In this document: one piece after another, positions 1-64,000 of the stretch
Layout of the letters: each line of letters opens with the position of its first letter
Position numbering within the stretch: the first letter of the stretch is position 1
Assembly: GCA_003667245.1 (NCBI GenBank)
Contig: RCNN01000068.1
Span: 78,374 to 142,373 of the forward strand
Length of the DNA: 64,000 nt
Direction of reading: 5' to 3'
Source of the DNA: Heterostelium multicystogenum
Lineage: Eukaryota > Evosea > Eumycetozoa > Acytosteliales > Acytosteliaceae
Made by a program: the position numbers and the translations under genes
Notes under the pieces: generated by a model
Told to the model about the DNA's origin: nothing
The model's input: the letters and a program-made list of their open reading frames with translations, nothing else
The model's database searches: none

Positions 1-12
1 CTTTGACTTTAC

Positions 13-539
13 CTCATCTCTTTCCTATTCGCTAAGCTGATAAGATTCTTACAACCATTGCAGGTATCAGTACAACTGTAATGTTTTAATCTCTCATGTT
101 CTACCAAGTTAGAGTTCCTTACTACCAAACTGCAACCATCGTGTCTGCATCTTTTATGTTTAGCTGATGGTTTCCGGTGTTTATAATCTTTGTCTTGATA
201 GATACATTTAATCCTTCGCAGTGCAAAAGTGATATAAATACCTTTCATGGTTAGTCCTATAAGGTCCAATATAATCTTTCTTTTCCAAAAGCATCGCATA
301 CAGCAATGTCGACAAGGATAATCTTTTTTACTTTCATCTTCTCTATCTCTTGCTTCCTTATTTAACTTTCCATCTTGGTGATGATTATGATGATTATGGT
401 GATGTCTATGTTTATGTTCATGATGATTACTACTACTTTTACTTGCACTAGCACTACTATTACTACTACTATTACTTAGTCGTGAATGTTTACTCTTTGG
501 TGATTTTGTTTGTTCATTTTGTTTTCTTTTATTGGTCAT
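13..539 (-). CDS. His/Ser-rich Cys2His2-type zinc-finger protein, 3' end off the window
   Basis: I do not recognise this protein. The visible part is 176 residues. Residues 20-38 are Ser-rich, 39-54 are a His-rich run, and the C-terminal part is Cys-rich. There is a C76-x2-C79-C80-x2-C83 cluster, then C131-x4-C136-x11-H148-x4-H153, which has zinc-finger spacing, followed by C156, C160 and C163. The frame closes at base 9, but on the minus strand the sequence there reads ATGAG|GTAAAGTC, a good dictyostelid splice donor. I therefore think the exon ends at base 13 and the gene continues beyond the left edge. A zinc-binding, possibly nucleic-acid-binding role is inference from the Cys/His pattern only. 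Confidence 0.55.
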
Positions 540-1431
540 AATTATAAATTGTTGTTGTTAGAATTACAAAGTTCTCTATACATTTGAATGGTCTGAACTG
601 TTTTATTTACATTTTATTTATTTCAAATTAAAAATCTTATTCATATTAAATTTACAAATACACATACTTTGAAGAAATTGGTGTCAAATTTAGGACCAAT
701 TTACCAAATTGGGCAATTTGTCATTTTGGAAATTTGGCACATTGAAAACAAGAATCTGGCAAAATCCACTCTGTGTCGAAAACATTAATCACATCAAACA
801 AAATGATACCACCTCAACCTCAATCAGACTTAGCTGCCAGGTACATCAAGAAGTCGAAGTCATATCTACACTGGTCAAGTAGTAGTTGTACAATTATCGC
901 CATCGAAAGAAGTGAATGCGGTGTTACCATATAAATATTGAGTACTCTATGGAAATTCCATTTGAATTTTTAATTACCAAATTTTAAGTTTAAAAAAATA
1001 AGAATAAGAAAGAGGTTAAAAATAATAGGAATTAGAATAGAAAATAATATACTGAACCCAAATTTGTCAAATTAAATTTAAATTTTCATTTTTTAAATCA
1101 TATGTGTATTGTGGATGAAAAAAAAAAATCTAAGTTAAGCATTTATTTTAGATACCTAAACTGTAGTTTATTACATTCCCGCTTATCATGAGCAAATTTA
1201 ATTTTGGAAAATCAAATTTTTAAGTTTGTTAAATCACCACACAAAGTCACAAACAAAAAATGATCATCACCAACATCTCTTATCACAATCAGATATACAT
1301 ATATTTTATAATTTTATCTATCTCTTAACACTTATCAAAGTATTTTTATTCACTAATTTTGAGGGTATTTGAACAATTGATTACCACATTATATTCTATT
1401 TTATATTTAATTAATTATTAATTACAAAGAG
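540..1431. other. AT-rich intergenic stretch
   Basis: No convincing coding frame on either strand. It separates the minus-strand zinc-finger gene from the plus-strand B-box copy, so it should hold both divergent promoters. The 150 bases before 1432 resemble the upstream flank of the other MKCTLHN-type copies. Confidence 0.5.
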
Positions 1432-3144
1432 ATGAAGTGTACTCTACATAATAAAGCATATGAATCGATATGTGACAAATGTAATGTATTGATGTGTACA
1501 AAATGTATCATCATTCATATCAAGGAAAATGATTCTTGTAATCAATACATTAATCATATCGATGATATGATCAGACTACATTTGAATAATGCACTCTTGG
1601 AGTCAGATAACACTGATCAAAATCAAACAGAGACCAAAGAAAAAAGCACTTGATATAAAAGATACTCTCAGATCATTGTGGAGTTCATTAAAGTCATCGG
1701 TATCAGAAATCAAAGAGATCACAACAAACAGAGAATGAGATATCAACAAAACACTTTGAACAATATCATCAATATCTCATCATTGAAGAACAAAGATTAA
1801 AGAATACAATGAAAGAGAACAAACAATCATTGACTGATCGAATCGAAAACAACATCAATCAATTTGAAAATCTCATCAATATCATCAATATCAATAATCA
1901 TTTGAATCATAACAATAATAATGATAATACAACAGATGATAATCAAGATGGCAACACAACAAACAATGATAGCACTTCACAATACATGACAACAAATTGA
2001 TATCATCAATGGAATCATGTTCATCTCTGTCATCATTCATCTTGAACAACAAACAAAACAATATTCAATGATCGATACAATCAAACGATATGATATCAAT
2101 CAACTGATCAATCAATTCGACAATGATCATCAATCAATGATTCTATATCTATTGAATCAATACAATCAATCATTCAATGACAAATCAATCGATGATATCA
2201 AACCAACAAATTCATATTCATTGACAACCAAAGCAATCGATTCTGAATCAATGAAAATCAATCATCAAACAATCAATACAATTATCAATCAAATCAGAGA
2301 CAACAAACAATGAAGATCATGATGATCATTCAAACAAATCAACATATATCTTCACAACTCACACAAAGAAAGGAGCAACACTCATCAATGTTTCAAACAA
2401 CAATTCAATCGAACAATTACAATTAGATTATCATTTCTATGATACATTCTCATCAACTATCAGAGTTGATGAATATATCTATGTATTTGGTGGTGAGAAT
2501 AATCGAAACAAATGGATTCGATTCTCAATCAAATCTCAATCAATTGAACACATTGGTTACATGGATGGAATTGATCCTGACTTTTCCATATCAGTTTGTT
2601 ATGATGGTCAAGATCATATCTATTTGGTTAATGGTGAAGAAAAAACACATCGATTGATCGATTCAACACCAGAACAATGACATTTGAAAGATATCATCAA
2701 TTACCAAAACATTATGGTGGTGAACAAGTATCAACAATGATCTTGAATGGAATATTATATTCATTGCCACGTGATAAGAATATTCTATTTAGATTTGACT
2801 TGACAAACAAAACCATTTCAGAACATCAAATAGATTGCATACCATTCTCAGCATGTCATGACAACAATGGTCATTTCTTCATTCATTCAAAATTAGACAA
2901 ATGTTTCATCAAATACAATGTCTTGACCAAAGAAACAACCAAACTCAATCAAATACCTGCCAAAGATGGATATGTATTTCCAATTTACGATTGTGTATCA
3001 GCAACAGAGAGTTATATTTATTCATTTGGTGGTATCGACGATGGTAACTTCAAATATTCCATTGAGAATGATCAATCAGAACCAATCTATTTGGATGATC
3101 AATATAACAGATTTTGGTGTTCATCAATTGTTTATTCAAAATAG
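1432..3144 (+). pseudogene. B-box/propeller protein, MKCTLHN type, multiply frameshifted
   Basis: A copy of the intact gene at 12897-14597, interrupted by at least eight small indels. It starts with the same B-box (C-x2-H-x7-C-x2-C-x4-C-x2-C). The frame breaks near 1645 (two extra A, one T lost), 1740, 2000, in the A run near 2082, near 2215 and 2270, and again between 2313 and 2677. The last frame (2677-3144) reads cleanly through the final propeller modules to a TAG at 3142-3144. Its variable-loop residues resemble those of the copy at 46287-48106. The 3' flank to about 3206 is nearly identical to that of the copy at 15964-17690. The number of breaks, several outside homopolymers, makes a true pseudogene likely. 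Confidence 0.8.
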
Positions 3145-3162
3145 ATTAAAATCAAAATAACC

Positions 3163-5560
3163 TCAAATAAGTATCAATAAATATTCGAATTCTGATGAGT
3201 TATGGGTGTGGGATCCTTCAGTGGACTTTGCATGCCTGATTGTGCGACCAGTGATCAAGCGATGAATGACCCAACGTTCGAAGCGTAATCCTCGCTCTTT
3301 GGTCGAAAGAACACTTGACAACGGTGGCAATGGAGAGGCAGTTCCAGAAAAGTGAAATTGAAACAAGGCCAAGAATGCTCCATAGCATGTTGAATGATAG
3401 GTTCCATCCTTTGGCTGGTAGTAAATCAGTCCATGATCGACGAAGGAACCAGGTGATTCTGGTTGTTGGTCATCCTTTGAGAAGAACCGATTGAGGAAGT
3501 GGAGATATACCTCAGCCCTGGCTGCATTGCTTTGGATCTTTTCCCAGTATGAGAGAGTCTCAGGATAGAAGGTCTTGTTCTTCCTTGAGATGGCAAAGTC
3601 CATGGGATTGTCTGAAGATGTTGGGAGTTGTGACCATTGTTGGAGACAAAGGATCTCTCTTGGTGTTCCACCAGTGATGCGATGGAGCTCTCGCTGTTGC
3701 TCCTCGGTCTCTTGCCACTTGGAAGGAAGTGCAATTGGACCCCCTCTCTTGATTGCTAGGACGAATGAATCAAACGAGAATGGAGTGACATAGTGAAGCC
3801 AACGATCGAGGGCAGGTTGAAGGTTGTGTTCGAATTGAGAGTGAGCAGATCCAGAGATGAGAAGGATGGTTCTCTGACCTTGGAGTTCAGATGTGCCAGT
3901 GATGAAAGGTCTGAAGAATGGTCGCTGATATGAGTATCGAACGGCTCCACCTGGTGTGTCAATTTGATTCTTCCAGAGCTCGTTGTGTTCATCTACTGCA
4001 TAGACGACGGGTGACTTTGTGAATACTCGGAGTTGTTGATAGAGCTCATCACACACTTGAACTGCGAGTGGTTGATTCTTGATTCCAGTTCCGAGGTTGG
4101 CGAGATCAAGGAGGGTGGTTGCAGACGTGAATGTGGAGGAAGTGATTCTGATTTTTGAGGCACGGATCGCATTGAAGGAGATGAATCTATCCAAGAAGTA
4201 TTGGGCTGCTTCCTCATCTGTCTTCTTCTTTGCCCATTCAAGTGTTCTTCCCTGTTAACATGTTGGTGAGTTCTCTGATATATGAGCATTATGGTAGGAA
4301 GTACTTACAATGTAGACAACAATGCAATCGTTCACGTATGAAATGGAAGTGAGGAGATAGGATTCAAATGTCTTTCCACATCCATTTGGGCCTGACAAGA
4401 TGATGCCGTTGTTCGAGTCTCCCTCTACGTCCTTCTCTGACAACTTGATGCTGTTCCAGAACTTCATGACGAGGTCGTATCTCTGTTGTGTGAGAAGAAA
4501 GGAATCGAGTTGGCCAAGGTCTGGCCTCATCTCTTTGGGGAGGTATACCTTGGGGAATGTAGGCAACTGGATAGTCTTGCCGATCATTGACTTGAGAGAG
4601 TCAAGAGATCGCAAATGATCCCATTTGGGGTCATATCGGTCAGGAAGTGACGAGTCCTGTTGCTGCTCGGGCGCTATACACAAAGTCAGAACAATGAGCT
4701 TGGATGAATGATCATCATTGTACTACATACGTATTGGTGTTGGTTGAATCTTCTCCTCGATAGGGATCTTAAGCTGCTGAAGGATCTTCAAGAGTTTGTT
4801 GAGGTTAGATGGAGTGAAGTTGTTGTTGTCGTCATTGAATGATGCAAAGTGACGCACTGCAGGAGCTTGGTGATGTAGATTCTGCTGAAGTAAAGTAATA
4901 TCAGTGTCCGAATACAAAGATGGTATGACTCTCTTGGAGAGAGAGAGGATGGCACGTCTTGATGATGATATCCTTGACAACATATCTGTAAAGATGTACA
5001 TGAAACTGAGAGCTAATGGTGATGATAAGAAAAAACAAATCTTATTAACGAATATCGTGCCAATCCTGTCAAATTACAAGATGGAGCGAATGGACAACTT
5101 GTAAGATTGAGATTCATCTCAAAGAAGAATCCTGTGTTTAAAGTTAACCATCGCTCTCTTCTCTCATTAGACAGAAGGATAATAGAAATTGAAGTTGTGA
5201 CTGGAAGTGATGAGGATGCTTCACATGTCAACAAGAAAGATAGGTCAGCATCTACAGTTTGATTCCAAATGCCCATCCATTGGAGAGGCAGCACGCTATC
5301 AACTTGAACAGCAATATAGACATCTGGTCCTTGGACAGAAGTTTGAATCCATACATTTTCTTTAATATCTTCTTGATCCTCTTGTCAAAACCAAGTCGAT
5401 CCAACTAATAGTCAAGTGCATCTGGTTCTATCTGAATCCAATCCATTGAGAATGAGCGATATTTCCTTGTGATTCAAAGCATAGAGGCGCCTGATGCTAG
5501 TTGAGTATCAACTCACAGAGATTGGGCAACGACTGTGATGATCGATAGCTGTTGGGATGA
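3163..5560 (-). pseudogene. Crinkler/RHS-like P-loop NTPase, copy A, 3'-truncated
   Basis: Three exons can be built on the minus strand: 4731-4983 from the ATG at 4983 (open frame continues upstream), 4309-4673, and 4251 down to a stop at 3163. The introns 4674-4730 and 4252-4308 are both 57 nt, GT...AG, and keep the frame. Exon 2 has a Walker A motif (GPNGCGKT) and exon 3 a Walker B-like segment (VVYAVDEHNELW). This layout is typical of the NTPase module of Crinkler/RHS proteins, which often carry a C-terminal restriction-endonuclease-like domain. The protein from the ATG at 4983 is about 568 residues. The real C-terminus is lost: at 3207 the gene is fused to the 3' flank of a B-box gene and ends in about 15 unrelated residues. 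The N-terminal region up to about 5560 matches copy B. The family call is from motif memory and unverified. Confidence 0.6.
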
Positions 5561-5599
5561 AGGTTAGTGATTGATCTGGAATGGAATGATGTTGCATTT

Positions 5600-6060
5600 A
5601 CGTTTTAGATTATGTTGGAGATATACAAAAGAGAAGGTATGGTATTACAAGCATCCAAACAGATACTAAAGAATGAGCAGTCGCTGAGAGATGCGAATCC
5701 TAACGAGTATGGAGTGAATGGAGTCCAAAGTGGCGATCGTAGATATATAAAGAATGGATGGAAGAAGGCTGAAGCTGATGCATCTGAAGAATATCGATCA
5801 ATGGCTGGAACTAAAAGAATCTTAGTTAGAAGCTATTTCAAGACTTTGATTCGACCAGTAGAGGCAACTTCATTGAATGACAAACTCCATCGTTGAGTTG
5901 GTGCTAAAGATTGATTTGCTGAATCAATGATGGAGAATATGAACTCAATGAACTCCATATCCCCAGAATGTATGGAGTTGCCTAATGCCTTTGCAAAGAC
6001 GCATTCGAAGTTGGCCAAACTCTTAGATCTTGCATCGTCTTACGAAAAGATAGTGTGAAA
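5600..6060 (+). pseudogene. Ankyrin-like family remnant with an internal inversion
   Basis: The first 105 bases of the reading frame (from 5612) match the copy at 20813. From about 5718 to 6023 the sequence matches copy B in the opposite orientation, so the plus-strand frame reads antisense of the original gene and the true continuation lies on the minus strand (5833-6018). A likely 3' splice site (ACGTTTTAG) precedes the ATG. The resemblance to dictyostelid ankyrin-type proteins is from amino-acid style only. It is certainly non-functional as written. Confidence 0.55.
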
Positions 6061-6235
6061 AGATCTAAACATCTCCACAGTCGATTTTGCAGAATATCAT
6101 CTCAAAAACTTGCCTCACATATTAATTTTGAGAAATCTTACAGTCAACTGTATTAAATTTTTTTATCTTTAAAATGAAAAAAACACTAAGTTAAAAATGT
6201 TAAGATTTCTTAAAATTGATTGTTGACCTATGTAA

Positions 6236-6270
6236 CAATAACAATCTAATAGAAATAGCAAAAGTAATAT

Positions 6271-6302
<32 letters not shown>

Positions 6303-6392
6303 ACAATAACATAACAGTAACAACAGTAACAGCAATAGCAATAGTAATAGCGACAGCAACAGTAACAGCAATAATAAAGTAAATAAGATCTA
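6236..6392. repeat. CAA/CAG/TAA triplet-rich low-complexity tract
   Basis: Mixed CAACAG, AACAGCAATAG and similar triplets, open in several frames on both strands. The matching tract in unit B (21416-21590) differs in length and internal order, as expected for slippage. I do not regard the Leu- or Cys/Tyr-rich antisense frames as genes. Confidence 0.8.
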
Positions 6393-6765
6393 AACATGTA
6401 TATACATAAGTAAACAAGTGTGGACAGATCAGTCAATCAATCATAAAATTTCCAGTTGTAAACCTCATGAATCTTTCTCTTCAACTTTCTACTGGTGAAT
6501 ATGAATAATAATATTCTGATGGATGTACAATAAACAATTTATCAAACTACATGTGAACAACTAAACTGGAGCACATAAATGAGATAAAAATACACTTGAT
6601 CCTCAAACTGGTACCAGGGCCTACTCATTTTGGCCATGCAAAAGAGAAATGGACACAGAGCGTCATGTCAAGTTGTGATAAATCCATTTATTAAAAGACA
6701 TATGGTCTGATGATGATGATGGTAAACGAACAAATAATAATAATAATAATCTAAATGTAAAAATT
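6393..6765. other. Non-coding spacer of the duplicated unit
   Basis: No supported gene. It is nearly identical to 21600-21965 of unit B and lies downstream of the minus-strand B-box/kelch gene, so it includes its 3' UTR. A slightly GC-richer patch near 6600-6680 has no recognisable RNA fold that I can support. Confidence 0.5.
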
Positions 6766-8507
6766 TTACACGGTTTTTATTAATGCAGCACCAGTACAAC
6801 ACCTATTGACAGTATCTTTATCATTGATTTTTAACCACTGGTCGTTTTGAACTGAATAGAGGTGGTTTCCATATTGTGTGCCACTAATGAAGTAAATGTG
6901 TGATCCCATAACGTATACTGTTGATTGATTTATACGGTACAATTGGGAGAATGGTGATTTAAGATTAACTCGCTTTTTGTCTACCATCGATATCCTGTAG
7001 AACGTAGAATCGGCATCTAAAATATAGAGATATCCATCACCATAGCATACAGAGTTGGTGTGAGTACTATAACCAATGTCACTTATAAACTCGCTGAACT
7101 GTTTGTTTCTAAATCGTACTTGGTAACTGACCTGTAATGGTTATTAAAAGCATCACCTCCAACTACATAGATTGCATTCTCATGGTGGAAAATGTAGGCA
7201 CAAGTAGAAGCATATCCAATGTCTCCTAATACCTCCCACTTTAGAGTTTCTATGTTTAATCTTGCTAGTCGCGATAGATGTGTCAGATGAAAAAAACCAC
7301 CATATATATATAAATACTTTCCACCATCATGGCATACACAAATATGTTCTCCACCACCTTCAGGAATCTCTCCATGGTAGTCCCATTTATGTTCCATCAA
7401 AGAGTATCTTGAAAATGTTGTACTCTTATCGTTTCCTCCAATACATAGACACTCTGTTGAACCTGTATAATAGAGTTGAGAGTTGCTGATCGATCTTCAC
7501 TGTCTCCCTCCAATTTCTATCCACACCTCTGATGAAGTGTCAAACAAGTTGCATCCATCAGGTCCCATTGAAAAATCATGTTGCCACTGGACCTATCTAC
7601 GTCATCATTTAAATTGACCAATTCATAGAGAGTTTGAAGCTCTTTCTTTATAGATGTTAGTTTTAGATCATCAAATCGAATTTGATATGATATCGGATCT
7701 TGGTACTCCAGAGGATATACTGTTTGATGGGTTCTAATTTTCAAAAGAGTGTCATAGACTTGATAATCACATATTGGCTCTGGCGATGCAAATAAAGAAG
7801 ATTCATTTTGAATTATAAAATTCATTTATGGTACTACTGATTTTATGTTGGAAATAACTGTAGATAGGTGGTAGTTTTTTGTTTCTGTATAACCTGGTTA
7901 TCGACAATTTGGCCTTTGGAATCTAGAGTTGAGTTTTCGAGAACTGGAAAGCATTTGGATTTCTTTTCTTTGAGATTAGAATTTAGAGATACCAAAATAC
8001 TTTTGATAGATTTAATTTCCTCGACTAATGACTCCATAATTGACTCGGCTTTTTCTTTTTCATCATGAATCGGCTTCAAAAATCTTGTGCTCCTCTAACC
8101 TAAGATACTCATGCAGATTCCTATAAAATTCATTCACTACTGTAGAAGTATCTTCAAACAACTGATGTTTCTGGGCCAAATCCTTTAGATATATCCAAAT
8201 TTCAGTCAATCTCTTTGCATAATTGAATTGTTCTTTAGTTTTTCGATTTGAGACTCTCTTCATTTTCATCCACATCTTTTCTAATACCACTATTATCTAA
8301 TTGTTCTCTAATTAACCTATTTTCATTCTCAATAAGTTGGAATACTGATTTTCTAATACTCTCTATATCTTCAAAACAATGACTACTATGTTTGGATTCT
8401 GTTTGACAATATAAGCAAATTATTTCATTACAATCTGTACACATGTATTTAAGTTTTTTGGAATGTCTACTACATATATAATAAATTCATCTCTTAAATA
8501 TTTTCAT
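6766..8507 (-). pseudogene. Divergent B-box/kelch protein, copy A, frameshifted
   Basis: Starts at 8507 by comparison with copy B. The N-terminus is a B-box (C-x2-H-x7-C-x2-C-x4-C-x2-C, then His). A coiled-coil segment follows, then kelch modules with hallmark IYVFGG-like strands (VYVFGG, LYIYGG, IYVVGG). It is a separate subfamily from the larger propeller group. Frameshifts occur in the first codons (A4 instead of A3), in an A run near 8253 shared with copy B, near 8085, near 7840, around 7440-7500, and after the KYDLET segment near 7110. Shared and private lesions together suggest decay began before the duplication, unless the run-length differences are sequencing errors. Other family members join a B-box to an interaction propeller, so a scaffold or recognition role is plausible. 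Confidence 0.75.
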
Positions 8508-9617
8508 TTCTAAAAAAATAACGAATTCTATATATAAATTTATTCTTGAGAATAATATTATTAAAAATAATTAGATATATTAAAATTAATTAATATTAAT
8601 TTAAATATTCTTTTGATTTCAAATTGTATCGATAGATATTTAAATTCTAATGATAAATAGGAAATTTTATTTTTTATATATTTGGTAAAAAAATACAACC
8701 AAATAAAAAAATAATTATATGGAGAACTTGTGAGACCAAAAAAAATGGAGTTTTCTAAAAATCTTTAATTGGTAATACCATAAATAGAATCGAACACAAC
8801 AATGAAAGTTTAAACTATGAACTTCAATGTTAGATTTTCCTGGGAAATTGGGGGGCTATATAATAGAGATAACAAAATTAATTATTAAAAAAATAAAACA
8901 TACTCCAAAATCATCATACTTTTTTCTCTAATAATAAAAAAAGAATTCCATATTTGCCAGGTATTTGATTGAGTTTGTTTGGTCAAGTCATTGTAATTTA
9001 TCTTTTTTGAATGAATTAAGAAATGACCATTACATGCTGTCCAATTTTTACAACCTTTGGAAGACTATCATTTATCATCCATAAGGATTTAACTAATTCA
9101 GATCATGGTTTGGAAAGTCTCTTCAGGCCATCCTTTTCCAACGTCACTTCAAGAGAGATAGAATCAACAATATTCTCAAGTGACAACATCCGGATTTTTT
9201 GTCATTCTTTAGATGAAATGACACCACCAGGTTTTACTAATTTCATAATTTAAACTTATTCTCACCTCATACAAGATACTTAATATCTATTTACAGAGGG
9301 TTTTATTCTAACAATTTTATATAACAATTGTAATAAATATAAAAATTTTAATAATAGAAAATATCCTCTCCTTTTAGGTGGTCGAGATCACTGTGAAAAG
9401 TTTGACCTAGAACATGATCGTGGAAGGTGGTATGAGAAGTAACACCTTTTTTAATTTCAAAGTTAAAAAGAAAACAAAGATCATAAAAGAAGAATCGAAC
9501 AACCAAATGCAATAAAACATAATAAATAATAGACAAAACACTAAAACATATAAATCCTAATAATTATTAATATTTATTGTTGATAAATGATTTAATGTCA
9601 TTTTAATGTTAATCTAT
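8508..9617. other. Spacer with a decayed B-box/propeller 3' fragment
   Basis: From 8957 to about 9060 the minus strand still resembles the penultimate propeller modules of the B-box family (CHD-NGHF and IP-K-like words). The following 9061-9253 reads as coding-like minus-strand sequence interrupted by stops. The block 8750-8925 recurs at 23980-24140 and in shortened form at 29265-29400. The remainder is AT-rich spacer, including the 3' flank of the next gene. Confidence 0.5.
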
Positions 9618-11367
9618 CTATTTTGAATAAACAATTGATGCACACAAAAATCTGTTATATTGATCATCCAAATAGAATGGTTCTGATTGATCATTCTCAA
9701 TTGAATATTTGAAGTTACCATAATCTTGACCACCAAATGAATAAATATAACTCTCTGTTGCTGATACACAATCGTAAATTGGATATACATATCCATTTTT
9801 GGCAGGTATCTGATTGAGTTTGCTTGTTTGTTTGGTCATGACATTGTATTTGATGAAACATTTATCTACTCTTGAATGAATGAAGAAATGACCATTGTTG
9901 TCATGACATGCTGAGAATGGTATGCAATCTAATTGATGTTCTGAAATGGTTTTGTTTGTCAAGTCAAATCTAAATAGAATATTATTATCAAAAGACAATG
10001 AGTATAATATTCCATTCAAGATCATTGTTGATACTTGTTCACCATAATGTTTTGGTAATTGATGATATCTTTCAAATGTCATTGTTTTGATGTTGAATCG
10101 ATCAATTCGATGTGTTCTAGAACCATTAACCAAATAGATATGATCTTGACCATCATAACAAACTGATATGGAAGTGTCAGGATCAATTCCATCCATGATA
10201 CCAATGTGTTCAATTGATTGAGATTTGATTGAGTATCGAATCCATATGTTTGGATTATTTAAACCACCAAATACATAGATATATTCATCAACTCTGATAA
10301 TTGATGAGAATGTATCATCGAAATGATAATCCAATTGTAATTGTTCGATTGAATTGTTGTTTGAAACATTGATGAGTGTTGCTCCTTTCTTTGTGTGAGT
10401 TGTGAAGATATATGTTGATTTGTTTGAATGATCATCATGATCTTCATTGTTTGTTGTCTCTGATTTGATTGATAATTGTATTGATTGTTTGATGATTGAT
10501 TCTATTGATTCAGAATCGAATGATTTGGTTGTCAATGAATATGAATGTTGTTTGATATCATCGATTGATTTGTCATTGAATGATTGATTGTATTGATTCA
10601 ATAGATATAGAATCATTGATTGATGATCATTGTCGAATTGATTGATCAGTTGATTGATATCATATCGTTGATTGTATCGATCATTGAATATTGTTTGTTT
10701 GTTGTTCAAGATGAATGATGACAGAGATGAACATGATTCTATTGATGATATCAATGTTGTTGTCATGTATTGTGAAGTGCTATCATTGTTTTGTTGTCTT
10801 GACATCTTTATTATCATCTGTTGTATTATCATTGTTGTTATTATTTAAATGATTATTGATATTGATGATATTGAGAAGATGTTTCAATTGATTGATGTTG
10901 TTCTCGATTCGATCAGTCAATGATTGTTTGTTCTCTTTCATTGTATTCTTTAATCTTTGTTCTTCAATGATGAGGTATTGATGATATTGTTCAAAGTGTT
11001 GTGATATCTCATTCTCTGTTGTTGTGATTGATTGTATCTCTGATACCGATGACTTTAATGAACTCCACAATGATGACAGTATTTGTTTGAAAGTTAATTG
11101 GTCATTATTAATGTCATGGTTGGTGCTTATTGTTGTTGAATGATGATCTATGTCATCAAAGATATTGTTGTCATTTAATTGATTGACAATCTCATCGATA
11201 TGTTCGCAATATCTTCCATGATCATGTGTTCTGTTGTGTATTGCAATACATTTCGAACACATCAATTGATTACACTTATGACAAATCAGTTCCAATGATT
11301 TATTGTGTTGTTGACATCGTGATTCGATACCACTGTTTATCTCTATCTCTTCATGTGCTCTCTTCAT
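9618..11367 (-). CDS. B-box/propeller protein, K-type, one frameshift
   Basis: About 582 codons from the ATG at 11367 (MKRAHEEIEINSG) to a TAG at 9618. The order is B-box near residues 17-50, a spacer, a coiled coil, an Asn/Asp/Thr linker, a conserved helical segment and a six-module kelch-like propeller. The only break is one extra A at about 10788-10795 in the linker (compare 25990-26060 and 14060-14080). Without it the frame is continuous, so the gene may be functional. The propeller carries its own set of variable-loop residues (for example SRT where others have GEE, YNT or LST). It is transcribed divergently from the S-type fragment at 12012. Confidence 0.75.
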
Positions 11368-12011
11368 TTTAGATCAATGATAGTCTGTTATGTTATTCTA
11401 TTATTACAAACAAATTTTTTGAAAGATGCAAAGTGTGACATTTTGCAGTTACTCTGTGTTCTTTAATATCAAAATATCTTTGGTAAAGTTATTATGCTGA
11501 ACACGAAACTCATGATGTCATCTTTATTAACACAATCATGATTAGTTGGAATCTTTAATTTAATAGAGACCTTTTTTGGAGAATGAAACAGCTTTTGATG
11601 GTAGATGAGTAGTGGGGAGGAGGGAGAGGGAATACACATAAAAGAAAATAATCTAATTTTATCTATGTTTGTTTGGAGTATAAAGTTTTCATTACACACA
11701 CTATCAATTGTTAGATGATTCTCAAAGAGTTTGGTAATGTCTTCTGAGATTTAATGAGTTGTCTTAGGACACTCTCTAAAGACATTGATTAGTTCTTACT
11801 TCTAGAGACTATTCCCGAACTTCAAATGGGGCTTTGCAACGACATTAGGCAATAGTAATATTAAACTGTTCCTCTAATCATGAGATTTTGAGATAATTTA
11901 AATTTACAAGGGTTTAACCCAAAAACTAAATATTTATGTTCATGTTTAAAAACAATAACAAAGCAAAAAAACATAAAGTTATTTATTTTTACTGAATAGT
12001 GCAAAGAAATT
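11368..12011. other. Shared divergent promoter region
   Basis: Lies between the 5' ends of the minus-strand K-type gene and the plus-strand S-type gene, and is conserved in unit B (26623-27296). It includes a 60-base stretch near 11800-11860 that is less AT-rich than its surroundings. I see no supported ORF. Confidence 0.5.
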
Positions 12012-12420
12012 ATGTCTGATAGTAGTAGTAATAATAACAAGCATCTAAAGTGTCAGATTCACAACAAAAGATATAAATTCATATGTTACAAATGCAACAT
12101 ATTGATGTGTTCAAGTTGTTTGTGGAAACACTCAAAAGTACAACCTGATCATTCACTATACCTTGATGATGCAAAACAAATCAGAGAATCATGTAATAAA
12201 GATATCATTTATAACATAGATATAAATAAGATCTTTGACAATAGCTGTTGTAAATAATTAATTAGAGTTATATTTATTCATTTTGTGGTAAAGACTGTGG
12301 TAACTTCAAGTATTCAATTGAGAATGATCAATCAGAACCAATCTATTTGGATGATTCATTTAACAGATAATGGTGTGCATCAATTATTTATTAACAATAG
12401 ATTAACATCAAAATGACTTC
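12012..12420 (+). pseudogene. B-box/propeller gene, S-type, middle deleted
   Basis: The first 240 bases encode the S-type start (MSDSSSNNNKHLKC) and its B-box and match 27297-27540. At about 12254 the frame stops. From about 12268 the sequence is the last module of the propeller, closest to the end of the gene at 12897-14597, followed by the family 3' UTR. About 1.4 kb of the gene is missing. If translated, only an 81-residue B-box peptide would be made. The same 5' part continues normally in unit B. Confidence 0.8.
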
Positions 12421-12839
12421 AAAATTGGTATCGACATAAATATTCATAATTATTTGGATGTATTCGATTTATTATGTTTATTATTTATTGTGTATTCTCT
12501 ATTTGAGATAGACTCTGAGATATGATGGATGACGTACAATGATACACTTCCTGATTTTCCATGGTTGATTTTTGATGATTTTGTCTTGATCTTTTGCAAT
12601 GAGCATAATATTCTACTTCTTGATGGTTAATTTTTAATAATTAACTTATAATATTATATTTAATTTGTTAATAGTAAAATTACTATGAGATCATTTTGAC
12701 TTCGTAGGATCTAAAGATACCCTTATTTTAAAGATCCAGTATATTATTTTTGTGCAATATAAATTTAACAGATCTTGTCTATTATTTTTTATTGTGCTGT
12801 AAAAACTTATATTTTAAAGAATTTTTTATATTTATATAT
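12421..12839. other. Spacer between inverted 3' ends
   Basis: AT-rich sequence between the two converging gene ends; no ORF supported. Includes the S-fragment 3' flank to about 12470. Confidence 0.5.
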
Positions 12840-12849
12840 TCAAATAATT

Positions 12850-12896
12850 ATGAATATTTATTGTTAATAATTATTTGAAGTCATTTTGATGTTAAT
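12850..12896 (-). terminator. Conserved 3' UTR/polyadenylation region of the B-box family
   Basis: Just after the stop codon the minus strand reads GATTAACATCAAAATGACTT, then AATAAATATTCATAATTAT. The same order, with an AATAAA signal about 40 bases after the stop, follows most family members (3150-3190, 9575-9617, 12400-12455, 17695-17740, 24820-24862, 30352-30396, 48111-48165) and a stray copy at 15716-15770 with no gene. It probably directs 3' end formation. It also serves as homology for recombination. Confidence 0.5.
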
Positions 12897-14597
12897 CTAT
12901 TTTGAATAAACAATTGATGCACACCAATATCTGCTAAATGGATCATCCAAATAGATTGGTTCTGATTGATCATTCTCAATTGAATACTTGAAGTTACCAC
13001 AGTCTTTACCACAAAATGAATAAATATAACTCTCTGTTGCTGATACACAATGGTAAATTGGAAATACTCCATTTTTGGCAGGTATCACATTGAGTTTGGT
13101 TGTTTGTTTGGTCATGACATTGTATTTGATGAAACATTTATCTTCGATAGAATGAATGAAGAAATGACCATTGTTGTCATGACATGCTGTGTGTATTCTG
13201 CAATCCAATTGTTGTTTTGAAATGGCTTTGTTTGTCAAGTCAAATCTAAATAGAATATTCTTATCACGTGGCAATGAATATAATATTCCATTCAAGATCA
13301 TTGTTGATACTTGTGCGCCATAATGTTTTGATAATTTATGATATCTTTCAAATGTCATTGTTTTGATGTTGAATCGATCAATTCGATGTGTATTATAACC
13401 ATTAACCAAATAGATATGATCTTGACCATCATAACAAACTGATATGTCACTTTTAGGATCAATTCCATCCATATCACCAATGTGTTCAATTGATTGAGAT
13501 TTGATTGAGAATCGAATCCATATGTTTCGATTAAAATAACCACCAAATACATAGATATGTTCATCAACTCTGATAATTGATTGGAATGTACCATTGAAAT
13601 CATAATCAAATTGTAATTGTTCGATTGAATTGTTGTTTGAAATATTGATGAGTGTTGCTCCTTTATATGAGTGTGTTGTTAAGATATATGTTGATTTGTT
13701 TGAATGATGATCTTCATTGTTTGTTGTCTCTGATTTGATTGATAATTGTATTGATTGTTTGATGATTGATTTCATTGATTCAGAATCGATTGCTTTGGTT
13801 GTCAATGAATATGAATGTTGTTTGATATCATCGATTGTTTTGTCATTGAATGATTGATTGTATTGATTCAATAGATATAGAATCATTGATTGATGATCAT
13901 TGTCGAATTGCTTGGTGAGTTGATTGATATCATAATGGTTATTGTATCGACGATTAAATATTGTTTGTTTGTTGTTCGAGATGAATGATGTCAGTGATGA
14001 AGAAGACTGTATTGATGATATCAATGTTGTTGTCATGTATTGTGAAGTTGTATCATTGTCTGTTGTGTTGTCATCTTGATTATCATCTGTTGTATTATCA
14101 TTATTGTTGTTGTGGGTGCTGTTGTTATTCCAATGATTATTGATATTGATGATATTGATGAGATGTTTCAATTGATTGATGTTGTTCTTGATTCGATCAG
14201 TCAATGATTGTTTGTTCTCTTTCATTGTATTCTTTAATCTTTGTTCTTCAATGATGAGATATTGATGATATTGTTCAAAGTGTTGTGATATCTCATCCTC
14301 TGTTGTTGTGATCTTATTGATTTCTGATACCGATGACTTTAATGAACTCCACAATGATCTGAGAGTATCTTTGATATCAAAGTGCTTTTCGTTGGTCTCT
14401 GTTTGATTTTGATCAGTGTTATCTGACTCCAAGAGTGCATTATTCAAATGTAGTCTGATATCATCGATATGATTAATGTATTGATGACAAGAATTATCAT
14501 TTTCCTTGATATGAATGATGATACATTTTGTACACATCAATACATTACATTTGTCACATATCGATTCATATGCTTTATTATGTAGAGTACACTTCAT
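12897..14597 (-). CDS. B-box/propeller protein, MKCTLHN type, intact reference copy
   Basis: The only fully open member, 566 residues. The B-box is at residues 3-35 (C3-x2-H6-x7-C14-x2-C17-x4-C22-x2-C25 and downstream His). Residues about 70-165 are charged and coiled-coil-like. Residues about 165-200 are an Asn/Thr/Asp linker, and 200-300 a conserved helical region. The propeller begins near 308. Module starts fall near 308, 351, 398, 440, 481 and 528 (spacing 41-47), which fits a six-bladed kelch-type propeller with YVFGG- and YLVNG-like strands. There is no RING domain and no signal peptide, so a cytosolic TRIM-like adaptor or sensor is a reasonable inference. The usual GG of the last module is CG here. 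Confidence 0.85.
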   Translation of the reverse strand: MKCTLHNKAYESICDKCNVLMCTKCIIIHIKENDNSCHQYINHIDDIRLHLNNALLESDNTDQNQTETNEKHFDIKDTLRSLWSSLKSSVSEINKITTTEDEISQHFEQYHQYLIIEEQRLKNTMKENKQSLTDRIKNNINQLKHLINIININNHWNNNSTHNNNNDNTTDDNQDDNTTDNDTTSQYMTTTLISSIQSSSSLTSFISNNKQTIFNRRYNNHYDINQLTKQFDNDHQSMILYLLNQYNQSFNDKTIDDIKQHSYSLTTKAIDSESMKSIIKQSIQLSIKSETTNNEDHHSNKSTYILTTHSYKGATLINISNNNSIEQLQFDYDFNGTFQSIIRVDEHIYVFGGYFNRNIWIRFSIKSQSIEHIGDMDGIDPKSDISVCYDGQDHIYLVNGYNTHRIDRFNIKTMTFERYHKLSKHYGAQVSTMILNGILYSLPRDKNILFRFDLTNKAISKQQLDCRIHTACHDNNGHFFIHSIEDKCFIKYNVMTKQTTKLNVIPAKNGVFPIYHCVSATESYIYSFCGKDCGNFKYSIENDQSEPIYLDDPFSRYWCASIVYSK

Positions 14598-14789
14598 CTT
14601 TTATAATTAATAACTATATAAATATATAAATAGAATGATAATGTAGATATCTATAAAATATATTATATATCTGATTGTGATAAGAGTTGGTGGTGATGAT
14701 AATTTTGACTTTGTGTGATGATTGATTTAGATAACAGAACTTAAAAATTTGATTTTTAAAAAAACCAAAATTAATCCCCCATTAATAGC

Positions 14790-15830
14790 CAAACACCTGC
14801 ACAAACACATAAAAGTTGACACAAACTGATGCAAGACAATCAACGTGGATTCAAGATTTCCAAGAGTTTATCTAAGCTTGACAACGGATACAATCGACTT
14901 GGCAGCCATTCTATCGCATCGATTTCATTATTCTTGATCGCATAGTCATATACTTTCACTGTACATCCCTCCGTTCGTTAATAAAGTTATCTTGTTGACC
15001 TCAGAATGAAAGACGCTCTCCAAGATTCCTAGCTTCAGAAATTATTCTCAGTCACATGCCAAATGAATCCAAGAAACATGGTCTCATCGTACGGTCCTCT
15101 TTTGGTACCGTAAAGATAAGGAGTAAAACCATTTTCCGACACTTCTCTATTATCCTTTGGTGTAACATAGTTTGTATCTCTTCCAAAACGAGGTGCCAAC
15201 GAAGTTGATCGTTGCTTTGAGGAAATGGGGGGAAAACAACAATTTGAATTTTTTACTTTTATATCATTTGAATGAATTTTATCAAGACAGCTATGGGGAG
15301 GAATATGAAATCAAATAGATTCTGAAAATTGGCTATTATACCTGGTGACTCCAGATCATAACCATTCTGGGATCTCTTTTGTGATATCATGTAAAATTTC
15401 TTTGAATGTTTCAGCAAGGTTGAGTATGGTACGATTGCATCTTCTTAATATAGTTGATACACCTCTTTAAGCTTTTGCAGGATATCTATCTTACTTCAAC
15501 ACAGTTAGTGTTAAAGGTCATATACTGTCTTCTGATCTTATTTTGGTAGTTTTTTGTTCATCTTCATTGAGTGGAATGTACTCTTGAGTGATCTTCAAAG
15601 CTTATTAAGTTTCTTGATCTAACGATCTACCTTTGCAATTAGATGTTTATTTTGGTGTTCCTGTTCCATTCTTTCATTACTTGCTTATGACTTTGTAACC
15701 TTAATTATAGATTAAAATCAAAATGACAGCAAATCATTGGCCACAATAAATATTCATAATTATTTGGATGTATTTGATTGATTACTTTGTTTTGAGTACA
15801 TTTATTAGGTTCCAAGAAACCTATCTCTAC
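14790..15830. repeat. Four-block segment, shuffled relative to 32.5-33.56 kb
   Basis: Block A (about 14800-14975) matches 33252-33445 and block B (about 14976-15225) matches 32512-32752, both in the same orientation. Block C (about 15226-15330) matches 33446-33548 inverted, and block D (about 15331-15830) matches 32753-33260 inverted. Right of the segment the two loci are collinear into MQENSNYN-type B-box genes. Block D contains a stray B-box-family 3' UTR. The parts look like pieces of a broken protein-coding gene, but no frame is long enough to name. Confidence 0.75.
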
Positions 15831-15963
15831 TTTTTGCTTTTTGTTTTAATTTTGATCAAGATTTATTTGCTTCTGTTTGATGTTCTATTGTTTATTGTTA
15901 ATGTTAGCAATTTAATGAGATAGAAAACTAATTATAATAATCAGAATAATAGTAATTAGAATA

Positions 15964-17690
15964 ATGCAAGAAAACTCAAACTATAACCATGTTTGTCAAG
16001 AACATAATAAGACTCTTAAATATATTTGCTATCAATGTAATCGATTGATGTGTAGTGTATGTTTTTATGATCACTTCAAACGTCACACTGATCATTCAAC
16101 ACAATGTGAACATATCAATGAGATAACACAATCTTTGAATCACAATACAATCTATAACATCGATAGTATCAATATCAATCAACAAGAGAACAATAATAAT
16201 AATAGTAATGACAATTATAAAGATAGTTCATCATCAAGAGAAGATTAGAGAGTATTTGGAAAACATTGAAAGCATTATCATCTGAATACATCAGTTTAAC
16301 AGCAACTGAGAATGAAATCAGAGAGCAATTCAAACAGATCTATAAGTATATCATGGAACAAGAACGTCTATTGACAAGAGATATCACCAATCACAAACAA
16401 TCAATCGAACAAATCATATCAAACAACATCGATCATCTCAAACAAATCGATAATATAGTGAATATCATCGATCACAATCAACATGAAACCAATGATAATC
16501 ATGATGATGATATATCATCAACTGTAACTGATACCACCTCACAATACATGACAACAACATTGATGTCATCAATAGAATCATGTTCATCACTGTCATCATT
16601 CATCTTGAACAACAAACAAACAATATTCAATGATCGATACAATCAACGATATGATATCAATCAACTGATCAATCAATTCGACAATGATCATCAATCAATG
16701 ATTCTATATCTATTGAATCAATACAATCAATCATTCAATGACAAAGCAATCGATGATATCAAACAACATTCATATTCATTGACAACCATACCAATCGATT
16801 CTGAATCAATACAATCAATCATCAAACAATCAATACAATTATCAATCAAATCAGAGACAACAAACAATGAAGATCATCATTCAAACAAATCAACATATAT
16901 CTTCACAACACACTATGAGAAAGGAGCAACACTCATCAATGTTTCAAACAACAATTCAATCGAACAATTACAATTAGATTATCATTTCTTTAGTACATTC
17001 TCATCAATTATCAGAGTTGATGAATATATCTATGTATTTGGTGGTTCGAATAATCCAAACAAATGGATTCGATACTCAATCAAATCTCAATCAATTGAAC
17101 TCATTGGTGACATGAATGGAATTGATCCTGACTTTTCCATATCAGTTTGTTATGATGGTCAAGATCATATCTATTTGGTTAATGGTTTGAGTACACATCG
17201 AATTGATCGATTCAACATCAGAACAATGACATTTGAAAGATATCATCAATTACCACAACATTATGGCACACAAGTATCAACAATGATCTTGAATGGAATA
17301 TTATATTCAGTGTCATTAAATAAGAATATTCTATTTAGATTTGACTTGACAAACAAAACCATTTCAGAACATCAATTAGATTGCAGACCATACACAGCAT
17401 GTCATGACAACAATGGTCATTTCTTCATTCATTCAAAATTAGACAAATGTTTCATCAAATACAATGTCTTGACCAAAGAAACAAACAAACTCAATCAGAT
17501 ACCTGCCAAAGATGGATATGTATTTCCAATTTACGATTGTGTATCAGCAACAGAGAGTTATATTTATTCATTTGGTGGTCAAGATTATGGTAACTTCAAA
17601 TATTCAATTGAGAATGATCAATCAGAACCAATCTATTTGGATGATCAATTCAGCAGATTTTGGTGTGCATCAATTGTTTATTCAAAATAG
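15964..17690 (+). CDS. B-box/propeller protein, MQENSNYN type, one frameshift
   Basis: About 575 codons from ATG 15964 to the TAG at 17688-17690. The B-box is C-x2-H-x7-C-x2-C-x4-C-x2-C with following His residues. A coiled coil and Asn-rich linker follow, then the propeller. The only break is one missing base at about 16227-16232 (TTCATCATC versus TTCATTCATC in the paralogue at 33691), after which the frame is open to the end. This copy and the one at 33691 share their 5' flank and N-terminal half almost perfectly but differ in the propeller loops, as expected for cassette-like exchange or selection on loops. Confidence 0.75.
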
Positions 17691-18015
17691 TTAAAATCAA
17701 TCAAAATAACCTCAAATAAGTATCAATAAATATTCGAATTCTGATGAGTTATTTAACTATTCAATTTATTTGTTTAATGAATATTATCCTCTCTTTGTAT
17801 ATTGATCTTCAAATATATAGCAGGCCACTCTATTCCAACTCTAATTAATACCAGAATTGGAATCAACTCACCTTTAAGGCTTGGTTTAGTATCATCATTC
17901 AATCATTGTGTCCAATCACAATTGGAGGCGAGGGAAGGATGTGATACAGATTGTATATATTGAATGGCTGTGGACTGTAGGATCAGAGTGAACTGCGAGA
18001 GTTGATGGATAGGAT
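17691..18015. other. Spacer between converging genes
   Basis: Contains the B-box-family 3' UTR (17695-17752), then about 260 bases with no supported gene. Copy A lacks about 610 bases corresponding to 17752-18361. Confidence 0.6.
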
Positions 18016-20735
18016 CTAATTGAGAGCAATCTTGAGGTCTTCTTCACATGATCTTCCATCGATGATGATCATGTTCTTGAAGTTGGAGGTGTCATTCATA
18101 GTTGTTGTGACATAGATGAACTTGGCTTCGACTCCATCGCAGTCCAAAAACAAGAGTGTCGTCCTTGACAGATGAATGGCACTCCTTTCCAGTGACTCCA
18201 GTGACGATTGTTTCAACAAGTGATCTCGTGTGTGATTTGTTGGGATATCCTCGGTTCATAGACTTCCATGTTCTACCTTTACCATCTTTGGCTTTGTCAT
18301 GATCTTTGAAACTGGAGATTGACACTTGAATGAAGTGGGCGCTCGATGATTGGGAGATGGAGGGTGTGGATCCTTCAGTAGACTTTGCATGCATGATTGT
18401 GTGACCAGTGATCAAGCGATGAATGACCCAACGTTCGAAGCGTAAATCCTCGCTCTTTGGTCGAAAGAACACTTGACAACGGTGGCAATGGAGAGGCAGT
18501 TCCAGAAAAGTGAAATTGAAACAAGGCCAAGAATGCTCCATAGCATGTTGAATGATAGGTTCCATCCTTTGGCTGGTAGTAAATCAGTCCATGATCGACG
18601 AAGGAACCAGGTGATTCTGGTTGATGGTCATCCTTTGAGAAGAACAGATTGAGGAAGTGGAGATATACCTCAGCCCTGGCTGCATTCCTTTGGATCTTTT
18701 CCCAGTATGAGAGAGTCTCAGGATAGAAGGTCTTGTTCTTCCTTGAGATGGCAAAGTCCATGGGATTGTCTGAAGATGTTGGGAGTTGTGACCATTGTCG
18801 GAGACGAAGGATCTCTCTTGGTGTTCCACCAGTGATGCGATGAAGCTCTCTCTGTTGCTCCTCGATCTTTTGCCACTTGGAAGGAAGTGCAATTGGACCC
18901 CCTTCTTTGATTGCAAGGACGAATGAATTGAACGAGAATGGAGTGACATAGTGAAGCCAACGATCCAGTGCAGGTTGAAGGTTGTGTTCGAATTGAGAGT
19001 GAGCAGAACCAGAGATGAGAAGGATGGTTCTCTGACCTTGGAGTTCAGATGTGCCAGTGATAAAAGGACTGAAGAATGGTCGCTGATATGGGTATCGAAC
19101 GGCTCCACCTGGTGTGTCAATTGGATTCTTCCAGAGCTCGTTGTGTTCATCTACTGCATAGACGACGGGTGACTTTGTGAATACTCGGAGTTGTTGATAG
19201 AGCTCATCACACACTTGAACTGCGAGTGGTTGATTCTTGATTCCAGTTACGAGGTTGGCGAGATCAAGGAGGGTGGTTGCTGACGTGAATGTGGAGGAAG
19301 TGATTCTGATTTTTGAGGCACGGATCGCATTGAAGGAGATGAATCTATTCAAGAAGTATTGGGCTGCTTCCTCATCTTTCTTCTTCTTTGCCCATTCAAG
19401 TGTTCTTCCCTGTTAACATGTTGGTGAGTTCTCTGATATATGAGCATTATCATCTGGTAGGAAGTACTTACAATGTAGACAACAATGCAATCGTTCACGT
19501 ATGAAATGGAGGTGAGGAGATAGGATTCAAATGTCTTTCCACATCCATTTGGGCCTGACAAGATGATTCCGTTGTTCGAGTCTCCCTCTACGTCCTTCTC
19601 TGACAACTTGATGCTGTTCCAGAACTTCACGACGAGGTCGTATCTCTGTTGTGTGAGAGGAAAGGAATCGAGTTGGCCAAGGTCTGGCCCCATCTCTTTG
19701 GGGAGGTATACCCTGGGGAATGTAGGCAACTGGATAGTCTTGCCGATCATTGACTTGAGAGAGTCAAGAGATCCCATTTGGGGTCATATCGGTCAGGAAG
19801 TGACGAGTCCTGTTGCTGCTCGGGTGCTATACAGTAAAGTCAGAACAATGAGCTTGGATGAATGATCATCATTGTACTACATACGTATTGGTGTTGGTTG
19901 AATCTTCTCCTCGATAGGGATCTTAAGCTGCTGAAGGATCTTCAAGAGTTTGTTGAGGTCAGACGGAGTGAAGTTGTTGTTGTCGTCATTGAATGATGCA
20001 AAGTGACGCAATGCAGGAGCTTGGTGATGTTGATTCTGCTGAAGTAAAGTAATATCAGTGTCCGAATACAAAGATGGTATGACTCTCTTGGAGAGAGAGA
20101 GGATGGCACGTCTTGATGATGATATCCTTGACAACATATCTGTAAAGATGTACATGAAACTGAGAGCTAATGGTGATGATAAGAAAAAACAAATTCTTAT
20201 TAACGAATATCCTCGTGCCAATCCTGTCAAATCACAAGATGGAGCGAATGGACAACTTGTTCTGTCATCTGTAAGATTGAGATTCATCTCAAAGAAGAAT
20301 CCTGTGTTTGAAGCTAACCATCGCTCTCTTCTCTCAGTAGGCATAAGGTCAATAGAAATTGAAGTTGTGACTGGAAGTGATGAGGATGCTTCACATGTCA
20401 ACAAGAAAGATAGGTCAGCATCTACAGTTTGATTCCAAATGCCCATCTATTGGAGAGGCAGCACGCTATCAACTTGAACAGCAATATAGATATCTGGTCC
20501 TTGGACAGAAGTTTGAATCCATCCATTCTCTTTAATATCTTCTTGATCCTCTTGTCTTTGACATTCATATCAAAACCGAGTCGATCCAACTAATAGTCAA
20601 GTGCATCTGGTTCCACCTAAATCCAATCCATTGAGAATGAGCGATATTTCCTTGTGATTGTAGCATACAAAGCAAGAGGACGCCTGATGCTCGTTGAGTA
20701 TCAACTCACAGAGATTGGGCAACGACTGTGATGAT
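18016..20735 (-). pseudogene. Crinkler/RHS-like P-loop NTPase, copy B, fuller copy
   Basis: Same exon plan as copy A: exon from 20137 (frame open upstream), introns near 19830-19885 and at 19410-19471, and a final exon to a stop at 18016. Walker A (GPNGCGKT) and Walker B-like (DEHNEL) motifs are intact. It keeps the C-terminal region absent from copy A, ending in a segment (KNMIIIDGRSCEEDLK) that could be the end of a nuclease-like domain. Breaks: one extra A at about 18442-18444, another shift near 18215, a TAG at about 20449 where copy A has TGG, and two TGA codons further upstream. The frame stays coding-like upstream to a probable acceptor near 20735, so the true N-terminus probably lies in another exon. 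The minus-strand reading is preferred because it stays in one frame through this whole region. Confidence 0.6.
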
Positions 20736-20812
20736 CTGTTGTCTGATAGCTGTTGGGATGAAGGTTAGTGATTGATCTGGAATGGAATGATGTTGCATTT
20801 ACGTTTTAGATT

Positions 20813-21230
20813 ATGTTGGAGAATATACTAAGAGAAGGTATGGTATTACAAGCATCCAAACAGATACTAAAGAATGAGCAGTCGCTGAGAGATGCGAATC
20901 CTAACAAGTATGTAGTGAGTTTGGCCAACTTCGAATGCGTCTTTGCAAAGGCATTAGGCAACTACATACATTCTGGGGATATGGAGTTCATTGAGTTCAT
21001 ATTCTCCATCATTGATTCAGCAAATCAATCTTTAGCACCAACTCAACGATGGAGTTTGTCATTCAATGAAGTTGCCTCTACTGGTCGAATCAAAGTCTTG
21101 AAATAGCTTCTAACTAAGATTCTTTTAGTTCCAGCCATTGATCGATATTCTTCGGATGCATCAGCTACAGCCTTCTTCCATCCATTCTTTATATATCCAC
21201 GATCGCCACTTTGGGCTCCAACTACATACT
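20813..21230 (+). pseudogene. Ankyrin-like family remnant, uninverted copy
   Basis: A 97-residue frame from 20813 to a TAG at 21104-21106 that stays open in the same frame for another 45 codons after the stop. This suggests one nonsense mutation in a longer gene. The same TAG is present in unit A, so it predates the duplication. A 3' splice site (ACGTTTTAG) sits just before the ATG, so an upstream exon probably existed. The repeat-like texture (FIEFIFS, STGRIKVLK) recalls dictyostelid ankyrin-type families, but I cannot name it. Confidence 0.5.
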
Positions 21231-21415
21231 TACGAAAAGATAGTGTGTGAAAAGATCTGAACATCTCCACAGTCGACTACCGCAGAATATCATCTCAAAA
21301 ACTTGCCTCACATATTAATTTTAAGAAATCTTACAGTCAACTGTATTAAAATTTTTTATCTTTAAAATGAAAAAAACACTAAGTTAAAAAATGTTGATTT
21401 CCTAAAATTGACTTG

Positions 21416-21449
21416 TGTAACAATAGCAATAACAATAACATAACAGTAA

Positions 21450-21481
<32 letters not shown>

Positions 21482-21590
21482 ACAGCAACAGCAACAACAG
21501 CAACAACAATAACATAACAGTAACAACAGCAACAGCAATAGCAATAGTAATAGCGACAGCAACAGTAACAGCAATAATAAAGTAAAATAA
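21416..21590. repeat. CAA/CAG triplet-rich low-complexity tract
   Basis: Unit B counterpart of 6236-6392, with a longer pure CAACAG portion. Open frames through it are composition artefacts. Confidence 0.8.
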
Positions 21591-21965
21591 GATCTAAACA
21601 TGTATATACATAAGTAAACAAGTGTGGACAGATCAGTCAATCAATCATAAAATTTCCAGTTGTAAACCTCATGAATCTTTCTCTTCAACTTTCTACTGGT
21701 GAATATGAATAATAATATTCTGATGGATGTACAATAAACAATTTATCAAACTACATGTGAACAACTAAACTGGAGCACATAAATGAGATAAAAATACACT
21801 TGATCCTCAAACTGGTACCAGGGTCTACTCATTTTGGCCATGCAAAAGAGAAATGGACACAGAGCGTCATGTCAAGTTGTGATAAATCCATTTATTAAAA
21901 GACATATGGTATGATGAGGATGGTAACGAACAAATAATAATAATAATAATCTAAATGTAAAAATT
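21591..21965. other. Non-coding spacer of unit B
   Basis: Near-identical to 6393-6765; no supported gene. Confidence 0.5.
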
Positions 21966-23723
21966 TTACACGGTTTTTATTAATGCAGCACCAGTACAAC
22001 ACCTATTGACAGTATCTTTATCATTGATTTTTAACCACTGGTCGTTTTGAACTGAATAGAGGTGGTTTCCATATTGTGTGCCACTAATGAAGTAAATGTG
22101 TGATCCCATATTGTCTTTAACATATACTGTTGATGATTTATACGGTACAAATTGGGGAGAATGGTGATTTAAGATTAACTCGCTTTTTGTCTACCATCGA
22201 TATCCTGTAGAACGTAGAATCGGCATCTAAAATATAGAGATATCCATCACCATAGCATACAGAGTTGGTGTGAGTACTATAACCAATGTCACTTATAAAC
22301 TCGCTGAACTGTTTGGTTTCTAAATCGTACTTGGTAACTTTCCTGTAATGGTTCTTAAAAAGCATCACCTCCAACTACATAGATTGCATTCTCATGGTGG
22401 AAAATGTAGGCACAAGTAGAAGCATATCCAATGTCTCCTAATACCTCCCACTTTAGAGTTTCTATGTTTAACCTTGCCAGTCGCGATAGATGTGTCAGAT
22501 GAAAAAAACCACCATAGATATATAAATACTTTCCACCATCATGGCATACACAAATATGTTCTCCACCACCTTCAGGAATCTCTCCATGGTAGTCCCATTT
22601 ATGTTCCATCAAAGAGTATCTTGAAAATGTTGTACTCTTATCGTTTCCCCCAAATACATAGACACTCTGTTGAACCTGTATAATAGAGTTGAGAGTTGCT
22701 GATCGATCTTCACTGTCTCCCTCCAATTCTATCCACACCTCTGATGAAGTGTCAAACAAATTGCATCCATCAGGTCCCATTGAAAAAATCATGTTGCCAC
22801 TGGACCTATCTACGTCATCATTTAAATTGACCAATTCATAGAGAGTTTGAAGCTCTTTCTTTATAGACGTTAGTTTTAGATCATCAAATCGAATTTGATA
22901 TGATATCGGATCTTTGGTACTCCAGAGGATATACTGTTTGATGTGTTCTAATTTTCAAAAGAGTGTCATAGACTTGATAATCACATATTGGCTCTGGCGA
23001 TGCAAATAAAGAAGATTCATTTTGAACTATAAATTCATTTATGGTACTACTTGATTTTATGTTGGAAATAACTGTAGATAGCTGGTAGTTTTTTGTTTCT
23101 GTATAACCTGGGTTATCGACAATTTGGCCTTGGGAAATCTAGAGTTGAGTTTTCGAGAACTGGAAAGCATTTGGATTTCTTTTCTTTGAGATTAGAATTT
23201 AGAGATACCAAAATACTTTTGATAGATTTAATTTCCTCGACTAATGACTCCATAATTGACTCGGCTTTTTTCTTTTTCATCATGAATCGGCTTCAAAATC
23301 TTGTGCTCTTCTAACCTAAGATACTCATGCAGATTCCTATAGAATTCATTCACTACTGTAGAAGTATCTTCAAACAACTGATGTTTCTGGGCCAAATCCT
23401 TTAGATATATCCAAATTTCAGTCAATCTCTTTGCATAATTGAATTGTTCTTTAGTTTTTCGATTTGAGACTCTCTTCATTTTCATCCACATCTTTTCTAA
23501 TACCACTATTATCTAATTGTTCTCTAATTAACTTATTTTCATTCTCAATAAGTTGGAATACTGATTTTCTAATACTCTCTATATCTTCAAAACAATGACT
23601 ACTATGTTTGGATTCTGTTTGACAATATAAACAAATTATTTCATTACAATCTGTACACATGTATTTAAGTTTTTTGGAATGTCTACTACATATATAATTA
23701 AATTCATCTCTTAAATATTTCAT
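21966..23723 (-). pseudogene. Divergent B-box/kelch protein, copy B, frameshifted
   Basis: Starts at 23723 (MKYLRDEFNYICSRH) with a clear B-box, then coiled coil and kelch modules (VYVFGG, LYIYGG, IYVVGG). It shares with copy A an A5 run near 23473 that shifts the frame. It has private lesions, for example an extra A near 22357 and extra bases near 22905 and 23112. It retains the correct frame after the KYDLET segment, where copy A is broken. Combining both copies, the ancestral gene was about 560-580 codons. Confidence 0.75.
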
Positions 23724-24862
23724 TTCTAAAAAAATAACAAATTCTATATATATATATTTATTCTTGAGAATACTATTATTAAAAATAATAGATATTAAAA
23801 TTATCTTGATTTAGTGTTTAATATTAATTTAAATATTCTTTTGATTTCAAATTGTATCGATAGATATTTAAATTCTAATGATAAAATAGGAAATTTTATT
23901 TTTTTATATATTTGGTAAAAAAATAAAACCAAATAAAAAAATAATTATATGGAGAACTTGTGAGACCAAAAAAATGGAGTTTTCTAAAAATCTTTAATTG
24001 GTAATACCATTAATAGAATCGAACACAACAATCAAAGTTTAAACTATGAACTTCAATGTTAGATTTTCCTGGGAAATTGGGGGGCTATATAATAGAGATA
24101 ACAAAATTAATTATTAAAAAATAAATCATACTCCAAAATCATCATACTTTTCTCTAATAATAACAAAAGAATTCCATATTTGCCAGGTATTTGATTGAGT
24201 TTGTTTGGTCAAGTCATTGTAGTTTATCTTTTTTGAATGAATTAAGAAATGACCATTGCTGTCATGACATGCTGTCCAATTTTTACAACCTTTGGAAGAC
24301 TATCATTTATCATCCATAAGGATTTAACTAATTCTGATCATGGTTTGGAAAGTCTCTTCAGGCCATCCTTTTCCAACGTCACTTCTTCAAGAGAGATAGA
24401 ATCAACAATATTCTCAAGTGACAACATCCGGATTTTTGTCATTCTTTAGATGAAATGACACCACCAGGTTTTACTAAATTCATAATTTAAACTTATTCTC
24501 ATCTCATACAAGATACTTATTTTCTATTTACAGAGGGTTTTATTCTAACAATTTTAAATAACAATTGTAATAAATATAAACATTTTAATAATAGAAAATA
24601 TCCTCTCCTTTTAGGTGGTCGAGATCACTGTGAAAAGTTTGACCTAGAACATGATCGTGGAAGGTGGTATGAGAAGTAACACCTTTTTGATTTCAAAGTT
24701 AAAGCTAAAAAGAAAACAAAGATCATAAAAGAAGAATCCAACAACCAAATACAATAAAAATACATAATAAATAATAGACAAAATACTAAATAATATAAAT
24801 CCTAATAATTATTAATATTTATTGTTGATAAATGATTTAATGTCATTTTAATGTTAATCTAT
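23724..24862. other. Spacer with decayed B-box/propeller fragment, unit B
   Basis: Counterpart of 8508-9617. The minus strand at about 24175-24290 is a worn propeller fragment; 24300-24470 is coding-like but interrupted. The remainder is AT-rich spacer. Confidence 0.5.
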
Positions 24863-26622
24863 CTATTTTGAATAAACAATTGATGAACACCAAAATCTGT
24901 TATATTGATCATCCAAATAGATTGGTTCTGATTGATCATTCTCAATTGAATATTTGAAGTTACCATATTCTTTACCACCAAATGAATAAATATAACTCTC
25001 TGTTGCTGATACACAATCGTAAATTAGAAATACTTCATCATCTTTGGCAGGTATCTGATTGAGTTTGGTTGTTTGTTGAGTCAAGACATTGTATTTGATG
25101 AAACATTTATCTTGGATAGAATTAATGAAGAAATGACCATTGTTGTCATGACATGCTGAGAATGATATGCAATGCAATTGATGTTCTGAAATGGTTTTGT
25201 TTGTCAAGTCAAATCTAAATAGAATATTATTATCAAAAGACAATGAGTATAATATTCCATTCAAGATCATTGTTGATACTTGTGGACCATAATGTTGTGG
25301 TAATTGATGATATCTTTCAAATGTCATTGTTTTGATGTTGAATCGATCAATTCGATGTGTTTCTTCACCATTAACCAAATAGATATGATCTTGACCATCA
25401 TAACAAACTGATATGGAAAGTCAGGATCAATTCCATCCATGTAACCAATGTGTTCAATTGATTGAGATTTGATTGAGAATCGAATCCATTTGTTTCGATT
25501 ATTCCAACCACCAAATACATAGATATATTCATCAACTCTGATAATCGATTCGAATGTATAATTGAAATCATAAATCCAATTGTAATTGTTCGATTGAATT
25601 GTTGTTTGAAACATTGATGAGTGTTGCTCCTTTATTATCATGTGTTGTGAAGATATATGTTGATTTGTTTGAATGATGATCTTCATTGTTTGTTGTCTCT
25701 GATTTGATTGATAATTGTATTGATTGTTTGATGATTGATTTCATTGATTCAGAATCGATTGCTTTGGTTGTCAATGAATATGAATGTTGTTTGATATCAT
25801 CGATTGTTTTGTCATTGAATGATTGATTGTATTGATTCAATAGATATAGAATCATTGATTGATGATCATTGTCGAATTGATTGATCAGTTGATTGATATC
25901 ATATCGTTGATTGTATCGATCATTGAATATTGTTTGTTTGTTGTTCAAGATGAATGATGACAGTGATGAACATGATTCTATTGATGATATCAATGTTGTT
26001 GTCATGTATTGTGAAGTGTTATCAATGTCTGTTGTCCTGTCATCTTGATTATCATCTGTTGTATTATCATTATTATTATTATTATCATTGTTGTTGTTGT
26101 TCAATGATTATTGATATTGATGATATTGATGAGATGTTTCAATTGATTGATGTTGTTCTCGATTCGATCAGTCAATGATTGTTTGTTCTCTTTCATTGTA
26201 TTCTTTAATCTTTGTTCTTCAATGATGAGATATTGATGATATTGTTCAAAGTGTTGTGATATCTCATTCTCTGTTGTTGTGATTGATTGTATCTCTGATA
26301 CCGATGACTTTAATGAACTCCACAATGATGACAGAATTTGTTTGAAAGTTAATTGGTCATTCATATTGTCTTGGTTGGTGCTTATTGTTGTTGACTGATG
26401 ATCGATGTCATCAAAGATATTGTTGTCATTTAATTGATTGACAATCTCATCGATATGCTCGCAATATTTTCCATGATCATGTGTTCTGTTGTGTATTGCA
26501 ATACATTTCGAACACATCAATTGATTACACTTATGACAAATCAGTTTCAATGATTTATTGTGTTGTTGACATCGTGATTCGATACCATTGTTTATCTCTA
26601 TCTCTTCATGTGCTCTTTTCAT
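24863..26622 (-). pseudogene. B-box/propeller protein, K-type, unit B copy, several frameshifts
   Basis: Starts at 26622 (MKRAHEEIEINNG) with the same B-box as the unit A copy. Frames change near 26100 (linker), 25572 (one extra A) and 25417 (bases lost around the third module). The final frame runs to a TAG at 24863. Propeller loop residues differ from the unit A copy (GEE instead of SRT; P instead of E after HYG), although the flanks are nearly identical. Confidence 0.75.
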
Positions 26623-27296
26623 TTTAGATCAATGATAGTCTGTTATGTTAATCTATTATTACAAACAAGTTTTACAAATTTTTTGAAAGATGCAAAGTGT
26701 GACATTTTGCAGTTACTCTGTGTTCTTTAATATCAAAATATCTTTGGTAAAGTTATTATAGTGAACACGAAACTCATGATGTCATCTTTATTAACACAAT
26801 CATGATTAGTTGGAAATTAATCTTTAAAAAGAGAGCTTTTTTGGAGAATGAAACAGCATTTGATGGTAGATGGGTAGTGGGGAGGAGGGAGAGGGTACAT
26901 AAAAAAGAAAATAATCTAATTTTATCTATGTTTGTTTGGAGTATAAAGTTTTCATTACACACACTATCAATTGTTAGATGATTCTCAAAGAGTTTGGTAA
27001 TGTCTTCTGAGATTTAATGAGTTGTCTTAGGACACTCCCTAAAGACATTGCTTAGTTCTTACTTCTAGAGACTATTCCCGAACTTCAAATGGGGCTTTGC
27101 AACGACATTAGGCAATAGTAATATTAAACTGTTCCTCTAATCATGAGATTTTGAGATAATTTACACCCAGTTTGGTACAAGGGTTTAACCCAAAAACGAA
27201 ATATTTATGTTCATGTTTAAAATCAATAACAAAGCAAAAAACCTAAAGTTATTTTTTTTGTTTTTATTTATTTTTACTGAATAGTGCAAAGAAATT
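26623..27296. other. Shared divergent promoter region, unit B
   Basis: Counterpart of 11368-12011. Separates minus- and plus-strand B-box gene starts; no supported ORF. Confidence 0.5.
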
Positions 27297-29119
27297 ATGT
27301 CTGATAGTAGTAGTAATAATAACAAACATCTAAAGTGTCAGATTCACAACAAAAGATATAAATTCATATGTTACAAATGCAACATATTGATGTGTTCAAG
27401 TTGTTTGTTGAATCACTCAAAAAGAACAACCTGATCATTCACTATACCTTGATGATGCAAAACAAATCAGAGAATCATGTAATAAAGATATCATTTATAA
27501 CATAGATCTAAATAAGATTATTGACAATAGCTGTTGTAATAATAATAATACTAATAATAATAGTAATGATGATGATAATGAGCGTAATAAAAGTACATTT
27601 ATCAAGGATCGAGTCAAATCAATTTGGAGATCATTGAAATCATCATCATCTAAATATAGTTCATGCTCAGCAACAGAGAAGGAGATAACTGATCATTTCG
27701 AAACAGATCTACAAATACATTTCACTCCAAGAGCATCAACTGAAGAGAGAGATCCTCCACGACAAAGAAACACTCGAACAATCGATATCTGATGATATCA
27801 ATCACCTCAAACATTTGGATACAATCATCAATATCATTGATAATCTAAATAAATCAATACATTGACAACAACAAGCATATTATCGATGATAAAGGCAATG
27901 CTGATCATAATTCAGAGTCAACAGACAATGATACATCCTATCAGTACATGACAACTAAAATAATATCATCAATAGAATCATGTTCATCTCTGTCATCATT
28001 CATCTTGAACAACAAACAAACAATATTCAATGATCGATACAATCAACGATATGATATCAATCAACTGATCAATCAATTCGACAATGATCATCAATCAATG
28101 ATTCTATATCTATTGAATCAATACAATCAATCATTCAATGACAAAACAATCGATGATATCAAACAACATTCATATTCATTGACAACCAAAGCATTCGATT
28201 CTGAATCAATACAATCAATCATCAAACAATCAATACAATTATCAATCAAATCAGAGACAACAAACAATGAAGATCATGATGATCATTCAAACAAATCAAC
28301 ATATATCCTGACAACATGCTTGAATAATGGAGCAACACTCATCAATGTTCAAACAACAATTCAATCGAACAATTACAATTGGATTATGATTTCAATTATA
28401 CATTACAATCAATTATCAGAGTTAATGAATATATCTATGTATTTGGTGGTTATCATAATCAAAACAAATGGATTCGATTCTCAATCAAATCTCAATCAAT
28501 TGAACTCATTGGTGATATGGAAGGAATTGATCATGACTATTACATATCAGTTTGTTATGATGGTCAAGATCATATCTATTTGGTTAATGGTAAAAGCACT
28601 CATCGAATTGATCGATTCAACATCAAAACAATGACATTTGAAAGATATCATCAATTACCACAACATTATGGTCTACAAGTATCAACAATGATCTTGAATG
28701 GAATATTATATTCAGTGTCATTTAATAATATTCTATTTATATTTGACTTGACGAACAAAACCATTTCAGAACATCGATTCGATTGCAGACCATTCACAGC
28801 ATGTCATGACAACAATGGTCATTTCTTCATTCATTCTATCGAAGATAAATGTTTCATCAAATACAATGTTTTGACCAAAGAAACAACCAAACTCAATATG
28901 ATACCTGCCAAATTTGGATTAGTATTTCCAATTTACCATTGTGTATCAGCAACAGAGAGTTATATTTATTCATTTGGTGGTAAAGATTTTGGTAACTTCA
29001 AATATTCAATTGAGAATGATCAATCAGAACCATTCTATTTGGATGATCAATTTAGCAGAGGTTGTTGTGCATCAATTGTTTATTTAAAATCAAATAATAT
29101 CAATCGGAATAAGGTATAA
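27297..29119 (+). pseudogene. B-box/propeller protein, S-type, frameshifted
   Basis: Starts at 27297 (MSDSSSNNNKHLKC). Breaks: A5 run at about 27419-27423 (A4 in the copy at 46387), an extra A near 27700, a deletion near 27860 and a lost T near 28348. The last frame (28379-29119) runs through the propeller and ends 15 residues beyond the usual stop because the family stop codon is altered (a TTTAAAATC tail). Its variable loops resemble those of the copy at 33691 (YHNQNKW, GKSTH). Confidence 0.75.
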
Positions 29120-30377
29120 TTAAAGCATCGAAAAATAATCAAATATTTGTTATAATCCTTTACAATAAATAGTATGATTTTTCATATTTTTTGGTTAATG
29201 TAATAATACAAGGGTGTTGCATTGACGATAGGATGGTAATCATTCAATAAAAAGAAATTTAGAGTTTTCTAAAAATCTTTAATTGGTAATACCATAATTA
29301 GAATCGACCACATCAATAAATTTTAAACTATGAACTTCATTGTTAGATTTTCCTGGAAATTGAATTAATTATTAAAATAAAACATACTCCAAAAATATAT
29401 TGGAAGAACAATTCTTTATTATTCTACTTTTCACAAGGTGATTTCAGTCAAATTCCAGAGGAAATCAGTACTTTTGGATATACTATTATTGTATTGTTTC
29501 TAATAATTCACCATATATTTGTTTTCTTATTATTAGCGAAAAGTATGATGCTTGTAATTCAAAAGAAATATTGGAGTAATCCAGGTTTAGTCTTTGATGG
29601 GACAACTCTAGATGATGCAGCATGTGGTATGCTATCTCTGGATTCTTGTAAAGATGCCTGATCATCACCTGAGTTAGATGCATCATTATTGAACCGAACA
29701 CGGGAGTGTGGGTATGAGTACAAATGATCAAGCAGATCTTTACCTACAAACGATTCAAAATGACCCTAATAGAAATGACAGTAACCATAGTTTCAAATTT
29801 GTATCCAAGATACTCATCTTAACGAAAAGCAGTACCTCAAGATTTTCTAGATTTACCTAAATAGAGAAACTTTCAAAAGTTTTTTATTGTAAACTATAAT
29901 CACCTATAAATAAGAGAAGGTCATAAAACCATGTAGAGATGGAATAATTAGTGAAGTCCATATAAATCAATATAATTTGGTGGTCTTATTCTTTGTCAGT
30001 TTGGAGTTTCTTTGCTCTCCTAAATTTATCTCTTTGAGGGTGGGACAAGGCTAGTAAGCAATTCTATCTATATAGGAGTCAAACACTATTGGGTCAATAT
30101 GATTGTAATACTTGAAGGCAGAATAAATATTGAAGATTCAAAGTGTATGATTCCCAGAATGGTTAGTGTTTGCCACGACCTCTATTTGTCAAAATCCTTA
30201 TGATCCCCCTTCAAAAGAATGTTGAGTTGAGATAATAACACCTCCATATAGATTTCAATATATCATATGTGTTGATAAAATGAAAGAAATTGTTCATCAC
30301 TGTCACAGCCCATACTCCAATTACTAATTAATAATTTCAAATAATTATGAATATTTATTGTTAATAATGATTTGAAG
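29120..30377. other. Spacer with a third copy of a unit-flanking block
   Basis: 29265-29400 is a shortened copy of the block at 8750-8925 and 23980-24140. The 3' flank at 29095-29220 is shared with 35405-35530. A minus-strand frame of 81 codons (29486-29731) has no recognisable features and I do not call it a gene. The rest has nothing I can support. Confidence 0.45.
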
Positions 30378-32118
30378 TCATTTTGATGTTAATCTAATTT
30401 GAATAAACAATTGATGAACACCAAATTCTGTTAAATGGCTCCGAATAGATTGGTTCTGATTGATCATTCTCAATTGAATATTTGAAGTTACCATAATCTT
30501 TACCACCAAATGAATAAATATAACTCTCTGTTGCTGATACTCGATGATAAATTGGAAATACATATCCATCTTTGGGCAGGTATCTGATTGAGTTTGCTTG
30601 TTTGTTGAGTCAAGACATTGTATTTGATGAAACATTTATCATAGAAAGAATGAATGAAGAAATGACCATTGTTGTCATGACATGCTGTGAATGGTATGCA
30701 ATGCAATTGATGTTCTGAAATGGTTTTGTTTGTCAAGTCAAATCTAAATAGAATATTATTATCACGTGGCAATGAATATAATATTCCATTCAAGATCATT
30801 GTTGATACTTGTTCACCACCATAATGTTTTGGTAATTGATGATATCTTTCAAATGTCATTGTTTTGATGTTGAATCGATCAATTCGATGTGTTCGATAAC
30901 CATTAACCAAATAGATATGATCTTGACCATCATAACAAACTGATATGAAATAGTCACGATTAATTCCTTCCATGATACCAATGTGTTCAATTGATTGAAT
31001 TTGATTGAGATTCGAATCCATTTGTTTGGATTATGATAACCACCAAATACATAGATATATTCATCAACTCTGATAATGATGGAATGTACCCCAGAATTTA
31101 TAATCTAATTGTAATTGTTCGATTGAATTGTTGTTTGAAACATTGATGAGTGTTGCTCCTTTATTCCGGTGTGTTGTGAAGATATATGTTGATTTGTTTG
31201 AATGATGATCTTCATTGTTTGTTGTCTCTGATTTGATTGATAATTGTATGATTGTTTGATGATTTGATTGTATTGATTCAGAATCGATTGCTTTGGTTGT
31301 CAATGAATATGAATGTTGTTTGATATCATCGATTGATTTGTCATTGAATGATTGATTGTATTGATTCAATAGATATAGAATCATTGATTGATGATCATTG
31401 TCGAATTGATTGATCAGTTGATTGATATCATATCGTTGATTGTATCGATCATTGAATATTGTTTGTTTGTTGTTCAAGATGAATGATGACAGAGATGAAC
31501 ATGATTCTATTGATGATATCAATGTTGTTGTCATGTATTGTGAAGTGCTATCAATGTCTGTTGTGTTGTCATCTTGATTATCATCTGTTGTATTATCATT
31601 ATTATCACTGTTGTTGTTGTTGTTGTTGCTGCTGCTGTTGTTGTTATTCAAATGATTATTGATATTTGATAATATTGATGAGATGTTTCAATTGATTGAT
31701 GTTGTTCTCCGATTCGATCAGTCAATGATTGTTTGTTCTCTTTCATTGTATTCTTTAATCTTTGTTCTTCAATGATGAGATATTGATTGATATTGTTCAA
31801 AGTGTTGTGATATCTCATCCTCTGTTGTTGTGATCTTATTGATTTCTGATACTGATGACTTTAATGAACTCCACAATGATCTGAGAGTATCTTTGATATC
31901 AAAGTGCTTTTCTTTGGTCTCTGTTTGATTTTGATCAGTGTTATCTGACTCCAAGAGTGCATTATTCAAATGTAGTCTGATATCATCGATATGATTAATG
32001 TATTGATTAACAAGAAATCATTTTCTTGATATGAATGATGATACATTTTGTGGCACATCAATACATTACATTTGTCACATATCGATTCATATGCTTTATT
32101 ATGTAGAGTACACTTCAT
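30378..32118 (-). pseudogene. B-box/propeller protein, MKCTLHN type, heavily frameshifted
   Basis: Starts at 32118 with the same first 30 codons as the intact gene. Frame breaks occur near 32050, 32010, 31785, 31670, 31250, 31075, 30995, 30576 (extra G) and a deletion near 30440. Several are outside homopolymers, so this looks like genuine decay. The propeller still shows a distinct set of loop residues (YRT, FYD, GGE). The family 3' UTR with AATAAA follows at 30352-30377. Confidence 0.8.
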
Positions 32119-32424
32119 CTCTTATAATTAATAAATATATAAAATATATAAATAGAATGATAATGTAGATATCTATAAAAATATATTATATATCTGATTG
32201 TGATAAGAAGAGTTGGTGGTGATGATAATTTTGACTTTGTGTAATGATTGATTTAAAAAAAACAGAACTTAAAAATTTGATTTTTAAACAAAAACCAAAA
32301 TTACAATTAAATTTGTTAAAAAAATTTTTTTAGATTTCTTTTTAAAAAAGCAGCAATAAATTTGTAAAGAAACAAAGATGACAAAGTTGGGAGATATTGG
32401 GATATAAATACCTTAAATTGTCCA
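32119..32424. other. Upstream flank of the MKCTLHN-type copy
   Basis: AT-rich; closely matches the region 14598-14790 upstream of the intact gene. No ORF. Confidence 0.5.
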
Positions 32425-33560
32425 ATGGATAAAATCTTTGACATTCTTGTCAAAATTATTGATATGGTAAATGCAGAGTTGGTGTTTGAAGATAAGTATA
32501 TGCCAGTACCAAGTTATCTTGTTGACCTCAGAATGAAGAAGCTCTCCAAGATTCCTAGCTTCAGAAATTATTCTCAGTCACATGTCAAAATGAATCCAAG
32601 AAACATGGTCTCATAGTACGGTTCCTCTTTTGGTACCGTAAAGATAAGGAGTAAAACCATTTTCCGAGACTTCTCTATTATCCTTTGGTGTAACATAGTT
32701 TGTATCTCTTCCAAAACGAGGTGACAACGAAGTTGATCGTTGCTTTGAGGAAAATAGTGATAGGTTTCTTGGAAGCTAATAAATGTACACAAAACAAAGT
32801 AATCAATCAAAATACATCCAAATAATTATGAATATTTATTGTGGCCAATGATTTGCTGTCATTTTGATTTTAATCTATAATTAAGGTTACATCATAAGCA
32901 AGTAATGAAAGAATGGAACAGGAACACCAAAAATAAACATCTAATTGCAAAGGTAGATCGTTAGATCAAGAAACTTAATAATCTTTGAAGATCACCCAAG
33001 AGTACAGTCCACTCGATGAAGATGAACAAAAAAACTACCAAAAAATATGATCAGAAGACAGTATATGACCTTTAACACTAACTGTGTTGAAGTAAAGATA
33101 GATATCCTGCAAAAGCTTAAAGAGGTGTATCAACTATATCAAGAAGATGCAATCGTACCATACTCAAACCTTGCTGAAACATTCAAAGAAATTTTACATG
33201 ATATCACAAAAGAGATCCCAGAATGGTTATGATCTGGAGTCACCAGGTATAATAGCCAAACACCTGCACAAACACACAAAAGTTGACACAAACTGATGCA
33301 AGACAATCAACGTGGATTCAAGATTTCCAAGAGTTTATCTAAGCTTGACAACGGATACAATCGACTTGGCAGCCATTCTATCGCATCGATTTCATTATTC
33401 TTGATCGCATAGTCATATACTTTCACTGTACATCCCTCCGTTCGTTTTCAGAATCTATTTGATTTCATATTCCTCCCCATAGCTGTCTTTGATAAAATTC
33501 ATTCAAATGATATAAAAGTAAAAAATTCAAAATTGTTGTTTTCCCCCCATCTCTACTTTT
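32425..33560. repeat. Four-block segment in B-D-A-C order
   Basis: Counterpart of 14790-15830 in a different order. Short frames at 32425-32616 and 33047-33232 read like pieces of one broken protein (hydrophilic, helical). The region contains the reverse complement of a B-box-family 3' UTR (about 32820-32880). No functional gene is visible. Confidence 0.7.
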
Positions 33561-33690
33561 TTGCTTTTTGTTTTAATTTTGATCAAGATTTATTTGCTTC
33601 TGTTTGATGTTCTATTGTTTATTGTTAATGTTAGCAATTTAATGAGATAGAAAACTAATTATAATAATCAGAATAATAGTAATTAGAATA

Positions 33691-35416
33691 ATGCAAGAAA
33701 ACTCAAACTATAACCATGTTTGTCAAGAACATAATAAGACTCTTAAATATATTTGCTATCAATGTAATCGATTGATGTGTAGTGTATGTTTTTATGATCA
33801 CTTCAAACGTCACACTGATCATTCAACACAATGTGAACATATCAATGAGATAACACAATCTTTGAATCACAATACAATCTATAACATCGATAGTATCAAT
33901 ATCAATCAACAAGAGAACAATAATAATAATAGTAATGACAATTATAAAGATAGTTCATTCATCAAGAGAAGATTAGAGAGTATTTGGAAAACATTGAAAG
34001 CATTATCATCTGAATACATCAGTTTAACAGCAACTGAGAATGAAATCAGAGAGCAATTCAAACAGATCTATAAGTATATCATGGAACAAGAACGTCTATT
34101 GACAAGAGATATCACCAATCACAAACAATCAATCGAACAAATCATATCAAACAACATCGATCATCTCAAACAAATCGATAATATAGTGAATATCATCGAT
34201 CACAATCAACTTGAAACCAATGATAATCATGATGATGATATATCATCAACTGTAACTGATACCACCTCACAATACATGACAACAACATTGATATCATCAA
34301 TAGAATCATGTTCATCACTGTCATCATTCATCTTGAACAACAAACAAACAATATTCAATGATCGATACAATAACCATTATGATATCAATCAACTGATCAA
34401 TCAATTCGACAATGATCATCAATCAATGATTCTATATCTATTGAATCAATACAATCAATCATTCAATGACAAATCAATCGATGATATCAAACAACATTCA
34501 TATTCATTGACAACCAAAGCATTCGATTCTGAATCAATACAATCAATCATCAAACAATCAATACAATTATCAATCAAATCAGAGACAACAAACAATGAAG
34601 ATCATCATTCAAACAAATCAACATATATCTTCACAACACACTGGAATAATGGAGCAACACTCATCAATCTTTCAAACAACAATTCAATCGAACAATTACA
34701 ATTAGATTATGATTTCAATTATACATTACAATCAATTATCAGAGTTGATGAATATATCTATGTATTTGTGGTTTATATAATCAAAACAAATGGATTCGAA
34801 TCTCAATCAAATCTCAATCAATTGAACACATTGGTGATATGGAAGGAATTAATCGTGACTATTACATATCAGTTTGTTATGATGGTCAAGATCATATCTA
34901 TTTGGTTAATGGTAAAAGCACTCATCGAATTGATCGATTCAACATCAAAACAATGACATTTGAAAGATATCATCAATTACCACAACATTATGGTCGACAA
35001 GTATCAACAATGATCTTGAATGGAATATTATATTCATTGTCACTTAGTAAGAATATTCTATTTAGATTTGACTTGACAAACAAAACCATTTCAGAACATC
35101 AATTAGATTGCATACCATTCTCAGCATGTCATGACAACAATGGTCATTTCTTCATTCAAGAAAAGATAAATGTTTCATCAAATACAATGTCTTGACTCAT
35201 CAAACCACCAAACTCAATCAGATACCTGCCAAAGATGGATTTGTATTTCCAATTTATCATCGAGTATCAGCAACAGAGAGTTATATTTATTCATTTAGTG
35301 GTAAAGACGATGGTAACTTCAAATATTCAATTGAGAATGATCAATCAGAACCAATCTATTTGGATGATCAATTTAACAGATTTTGGTGTCCCTCAATTGT
35401 TTATCAAAATAGATAG
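33691..35416 (+). pseudogene. B-box/propeller protein, MQENSNYN type, frameshifted late
   Basis: The first 360 codons are open (B-box, coiled coil, linker, start of propeller). The frame breaks at about 34768 where GGTGG has become GTGG in the conserved YVFGG word, again near 34800, and near 35155 where the IHS loop is damaged. The last frame ends at about 35416. It is the partner of the gene at 15964-17690: that one is broken early and open late, this one the reverse. Confidence 0.8.
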
Positions 35417-35774
35417 AAATCAAATAACATCAATCGGAATATGGTAATTAAAAGATCAAATATTTTTTATAATCCTTTACAATAAATTGTATGATTTTTC
35501 ATATTTTTTGGTTCATATAATAATATTAACGAATCATGATTTTTATTTTTCATTATTTCATTATTAATTATATCATTATCAATAAACATACTTTGTCAAA
35601 CTCTAACTATCTATGTTCTTTATTTTTTTTTTTCTTCCACAATGATGGCTCAATATATCTGATTGATCATGTTTAAAAATTTTACATAAACATACAAGTG
35701 AAAATTTATGGCGGGATGCATTACATTTATAGATGACTTCGTATTAGATAAATTAAGATATTAAATATATATAT
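35417..35774. other. Right border of the B-box cluster
   Basis: First 115 bases repeat the 3' flank at 29095-29220; the rest is AT-rich promoter-like sequence for the next gene. Confidence 0.5.
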
Positions 35775-37906
35775 ATGATCGCTGTTATATTGCCTGTATA
35801 TATAAATGCTAACAATGACAATAAGAATCAGTTGTTAGCGTATTTCAAGGAAGCTGTCGATAGTATCATTGCACAGACTTTTAAGGATTGGTCTTTGATT
35901 ATTGTAGATGATGGCTCAAACTGTGACCAACTCAATGCAATGCTAGCGAGCTATTGTAAAGATGAAAGCAGAATAATAGTATTGAAGAATGATGTCAACC
36001 ATGGTGTCGTTTATTCATTGAATAGAGCTATCGATGAACTACCTAAACACTGCCAATACGTTGCTAGAATGGATGCAGACGACATCTCACATCCCGAAAG
36101 ACTAGAAAGACAACTAAACTATTTGAACTCCCATAGAGATGTCAATATTTTGGGTACAAACGTACTGTTGTTCTCTGGCGATGATAGGAACAATGCAAAG
36201 TTGATAGAGCATCCTACTGGCCAGAAAATGGTAACTTGGTCTATGTTTTTCAATTGTTGCTTGGTGCATCCTTCTGTAATGTTCAGGAGGGATAGTGTGT
36301 TTGGTAGATACCGCTACGGCAATGAATACAGGCATTGCGAAGACTATGCACTTTGGTTGGAGATGATAGGCAATAGTGATACTGCATTTGATAATCTCTC
36401 TGGGCAACCTCTGCTACACCTTAGAAAGCACCCTGTATCTATTTCCAAGATACACTCCCAAATACAAAGAGATAGTGCATCCAAGGCATCACTAGGTTGC
36501 CTTACCAAGTTGGCAAACTCCTACCAAACTGACAGTCGATACTTCAGTTTTAAATCAAAGCAACATTCAGTCACTTCAATTTAAATCGGATATTCAATCA
36601 CCGGAAACCATTAGACAATGTTATAAGCTTTTAATCTTCATCGAAGATATCACCCTTCAGTTATTGTAATATTGATTGAACCTCTGAAGCATAACAACTC
36701 AATTGACTAACCAAGTTCACTCTACATAGCTCAAATGCAAACAATGATATTATTAAGGATGCAACCAATGGTAGAATGGGTGAGCTGATAGCACTGTTAC
36801 TTTCTAAATATCCATCAAGTCCAATAAGATCAGAACTGTGGTCACAGTGGTTAAGTAGATCTCCAACCTCTCACATAGCTTCACTACTCTCATTGATGGG
36901 CAATGACAATAGCACAAATAATAATGTATTATCAACATTAATGCCAAGCAATATTAATATTAATAGCAATAGAAGTAATAAGGAAGAAGGAATACAGATA
37001 ATATGCTTTTCCAAAGACAGAGCATTCCAACTATCAGAATATCTTCGTACTCTATTCAAATACAATACAGACTTCGCACAGGAGAATGAAAAGTTCCCAA
37101 CTAAATACTATGTATTATATACTTATTCAAAAGAGTCATTTGGTGACAGCTATAATAAGGTCATTCAGCAATATCCACAAGTAGAATTCATTAAAGAGAC
37201 CGACTTTACAGGACAGTTTAGAGAGCTTTTGGATAAAAAGCTAATTTACAAATATACAGTATTCGGTGTAGACGATATCTTGTACTATCGAAAGTTCAGT
37301 TTCAAACAATGCTGCTCAAGACTTGCTATGTACCCAGATGCCATTGGTTACTTCCTCAAGATGTCTCCTCAAATTACCTATTGTCACACGGCCAACGAAC
37401 AAATGACAATACCTCCACTTGTTTACCACAAAGATAATAGCAGCGTCGACGAGAATACTTATATCGTTTGGAATAGACTAGAGAATGGTTTGGCAAAGAG
37501 AGATTGGAACTATGCATGGGATATGTGCTCCACTGTCTATCTAAGCACTACGGTACAGCATATTGTCAATTCGATGGTGAAGTACCTTGGATTAAAGAGC
37601 GGTGCTCTAGGTCATCCAAACAGACTAGAGGCCAACGGCAACCGTGTAATTATACAAAAGCAATATGAGAAATGGCCACTTTGTTTAGGCGAGATCGACC
37701 CTGTCATGTCAGTGGTAACAATCAACCGTGTTCAAGACATTTATACCAACCCTATTTATCAGTCACCCGAAACACTCACTCTTGACGAACTTGACCAGCT
37801 CTACAATGGTTCTGCTCCACCCCAATCTTTCGACGACGAACAATACCACCAAAATCGACACCAATATAACAGTTGTCACATTGGCAATATTTATCTTAAA
37901 AGTTAA
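35775..37906 (+). CDS. pgtA: Probable bifunctional Skp1-type glycosyltransferase (pgtA-like)
   Basis: Two domains. The first (from 35775) is a family 2 glycosyltransferase with VDDGS at residues 44-48 and a DxD motif (MDADD, D100-D103) for nucleotide-sugar/metal binding. The second (from about 36980) starts IICFSKDRAFQLSEYLRTL and contains FGVDDILYYR. It resembles the second, fucosyltransferase-type half of dictyostelid PgtA, a cytosolic enzyme that adds galactose then fucose to the Skp1 glycan in oxygen sensing. A 64-nt intron (36666-36729, GTAATA...ACATAG) joins the halves in frame. One frameshift remains near 36530 between the first frame and the exon ahead of the intron. It could be a single-base error or a missed intron. 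There is no signal peptide, which fits a cytosolic enzyme. The symbol is by domain architecture, not by alignment. Confidence 0.55.
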
Positions 37907-38145
37907 ATAACATTATACCCAATCCACCAACCTGAATAAATTTAAATTTATTTTAAGACCATTCGTTGAAAATAGGGTTTGACAAAAATAATTCATCAAA
38001 TCGGTTTTTTGGGGCAAACGGAGGATCGAATCGACATTTTAATTAATTCAATTTTTTGATCAAAAAATAGATAGTTAAGCTCGAGCTTAACCCAAAACCA
38101 AAAATAATTACAAACATTTGATTATTGTTAATTTTAGAACAAAGA

Positions 38146-41100
38146 ATGAATTTAAAATTCTATTTATTTGTAATCCTATATATTATTTATTCAAGTGTTG
38201 TTACTTCCACTGAATGTGGTGTAAATGCTCCTGGTTTGGGATTGATTGAATTTGGAGATTATAATGGCTACCAATATTGGTATGTTGAACTTTTCTACAC
38301 CGACCCAAGTGATAGCCTGATCGACTTGGGTGGTATTGGTAGAACTTCTGGTGCTGTAGCCGAAAAGATATTTTCAGTAAATTCCAAATCCAATATTCGC
38401 CTTCGTTTCTATGTCAACGATATCTACGATGTATACTTTACATACAAAGATTTTAGTGGTGCTCTTTGCAATCATACCTATGTATCCGACAATGCCACTT
38501 TATCCATTCCAGCCTTGGACGTCATCCAGCCAAAGTGCATGTTCTCCAACGCCACGCTCAGCCCTCTCAACAACAATATTATCAATGCAACATTGTTCAA
38601 GGTTGAATATTACATGATTCCAACAGTTGACTTCGAAGGTATCTTTACATCTGCACCTTTCCAATACAGAGCTGCTTTTCCTGGTGAATATATCCTCTAC
38701 TATGGAAAATTGGTTATACCATTCAAACTCAAACCTACCAACACACTATTCCCCATCTATCAAATATCTTCACCACTTATTGGAGAGAACACCACTGTTT
38801 CAATTCTTAACTACAAAGAATTCACCTCAGTCGTATTTCAAGATAAAAACAGAGTTGTAGTTGCACCTTTATCTACCAACGTATATCCAATGAAAAATGC
38901 ACAAACCTACTATTGGATTTTACAATCTGAAGAATGTGGTGAACAGGTTATTCCATTCTCATCAAATATGGTTCCAACTCTTTTAAGCAATATACACTCA
39001 CACAATTGTACTTCGATCAACGTTTCCTTTAACTTTTTGAACAATGTCACTGGTGCAGACTATACTCTCCAATTTGATAATGGTGAGACATACACTCCTG
39101 GACAAATTATTTCAGTATCACCTGGATCTTTTCGTCTTAGCTATAAAGGACAATTCACATCTGCATTCTACGGTTACTATATCGAGTACCCACAAGCAAT
39201 CGTTGACTACTCAATTGACTCATACCCAACTTGTAACTCGAATGGTTCCATGACATTCCCTGCCTATGCCGTAAATAATACAGTGGTAAATGGTCAGCTA
39301 TTAACTTCAAATTCCCTAGTAATGGAGTATGGTACAAAATACGAAATTGTTGAAAGCTGTGGAAATTCTCATTTCGCTTACTATGTCAATGCTCCAGCAT
39401 ACTCTTATGAAGCATCATCCCAAGATTGTCTTGGTGTTTATTCATTTATTATTTCAAATTACCAAATATTCTCTGAAGTAATACTACAAGATTATAATTA
39501 TAACATCAACTATACTATGAATAGTGATGGTTTTATAAACAATGTAGTTGCATCTCAATCTCTAAAGTTCATTTTTAGAGAAAACAATTGTCAAAGATAT
39601 AGCGAAATTCGAATTGATACACCCTATAACGCAGCCAACCTGTCAACCCTTCAGATATACCAAGAAATTACAAGTAATCCAACCTCCTGTAGTGATTTGG
39701 TTTCAGTAACTTTCAGTATTTTCAACTTTGATGTACCAATTACAAACTATACTGCTCACAATCTTTCATTGGGACAGGACAATGTACCAATATCATTTTT
39801 ATACGGTACTTGTACTACTATAGTAACATTTGCGAAAGTAGAAAGTATGTATTCTCCATTTAACTTTAAAATCTATATAACTAATTGATTTCATTGTAGA
39901 TGTCTTCAGTCAAACAACCTATAGCTTGGTAACTCCCGCTGTTTGCAAATCTTCTTTGGCAACAATTAAATTGGAATCTCCTGATATGGACCATTTGGAC
40001 GCAATCACAATTGATGGTGTCTATGTTCCTATCAATGCAAAGGACTCAACATACCAAATTCCAACTGGAAAACATACTATTCATCTATATTATGAAAATA
40101 ACCCAGCATCATGTGAAGCAATAGTCGAAGTCAATATTCCATATTCCAAAGAAATTCAATTTTTACCCATAGTTAACAACCAAAACTCAACTAAATGTGA
40201 AACTCCAACAGGATCAATCCAATTCTTATTCCCTGAGAATTTTTCATCACTTATGATAAATGGCTCTGCAGCAAACTCAGGAATATTTAGAAATCTCCCT
40301 TCAGCTCAGTACACAATTGATTACATTCATAATATATGTGGAGTCGGTAAATTAATTGTTCCAATTCTCACAGATGGTAGTGTTAATGCCAAACCGATTT
40401 TTCAACCAACCTGCAATGCTGTAAATAAGGGTGATGGCATTTATCAACTCTTAGTCTCAGACACAAATGGAAGAGAACTCAATAACTTCTCATTGAGTAC
40501 AGAATCATACATCAATAGTATGGGACTTCTTATTAGTCAACCCTATGGAAAAACTTCATATGAAATCAAGAAAGATAATTGTAGATGGGACTTCAATGGC
40601 AATTTCGTTCAACAGAAACTTAGTGAGTATTTGATATATTGGTTGATTCAACAGCAACTATCTTATATTAACCGAATATTTAATTTAGGCTATACTTATT
40701 CCAATATTGATCCACCTTATTACCTTCCAGGATCTTATGATATAGATATTAATCCACATGTTAGAATTAGCCTTGTAACGAATCAAATTGGTGCTATTTA
40801 TATTTATCCAAAACATATTGGAAATGGACTCTATCCATACAGGTCATTACCTCTGACTGTTAGTTATAACGATTATTGCTCTACTGCCATTCCTTCACCT
40901 GATTATGAACTACCTAACATCGACATCTCAATCATCAAGGAATGTGGATCATATGACTCGACCGTGAAATTTGGACAGAGTGTTTTTGATTCTTTCAACA
41001 TTATTTTCACCACCGGTGATGTCAAACTCGACAAAAACAATGAAGCTCGAATCTCAAACTCCATATACTTAACTTTGATCTCAAAGAAGACTGGTGCCAT

Positions 41101-41983
41101 TTTCCAGAGAAGCTTCTCAAATAGCTTAAAGCAAACATTCTATGTTCAATACGCAATTACCAACGAAACATGCAGTGGTAGTGGTGATGGTTCATTTTCA
41201 ATTCTCAACTATGATCCCGAGATAACCTATAGAATCACCAATAATAGTAACGGAATTGATCTTCCAAAGCCAATCAATGGTGTCCTAAAGGGTCTTGCTC
41301 ATGGAAGATACAACCTCATTGCTGCTCCCAGAAACAACTCTATGTGTTCTTCCTCCACTGTATTCTATATTTCAAGTGGAGCACCTCAACTCAATGTGTC
41401 GGTCGTCAACCAATGTGTTGCTGGAAAGTACGGTGTCGCTAAATTCTCAACCTTTGTCAACAACCAAAAGGTAGACAATTTAATATACTCTGTCAATGGT
41501 GTCGACTCCAACTCGGATCAAGAGATTTTGTCAGTTGGAGACTACCAGGTTAAAACATTTGTGAATCAAGGCCAGTGCAGACAAAACGTAAGAAAGTCCT
41601 TTTCAGTGCAATCAAACATCATTCAGGCCGAGGTCACCTCGACATCTTCCTGTGGATCGGCAACTATTGTAGCTAGCTCCGAACTAGAAGATCAACTCAC
41701 AATCAGATTGACAAACCTAACCAATGGAATCAGCACTCTGGTTGGACAACCCATCAACGCAAAATCAGCCACATTTAACAATCTATCGTCTGGAACCTAT
41801 CAATTTACCATCCACGAGTCCACAGGATGCTTCATCAACACAGCAACCTTCAACATCATGGCATGTCCAACTGAGCCACCCACCGATACACCCTCGCCCC
41901 TCAATCAATCAACACAAACCCTACCATCACTCCTTCTCCTCCTAGGCACACTTCTACTATCCATTCTCCTATCATCATTGTAA
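38146..41983 (+). CDS. Large secreted, GPI-anchored Cys-rich surface protein
   Basis: The ATG at 38146 starts a signal peptide (KFYLFVILYIIYSS). Exon 1 ends at 39844; a 55-nt intron (39845-39899, GTATGT...TTGTAG) leads in frame into exon 2, giving about 1,260 residues. The ectodomain contains many N-glycosylation sites and repeated modules of roughly 80-100 residues, each with paired Cys and a G-x-Y-like ending. It ends in a Pro/Thr/Ser stretch and a hydrophobic Leu-rich tail without basic residues, the form of a GPI signal. I do not recognise a named family. Adhesion or recognition at the cell surface is the simplest inference. Confidence 0.75.
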
Positions 41984-42560
41984 TCTTTAAATAAAATAAA
42001 CGATCTGATTAATTTATTACCTAATACCAATTAATAGATGCGCCGATTCAAAAAATCGATGAGTGCTCTAGAATTTGAAATTTATTCAAAGAAAAATTAG
42101 TTTGTGTGGTCGTAGCATTAGAATTCTGTCCTTTAGTAAAAAACCAACAAAATTTTAAAAAATAATTTATTAATTTTTTTTAATTTTTTTAATGTCCTGG
42201 TTCGAATACAAGGTGTTTGTAACTGACTCTACACTAATATATATATTAGATTCTATCAAATAATAAAATTACTACGAATATATTGTTTACAATTTATTAT
42301 TATTTATTATTAAATATATAGATAGATACTTTGATAGAAAGATAGATTAATTAATATATATCTATTTCCTTCTATCATTCATTCATATATCTTTATCAAA
42401 GCATCAATCAATCAATCAATCAATATTGTATTTGTATTATTACTTTTTGTTATAAACAATTAAGACCTTCTGTGTTAAAACATTGTTTCCTTAATTTAAA
42501 ATCAATCTTAAGATTATCATTATTTTCATATATAAATATTGTAAAAGAATAGAATAAAAC
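41984..42560. other. AT-rich intergenic region
   Basis: No gene. A short (AATC)n tract lies near 42405-42423; the rest is promoter-like AT-rich DNA. Confidence 0.6.
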
Positions 42561-43609
42561 ATGTATAGAAATAATCTTGTGATACTGTTTGGTATCATAG
42601 TATTAAGTATGTTGGTTTGTCATAGCTCAGGTGCTGGTATTTCATTTCAAGGAAGCTCAGCAGGTGGTAAACCTGGTAATGTCACAGTTGCAATGACAAA
42701 AGGATTATATACTTCAGACGGCAAATTTAACATGAAGAACAAAGCAAGATACGATTGGACTTGGGTTAGATTACATATTAGAGACGAAGTTACAAAACTA
42801 TACTGGATATGCTGATTTCCATCCAAGAGTAGATGAGTTTACAACACTTAGAATCCCATATCGTATGTTTCCTTTCATATCGAACTGCTTGTAATAAAAT
42901 CAATTCTAACCAATCACTTTCGAAACAGTCGGATACGCTGGACTTTTCAATCCAGGTGCAACTATTTGGTTGGAGTTTTTTGGCTAATGAATCAACTACC
43001 AACTATATCTATAACAATGTCACTCGTACCTATCCATGTCCAGTCGATAATACTTCAACAACCAATCCAGCTCCACCAGCTGGCGCATGCCCCTCCGGAA
43101 CAACAGAATTTACCATTACCGAAGTTGTTGCGTCTAATTTTACCACATACGGAAACATGACTCTTCCACCAAAGCGTATTGCTTACTTGAAACCAAATGG
43201 TAATCTCGATCCAATTCCATACATGGTGAACACTTTCACTGTGATTGCGACCATCGACACTGGTGCTCTCGTTAACGTTGAGTGGGACGGTGATCGTGAT
43301 AAATCGATTTGCAAACAATGCGAATACTGTCTACAGAACCAATGCGCAGTCAGAAGATCGACAATGAAATGCGACGGTGATGAATACGATATCAACGAAG
43401 TCGACACCAACCAAAAAAGGATGTACAGTCAAGATATTTATTGCATGGAAAGGCACAGATAGCAAGAAGAAGCCATGCATCAGTATTTCAAAGGCACCAT
43501 CGAACTTCTCGAAATATTCATTCTATTCAATTTCACAAATGGGTCTTGGACTTGTCAACGACTTTTTACAACGTGTCGTCGGAAATACCAACAATCCAAA
43601 CACAGCCTA
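42561..43609 (+). CDS. Secreted Cys-rich protein, paralogue 1, three homopolymer shifts
   Basis: Signal peptide, then the AGISFQGSSAGGKPGN start of the mature protein. A 66-nt intron lies at 42863-42928 (GTATGT...ACAG). Compared with the neighbour at 44437, the frame is broken by one extra base in each of three runs: A at 42794-42797, T at 42976-42981 and A at 43413-43418. Everything between is conserved and codon-aligned, so the protein is probably intact in the cell and the indels are errors. The C-terminal half has a Cys cluster (KQCEYCLQNQCAVRR) and a conserved ending with NTNNPNTA. Function unknown. Confidence 0.7.
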
Positions 43610-44436
43610 AAACTGTTTCCATTTTTTTTATTACATATTATTCTATAAATATACATTTTCATAAAATGTATAATAAATCAAAACAATAAGAAGATCCCTT
43701 AAATTAATAACCAATTAAAAATACCAAATAAATACAAATTTGTACGAACTTACAAAATAATACTAATAATATTAATTTTTTATACATCTATTATTTATTC
43801 TTTCTAATTACTAATATATAATTATAGATAACATTATAGTTTGGATCTTACTTAAAATTTTGCCTATTTTACTTTAGCTATTTGCAAGTATTTCCAAATT
43901 TAAAGATTAATAATAATAATAAAATCAATCAACTCTATTTTTTATTTGAAATTGACCAGTCAGTGGGTTTAAAATAAAAGTAAACTTTTTGTTTTACAAC
44001 GATGTATTTTGGGTGAAATGCTTACCATTTTTAACATAATACCAAATGATCATCTCTATTATTTGATTGAAGCTGTGTGTTGTTGTTAAGTGTTTGTTTA
44101 AAATAATATTTTAATTTAATTTAAAATTTGATTTTATTTAATACTATTTTTGTATATTAAATTTATTATTTTGATATTGTATAATCCATCCATTGAGTAA
44201 TGTGGTTTTTTGAAACGTTATTGATTATTGATTATTATTGATTATTATTTTATATGGTTGATTTGATTCGACATGAAACAATAGTAGTTCTAATTAGTAA
44301 CAATCTAATCATCTTACTTTAGTTTTATAATTATACTTCTTTTTAATAATATCATCTAAATCTTGATATATATTATATTATATTTTTAATTTAATTCCTA
44401 GTTGTAGAATTAATTAATTATTTATTTATTTCCAAA
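43610..44436. other. AT-rich intergenic region
   Basis: Very AT-rich; no supported gene or RNA. Probable 3' and 5' control regions of the two paralogues. Confidence 0.6.
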
Positions 44437-45505
44437 ATGAAATATATTAATAATAGTATAACATTTTGGATATTTATATTTTTAATTGTATTTACATTTT
44501 ATATAAACAGTAGTAATGCTGCTGGTATTAGTTTTCAAGGTAGTTCTGCTGGTGGAAAGCCAGGAAATATAACTAAATATACCAAAGATACCACTTGGAA
44601 ATATATAATGACTACCAGAGCGAAAGCTAGATACGATTGGACTTGGTGTAGATTGCACGTTAGAGATGCCTTAACTAATTATACTGGATATGCTGATTTT
44701 CATCCTAGAGTAGATGAGTTTACCACTCTACGAATACCATTGGGTAAATATATATAGATCTTTAGAATCTAATCTTTTTTCTATTTGTTTATCATCACTA
44801 ACGCTGGAATATTAATTTATAGCTGGATATGGTATATTATTTAATCCAGGTGCAACCATTTGGTTGGAGTTCTTTGCAAATATATCTGTAACTAATCAGA
44901 TTTATACTAAAGAGAACAAGACCTATGATTGTCCTTCAAATAGTTCCACCCCAAATCCAACAGCTCCTCCCCCACCTGCAGGAGCATGCAACAACACGAA
45001 TACATACATTGTTGAACAGACGGTTGTGTCAAATTTCACAACCTATAGTAATTTGACACTTCCTCCCAAGCGTGTTTATTATGAAAAGCCCAATGGTAAT
45101 CTGGATCCAACTCCATACATGGTAAATACCTTCACTGTTATAGCAACCATCGATACAGGAACTTTAGTGAACGTACAATGGGATGGTGATAGAGATCCCT
45201 CCATATGCAAGCAATGCGAATACTGTTTACAGAACCAATGCGCAGTCAGAAGATCGACAATGAAGTGTGATGGTGATGAATACGATGTCAACGAAGTAGA
45301 TAGCAATCAAAAAGGATGTACATTAAAGATATTCTTAGCTTGGAAGGGAACAGACAGCAAGAAGAAGCCATGCATCAGTATTTCAAAAGCACCATCGAAC
45401 TTCTCGAAATATTCATTCTATTCAATTTCACAGATGGGTCTTGGACTTGTCAACGACTTTTTACAACGTGTTATTGGTAACACCAACAATCCAAACACAG
45501 CCTAA
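44437..45505 (+). CDS. Secreted Cys-rich protein, paralogue 2, intact
   Basis: Exon 1 44437-44743, intron 44744-44822 (79 nt), exon 2 44823-45505; 329 residues. N-terminal hydrophobic signal (IFIFLIVFTFYI), then AGISFQGSSAGGKPGN shared with paralogue 1. The middle has a Pro/Asn/Thr patch and several N-glycosylation sites. The C-terminal half carries CKQCEYCLQNQC and further Cys, suggesting a disulfide-bonded extracellular protein. Tandem duplication with the upstream gene is clear, with the last 60 codons nearly identical at the DNA level. I do not recognise the family. Confidence 0.75.
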
Positions 45506-46286
45506 AAGAGAAAAGCTTTCCTTCGAATATGTACAAATATCATTATTCTATGCATATAATATCTTTAATAATAAAATATTCAAACTTATATACCTGTTAT
45601 TTATTCTTATTGTAGACTGAGTTTTTAGATGAGATAGTAATTCCTAAAGTTTAAAAAATCGATACCGGGTCAGAGAGCGTATCTAGACGTCTTGTTTAGA
45701 TTCAAGTAAGTCTTCTAATTTGTTTTTATAACCAAGTGATATTTATTTTAGATCTTCTCATCATCATGTCAATCCTCTTAGTTGTAATCTGGATCATCAC
45801 GATTATGCAATTTTATTGGCAAAGATAGTATCCTATTGCAATGACATTGTTGTCAATCAGGAGCTGAGTAATACTAACATGGCTTGGTGATGTAAACCTA
45901 TCAATGATTACAAAATCAATTCAGGAAAACTATTTGAATTTAACCATCAAATATTGTCAACTCTTGATTAACTTAATTATCGATAACAGAATAGAAGTCA
46001 AATATTGAAGAAGCAATCAATTATTTTATCTCTAAGAAGACAAGTCTAAAGAGGTTAAACACCTTTATTCTAAACATTCTATTTGATCTGTATATTAACT
46101 AAATTGATATGTTTGGATTGAATTCTTCCTCTATTGATCATACCTACAAAATTAATAAAATAGTTCCTGTAACGTTTGGTTTAATTTTAATCCAATCTCA
46201 GAAAATTAAAAAAACTCATAAATATATATATTTCATGAACACCGCCATTAGTGATATTCTATTAATCATTTTTTACTTAAGAAATT
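45506..46286. other. Spacer with a two-exon coding relic
   Basis: Apart from the relic at 45636-45890 and a short coding-like stretch near 45895-45975, no gene can be supported. Confidence 0.5.
45636..45890 (+). pseudogene. Two-exon remnant of an unknown protein
   Basis: A frame reading FLKFKKSIPGQRAYLDV reaches a 46-nt intron (45706-45751, GTAAGT...TTTTAG). It continues in frame for 46 codons (including CNLDHHDYAILLAKIVSY) to a TGA at 45888-45890. There is no start codon, so it is a fragment. The texture resembles large dictyostelid ankyrin-type families. Identification is not possible from the sequence alone. Confidence 0.4.
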
Positions 46287-48106
46287 ATGTCAAATAATAA
46301 AAAATAGTGATAGTAATAATAACAAGCATCTAAAGTGTCAGATTCACAGCAAAAGTTATGAATTCATTTGTTACAAATGCAACATATTGATGTGTTCAAG
46401 TTGTTTGTTGAATCACTCAAAAGAACAACCTGATCATTCACTATACCTTGATGATGCAAAACAAATCAGAGAATCATGTAATAAAGATATCATTTATAAC
46501 ATAGATATAAATAAGATCTTTGATAGTACTATTAATGATGATGCCACTAGTAATAATAATAATGGTAGTAGTAATGATGATGATAATAATGAATGTAAAA
46601 GTACATTTATCAAGAATCGAGTCGAATCAATTTGGAGATCATTGAAATCATCATCATCAAAGTATAGTTCATGCTCAGCAACAGAGAAAGAGATAACTGA
46701 TCATTTCGAACAGATCTACAAATACATTTCACTCCAAGAACACCAACTGAAGAGAGAGATCCTCCACGACAAAGAAACACTCGAACAATCGATATCTGAT
46801 GATATCAATCACCTCAAACATTTGGATACAATCATCAATATCATTGATAATCTCAATAAATCAATAGACCATATTCATGACAACAACAAGCATCTTATCG
46901 ATGAAGTCAATCCAGATCATAATTCAGAATCAACAGACAATGATACAACCTCACAATACATGACAACAACATTGATACCATCCATAGAATCATGCTCTAC
47001 ATTGTCATCATTCATCTCGAACAACAAACAAACAATATTCAATGATCGATACAATCAACGATATGATATCAATCAACTGATCAATCAATTCGACAATGAT
47101 CATCAATCAATGATTCTATATCTATTGAATCAATACAATCAATCATTCAATGACAAATCAATCGATGATATCAAACAACATTCATATTCATTGACAACCA
47201 AAGCATTCGATTCTGAATCAATGAAATCAATCATCAAACAATCAATACAATTATCAATCAAATCAGAGACAACAAACAATGAAGATCATCATTCAAACAA
47301 ATCAACATATATCTTCACAACACACATAGATAAAGGAGCAACACTCATCAATGTTTCAAACAAACAATTCAATCGAACAATTACAATTAGATTATCATTT
47401 CTATGATACATTCTCATCAACTATCAGAGTTGATGAATATATCTATGTATTTGGTGGTGAGAATAATCGAAACAAATGGATTCGATTCTCAATCAAATCT
47501 CAATCAATTGAACTCATTGGTGACATGAATGGAATTGATCCTGACTTTTCCATATCAGTTTGTTATGATGGTCAAGATCATATCTATTTGGTTAATGGTG
47601 AAGAAACACATCGAATTGATCGATTCAACATCAGAACAATGACATTTGAAAGATATCATCAATTACCAAAACATTATGGTGGTGAACAAGTATCAACAAT
47701 GATCTTGAATGGAATATTATATTCATTGCCACGTGATAAGAATATTCTATTTAGATTTGACTTGACAAACAAAACCATTTCAGAACATCAATTAGATTGC
47801 ATACCATTCTCAGCATGTCATGACAACAATGGTCATTTCTTCATTCATTCAGGAGATGATAAAGGTTTCATCAAATACAATGTCATTACTCATCAAACCA
47901 CCAAACTCAATCAGATACCTGCCAAAGATGGATATGTATTTCCAATTTACCATTGCGTATCAGCAACAGAGAGTTATATTTATTCGTTTGGTGGTAAAGA
48001 CGATGGTAACTTCAAATATTCAATTGAGAATGATCAATCAGAACCAATCTATTTGGATGATCCATTTAGCAGAGTTTTGTGTGCATCAATTGTTTATTCA
48101 AAATAG
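46287..48106 (+). CDS. B-box/propeller protein, S-type, two single-base shifts
   Basis: ATG at 46287 (MSNN...). An extra A in an A6 run at about 46299-46304 separates the start from the long frame. The B-box, coiled coil and linker then read openly to about 47360, where one extra A (AAACAAACAA) shifts the frame. The propeller reads 47351-48106 to the TAG. With those two bases corrected the gene is full length, so it may be functional. It stands alone, 11 kb from the main cluster. Its propeller loops are close to the gene at 1432-3144, which suggests exchange across the cluster. Confidence 0.75.
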
Positions 48107-48444
48107 ATTTAACATCAAAATGACATCAAATCATTTATCGACAATAAATATTCATAATTATAAGAATGTATTTGACTTATTATGTTTATTTTTTTATTGT
48201 GTAATGTTTCTATAGTATAATAAATTAATTGATGATTTGTATTTGCTATTTACATGTTATTTCAAACATTCATTTCAAGATGAAAGTAATGCAGGTTGAT
48301 TGTGCAATGATAATATTTTTATTTTAACAATGAAATTTTTATAATATTTACCTATATAATATAATATTATATAATAATGAAATTAATAATAAGATTATAA
48401 ATATAACCCTGCAGTTGGCAAAGGTTAATTAAGAATATAAGAAT
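48107..48444. other. AT-rich spacer
   Basis: Family 3' UTR at 48111-48165, then featureless AT-rich DNA. Confidence 0.6.
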
Positions 48445-48663
48445 AATAGGTCAAACAAAGAAGAGTTTATTTAGATTATAATTGATACTGAAGGTGATTT
48501 GTAATAGGAAGAAGAGTTGGTATTATTATTAGAAAGAAGTAGGAAAAGATTATTTAATGGGTTTAACCCTTATGATTATTTGAATAAGAAGATGTTATCT
48601 AAATCTTCTAAAGATCAAGAGTTTTTAACTGGTCTAGTAGAGAGACTATTTTTTATAATATAG
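48445..48663 (+). pseudogene. Decayed ORF with in-frame nonsense codons
   Basis: A 73-codon frame that is strongly coding-like (ERSRKRLFNGFNPYDYLNKK) but holds TAG, TAA and TAG before its C-terminal half. All three sit where Gln would fit, so single C-to-T changes could explain them. No start codon is visible. Origin unknown; lying close to a retrotransposon fragment, it could be part of a mobile element. Confidence 0.35.
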
Positions 48664-48959
48664 AGGTTTATATTCTATATTATATTATTATACTGAATTA
48701 TCATTATCAAACACGACAAGAGATCTTTATTATTTTTATGTTCGACAATTTATCGAGTTCATGATTATGATTTTACATCGTTCATATATATATAGCTATT
48801 CCTTGGCGAGCATAGCTATGCGCATACACTATCGACGAAATGAAAGGCCAGTCCACTGGTTCTATTCGGTCACAAGAATTACACTATTTCCATCTCCTCA
48901 TCATCTTGAGAGGTACCCTATGTACTTTGTAATACATTGAACCTGTAATTACACGACTG
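48664..48959. other. Unassigned flank left of the retroelement
   Basis: Mixed composition, with a GC-richer stretch near 48810-48950. No tRNA or ORF could be supported. Confidence 0.4.
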
Positions 48960-49339
48960 TGGGATGTCGTTTTTCTAATTATTTTTTTTGTTGTTTTTTG
49001 TTGTTATTTGTTGTTTTTTTTGTTTGTTTTGTTTTGATTGGATTTATGTTATTTTTAATGTTATTGTTATTTGTTATTATTTATGTTATTAATTGGTATT
49101 TGTTTTATAGTTATATGTTGAAGTATAGGTCATCTCTATTAGCGCCAGCTTGTGCAACACTTATTTTGACTCTCTCTACTATTGGTTTGTGGTTTTTTTC
49201 TAATGTTGTTATGAGTGTTTCTTTGATGGTGTCTTTGATGGTTTTGGTTGATATTTTGAAGGATTTAAGTGTTGTTATTATGTTAGAAGGAATTGTACCA
49301 ATGATAGTCATAATTGGGTTATTCTAATTATGTTTTTGA

Positions 49340-50276
49340 TTATTGGAGGGAGCATTTGAGTTGTAAGGAGTTATGATTAATTTTTTTGTTTGGAGGTGTG
49401 ATGCTGTTGAGAGTGTTTGTATAGTATTTAAGGAGGTCATTTCGGTGTTGTTCAGTGGCTAGGCATTTTAATAGGATGTGGTTAGTTGTTTCTTTTTCGT
49501 TCAGGTTACAATGTATACAGATCGGAGAGGTAATCTTAGGATGACGAATGAGATGAAGTGGTGCTCTCCAAGGACCATTGTTGATCAGGAGTTTCTGCTG
49601 GAGGAATCTATGCACTGGTGGTAGGTCAGCTATGAGTTCAAATGTGTTCTTACGGTCAAAGTTGAGGTTGATCAGTTTGCCTTGGTTCATCTTCTTCCAT
49701 GAGTTGAGTCTGTTGTTTTTCTGTATTTGTTTGATGTGAAATTTGATATTTGGAATAGCTTCGTCATTATCAGTTGAGATCGATAGTGGTAACCATTGGG
49801 ATTTGTGGTAGTTTTCAGTTGGTAGGTTTAATGATTGCTTGGCCAGGTTGTCGGCTACATCATTTCCGTAGATGTTAGAGTGCTCTTTTACTTTGGTTAA
49901 TTTTGTTGTAACGTTATTGTTGTTTTTGATGTTTATGATATGGGTGATAAGTTGAAGAGTTGTAAAGTAAGATTTTCCGAAGAAGTTGGATAGATAGAAT
50001 TTGTCTTTGAGGGAGTTATTGATTACTGTTATGGAAGATTGAGAGTTGGTGAGAATTTCTATTTCGGTAGAGAATGGTATAAAGGTTAGTGCGTAAAGTA
50101 TGGCTTGTAGTTCGGTGTTAAATATTGATTGTACTCCATTTGTTCTAAATAATTTTTGGATTCGGTATTTTGGGATAAACATACGGTGTTGAAGGTTGAC
50201 TTTAAGATTTCGTTATTATTTATAAGTGTAGTGTCTTCTTTTTCTTTACATTTGAAGCATGATCCATCCGTATAGA

Positions 50277-50343
<67 letters not shown>

Positions 50344-51136
50344 GTTGTTTTCTTTATAATATAATTGTGTTGCTTTTGAGTTGAGTCTTTGGTTGTTGTT
50401 GAGAAGGTTTCTTTTTATAAGTGATTTGTGATTGAAGTAGAAGTCGATGTTGTTTAATCTGGTTGTTGGATTTATAAGTGGATGGTTGGTGTTAAGTTTA
50501 AATTTGTATTTTTTACAAATTGAGAAGAATTTGAAGTGACTAGTTGATTTTAATTTTGGTATGTTGGTGTCGATGAATAATGAGTTGGGATTACCATGAA
50601 TGGATTGTAGTTTCCTCCAAAAGCTGAATGTAGTAGTAATAAGAAGATAGTTATTAAGGTTGAGTAGTCTATAGAATGTGTGTGCTGTGTGATATTCATC
50701 TGCATCTAGTAATGAGGTAAGGTTGAATCCAAATAGTTCGGTTGGTGAGTGAAAGAGGTGGGATGTGGTGTTTCTGAACCAATATTTGAGTTTGAGTTGT
50801 TTGAGATTTAAAGTGTCAAATAGTTTGAGTTGTGTTTTAGAGAAGTTGGTGATACCCATTCCATAGGTGATGGCTGGATTGGTAAAGGCGTTGATTGCTC
50901 TAATATATTGGTCAGTGTATAAGAAGTTTCTTCCAAGGGATTCAAGGACTGGTTTGCCTTTGTTCAGAACATGTTTGTAGTGGTTTCTCCATTTGAGAGA
51001 GGGGAGTATGTGCAGACCAAGGTATTTGTAGGTTCTACCATCTTTTAAAAAGATATTGGTTGTCCTTTCAATAGTATTGTGTTGTATGGATTGTTGATTT
51101 TGTCTTTGTTGGTTTTTGTGATTTCTTAGTACTTAG
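49340..51136 (-). pseudogene. Retrotransposon ORF2 remnant: RT thumb, RNase H, zinc knuckle
   Basis: The frame from 51136 to 50086 contains KYLGLHILPSLKWRNHYKHV, a typical segment after the RT palm; the palm itself (YADD) is missing. After an Asn run comes IYTDGSCF, the first RNase H motif. A frameshift between 50110 and 50182 moves to a second frame with FNTELQAI, then ILTNSQSSI where the usual third acidic residue (TDS) is Asn, then GNDVADNLAK. It ends with C-x2-C-x9-H-x4-C (CIHC...H...C) before the stop at 49340. Truncation, frameshift and the Asp-to-Asn change all indicate a dead copy. Confidence 0.75.
50277..50345. repeat. (ATT)n trinucleotide tract
   Basis: Nearly pure ATT repeats on plus (AAT on minus), encoding a run of more than 20 Asn inside the retrotransposon frame just before RNase H. 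Likely a slippage expansion after insertion. Confidence 0.9.
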
Positions 51137-51160
51137 AGTTAATAATGTTAGTCAAGGAAA

Positions 51161-51234
51161 GTCAGGATGGTGTAGTTGGTTATCACAAAACCTTAACACG
51201 GTTTGGGTCATGGGTTCGATTCCCATTCTTGATA
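51161..51234 (+). tRNA. tRNA-Val (anticodon AAC)
   Basis: Cloverleaf read by eye. The acceptor stem GTCAGGA pairs with TCTTGAT, with two G-T pairs and discriminator A. The D arm starts GTG and closes CAC with GTTGG in the loop. The anticodon stem AAACC/GGTTT encloses loop TTAACAC, giving anticodon AAC for codon GUU (Val). The T arm ATGGG-TTCGATT-CCCAT is perfect. A-box (TGGTGTAGTTGG) and B-box (GGTTCGATTCC) promoter elements are present. No intron. It is flanked upstream by a retrotransposon fragment and downstream by coding debris. Confidence 0.9.
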
Positions 51235-51237
51235 AAA

Positions 51238-51252
51238 TTTTGTCAATTTTTT
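51238..51252 (+). terminator. RNA polymerase III terminator
   Basis: TTTT at 51238-51241 and a T6 run at 51247-51252 directly after the tRNA end. Confidence 0.75.
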
Positions 51253-51590
51253 GATACGCATGCGGGATAGTGATAGCGCTTCTATCTGTCGACGATCTTC
51301 AACCATTATGCCTCTCAATTCCCACCTACCATTGGTCACTCGAGCAGTCCTATGCTCTGTTAACCAGACGTGATATAGTTTTCTGTCTTGGTCTCCATCA
51401 TATACCACCAAATATGGAAGTTCTACTGTAATGTAACTTAGGTAATACCCCTGTTGTCGAAAACGATCTATTGTCCAATTCGCTTATCCTGTCGGAGTAT
51501 CATAATCATGTATCTGTCTTGTCTCTCATCTCTAAGAACGACGTCGTTAAGCTCCGTGCCAAACTCATGTAATTCAACCAGTGTAGCTCT
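51244..51590 (-). pseudogene. Coding remnant of unknown family beside tRNA-Val
   Basis: On the minus strand a protein-like frame (VELHEFGTELNDVVLRDERQ) runs from a possible acceptor near 51590 and shifts frame near 51485. It then continues (YYLSYITVELPYLVVYDG, then LTEHRTARVTNGRWELRG) into the tRNA. It is less AT-rich than the surroundings and has no start or plausible end. The plus strand is also partly open at 51440-51750 with one stop. It may be a piece of a second tRNA-targeting retroelement, but no diagnostic domain is visible. Confidence 0.35.
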
Positions 51591-51599
51591 GTATCAGCT

Positions 51600-52176
51600 G
51601 CTTCATCAACTTCTCACACTATTTTCAACTCCTATCCAAATCATATCAACCAATTTCAGCTCATCGCAACTATCAATCTATCTCGTACAACTATATTAAC
51701 TTTATATGACGAAAATAGAATACATAAAAAGAAAGAAAAAAACAAATAGAAAACTGATGGCTTCGGTCATCCGAGAAATAAAGCTTAATACTTCAATTTT
51801 TACTCCTTAAAAAAAAAAAGAAAAGTTATTGTTCCCAAGATTTTTACTGAATTTCGACATTCGTAAAAATCTGGAATTTTGATAACTCACAAACCCACGT
51901 TTTCGTACATTATAAATACCAATCAAATCAACCTAGATTATTATTAATAAATAAACTTTTTACAAATAATTTATAAATATAAAAATTCATGAAACGATAA
52001 AACCGAAAAGTAAACAATTCCTAATCAGATTTAATTTGATACAACTATAGAAATATCTAACCTGTGTATCATATATTGTATACAAAAATAGACACCATAA
52101 AATCTATTTAATCCGTATCCGAATTGATTTGAACAATTTACATATAATTTATTTACAGACTTTTAAGTTGTATTCA
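51600..52176. other. AT-rich spacer
   Basis: No supported gene; includes the 3' flank of the kinase gene. Confidence 0.6.
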
Positions 52177-53705
52177 TCAAAAAAGTTGAGATGATGACGG
52201 TCTGTTTGTAAAATGTTGGACCATTTTCTCTATAAATATTGACTCTATGGGAAATAGATGCTTAAAACATACAGGAAGAGATAAAGTCTTCTTTAAATCG
52301 ACAGAGAAACTATTCGCTCCATTGTTGTATTGAAATTTGAGAGAAGTTCATAATATATAGCACCAACACTGTATACATCTGTATTTAAATTGTAATTGAT
52401 TCCTTCTTCCTGCTCTGGACTACTATAAAGAAAAGTACCAACAGCCTTTCTCTTTCCATTGGAATTTTTGAGAGAGTCGATTGTCGTTGCCAATCCAAAG
52501 TCCCCAATCTTTAAGTTAATCCTCAGTTTGTTGTTACTTTTCTTTTGGTAATCAATGAATAAATTGTCAGGTGTAATATCTCGATGCACGACACCATTTG
52601 AATGCAAATATGATAGGCCTTTCAACAACTGTAAAATGATCTCTTTGTATTTCTGCCAATCTGGATGACGATGGTGATAAAAGAGAAGTTGATTGAATCC
52701 AATTCGCAATGTTCCAGAACATAGCTCCATTTGAATAAATAAATACTGAGATGGACTATCAAGAATTGATTTTGGCTGTTCGTTCGAATAATTGATGAAG
52801 TTCTTGTTGTGTTGATGGAAAAAATATTCATTGTCACTGCTGTTAAATGATGAAGATACTGATAATGAAACCGAAGAGGAGTTAATTGTGTTCCAGTCAA
52901 TTTCTTCTCCATAAGATGAATCGGTTGTTGGTCTCTTACTGTTAACTGTCAATGAGGAACTCGAAGATGAAGAACCAGGGCTTGTTGATGTTAAAACATT
53001 AATGTTACTACTATTACTATTAATATTACTATTATTTTTCATTTATATTCTCCAACCAAGAACTGTAATATCTCATTATATTTTTATGTGATAACTTTGA
53101 CATTATTCTAACTTCCTTTAATACTCGATCGGCCTGCTTAGTATTTGGGGTAAAATCCAATCTTTTTACGGCATACTCAACTTCGTCCAAAAATATGTAA
53201 ACATTTATAAACTACACCGAAAACCACCTTTTCCAATTTGTCCAATTGTAGTGAAATCACTATTATATCGACTATTTTTAAAAACCATTACTATTAATAT
53301 TGATATTTTGTTGGTGCTGATGATGTTCACTTTGAGGGTGTTGATTTTGTAGTGGTGAACTGTTGGATGTAGAATATGATCTATTATTAATTTTATTATT
53401 ATTAACAAGTTGTTGGTTATTGTTAGTAACTGTTGTAGACGTTGATGTTGATTTTAGATGAGTAGTTGTTTCTGATTGTGCTAACTTTAGGCCTGAACCT
53501 ATTAGTTTTTTATTAGAAGAGCCTGTACAAAGTTGGTAGGGAGTATTGACTTTCCAGCTACTTTTGTTCCAACGCTGTAACTATTACTACTATTATTACT
53601 GCCACTATTAACATTGGAATTCGTGGAGGCGGCAGCAGGGGATGGAGAATTAGCTGCTATAAAAGTAGGTGTGGCAACATTTCTGATATTCAATAACTTC
53701 CACAT
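52177..53705 (-). CDS. eIF2-alpha-type Ser/Thr protein kinase, several frameshifts
   Basis: Starts at 53705 (MWKLLNIRNVATPTF), with a Ser/Asn-rich N-terminus and a glycine loop (IGQIGKGGF) near 53215. The beta-3 lysine is in YAVKRL. A Ser-rich insert lies between the N- and C-lobes as in GCN2/PERK-type kinases, followed by VVHRDITPDNLF, KIGDFGLATT, VGTFLYSSPEQ and the TDVYSVGAIYYELL-TTMER words typical of eIF2-alpha kinases. The C-terminal lobe ends with NRPSSSQLF at 52177. The catalytic-loop Lys usually found after HRDL is Thr here. Frame breaks near 53515, 53285, 53210-53190, 53045 and 52300 are mostly in homopolymers, which argues for errors rather than a dead gene. It may belong to the Ifk group; I cannot choose a member. 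Confidence 0.7.
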
Positions 53706-53929
53706 GATAGAGTTAGTATATTCTACCCAATAGGACTATGTTTTTTGTTTAATGAATTTCTTTTAGAAATATTGAAATAAATATAAATTAAAATAAAAAA
53801 TGCATCAAATGATGTATTTTTCAGAAATCACCAACTCATTATTTGGTCAGCAATCTGAAATATAGATCACACCAGATTGTTTTCAAAAAAACTTAAAATT
53901 CGCGCATATATTTATTTACTATTTTTAAT

Positions 53930-54220
53930 TTAACCATGAGTAAAAGTTGGAGTTGAATCAAAGATGTTTCCACCAATGGGTGTACCCATTCTAAAGTTAA
54001 AGTTATAGTAGTCTCCTTTAGATGGCGACACTGATTGTTGATTGAAACTGATTGGATGTCCTATAGAACATGAGAGTGGGGAAGATGGGAATATTTGTTC
54101 ATCTACATCTTCAAGGTTGTCGGCCCATGGATCATGATTGAGGAGTTGGACATCTTCATTGCGTAGGAAGGACTAATCTCTGAGGCAAGTGAGGTGATGG
54201 AAATTAGTTGGTTTTTCCAT
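53930..54220 (-). CDS. Small unrecognised protein with one in-frame TAG
   Basis: Ninety-six codons from ATG 54220 to a TAA at 53930-53932, with a single TAG at codon 16. After it the frame is well composed (LLNHDPWADNLEDVDEQIF, then KGDYYNFNFRMGTPIGGN). The bases before the TAG (branch-like ACTAAT and a pyrimidine tract) could instead be the end of an intron, with the TAG as part of the acceptor and the true start further upstream. No family recognised. Confidence 0.4.
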
Positions 54221-55755
54221 TTTATCTTTTAAATGTATATATATTTTATATGAAAAGTATTACTTTAATTGAAGTAACTAGTGTGTAGTTGTAGTTGTTT
54301 GTACAAGATAGATTGAAAACTGAATTATTGATTTAAAATATTATTCAATTTGAGTAAAATATCGGATGTAAATATATCTTATGAGGCAGATTCAATTATT
54401 TTCTATATGTATAATTGTTTGTTGATTCTATGGATTGATATTTAGAAACTTATTGACGAGAAAGAATGATTGACTAGCTAGATTAAATACGAAATTTCTC
54501 TTTGGCTAACTCTAGAGGAAGTTTAAAAAAGATATTTAGATTTGAATAGATACTCGTAAGTAGTAAGATGAATAACATCTAATCCCGGCAAGACAAATAG
54601 AATCAGGAATAAAAAAAAACTATGGCCAAGCCAACTAACGAATTGTAATAAACAATCTATCCAATTGGCTTGATCGTCGTAATGCGAAGAGACAATAATC
54701 ATACATACTGTTGTGGTTCGAATTTATGTATAATTGTTATTTACAATGCTTAACTAATTACAATAAAATGTATAGAAACTATAGGTTGACAATTATATAA
54801 ACTATTGGCCAAACATAGTCGTCAATCAAAAATAATGAATAAAAGATTAGGTTTAAATTACAAATGTGTTGGTCGGATGTAGTGTGTCTACCTACTCTAG
54901 GAGGAAATTAAATTGATAGGTAATATGTATAAAACAAAAGTGATTTTAAAACATAATATTGGTAATACTAATTGGGTATATATACCTATTGATTAGTTAT
55001 CATGATGTAATAAATAGATGATAATCTATTGAACAGGTATGATATCAATATTGTATGGAGATTTTTGGTTGATATTATTTTGTTTATTTTTATTGTTTCG
55101 TATTCAACTATACATATATAGTCATGTATATGTTGTCACATTGAGTTTGAATTGTGATTTTTTATTGTTGTGTGTGTTTGGTTATAACATATTTATACTG
55201 TATATTATGTTTCATGTTAAAAACATGTTATAAAATACGAATTGTGTGTGGGTGTTGTTTTATAAAATATATTTAAATTTTAATAGAAGATTGGATTGTG
55301 TTGGTTTTTGATTTTAATTCAAACTTATTTTTAGTAGTTTTTAAAATGGCAATATTCCATATTTGTAATTGGGTAGTTAAAAAAATGCAACATACAAGCT
55401 ATAACAATAACTTACTTCTATATTACGAAATGTGAATTGCAAAACTTAGACTAATAAATATTAATATTATCATAAAAAATATATACAGAAACAAAAAAAA
55501 AAAAAAACAAGCAATAACTCTGTAGAAATTCAATTATTTATAAATAAAGCTATTATTGAAATTATAGTTTAAAATAACTATCTTGAGAGATCACATAGGT
55601 AAAAAATAAGTTATTTTGAATAATAATTAATAATAAATCAAACTCATCGGATTCGCTTTTTTGGTTCAGTTATTGTTGTTGTTTTTTTGTTTTTAGTTTG
55701 TTTAAGTTGTCGTGCCGTGAATATATATTTGCAAAAGATACATGATGTTTATCTT
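54221..55755. other. Gene-poor AT-rich stretch
   Basis: I see no supportable gene. A hydrophobic frame near 55039-55233 is explained by T-rich composition. Confidence 0.5.
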
Positions 55756-55992
55756 TTAGAAGTTGGTAGCGAAGACAGTAATTGTTCTGAATCACCAGGT
55801 GATGATTCGAATGGTTCAAAAATAAGATGCCGATGAACATCAGTCAAACAAAAAGATAATTTTTATGCATATAATACCGAATATTTTTGATTTTTAAGGT
55901 GTTAAAGAGAGACTTACATTTGAAAAAGATCTTTGGTGATTATATTAAAGAAAGGTACTTGTACGACTTGCAGGATATTTGGTTTATTTGCA
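55756..55992 (-). CDS. Possible two terminal exons of an unknown gene
   Basis: An exon-like segment 55918-55992 is bounded by CCCTTTAG and GTAAGT. It joins in frame across a possible 131-nt intron to 55756-55786, ending in TAA. Together they give about 35 residues (NKPNILQVVQVPFFNIITKD...). No upstream exon was found. This is a weak call based on splice signals and amino-acid texture. Confidence 0.25.
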
Positions 55993-57271
55993 CTAAAGGG
56001 AAAAACTTGAAAATTCTTTATAAAGATGTGTATTTAAATAAATAAATAAATAATAATATTTTTATTGTTAATAGATTATAGCTGTTTGAAAGTAATAAGA
56101 ATAAATAATTTAGAAGGTTGCTTGAAAAGATATTAGTATTAATTAGGTATTAGGTATTGGGAATGAATTGATTTGTTATGAAATGGATGATGATGTTATT
56201 GTTTGTTATTGTTGTTGATGATTGATGATGAAGTATGATAATATATAATTTATAATTAAATATATTTAGAAGTTGAAATATATACAAGTTGGTGGTGTTG
56301 TTGGTTGTGGTGGTACTTAATTCTGTAGAATGATTATATTTAAGATGAAAGATAGATAATAGATAATAGTTAAAAATAACAAAATTAAAATCAAAAGAGA
56401 GAGTTGTTAGAGTTAGTTACACAACAGCTTTGAATTGAATCAAGAATTCTGCACAAGGTTGATGTTATTGTTATTGTTATTATTGCTTTCAACTAATATT
56501 AAAGTTTTTGAGCTAATTTATATGAATAGCACAAGTTAGGATTTTGAACAATAGAATTACCATTATAAAGAGTTAGAATGTTGTGTGATTATTAATATTT
56601 ATAATCATCAACACTCATCATCATCCCACACCTTAAACAATACACCAATCAAACCCCCAACTTAAAAACATATCCTAGTTGATTCATCAATAACAATGGA
56701 GGGGGTTTAGAACATGAAATTGAATTACCACCCAAACACACACATATAATATATATTTATATATTTATATATATATATATAATATAACGTAACACACAAG
56801 ACACAGAACACACATATATATGTATTTCAAATCAACCTATAAATATTTAAAATTCAGATTGTGTATGGTCATATAATAGTAATGATGATGTTTGTATATC
56901 CAATGAACTCTATCAAAGGGTGTCATTCAACGTTGATCTAAAGCAATAAGAAAGAATAACGTATTAACAAGGCAAATACATGAAATACAGAAAGACTGAT
57001 AGGTTTGGTAGGTAAGTTAGTGTGATGTTGTTTGATGGTGAGTGCTAATGCGATTGATCGACACAAATATATACATGGTAGGAGCATAAATGTATAGTAT
57101 ATTTGATGTTTGGAGGGGAGAGGGTGGAGGTAGTTATTTTCTTAACACCTTAAATCAAGTTGTTTTAATTACTTTAGTTTGATGGTGATTGGTGTGGTTT
57201 GGATTGACAGTGAGTTATGTATAATTTGAATTTCATTCAGCTTGGCAATTAGAATACGAAATCACCGACCC
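55993..57271. other. Long non-coding stretch
   Basis: AT-rich with simple TA and GTTATT tracts. A very short coding-like end (FLIQFKAVV, stop near 56410) on the minus strand is too small to call. Confidence 0.4.
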
Positions 57272-57367
57272 TTATCTCAATGTACTATCTAGATCACCAT
57301 CTTGGTAAACTTCAAACAACGATTGAGCAAAAAGATTACCATTCATTGTAGTTGGAACAGCACTTGC
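57272..57367 (-). CDS. Possible terminal exon of an unknown gene
   Basis: Thirty-one codons after a clear acceptor (TTGTATACAG), reading ASAVPTTMNGNLFAQSLFEV and ending DSTLR then TAA. It is less AT-rich than the surroundings. The upstream exons were not found; a similar segment at 57568-57639 may belong to the same or an alternative transcript. Confidence 0.3.
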   Translation of the reverse strand, partial: ASAVPTTMNGNLFAQSLFEVYQDGDLDSTLR

Positions 57368-57567
57368 CTGTATACAATATTACTGGGATAAATATAAATG
57401 TTATTATTATTATTAAACATTTATGGTTGATTTGAACTACTTTGATGATAGCAATAATTATCAATATAAACAACCTCGCTTGTTGCTATGAGATGTCTCA
57501 TTATTATATCACAGTTCTATGCTTAAATGATGATGATGTTATTGATGATGAAATTGTATATAGATTT

Positions 57568-57639
57568 TTAACATAACAGGCATGGTTGTATGATATTTGT
57601 GGCTCGTTGACCTACATTCCAATCCGGATATCTTGTATC
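57568..57639 (-). CDS. Possible exon of an unknown gene
   Basis: After an acceptor (AAATTAACAG) the minus strand reads TRYPDWNVGQRATNIIQPC and reaches a stop at 57568-57570. If the exon ends at a GT before the stop it could continue elsewhere. Weak evidence. Confidence 0.25.
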   Translation of the reverse strand, partial: DTRYPDWNVGQRATNIIQPCLLC

Positions 57640-58341
57640 TGTTAATTTTATACCAAAGTTAGTAGATTAAGTGCTTGTAAGTATGGATCATGAAAATATC
57701 ATGTCCATTTAAGCTAAAAATAAACTGTCAATAGAATTAAAAGTTACTATTTGTAATTACATGGAACTTCATTTTCTTTTTGATTACAATCACTATCCAA
57801 CTAATCATAATAAAAAACAATACAATGATACAATCAGGAAAATTAATAATAACTTTCAAGACTTTCTTTGGAATTTAGTCAATCAATTACTTATTACACC
57901 TTTTTAATAGTCATAGTAACAAACTTCAGGAATTTTAATCAATCATAGAAAACTGATAAAGAATAACCATTGACCCAACAATTCTAATTTATAATGTTAG
58001 AATTTGGAACACAAACAAAACAATCAAATAAATTACTACTACTATTATTATAACATAGTGATATTTACTTGTAAAGATTGAATATAGTAACTTGTTAAAG
58101 TGTTAAAAATAGATCAATTAAATTGTGTAAACTTTACCTCCTACCTTTTCTTCAAATCAAATTTTTAAGTTTATTTTAATAAACAATTTGAAATATGGTT
58201 TGAAAGAAATAAAGAAAAAGCGGGAGGCACCCTTTCATTAATGATTTGATTTTATAATTAAAATATTGTGTGCTGAAAACCAACTTGCTTAAGACTTGAA
58301 TGATTGATCACTTGAACAACATCAATCAATTAATCAATCAA
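57640..58341. other. Non-coding stretch
   Basis: AT-rich with no supported feature. Confidence 0.5.
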
Positions 58342-58863
58342 TCAAAAAAAATTGAATTCCTTATTATAAGAATTACCAACAACACACAACAGGTGAAAAA
58401 CATTGGTTATCCAAACAATATGGTATTGACCAAAGTTCTTTATATACATGGAATACGGTCTGAAGTTTGATATAATAAAAATAAATAAAAAAGTAGATAT
58501 GAAATGTAGCTTGGTGAGGAAGAGAAGGAGTGGTGATGGTTGTTAGGAGGAGGGGTGGCGGTACTTGTGGTGATGGTTTGGTGCTGAGGGGTGGTGGTTT
58601 GGTTGTGTTTATGATTATGGTTTGATGAAAATTGTAGTGATCAGGTAGCGAAATCACTATTATTTACCTTTGGGTGTTGATTTATCAATCTACTAGGAAA
58701 ATTACATGGTGATATTTGTGCTGGACTTTGTCGTTAAATTGTTATAGTTGGTGCTATTGTATATATCACCAGTTCTTTCTCCTATTATTACTGTTAAGAT
58801 GGTTGATGAGCATCTTCTACTAGCACTACTACTACTACAACATTCATTATATATCTTCACCAT
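58342..58863 (-). CDS. Possible two-exon small protein
   Basis: Exon 58706-58863 starts with ATG (MVKIYNECCSSSSASRRC) and ends at GTAATT. Exon 58342-58459 follows the acceptor CTTCAG and continues in frame (PYSMYIKNFGQYHIVWITNV) to a TGA, giving 91 residues. The assumed 246-nt intron is long and contains a Pro/Thr-rich, GC-richer piece that could itself be coding, so the model is uncertain. Confidence 0.3.
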
Positions 58864-60221
58864 TCAATTGTGCACAGACAAAGCATTAATAATTTTAATA
58901 GGACATTTTATAATTTTAATAATAAACAATTCAAAAACAAAGAAATATTCTATGTTATATTGGTAATAAATATTAGTACTATAATTAATTCGACATAGAT
59001 AACAGTCAACATTCAAAATAGTTTGCTTGCAGATTGCTACTAAATTTTAAATTTAGTATCAAACAATAATAGTAATACTTTTGATCATAAGAAGTAACAC
59101 TTTAACCAAGCATTGTTCAATCTCCCTCCTCAACTCACCAAATTTAAATTAATGTTTCCATTTAAATATACATCTATCACTCTCTGATTTATAAATCAAT
59201 AACAAAAAGAAATATTATTTATAAATCATCATTTCACCCAATCCCTCAAATCCACATTTGGTTCTGCTTTCTTCCAACTACCAGTTATTTAAGCTTTTTT
59301 AATGTGATTGTAGATCGGTCAGTTGATGTTATCCTCAGCATATCAAATCAATACTATTTATACCTCACTATTATAGTATTATTTAAGTGCTCCAGTCTTT
59401 GATTTTACATTTTTATATATTCAAACCAAACATACATTAATTAATTATTGCAACTAAACTAAACTAGACTAGTTCTAAATTTATAACCAAAGTACAAGTT
59501 TTAATCATACAGCAACAGTAGATATATTATTACTATTATTACTATTATTATTATATTATTATTTAGTATAACTTTGTAAATCTATAGATACTCTAAACAA
59601 AGAAGATAAGAAAAGAACCAAGTAGAAAAAGCAAAGAAAGTAAAGCACCATACATGCAGGCTGGCTAGATAGAAAACCTTTATTTTGAAGAGATAGAAAA
59701 GATATTTTTTAAACAAAAGAATCTATTTTATATTATGAATGAAATTCAGTGTAATCCACATCTAAAATGTAAATATTAAACATCATGTTTTAAAATATTT
59801 TGTAAAAAACCCCCAAAATCCGCAGATTGATCAAAAGTGTTGCTAAAACTATTTATTTACACATCGAAGATTTCGATGGTCTTTGTCTCAATTTCTGTTT
59901 TTAGATCTATTTTTTTCATATTTATCTTAATTTTTTTTAGTTTTATTTTTTTTGATGTGAAAGATTCTTTCCCCACGATCTATCTCAGATATTCTTTATC
60001 ATCAGGATTTATTCTCATTTTCAGTGCGAAAAAAATATAAAACTAATTTATTAACTTTTATTTTCAATTTAATAGTAGTAGTAGTCTAAATAACCATCAA
60101 AGTGAATAGCATACAAATATTTTAATATATACAGTGCAAAACAACCCTTTGCCATAAAGAAATTTCATCTTTGCATTGAGTGTCTTCACTCGATATAGAA
60201 CAATAGTTATTTAAATAAACA
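58864..60221. other. Upstream region of the RasGEF gene
   Basis: AT-rich, no supported gene. It includes pyrimidine-rich patches near 59130-59290. It presumably contains the RasGEF promoter. Confidence 0.5.
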
Positions 60222-63221
60222 ATGGAGCCCATTGCGGAAAATTCAAAATCAACAACAGGTACACTATGAAAATTCAAAACCACTAAACACTTCCACCCTA
60301 AGGAAGTTAAAGAACCTCATTTCGAAATCCTCATCTTCTTCCTCCTCACAACATAATACTTATCCACTTCCCGGAAAATCGAGTAGTGCTAATTCTAGCA
60401 GTAGCAGCAGCAGTAGCAGTAAAAATAGTAAAAGCAATAATAATAATAATAATAACAACAGTCATCATCATACTGTTTCAAATCCTTTATCAATATCTCA
60501 CGATCCAAATACCAAATCATCTAGTTATATAGTAATTGTAGCAGTGCTAATTCATCACCACAACAGTCAACGACCAGTAGCAGTAAAACATCTCCGTCTT
60601 TAAGCAATGGAATGACTCCCATTAGCCAAACATCTGACGATTATGATATGCTCTCGCAGAGCAGCATGAGCTTTAGCAGTGGCCTGCTTTCACTGCAACT
60701 GAGACGTTCTTCAGATTGCAGCGATTTTTCAGACAAATTATCACCACGAACATCTTCTTTCCTTGGAAATCCAAACAGAAGATCCGCCTCACCAAATACA
60801 ATTTTACAAATACCACACCACAGAGGACTCTCGCCAAGAACTTCGATCACCCTAAGCACCCACAATCCTAAACGACTTTCGAGCAACATGAAAAATCGAT
60901 CTTTTTCATTCTTCAACCTTCAACACCAGCAAAACACCAACGATATTCCAGACCCACTCGAATCCTCAGCCAACCCTAGCAATAGCAACTCAGAGCCGAT
61001 CACCAATAATACACGTTTGAGAAGTCAGAGCGATGTTGTACACCCTTCTTTGGAATCAGTCCTCCTATGAAGGTGAGTTTGTAAAGGAGATCCACGAAAC
61101 TTTGATAAGATCAACATCGAATCCACAATTGCACCAACTTCTGTATCAATTCCAAGTCCATTCAAATCTCAACGGAAATGAAGATGATGAAATTCATAAA
61201 GAGATACATCAGCAGGTCGAAGATTCTAAATCGAAATCTGCTTTGCTCCCACTTCCAAGTATGGTACCCATAGCCTCTTCAGATCTGGTTTTTGGATCAA
61301 GAGCAATCGGTTTCATCAGGATCTCTGGATCGTATCATAGAGCTACTTACAGACATTTCGACTTACACTGGTACACAATATGTGGAAGATTTCCTCTACA
61401 CATACCACTACTTTATTAAAGATCGTGAACTTCTTGAAAGACTTGAACAGAGATTCCTTCAGCCTCTCTCTCCTGACCAAAAGAATACACTCTCAGCAAA
61501 AGAACAAGAGCAAACAATACATCAAATTAAGATAAGGTAAGATCAATTCAACTGAATATTACCGATGCAACTTCTAACATCTATCCAACAGAGTAATTAA
61601 TGTTTTAAAGAAATGGGTCGAGGGACATTCTTATGATTTCAAAAATCCCTCATTATATAAAACCTTTTACTCAATTCCTGGAGCTAGTCAATCAGTTTAA
61701 TCCCAAGTGGGGAAACTATATAAAGAAATTGCTCTCTGCACATGTCATTAAATTCTTTGACAACCCTCAGAATGAAATTCCATTGGAAATGAAAGAGTTG
61801 GTCCCAACATTGGAAATCGATACAATTGCAGCCATAATGGCAAAGTCACTTCCACTCAAAGACAGAAAGAAGAAGCTGAGAGTAATTAAGAACTCATTCT
61901 TGGCACAGGAAGCTATCGATTGGCTTATGAAAAAGATTTCTGTTTGGAAAATCGATCACAGGCAATTTCCATGCTCAATAACATGATATCCCAGCAACTA
62001 ATTAGACATCACTCATATAAATCAAAAGAAATGGCTAACAGTAGTAATCCAAATGGCGCAACATTAGAAATCAACAACAGCAGCAATACAGCAGAATCTG
62101 GATCTCCATCATCGCACAGTTCGTCCAGCACTATCTTTAAAGATAAAGAATCAACTGTATATTACTTCTCCAAATATGACACAAGCAATGAATAGAATAT
62201 CCAGAACCTATCCTACCCAAACAATTCCAACCATCCAGTACATTCCTTGACATTCACCCAGTAGAAGTTGCCAGACAACTTACATTGATTGAGTTTACAC
62301 TTTTCTGTAAGATAACACCAGCAGAACTTTCTCACCAAGCCTGGAACAAGAAAGATTCAGAAATCAATGCTCCAAACGTAATGGCATTCATCAAGAGATC
62401 AAATACACTCAGCTATTGGGTAGCAACTGTAAGCGCAAACTGTATAGCCTTGAAACAATAGAATCAAACTAATAGCTATTATTATTATTTAGGAAATATT
62501 ATTATCAACCAATTTGAAACAAAGAGCAACAGTATTGAAAAGATTTATCACAGTTGCAGGTGTAAGTTTTTAGACTATTAATATTCAGCATCGAGTTCTA
62601 ATAATAATTCAAATATAGATTTTAAGAAAGATGAACAATTGGAATACATTGATGGGCGTAATGTTGGGACTAAATCTTGGAAGCATACAGAGACTAAAGA
62701 AAACCTGGGAATTTTTTACCTAAAACAATGCTTGATATTTTCGAAACACTGACGCGAGAGGACCAGTGCATCCCAAAACTATGCATTCTACAGAAAGACA
62801 ATGAACACTCACACCTATCCATGTCTACATATTTTGCTGTATATCTTCGTGATTTAACATTTATAGAGGATGCCAACTTGGATATTTTAGATAATGGACA
62901 TGTTAATTTTGCAAAGGTAAGTGGAAGATTGTCAAGTCACACTCTCATTAGCTAAACTAACCATCAATATTTTTAGATGAAAATGATATCAAAAGTTTTA
63001 TCAGATGTACATAGATATCAATCAGTTCCATATCACCTCAAGAAAATTGATGCAATTGAAAAGCTGTTAAAATTCAGTTTAGTTTTAAAGGATAAAGATG
63101 TAGGTATTAGTATGCAGTAAAATCCTACTATAGAATGGAATTGCTAATTTTCACTCACTTAATTATTATGATAGTTGTACAAAAGCATCAAATATATGTG
63201 AAGAAACTACAAGAACCATGA
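60222..63221 (+). CDS. Ras guanine nucleotide exchange factor with DEP domain
   Basis: Starts at ATG 60222; CCC at 60228-60230 must be CC for the frame to continue (MEPLRKIQNQ). Order: Ser/Asn-rich N-terminus to about 61250; REM/RasGEF-N domain (SLDRIIELLTDISTYTGTQY) from about 61310; DEP domain (AQEAIDWLMKK...) from about 61890; CDC25-type catalytic domain (FLDIHPVEVARQLTLIEF; LRKMNNWNTLMGVMLGLNLG) from about 62240. Introns at 61537-61591, 62429-62492, 62562-62618 and 62917-62976 are 55-64 nt, plus one near 63100-63170. Homopolymer or dinucleotide indels break the frame near 60230, 60525, 61660, 61930, 62195 and 62710. Because the domain sequence is well conserved these are probably errors. 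The stop is TGA at 63219-63221, or TAA at 63277 if the last junction differs. It would activate Ras at the membrane; which of the many gef genes it is cannot be told. Confidence 0.75.
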
Positions 63222-63416
63222 CCATGGGAGGAAACGATCCAAAGAAAAAGTCCTCTTTTTTTACAACAAGAAAATAAATCTTTCTTTATTTATCCAATAA
63301 ACAAATGTATACCAGTCACTAATCAATTCCAATAATATCAAGAATCAATCGTTATTAAAGTATGTGATTGCTATTCGTTTAAATATATACTGTAAGGTTA
63401 TTTCTTATTTTTTTTT

Positions 63417-64000
63417 TTATTGTTGGTGATCTGAGGTTGTTGGCATAGCCTCTGATCTCTTTTCGGCTTGGTCCATTTCAACTCCATTCTCTTCGTCACG
63501 AATATATTGGTGTGGATCAACACCTTCGAAATCCTTTGGATAGTCGGAAGCGACAACCCAGAATGCATGATCACTGAAGTATTCTTCTTTGGTGAGCTTA
63601 CCAATCTTACCGATTTGCTTCATACAGAAACCAGAGATGATACCTCCAGCAATACCAACACCATGGCGATGAAGGTCATTGCAGCATTACGCTTAGCTTG
63701 GTCATTACCAGCTGGGAACAAAATTTTGAATTCCTCTGGAGAGTAGATATCTGGGCTGTTGATGGCATGGGCAGCAGCAATAACAGCAGCAATACTTCCA
63801 ACCAAACCTGGGATACCATGCAAATTGTTAATACCACAGGTATCTTGGATGTTGAAACGTCTGGCCAAGAATGGAGTCAAGAAGATATAACCTAAAACAC
63901 TGACTGAACCAATGATGAAACCCATTGAGATGGCTGGACCTGGGTTGACATTGAGGTGTGCCATGACACCCTGTACGACACCACCTGCCAAGTACTGTTT
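63417..64000 (-). CDS. rhgA: Rhesus-type ammonium/CO2 channel, 3' part
   Basis: The C-terminal part of a polytopic membrane protein; the 5' end is beyond the window. It contains IQDTCGINNLHGIPGLVG, a hallmark of Rh proteins rather than Amt transporters, with membrane segments on either side (MGFIIGSVSVLGYIFLTPF). A last membrane helix is followed by a charged cytosolic tail ending at TAA 63417-63419. The frame breaks at 63661-63662, where one base (CC instead of CCC on plus) is missing inside the last helix (FIAMG then VGIAGGIISGF). This is almost certainly an error in a conserved gene. It converges with the RasGEF gene, 196 bases apart. Confidence 0.75.

What the first reader, a model, noticed from the sequence alone, without database searches (positions are those of the whole stretch)
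1432..48106. B-box/propeller family whose differences sit at regularly spaced loop positions
Seen directly: nine alignable copies are nearly identical over long stretches, but differ at the same small sites. These are the two residues after TH before KGATLIN, the residues after YVFGG, two after YLVNG before TH, one after HYG, three after YS before NILF, three after DC before ACHD, two after IHS, one or two in PAK-G, one after FGG-D, and two after the last Arg. In the intact gene module starts are at about 308, 351, 398, 440, 481 and 528, so the variable sites repeat once or twice per blade. Kelch propellers bind partners through blade-edge loops. Inference: a multigene recognition repertoire (self/non-self, pathogen or foreign DNA sensing) that diversifies its binding face while gene conversion keeps the framework uniform, with B-box and coiled coil for assembly as in TRIM proteins. 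I know of no described dictyostelid system of this kind.
Basis: partly seen in the sequence, partly recalled or inferred. Interest (0 to 1): 0.88.

Follow-up and report, generated by a model that had tools for sequence, protein, structure and literature searches.

The report
Amoeba receptor repertoire with hypervariable face
This genome, likely of a social amoeba, carries 66 copies or fragments of one protein gene whose recognition domain keeps a nearly constant frame while its sequence varies, under diversifying selection, in twelve loops predicted to lie on one face, so the family is likely an intracellular repertoire for recognising many different targets.

Summary
The window holds nine copies of a B-box/coiled-coil/Kelch gene (one intact, 12897-14597 minus); the genome holds 66 copies or fragments. 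Differences concentrate in 12 clusters, two per blade. The 38 best of 56 Heterostelium album relatives, a separate clade, vary at the same positions (Spearman 0.60). The 24 most variable H. album sites have dN/dS 4.1 in this genome (LRT 81.8), 6.2 with one tree per blade; tree-free counts are 299 replacement to 13 silent. AlphaFold gives a confident six-bladed Kelch propeller; all 22 top sites lie in BC or DA loops, the ligand face of KLHL/Keap1 proteins, none in AB/CD loops. Silent differences are about four-fold lower in the propeller half than in the B-box/coil half, which fits exchange between copies. Best reading: a RING-less, TRIM-like intracellular recognition repertoire, convergent with fungal HNWD receptors and fish finTRIMs. 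Ligands and output are not shown. Only 10 of 66 copies read in one frame over 480 or more codons; the others may be pseudogenes, fragments or assembly errors.

The parts
12897..14597 (-). Intact family gene (566 codons plus stop): B-box, coiled coil, helical linker, six-bladed Kelch propeller
   Evidence: Open frame; Kelch_6 E 6e-17, B-box weak and below cut-off; model mean pLDDT 80.2, pTM 0.51
14469..14597 (-). B-box zinc finger of the intact gene
   Evidence: Pfam zf-B_box E 0.0079, under its cut-off; 7 of 8 putative ligand columns nearly invariant among copies, the eighth (H39) not
14115..14375 (-). Predicted long helix, model residues 75-161 (coiled coil)
   Evidence: AlphaFold model
12900..13697 (-). 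Kelch propeller of the intact gene, model residues 301-566
13659..13673 (-). BC loop of blade 1 with variable q311-312
13578..13613 (-). DA loop of blades 1-2 with variable q334, 336, 337
13524..13544 (-). BC loop of blade 2 with variable q355, 356, 358
13443..13472 (-). DA loop of blades 2-3 with variable q384-385
13386..13403 (-). BC loop of blade 3 with variable q402-403
   Evidence: q402 is called negative by the single-site test
13314..13334 (-). DA loop of blades 3-4 with variable q429
13257..13268 (-). BC loop of blade 4 with variable q445-446
13191..13208 (-). DA loop of blades 4-5 with variable q468, 470
13137..13148 (-). BC loop of blade 5 with variable q485-486
13062..13085 (-). DA loop of blades 5-6 with variable q510-511, weaker in this genome (at most 1.89 bits), strong in H. 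album
12996..13013 (-). BC loop of blade 6 with variable q533-534
12918..12953 (-). DA loop of blades 6-1 with variable q554, 556, 558
1429..3141 (+). Broken copy (not among the 38 analysed)
9621..11319 (-). Copy with one frame change; propeller half open
15994..17687 (+). Copy with one frame change; propeller half open
24866..26574 (-). Broken copy
27330..29089 (+). Broken copy
30400..32121 (-). Broken copy
33721..35404 (+). Broken copy
46330..48103 (+). Copy with one frame change near q323

Best explanation
The family is likely a germline repertoire of soluble, intracellular TRIM-like recognition proteins, in which diversifying selection changes twelve loops predicted to form one face of a six-bladed Kelch propeller while the rest of the propeller is likely kept alike by exchange between copies. 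Shown by calls: the copies, the site pattern, dN/dS above 1 at sites chosen in another species, and low silent divergence in the propeller half. Predicted: the fold, the loop assignment, the long helix, and the absence of membrane segments. Inferred: the variable face binds different, fast-changing ligands, most likely proteins of intracellular bacteria, viruses or mobile elements. Also inferred: B-box and coiled coil oligomerise the receptor on its ligand, and output goes through a partner, since no RING was found in the protein itself.
Against: Only 10 of 66 copies read in one frame over at least 480 codons; omega is as high among the 24 copies not counted as open as among the 14 open ones (5.17 and 5.79), so the divergence came before the breaks or the breaks are assembly errors. 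q402, very variable, is called negative by the single-site test, and single-site p values are uncorrected. Tract tests are modest. The N-terminal half has no firm structural match to TRIM proteins. No ligand, expression or phenotype data.
Confidence: 0.6

Rival explanations
1. Allorecognition: the repertoire marks or reads self against non-self between conspecific amoebae, as fungal het genes do at cell fusion.
For: The closest evolutionary pattern known to me is the fungal HNWD family, which includes allorecognition genes (passages of PMC1805685; abstract of PMC12222747). Amoebae fuse in the sexual cycle (recalled).
Against: The protein has no predicted membrane segment and cannot read cell surfaces directly; it would act only after fusion. 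No population data.
Confidence: 0.15
2. Adaptors for fast-evolving partners inside the genome, such as mobile-element proteins, marking them for removal.
For: Retroelement remains with RNase H lie beside the cluster (49340-50212). The Kelch fold is a common substrate adaptor in ubiquitin ligases.
Against: No RING, BTB or F-box among the 16 Pfam families matched by 40 members, so the link to a ligase would need a partner.
Confidence: 0.12
3. A local mutator (targeted hypermutation or error-prone exchange) creates the diversity at the loop sites, and selection plays a smaller part.
For: Silent rates are about twice as high at and next to the sites as six or more codons away (alpha 2.3 and 2.2 against 1.1). 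Net frame-changing indels touch the sites in 14 of 41 cases against 80 of 397 simulated, p 0.026.
Against: The replacement rate rises about twelve-fold while the silent rate rises two-fold; 299 replacement to 13 silent. Raised silent rates nearby are also expected if old variants are kept at the sites.
Confidence: 0.07
4. Relaxed constraint: exposed loop residues drift neutrally while the rest is conserved.
For: Loops of propellers are generally tolerant (established knowledge), and many copies are broken.
Against: Neutral drift gives omega 1; the values are 4.1 to 6.2 and 299:13. The AB and CD loops are conserved (mean entropy 0.17 and 0.43 bits against 1.45 and 1.13 for BC and DA; omega 0.47 and 0.68, not significantly below 1).
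Confidence: 0.04
5. Artefact of assembly or alignment.
For: Highly similar repeats are misassembled from short reads in Podospora (passages of PMC12222747), and frame changes are common here.
Against: The same columns vary in separately assembled H. album; the flanking residues align without ambiguity; errors would not favour replacement over silent change or one loop class.
Confidence: 0.02

Closest known systems
H. album PN500 'B box-type domain-containing' hypothetical proteins (PPL_04xxx, PPL_05xxx and others)
   Same: Same family: 56 relatives found with the window protein, the upper 38 at 42-56% identity, with the same variable sites.
   Different: They form a separate clade. I found no description of the pattern in the searches run.
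Podospora anserina HNWD/NWD family (het-d, het-e; NACHT plus WD40)
   Same: Paralogous propeller family with concerted evolution and diversifying selection at two residue pairs per blade, in the d-a and b-c loops (passages of PMC1805685). This is the closest in how it works.
   Different: WD40 rather than Kelch; NACHT rather than B-box and coil; 10 members in that paper; repeats within one gene are nearly alike and exchange places, whereas the blades here are 10-41% identical.
finTRIM family of teleost fish
   Same: Large TRIM family with diversifying selection in loops of the C-terminal binding domain (passages of PMC2657112).
   Different: RING, two B-boxes and B30.2 in the longest members; animals; no Kelch.
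BTB-Kelch (KLHL) ligase adaptors, Keap1
   Same: Same Kelch fold; BC and DA loops form the ligand surface.
   Different: No BTB found here; BTB-Kelch proteins are not known to me as a diversified receptor repertoire (recalled).
D. discoideum DdTRIM
   Same: TRIM-type protein of a dictyostelid.
   Different: A single gene, orthologue of TRIM37 (passages of PMC5758549; TRIM37-like gene also in passages of PMC3503706).

Membership tests
TRIM (RBCC) proteins | RING finger | tested here: not met
   No RING among the 16 Pfam families matched at E 0.01 by 40 members; the B-box begins at residue 3 of the window protein
TRIM (RBCC) proteins | B-box | tested here: met
   Pfam B-box in 22 of 40 members, the window protein itself below cut-off; 7 of 8 putative ligand columns nearly invariant, the eighth not
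TRIM (RBCC) proteins | Coiled coil after the B-box | tested here: inconclusive
   Predicted helix 75-161; TRIM_CC in 2 of 40; TRIM25 profile match E 0.0024; structural matches weak
Kelch-repeat propellers | Six four-stranded blades with a double glycine ending strand B | tested here: met
BTB-Kelch ligase adaptors | BTB domain | tested here: not met
   No BTB among the Pfam families matched by 40 members
HNWD/NLR receptors | NACHT or other NOD ATPase plus WD40 | tested here: not met
   No NACHT or WD40 among the Pfam families matched by 40 members
finTRIM | B30.2 (PRY/SPRY) domain | tested here: not met
   No B30.2 among the Pfam families matched; Kelch instead
Diversified recognition repertoire (as a way of working) | Diversifying selection on a ligand-facing surface in a multigene family | tested here: met
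   that the surface binds ligand here is inferred from KLHL/Keap1
Immune or allorecognition receptor | Ligand recognition that triggers a response | not testable with these tools
   No functional data

The most novel reading that the evidence does not exclude
Social amoebae of this lineage carry a germline immune repertoire of their own invention: dozens of cytosolic TRIM-like receptors built on a Kelch propeller, with a 12-loop, antibody-like recognition face that diversifies under selection while gene conversion keeps the frame interchangeable. It would be an amoebozoan counterpart of fungal het NLRs and of finTRIMs, in a group whose model species, D. discoideum, is credited with a single TRIM.
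Probability: 0.5. Interest if true: 0.92.

Novelty: new variant of a known kind. Interest (0 to 1): 0.82.

Why it matters
A review of D. discoideum defence names one TRIM and presents it as the state before the family's expansion (passages of PMC5758549). A family of 66 copies or fragments here, and 69 related H. album proteins over two searches, with a diversified ligand face, would put an expanded receptor repertoire in phagocytic amoebae. It makes an open question testable: how amoebae without antibodies recognise many intruders. The 12 loop clusters are a ready barcode: isolates can be typed, clusters deleted in H. album, and single propellers used as baits.

Tried and rejected
Neutral drift in loops was rejected by dN/dS and by the conserved AB/CD loops. 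A targeted mutator is not needed: the indel signal near the sites fell from p 1.4e-4 (25 of 60) to p 0.026 (14 of 41) once shared clusters were netted and aligner bias was simulated. The first codon fit was discarded because the optimiser did not move the silent rate; it was redone. A first placing of loci assumed the wrong strand for minus matches and was redone.

Full report
What is there. The window is G000:C68:78374-142373 of a 29.7 Mb genome in 528 contigs. A search with the intact 567-codon frame at window 12900-14600(-) gave 89 six-frame matches, a lower bound by the tool's own note. After fetching the stretches and grouping the matches I count 66 copies or fragments that cover at least 100 query residues; 6 smaller groups were dropped. 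They lie in clusters on contigs C68, C69, C184 and C6 and singly or in small groups elsewhere. Nine lie in the window. Of 66, 16 read in one frame without a stop over their matched part, and 10 of those cover at least 480 query codons.

Variable sites. All 38 differ from each other at 22 core sites. Mean pairwise difference is 0.80 at those sites and 0.10 at 198 framework sites; that contrast is partly circular, because the framework was chosen by low entropy. At sites chosen in H. album the mean difference is 0.69, against 0.17 for the other propeller codons.

Second species. A protein search found 56 relatives, all labelled H. album PN500; a profile search found 57, again all H. album. In the 38 best of 56, entropy per column correlates with that of the window genome (Spearman 0.60, p 6e-28, 267 columns). 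The 22 top window-genome sites have mean entropy 2.81 bits in H. album against 0.86 elsewhere. In a framework-only tree of 56 window-genome and 38 H. album sequences, the 38 form a clade with no window-genome copy (support 0.705). So the two sets expanded, or were homogenised, separately and still vary at the same sites.

Selection. To avoid circular choice, the top 24 sites were taken from H. album: omega in the window genome is 4.13 (LRT against 1 is 81.8, p 1.5e-19), against 0.78 for the other 241 codons. Among 14 copies counted as open over the propeller half it is 5.79, and among the 24 others 5.17. With a separate tree for each blade, which is less sensitive to recombination, it is 6.17 (LRT 104.4). 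In 19 independent nearest pairs the sites show 299 replacement and 13 silent codon differences, the rest 679 and 219; relative to opportunity that is 5.9 and 0.83. Single-site tests found 26 of 265 codons positive at uncorrected p < 0.05, 12 of them in the H. album set (Fisher 7e-8), and 36 negative. q402, highly variable, is among the negative ones, perhaps through saturation. The silent rate is about twice as high at the sites and the next codon as six or more codons away. High omega in broken copies too means that the divergence came before the breaks, or that many breaks are assembly errors.

Exchange between copies. Among codons for the same amino acid, copies differ silently at 0.31 (B-box), 0.30 (linker), 0.24 (coil), 0.07 (q190-300) and 0.07 (propeller framework); within two codons of the H. 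album-defined sites 0.10, five or more away 0.05. The same genes thus have an old N-terminal part and a younger C-terminal part apart from the variable residues. Tract tests: PHI p 0.032; 10 of 703 pairs exceed the global 5% threshold for long shared runs, global p about 0.01. I read this as exchange of the C-terminal part between genes, moderately supported. Blades within the protein are only 10-41% identical, so exchange would be between equivalent blades of different genes.

N-terminal half. Seven of eight putative B-box ligand columns are nearly invariant among copies; the eighth, q39, is not. Pfam calls a B-box in 22 of 40 members, and no RING, BTB, F-box, NACHT or B30.2 is among the 16 families matched. 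A profile match to TRIM25 (E 0.0024) covers B-box and coil. A separate model of the N-terminal half from five window rows is only partly confident (mean pLDDT 69.0) and its structural matches are weak. The window protein shows no membrane segment by hydropathy (maximum 1.21); 3 of 56 H. album relatives exceed 1.6.

Mechanism. Shown: family, sites, selection, second species. Predicted: fold, loop assignment, helix, solubility. Inferred: binding of diverse ligands, oligomerisation, and defence as the pressure. Defence is preferred over allorecognition because the proteins look cytosolic and because amoebae take up microbes with every meal; this is a judgement, not a result.

Known systems. The pattern of two selected residue groups per blade, in d-a and b-c loops, with concerted evolution of the rest, was described for Podospora HNWD genes (passages of PMC1805685). 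The domain order recalls finTRIMs (passages of PMC2657112). The present family has neither their NACHT/WD40 nor their RING/B30.2. Papers seen: passages of PMC8535579, PMC1805685, PMC3503706, PMC2657112, PMC6720452, PMC4668279, PMC5758549 and PMC12222747 (of the last also abstract and outline); of all others only search listings.

Noticed in passing
3163-5384 (-) and 18092-20446 (-): Two similar, broken copies of a gene with a P-loop NTPase-like segment; only a weak Pfam DAP3 match.
   Followed up: partly
6766-7825 (-) and 22355-22954 (-): A second, different Kelch gene in two near-identical stretches; a B-box-like ORF lies at 23451-23810 (-).
   Followed up: partly
49340-51132 (-): Retroelement remains with RNase H (E 4.7e-8) and a zinc-binding reverse-transcriptase-associated segment.
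   Followed up: partly
35757-37906 (+): Family 2 glycosyltransferase in two adjacent ORFs; best relative of the second ORF in Acytostelium subglobosum at 53%, none in H. album among 16 hits.
   Followed up: partly
42833-43462 and 44816-45505 (+): Two paralogous ORFs with a shared cysteine-rich end; the second has only a weak Pfam match.
   Followed up: no
38122-41983 (+): Two adjacent long ORFs that may be one secreted-type protein gene split by a frame change; no clear Pfam match.
   Followed up: no
H. album proteins P0065 and P0069: Proteins named mediator subunit 27 and RNA polymerase II core subunit match the family profile; probably fused gene models.
   Followed up: no
Propeller half of 38 copies: Net frame-changing indels touch the variable sites slightly more often than simulated (14 of 41 against 80 of 397, p 0.026); unexplained.
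   Followed up: partly
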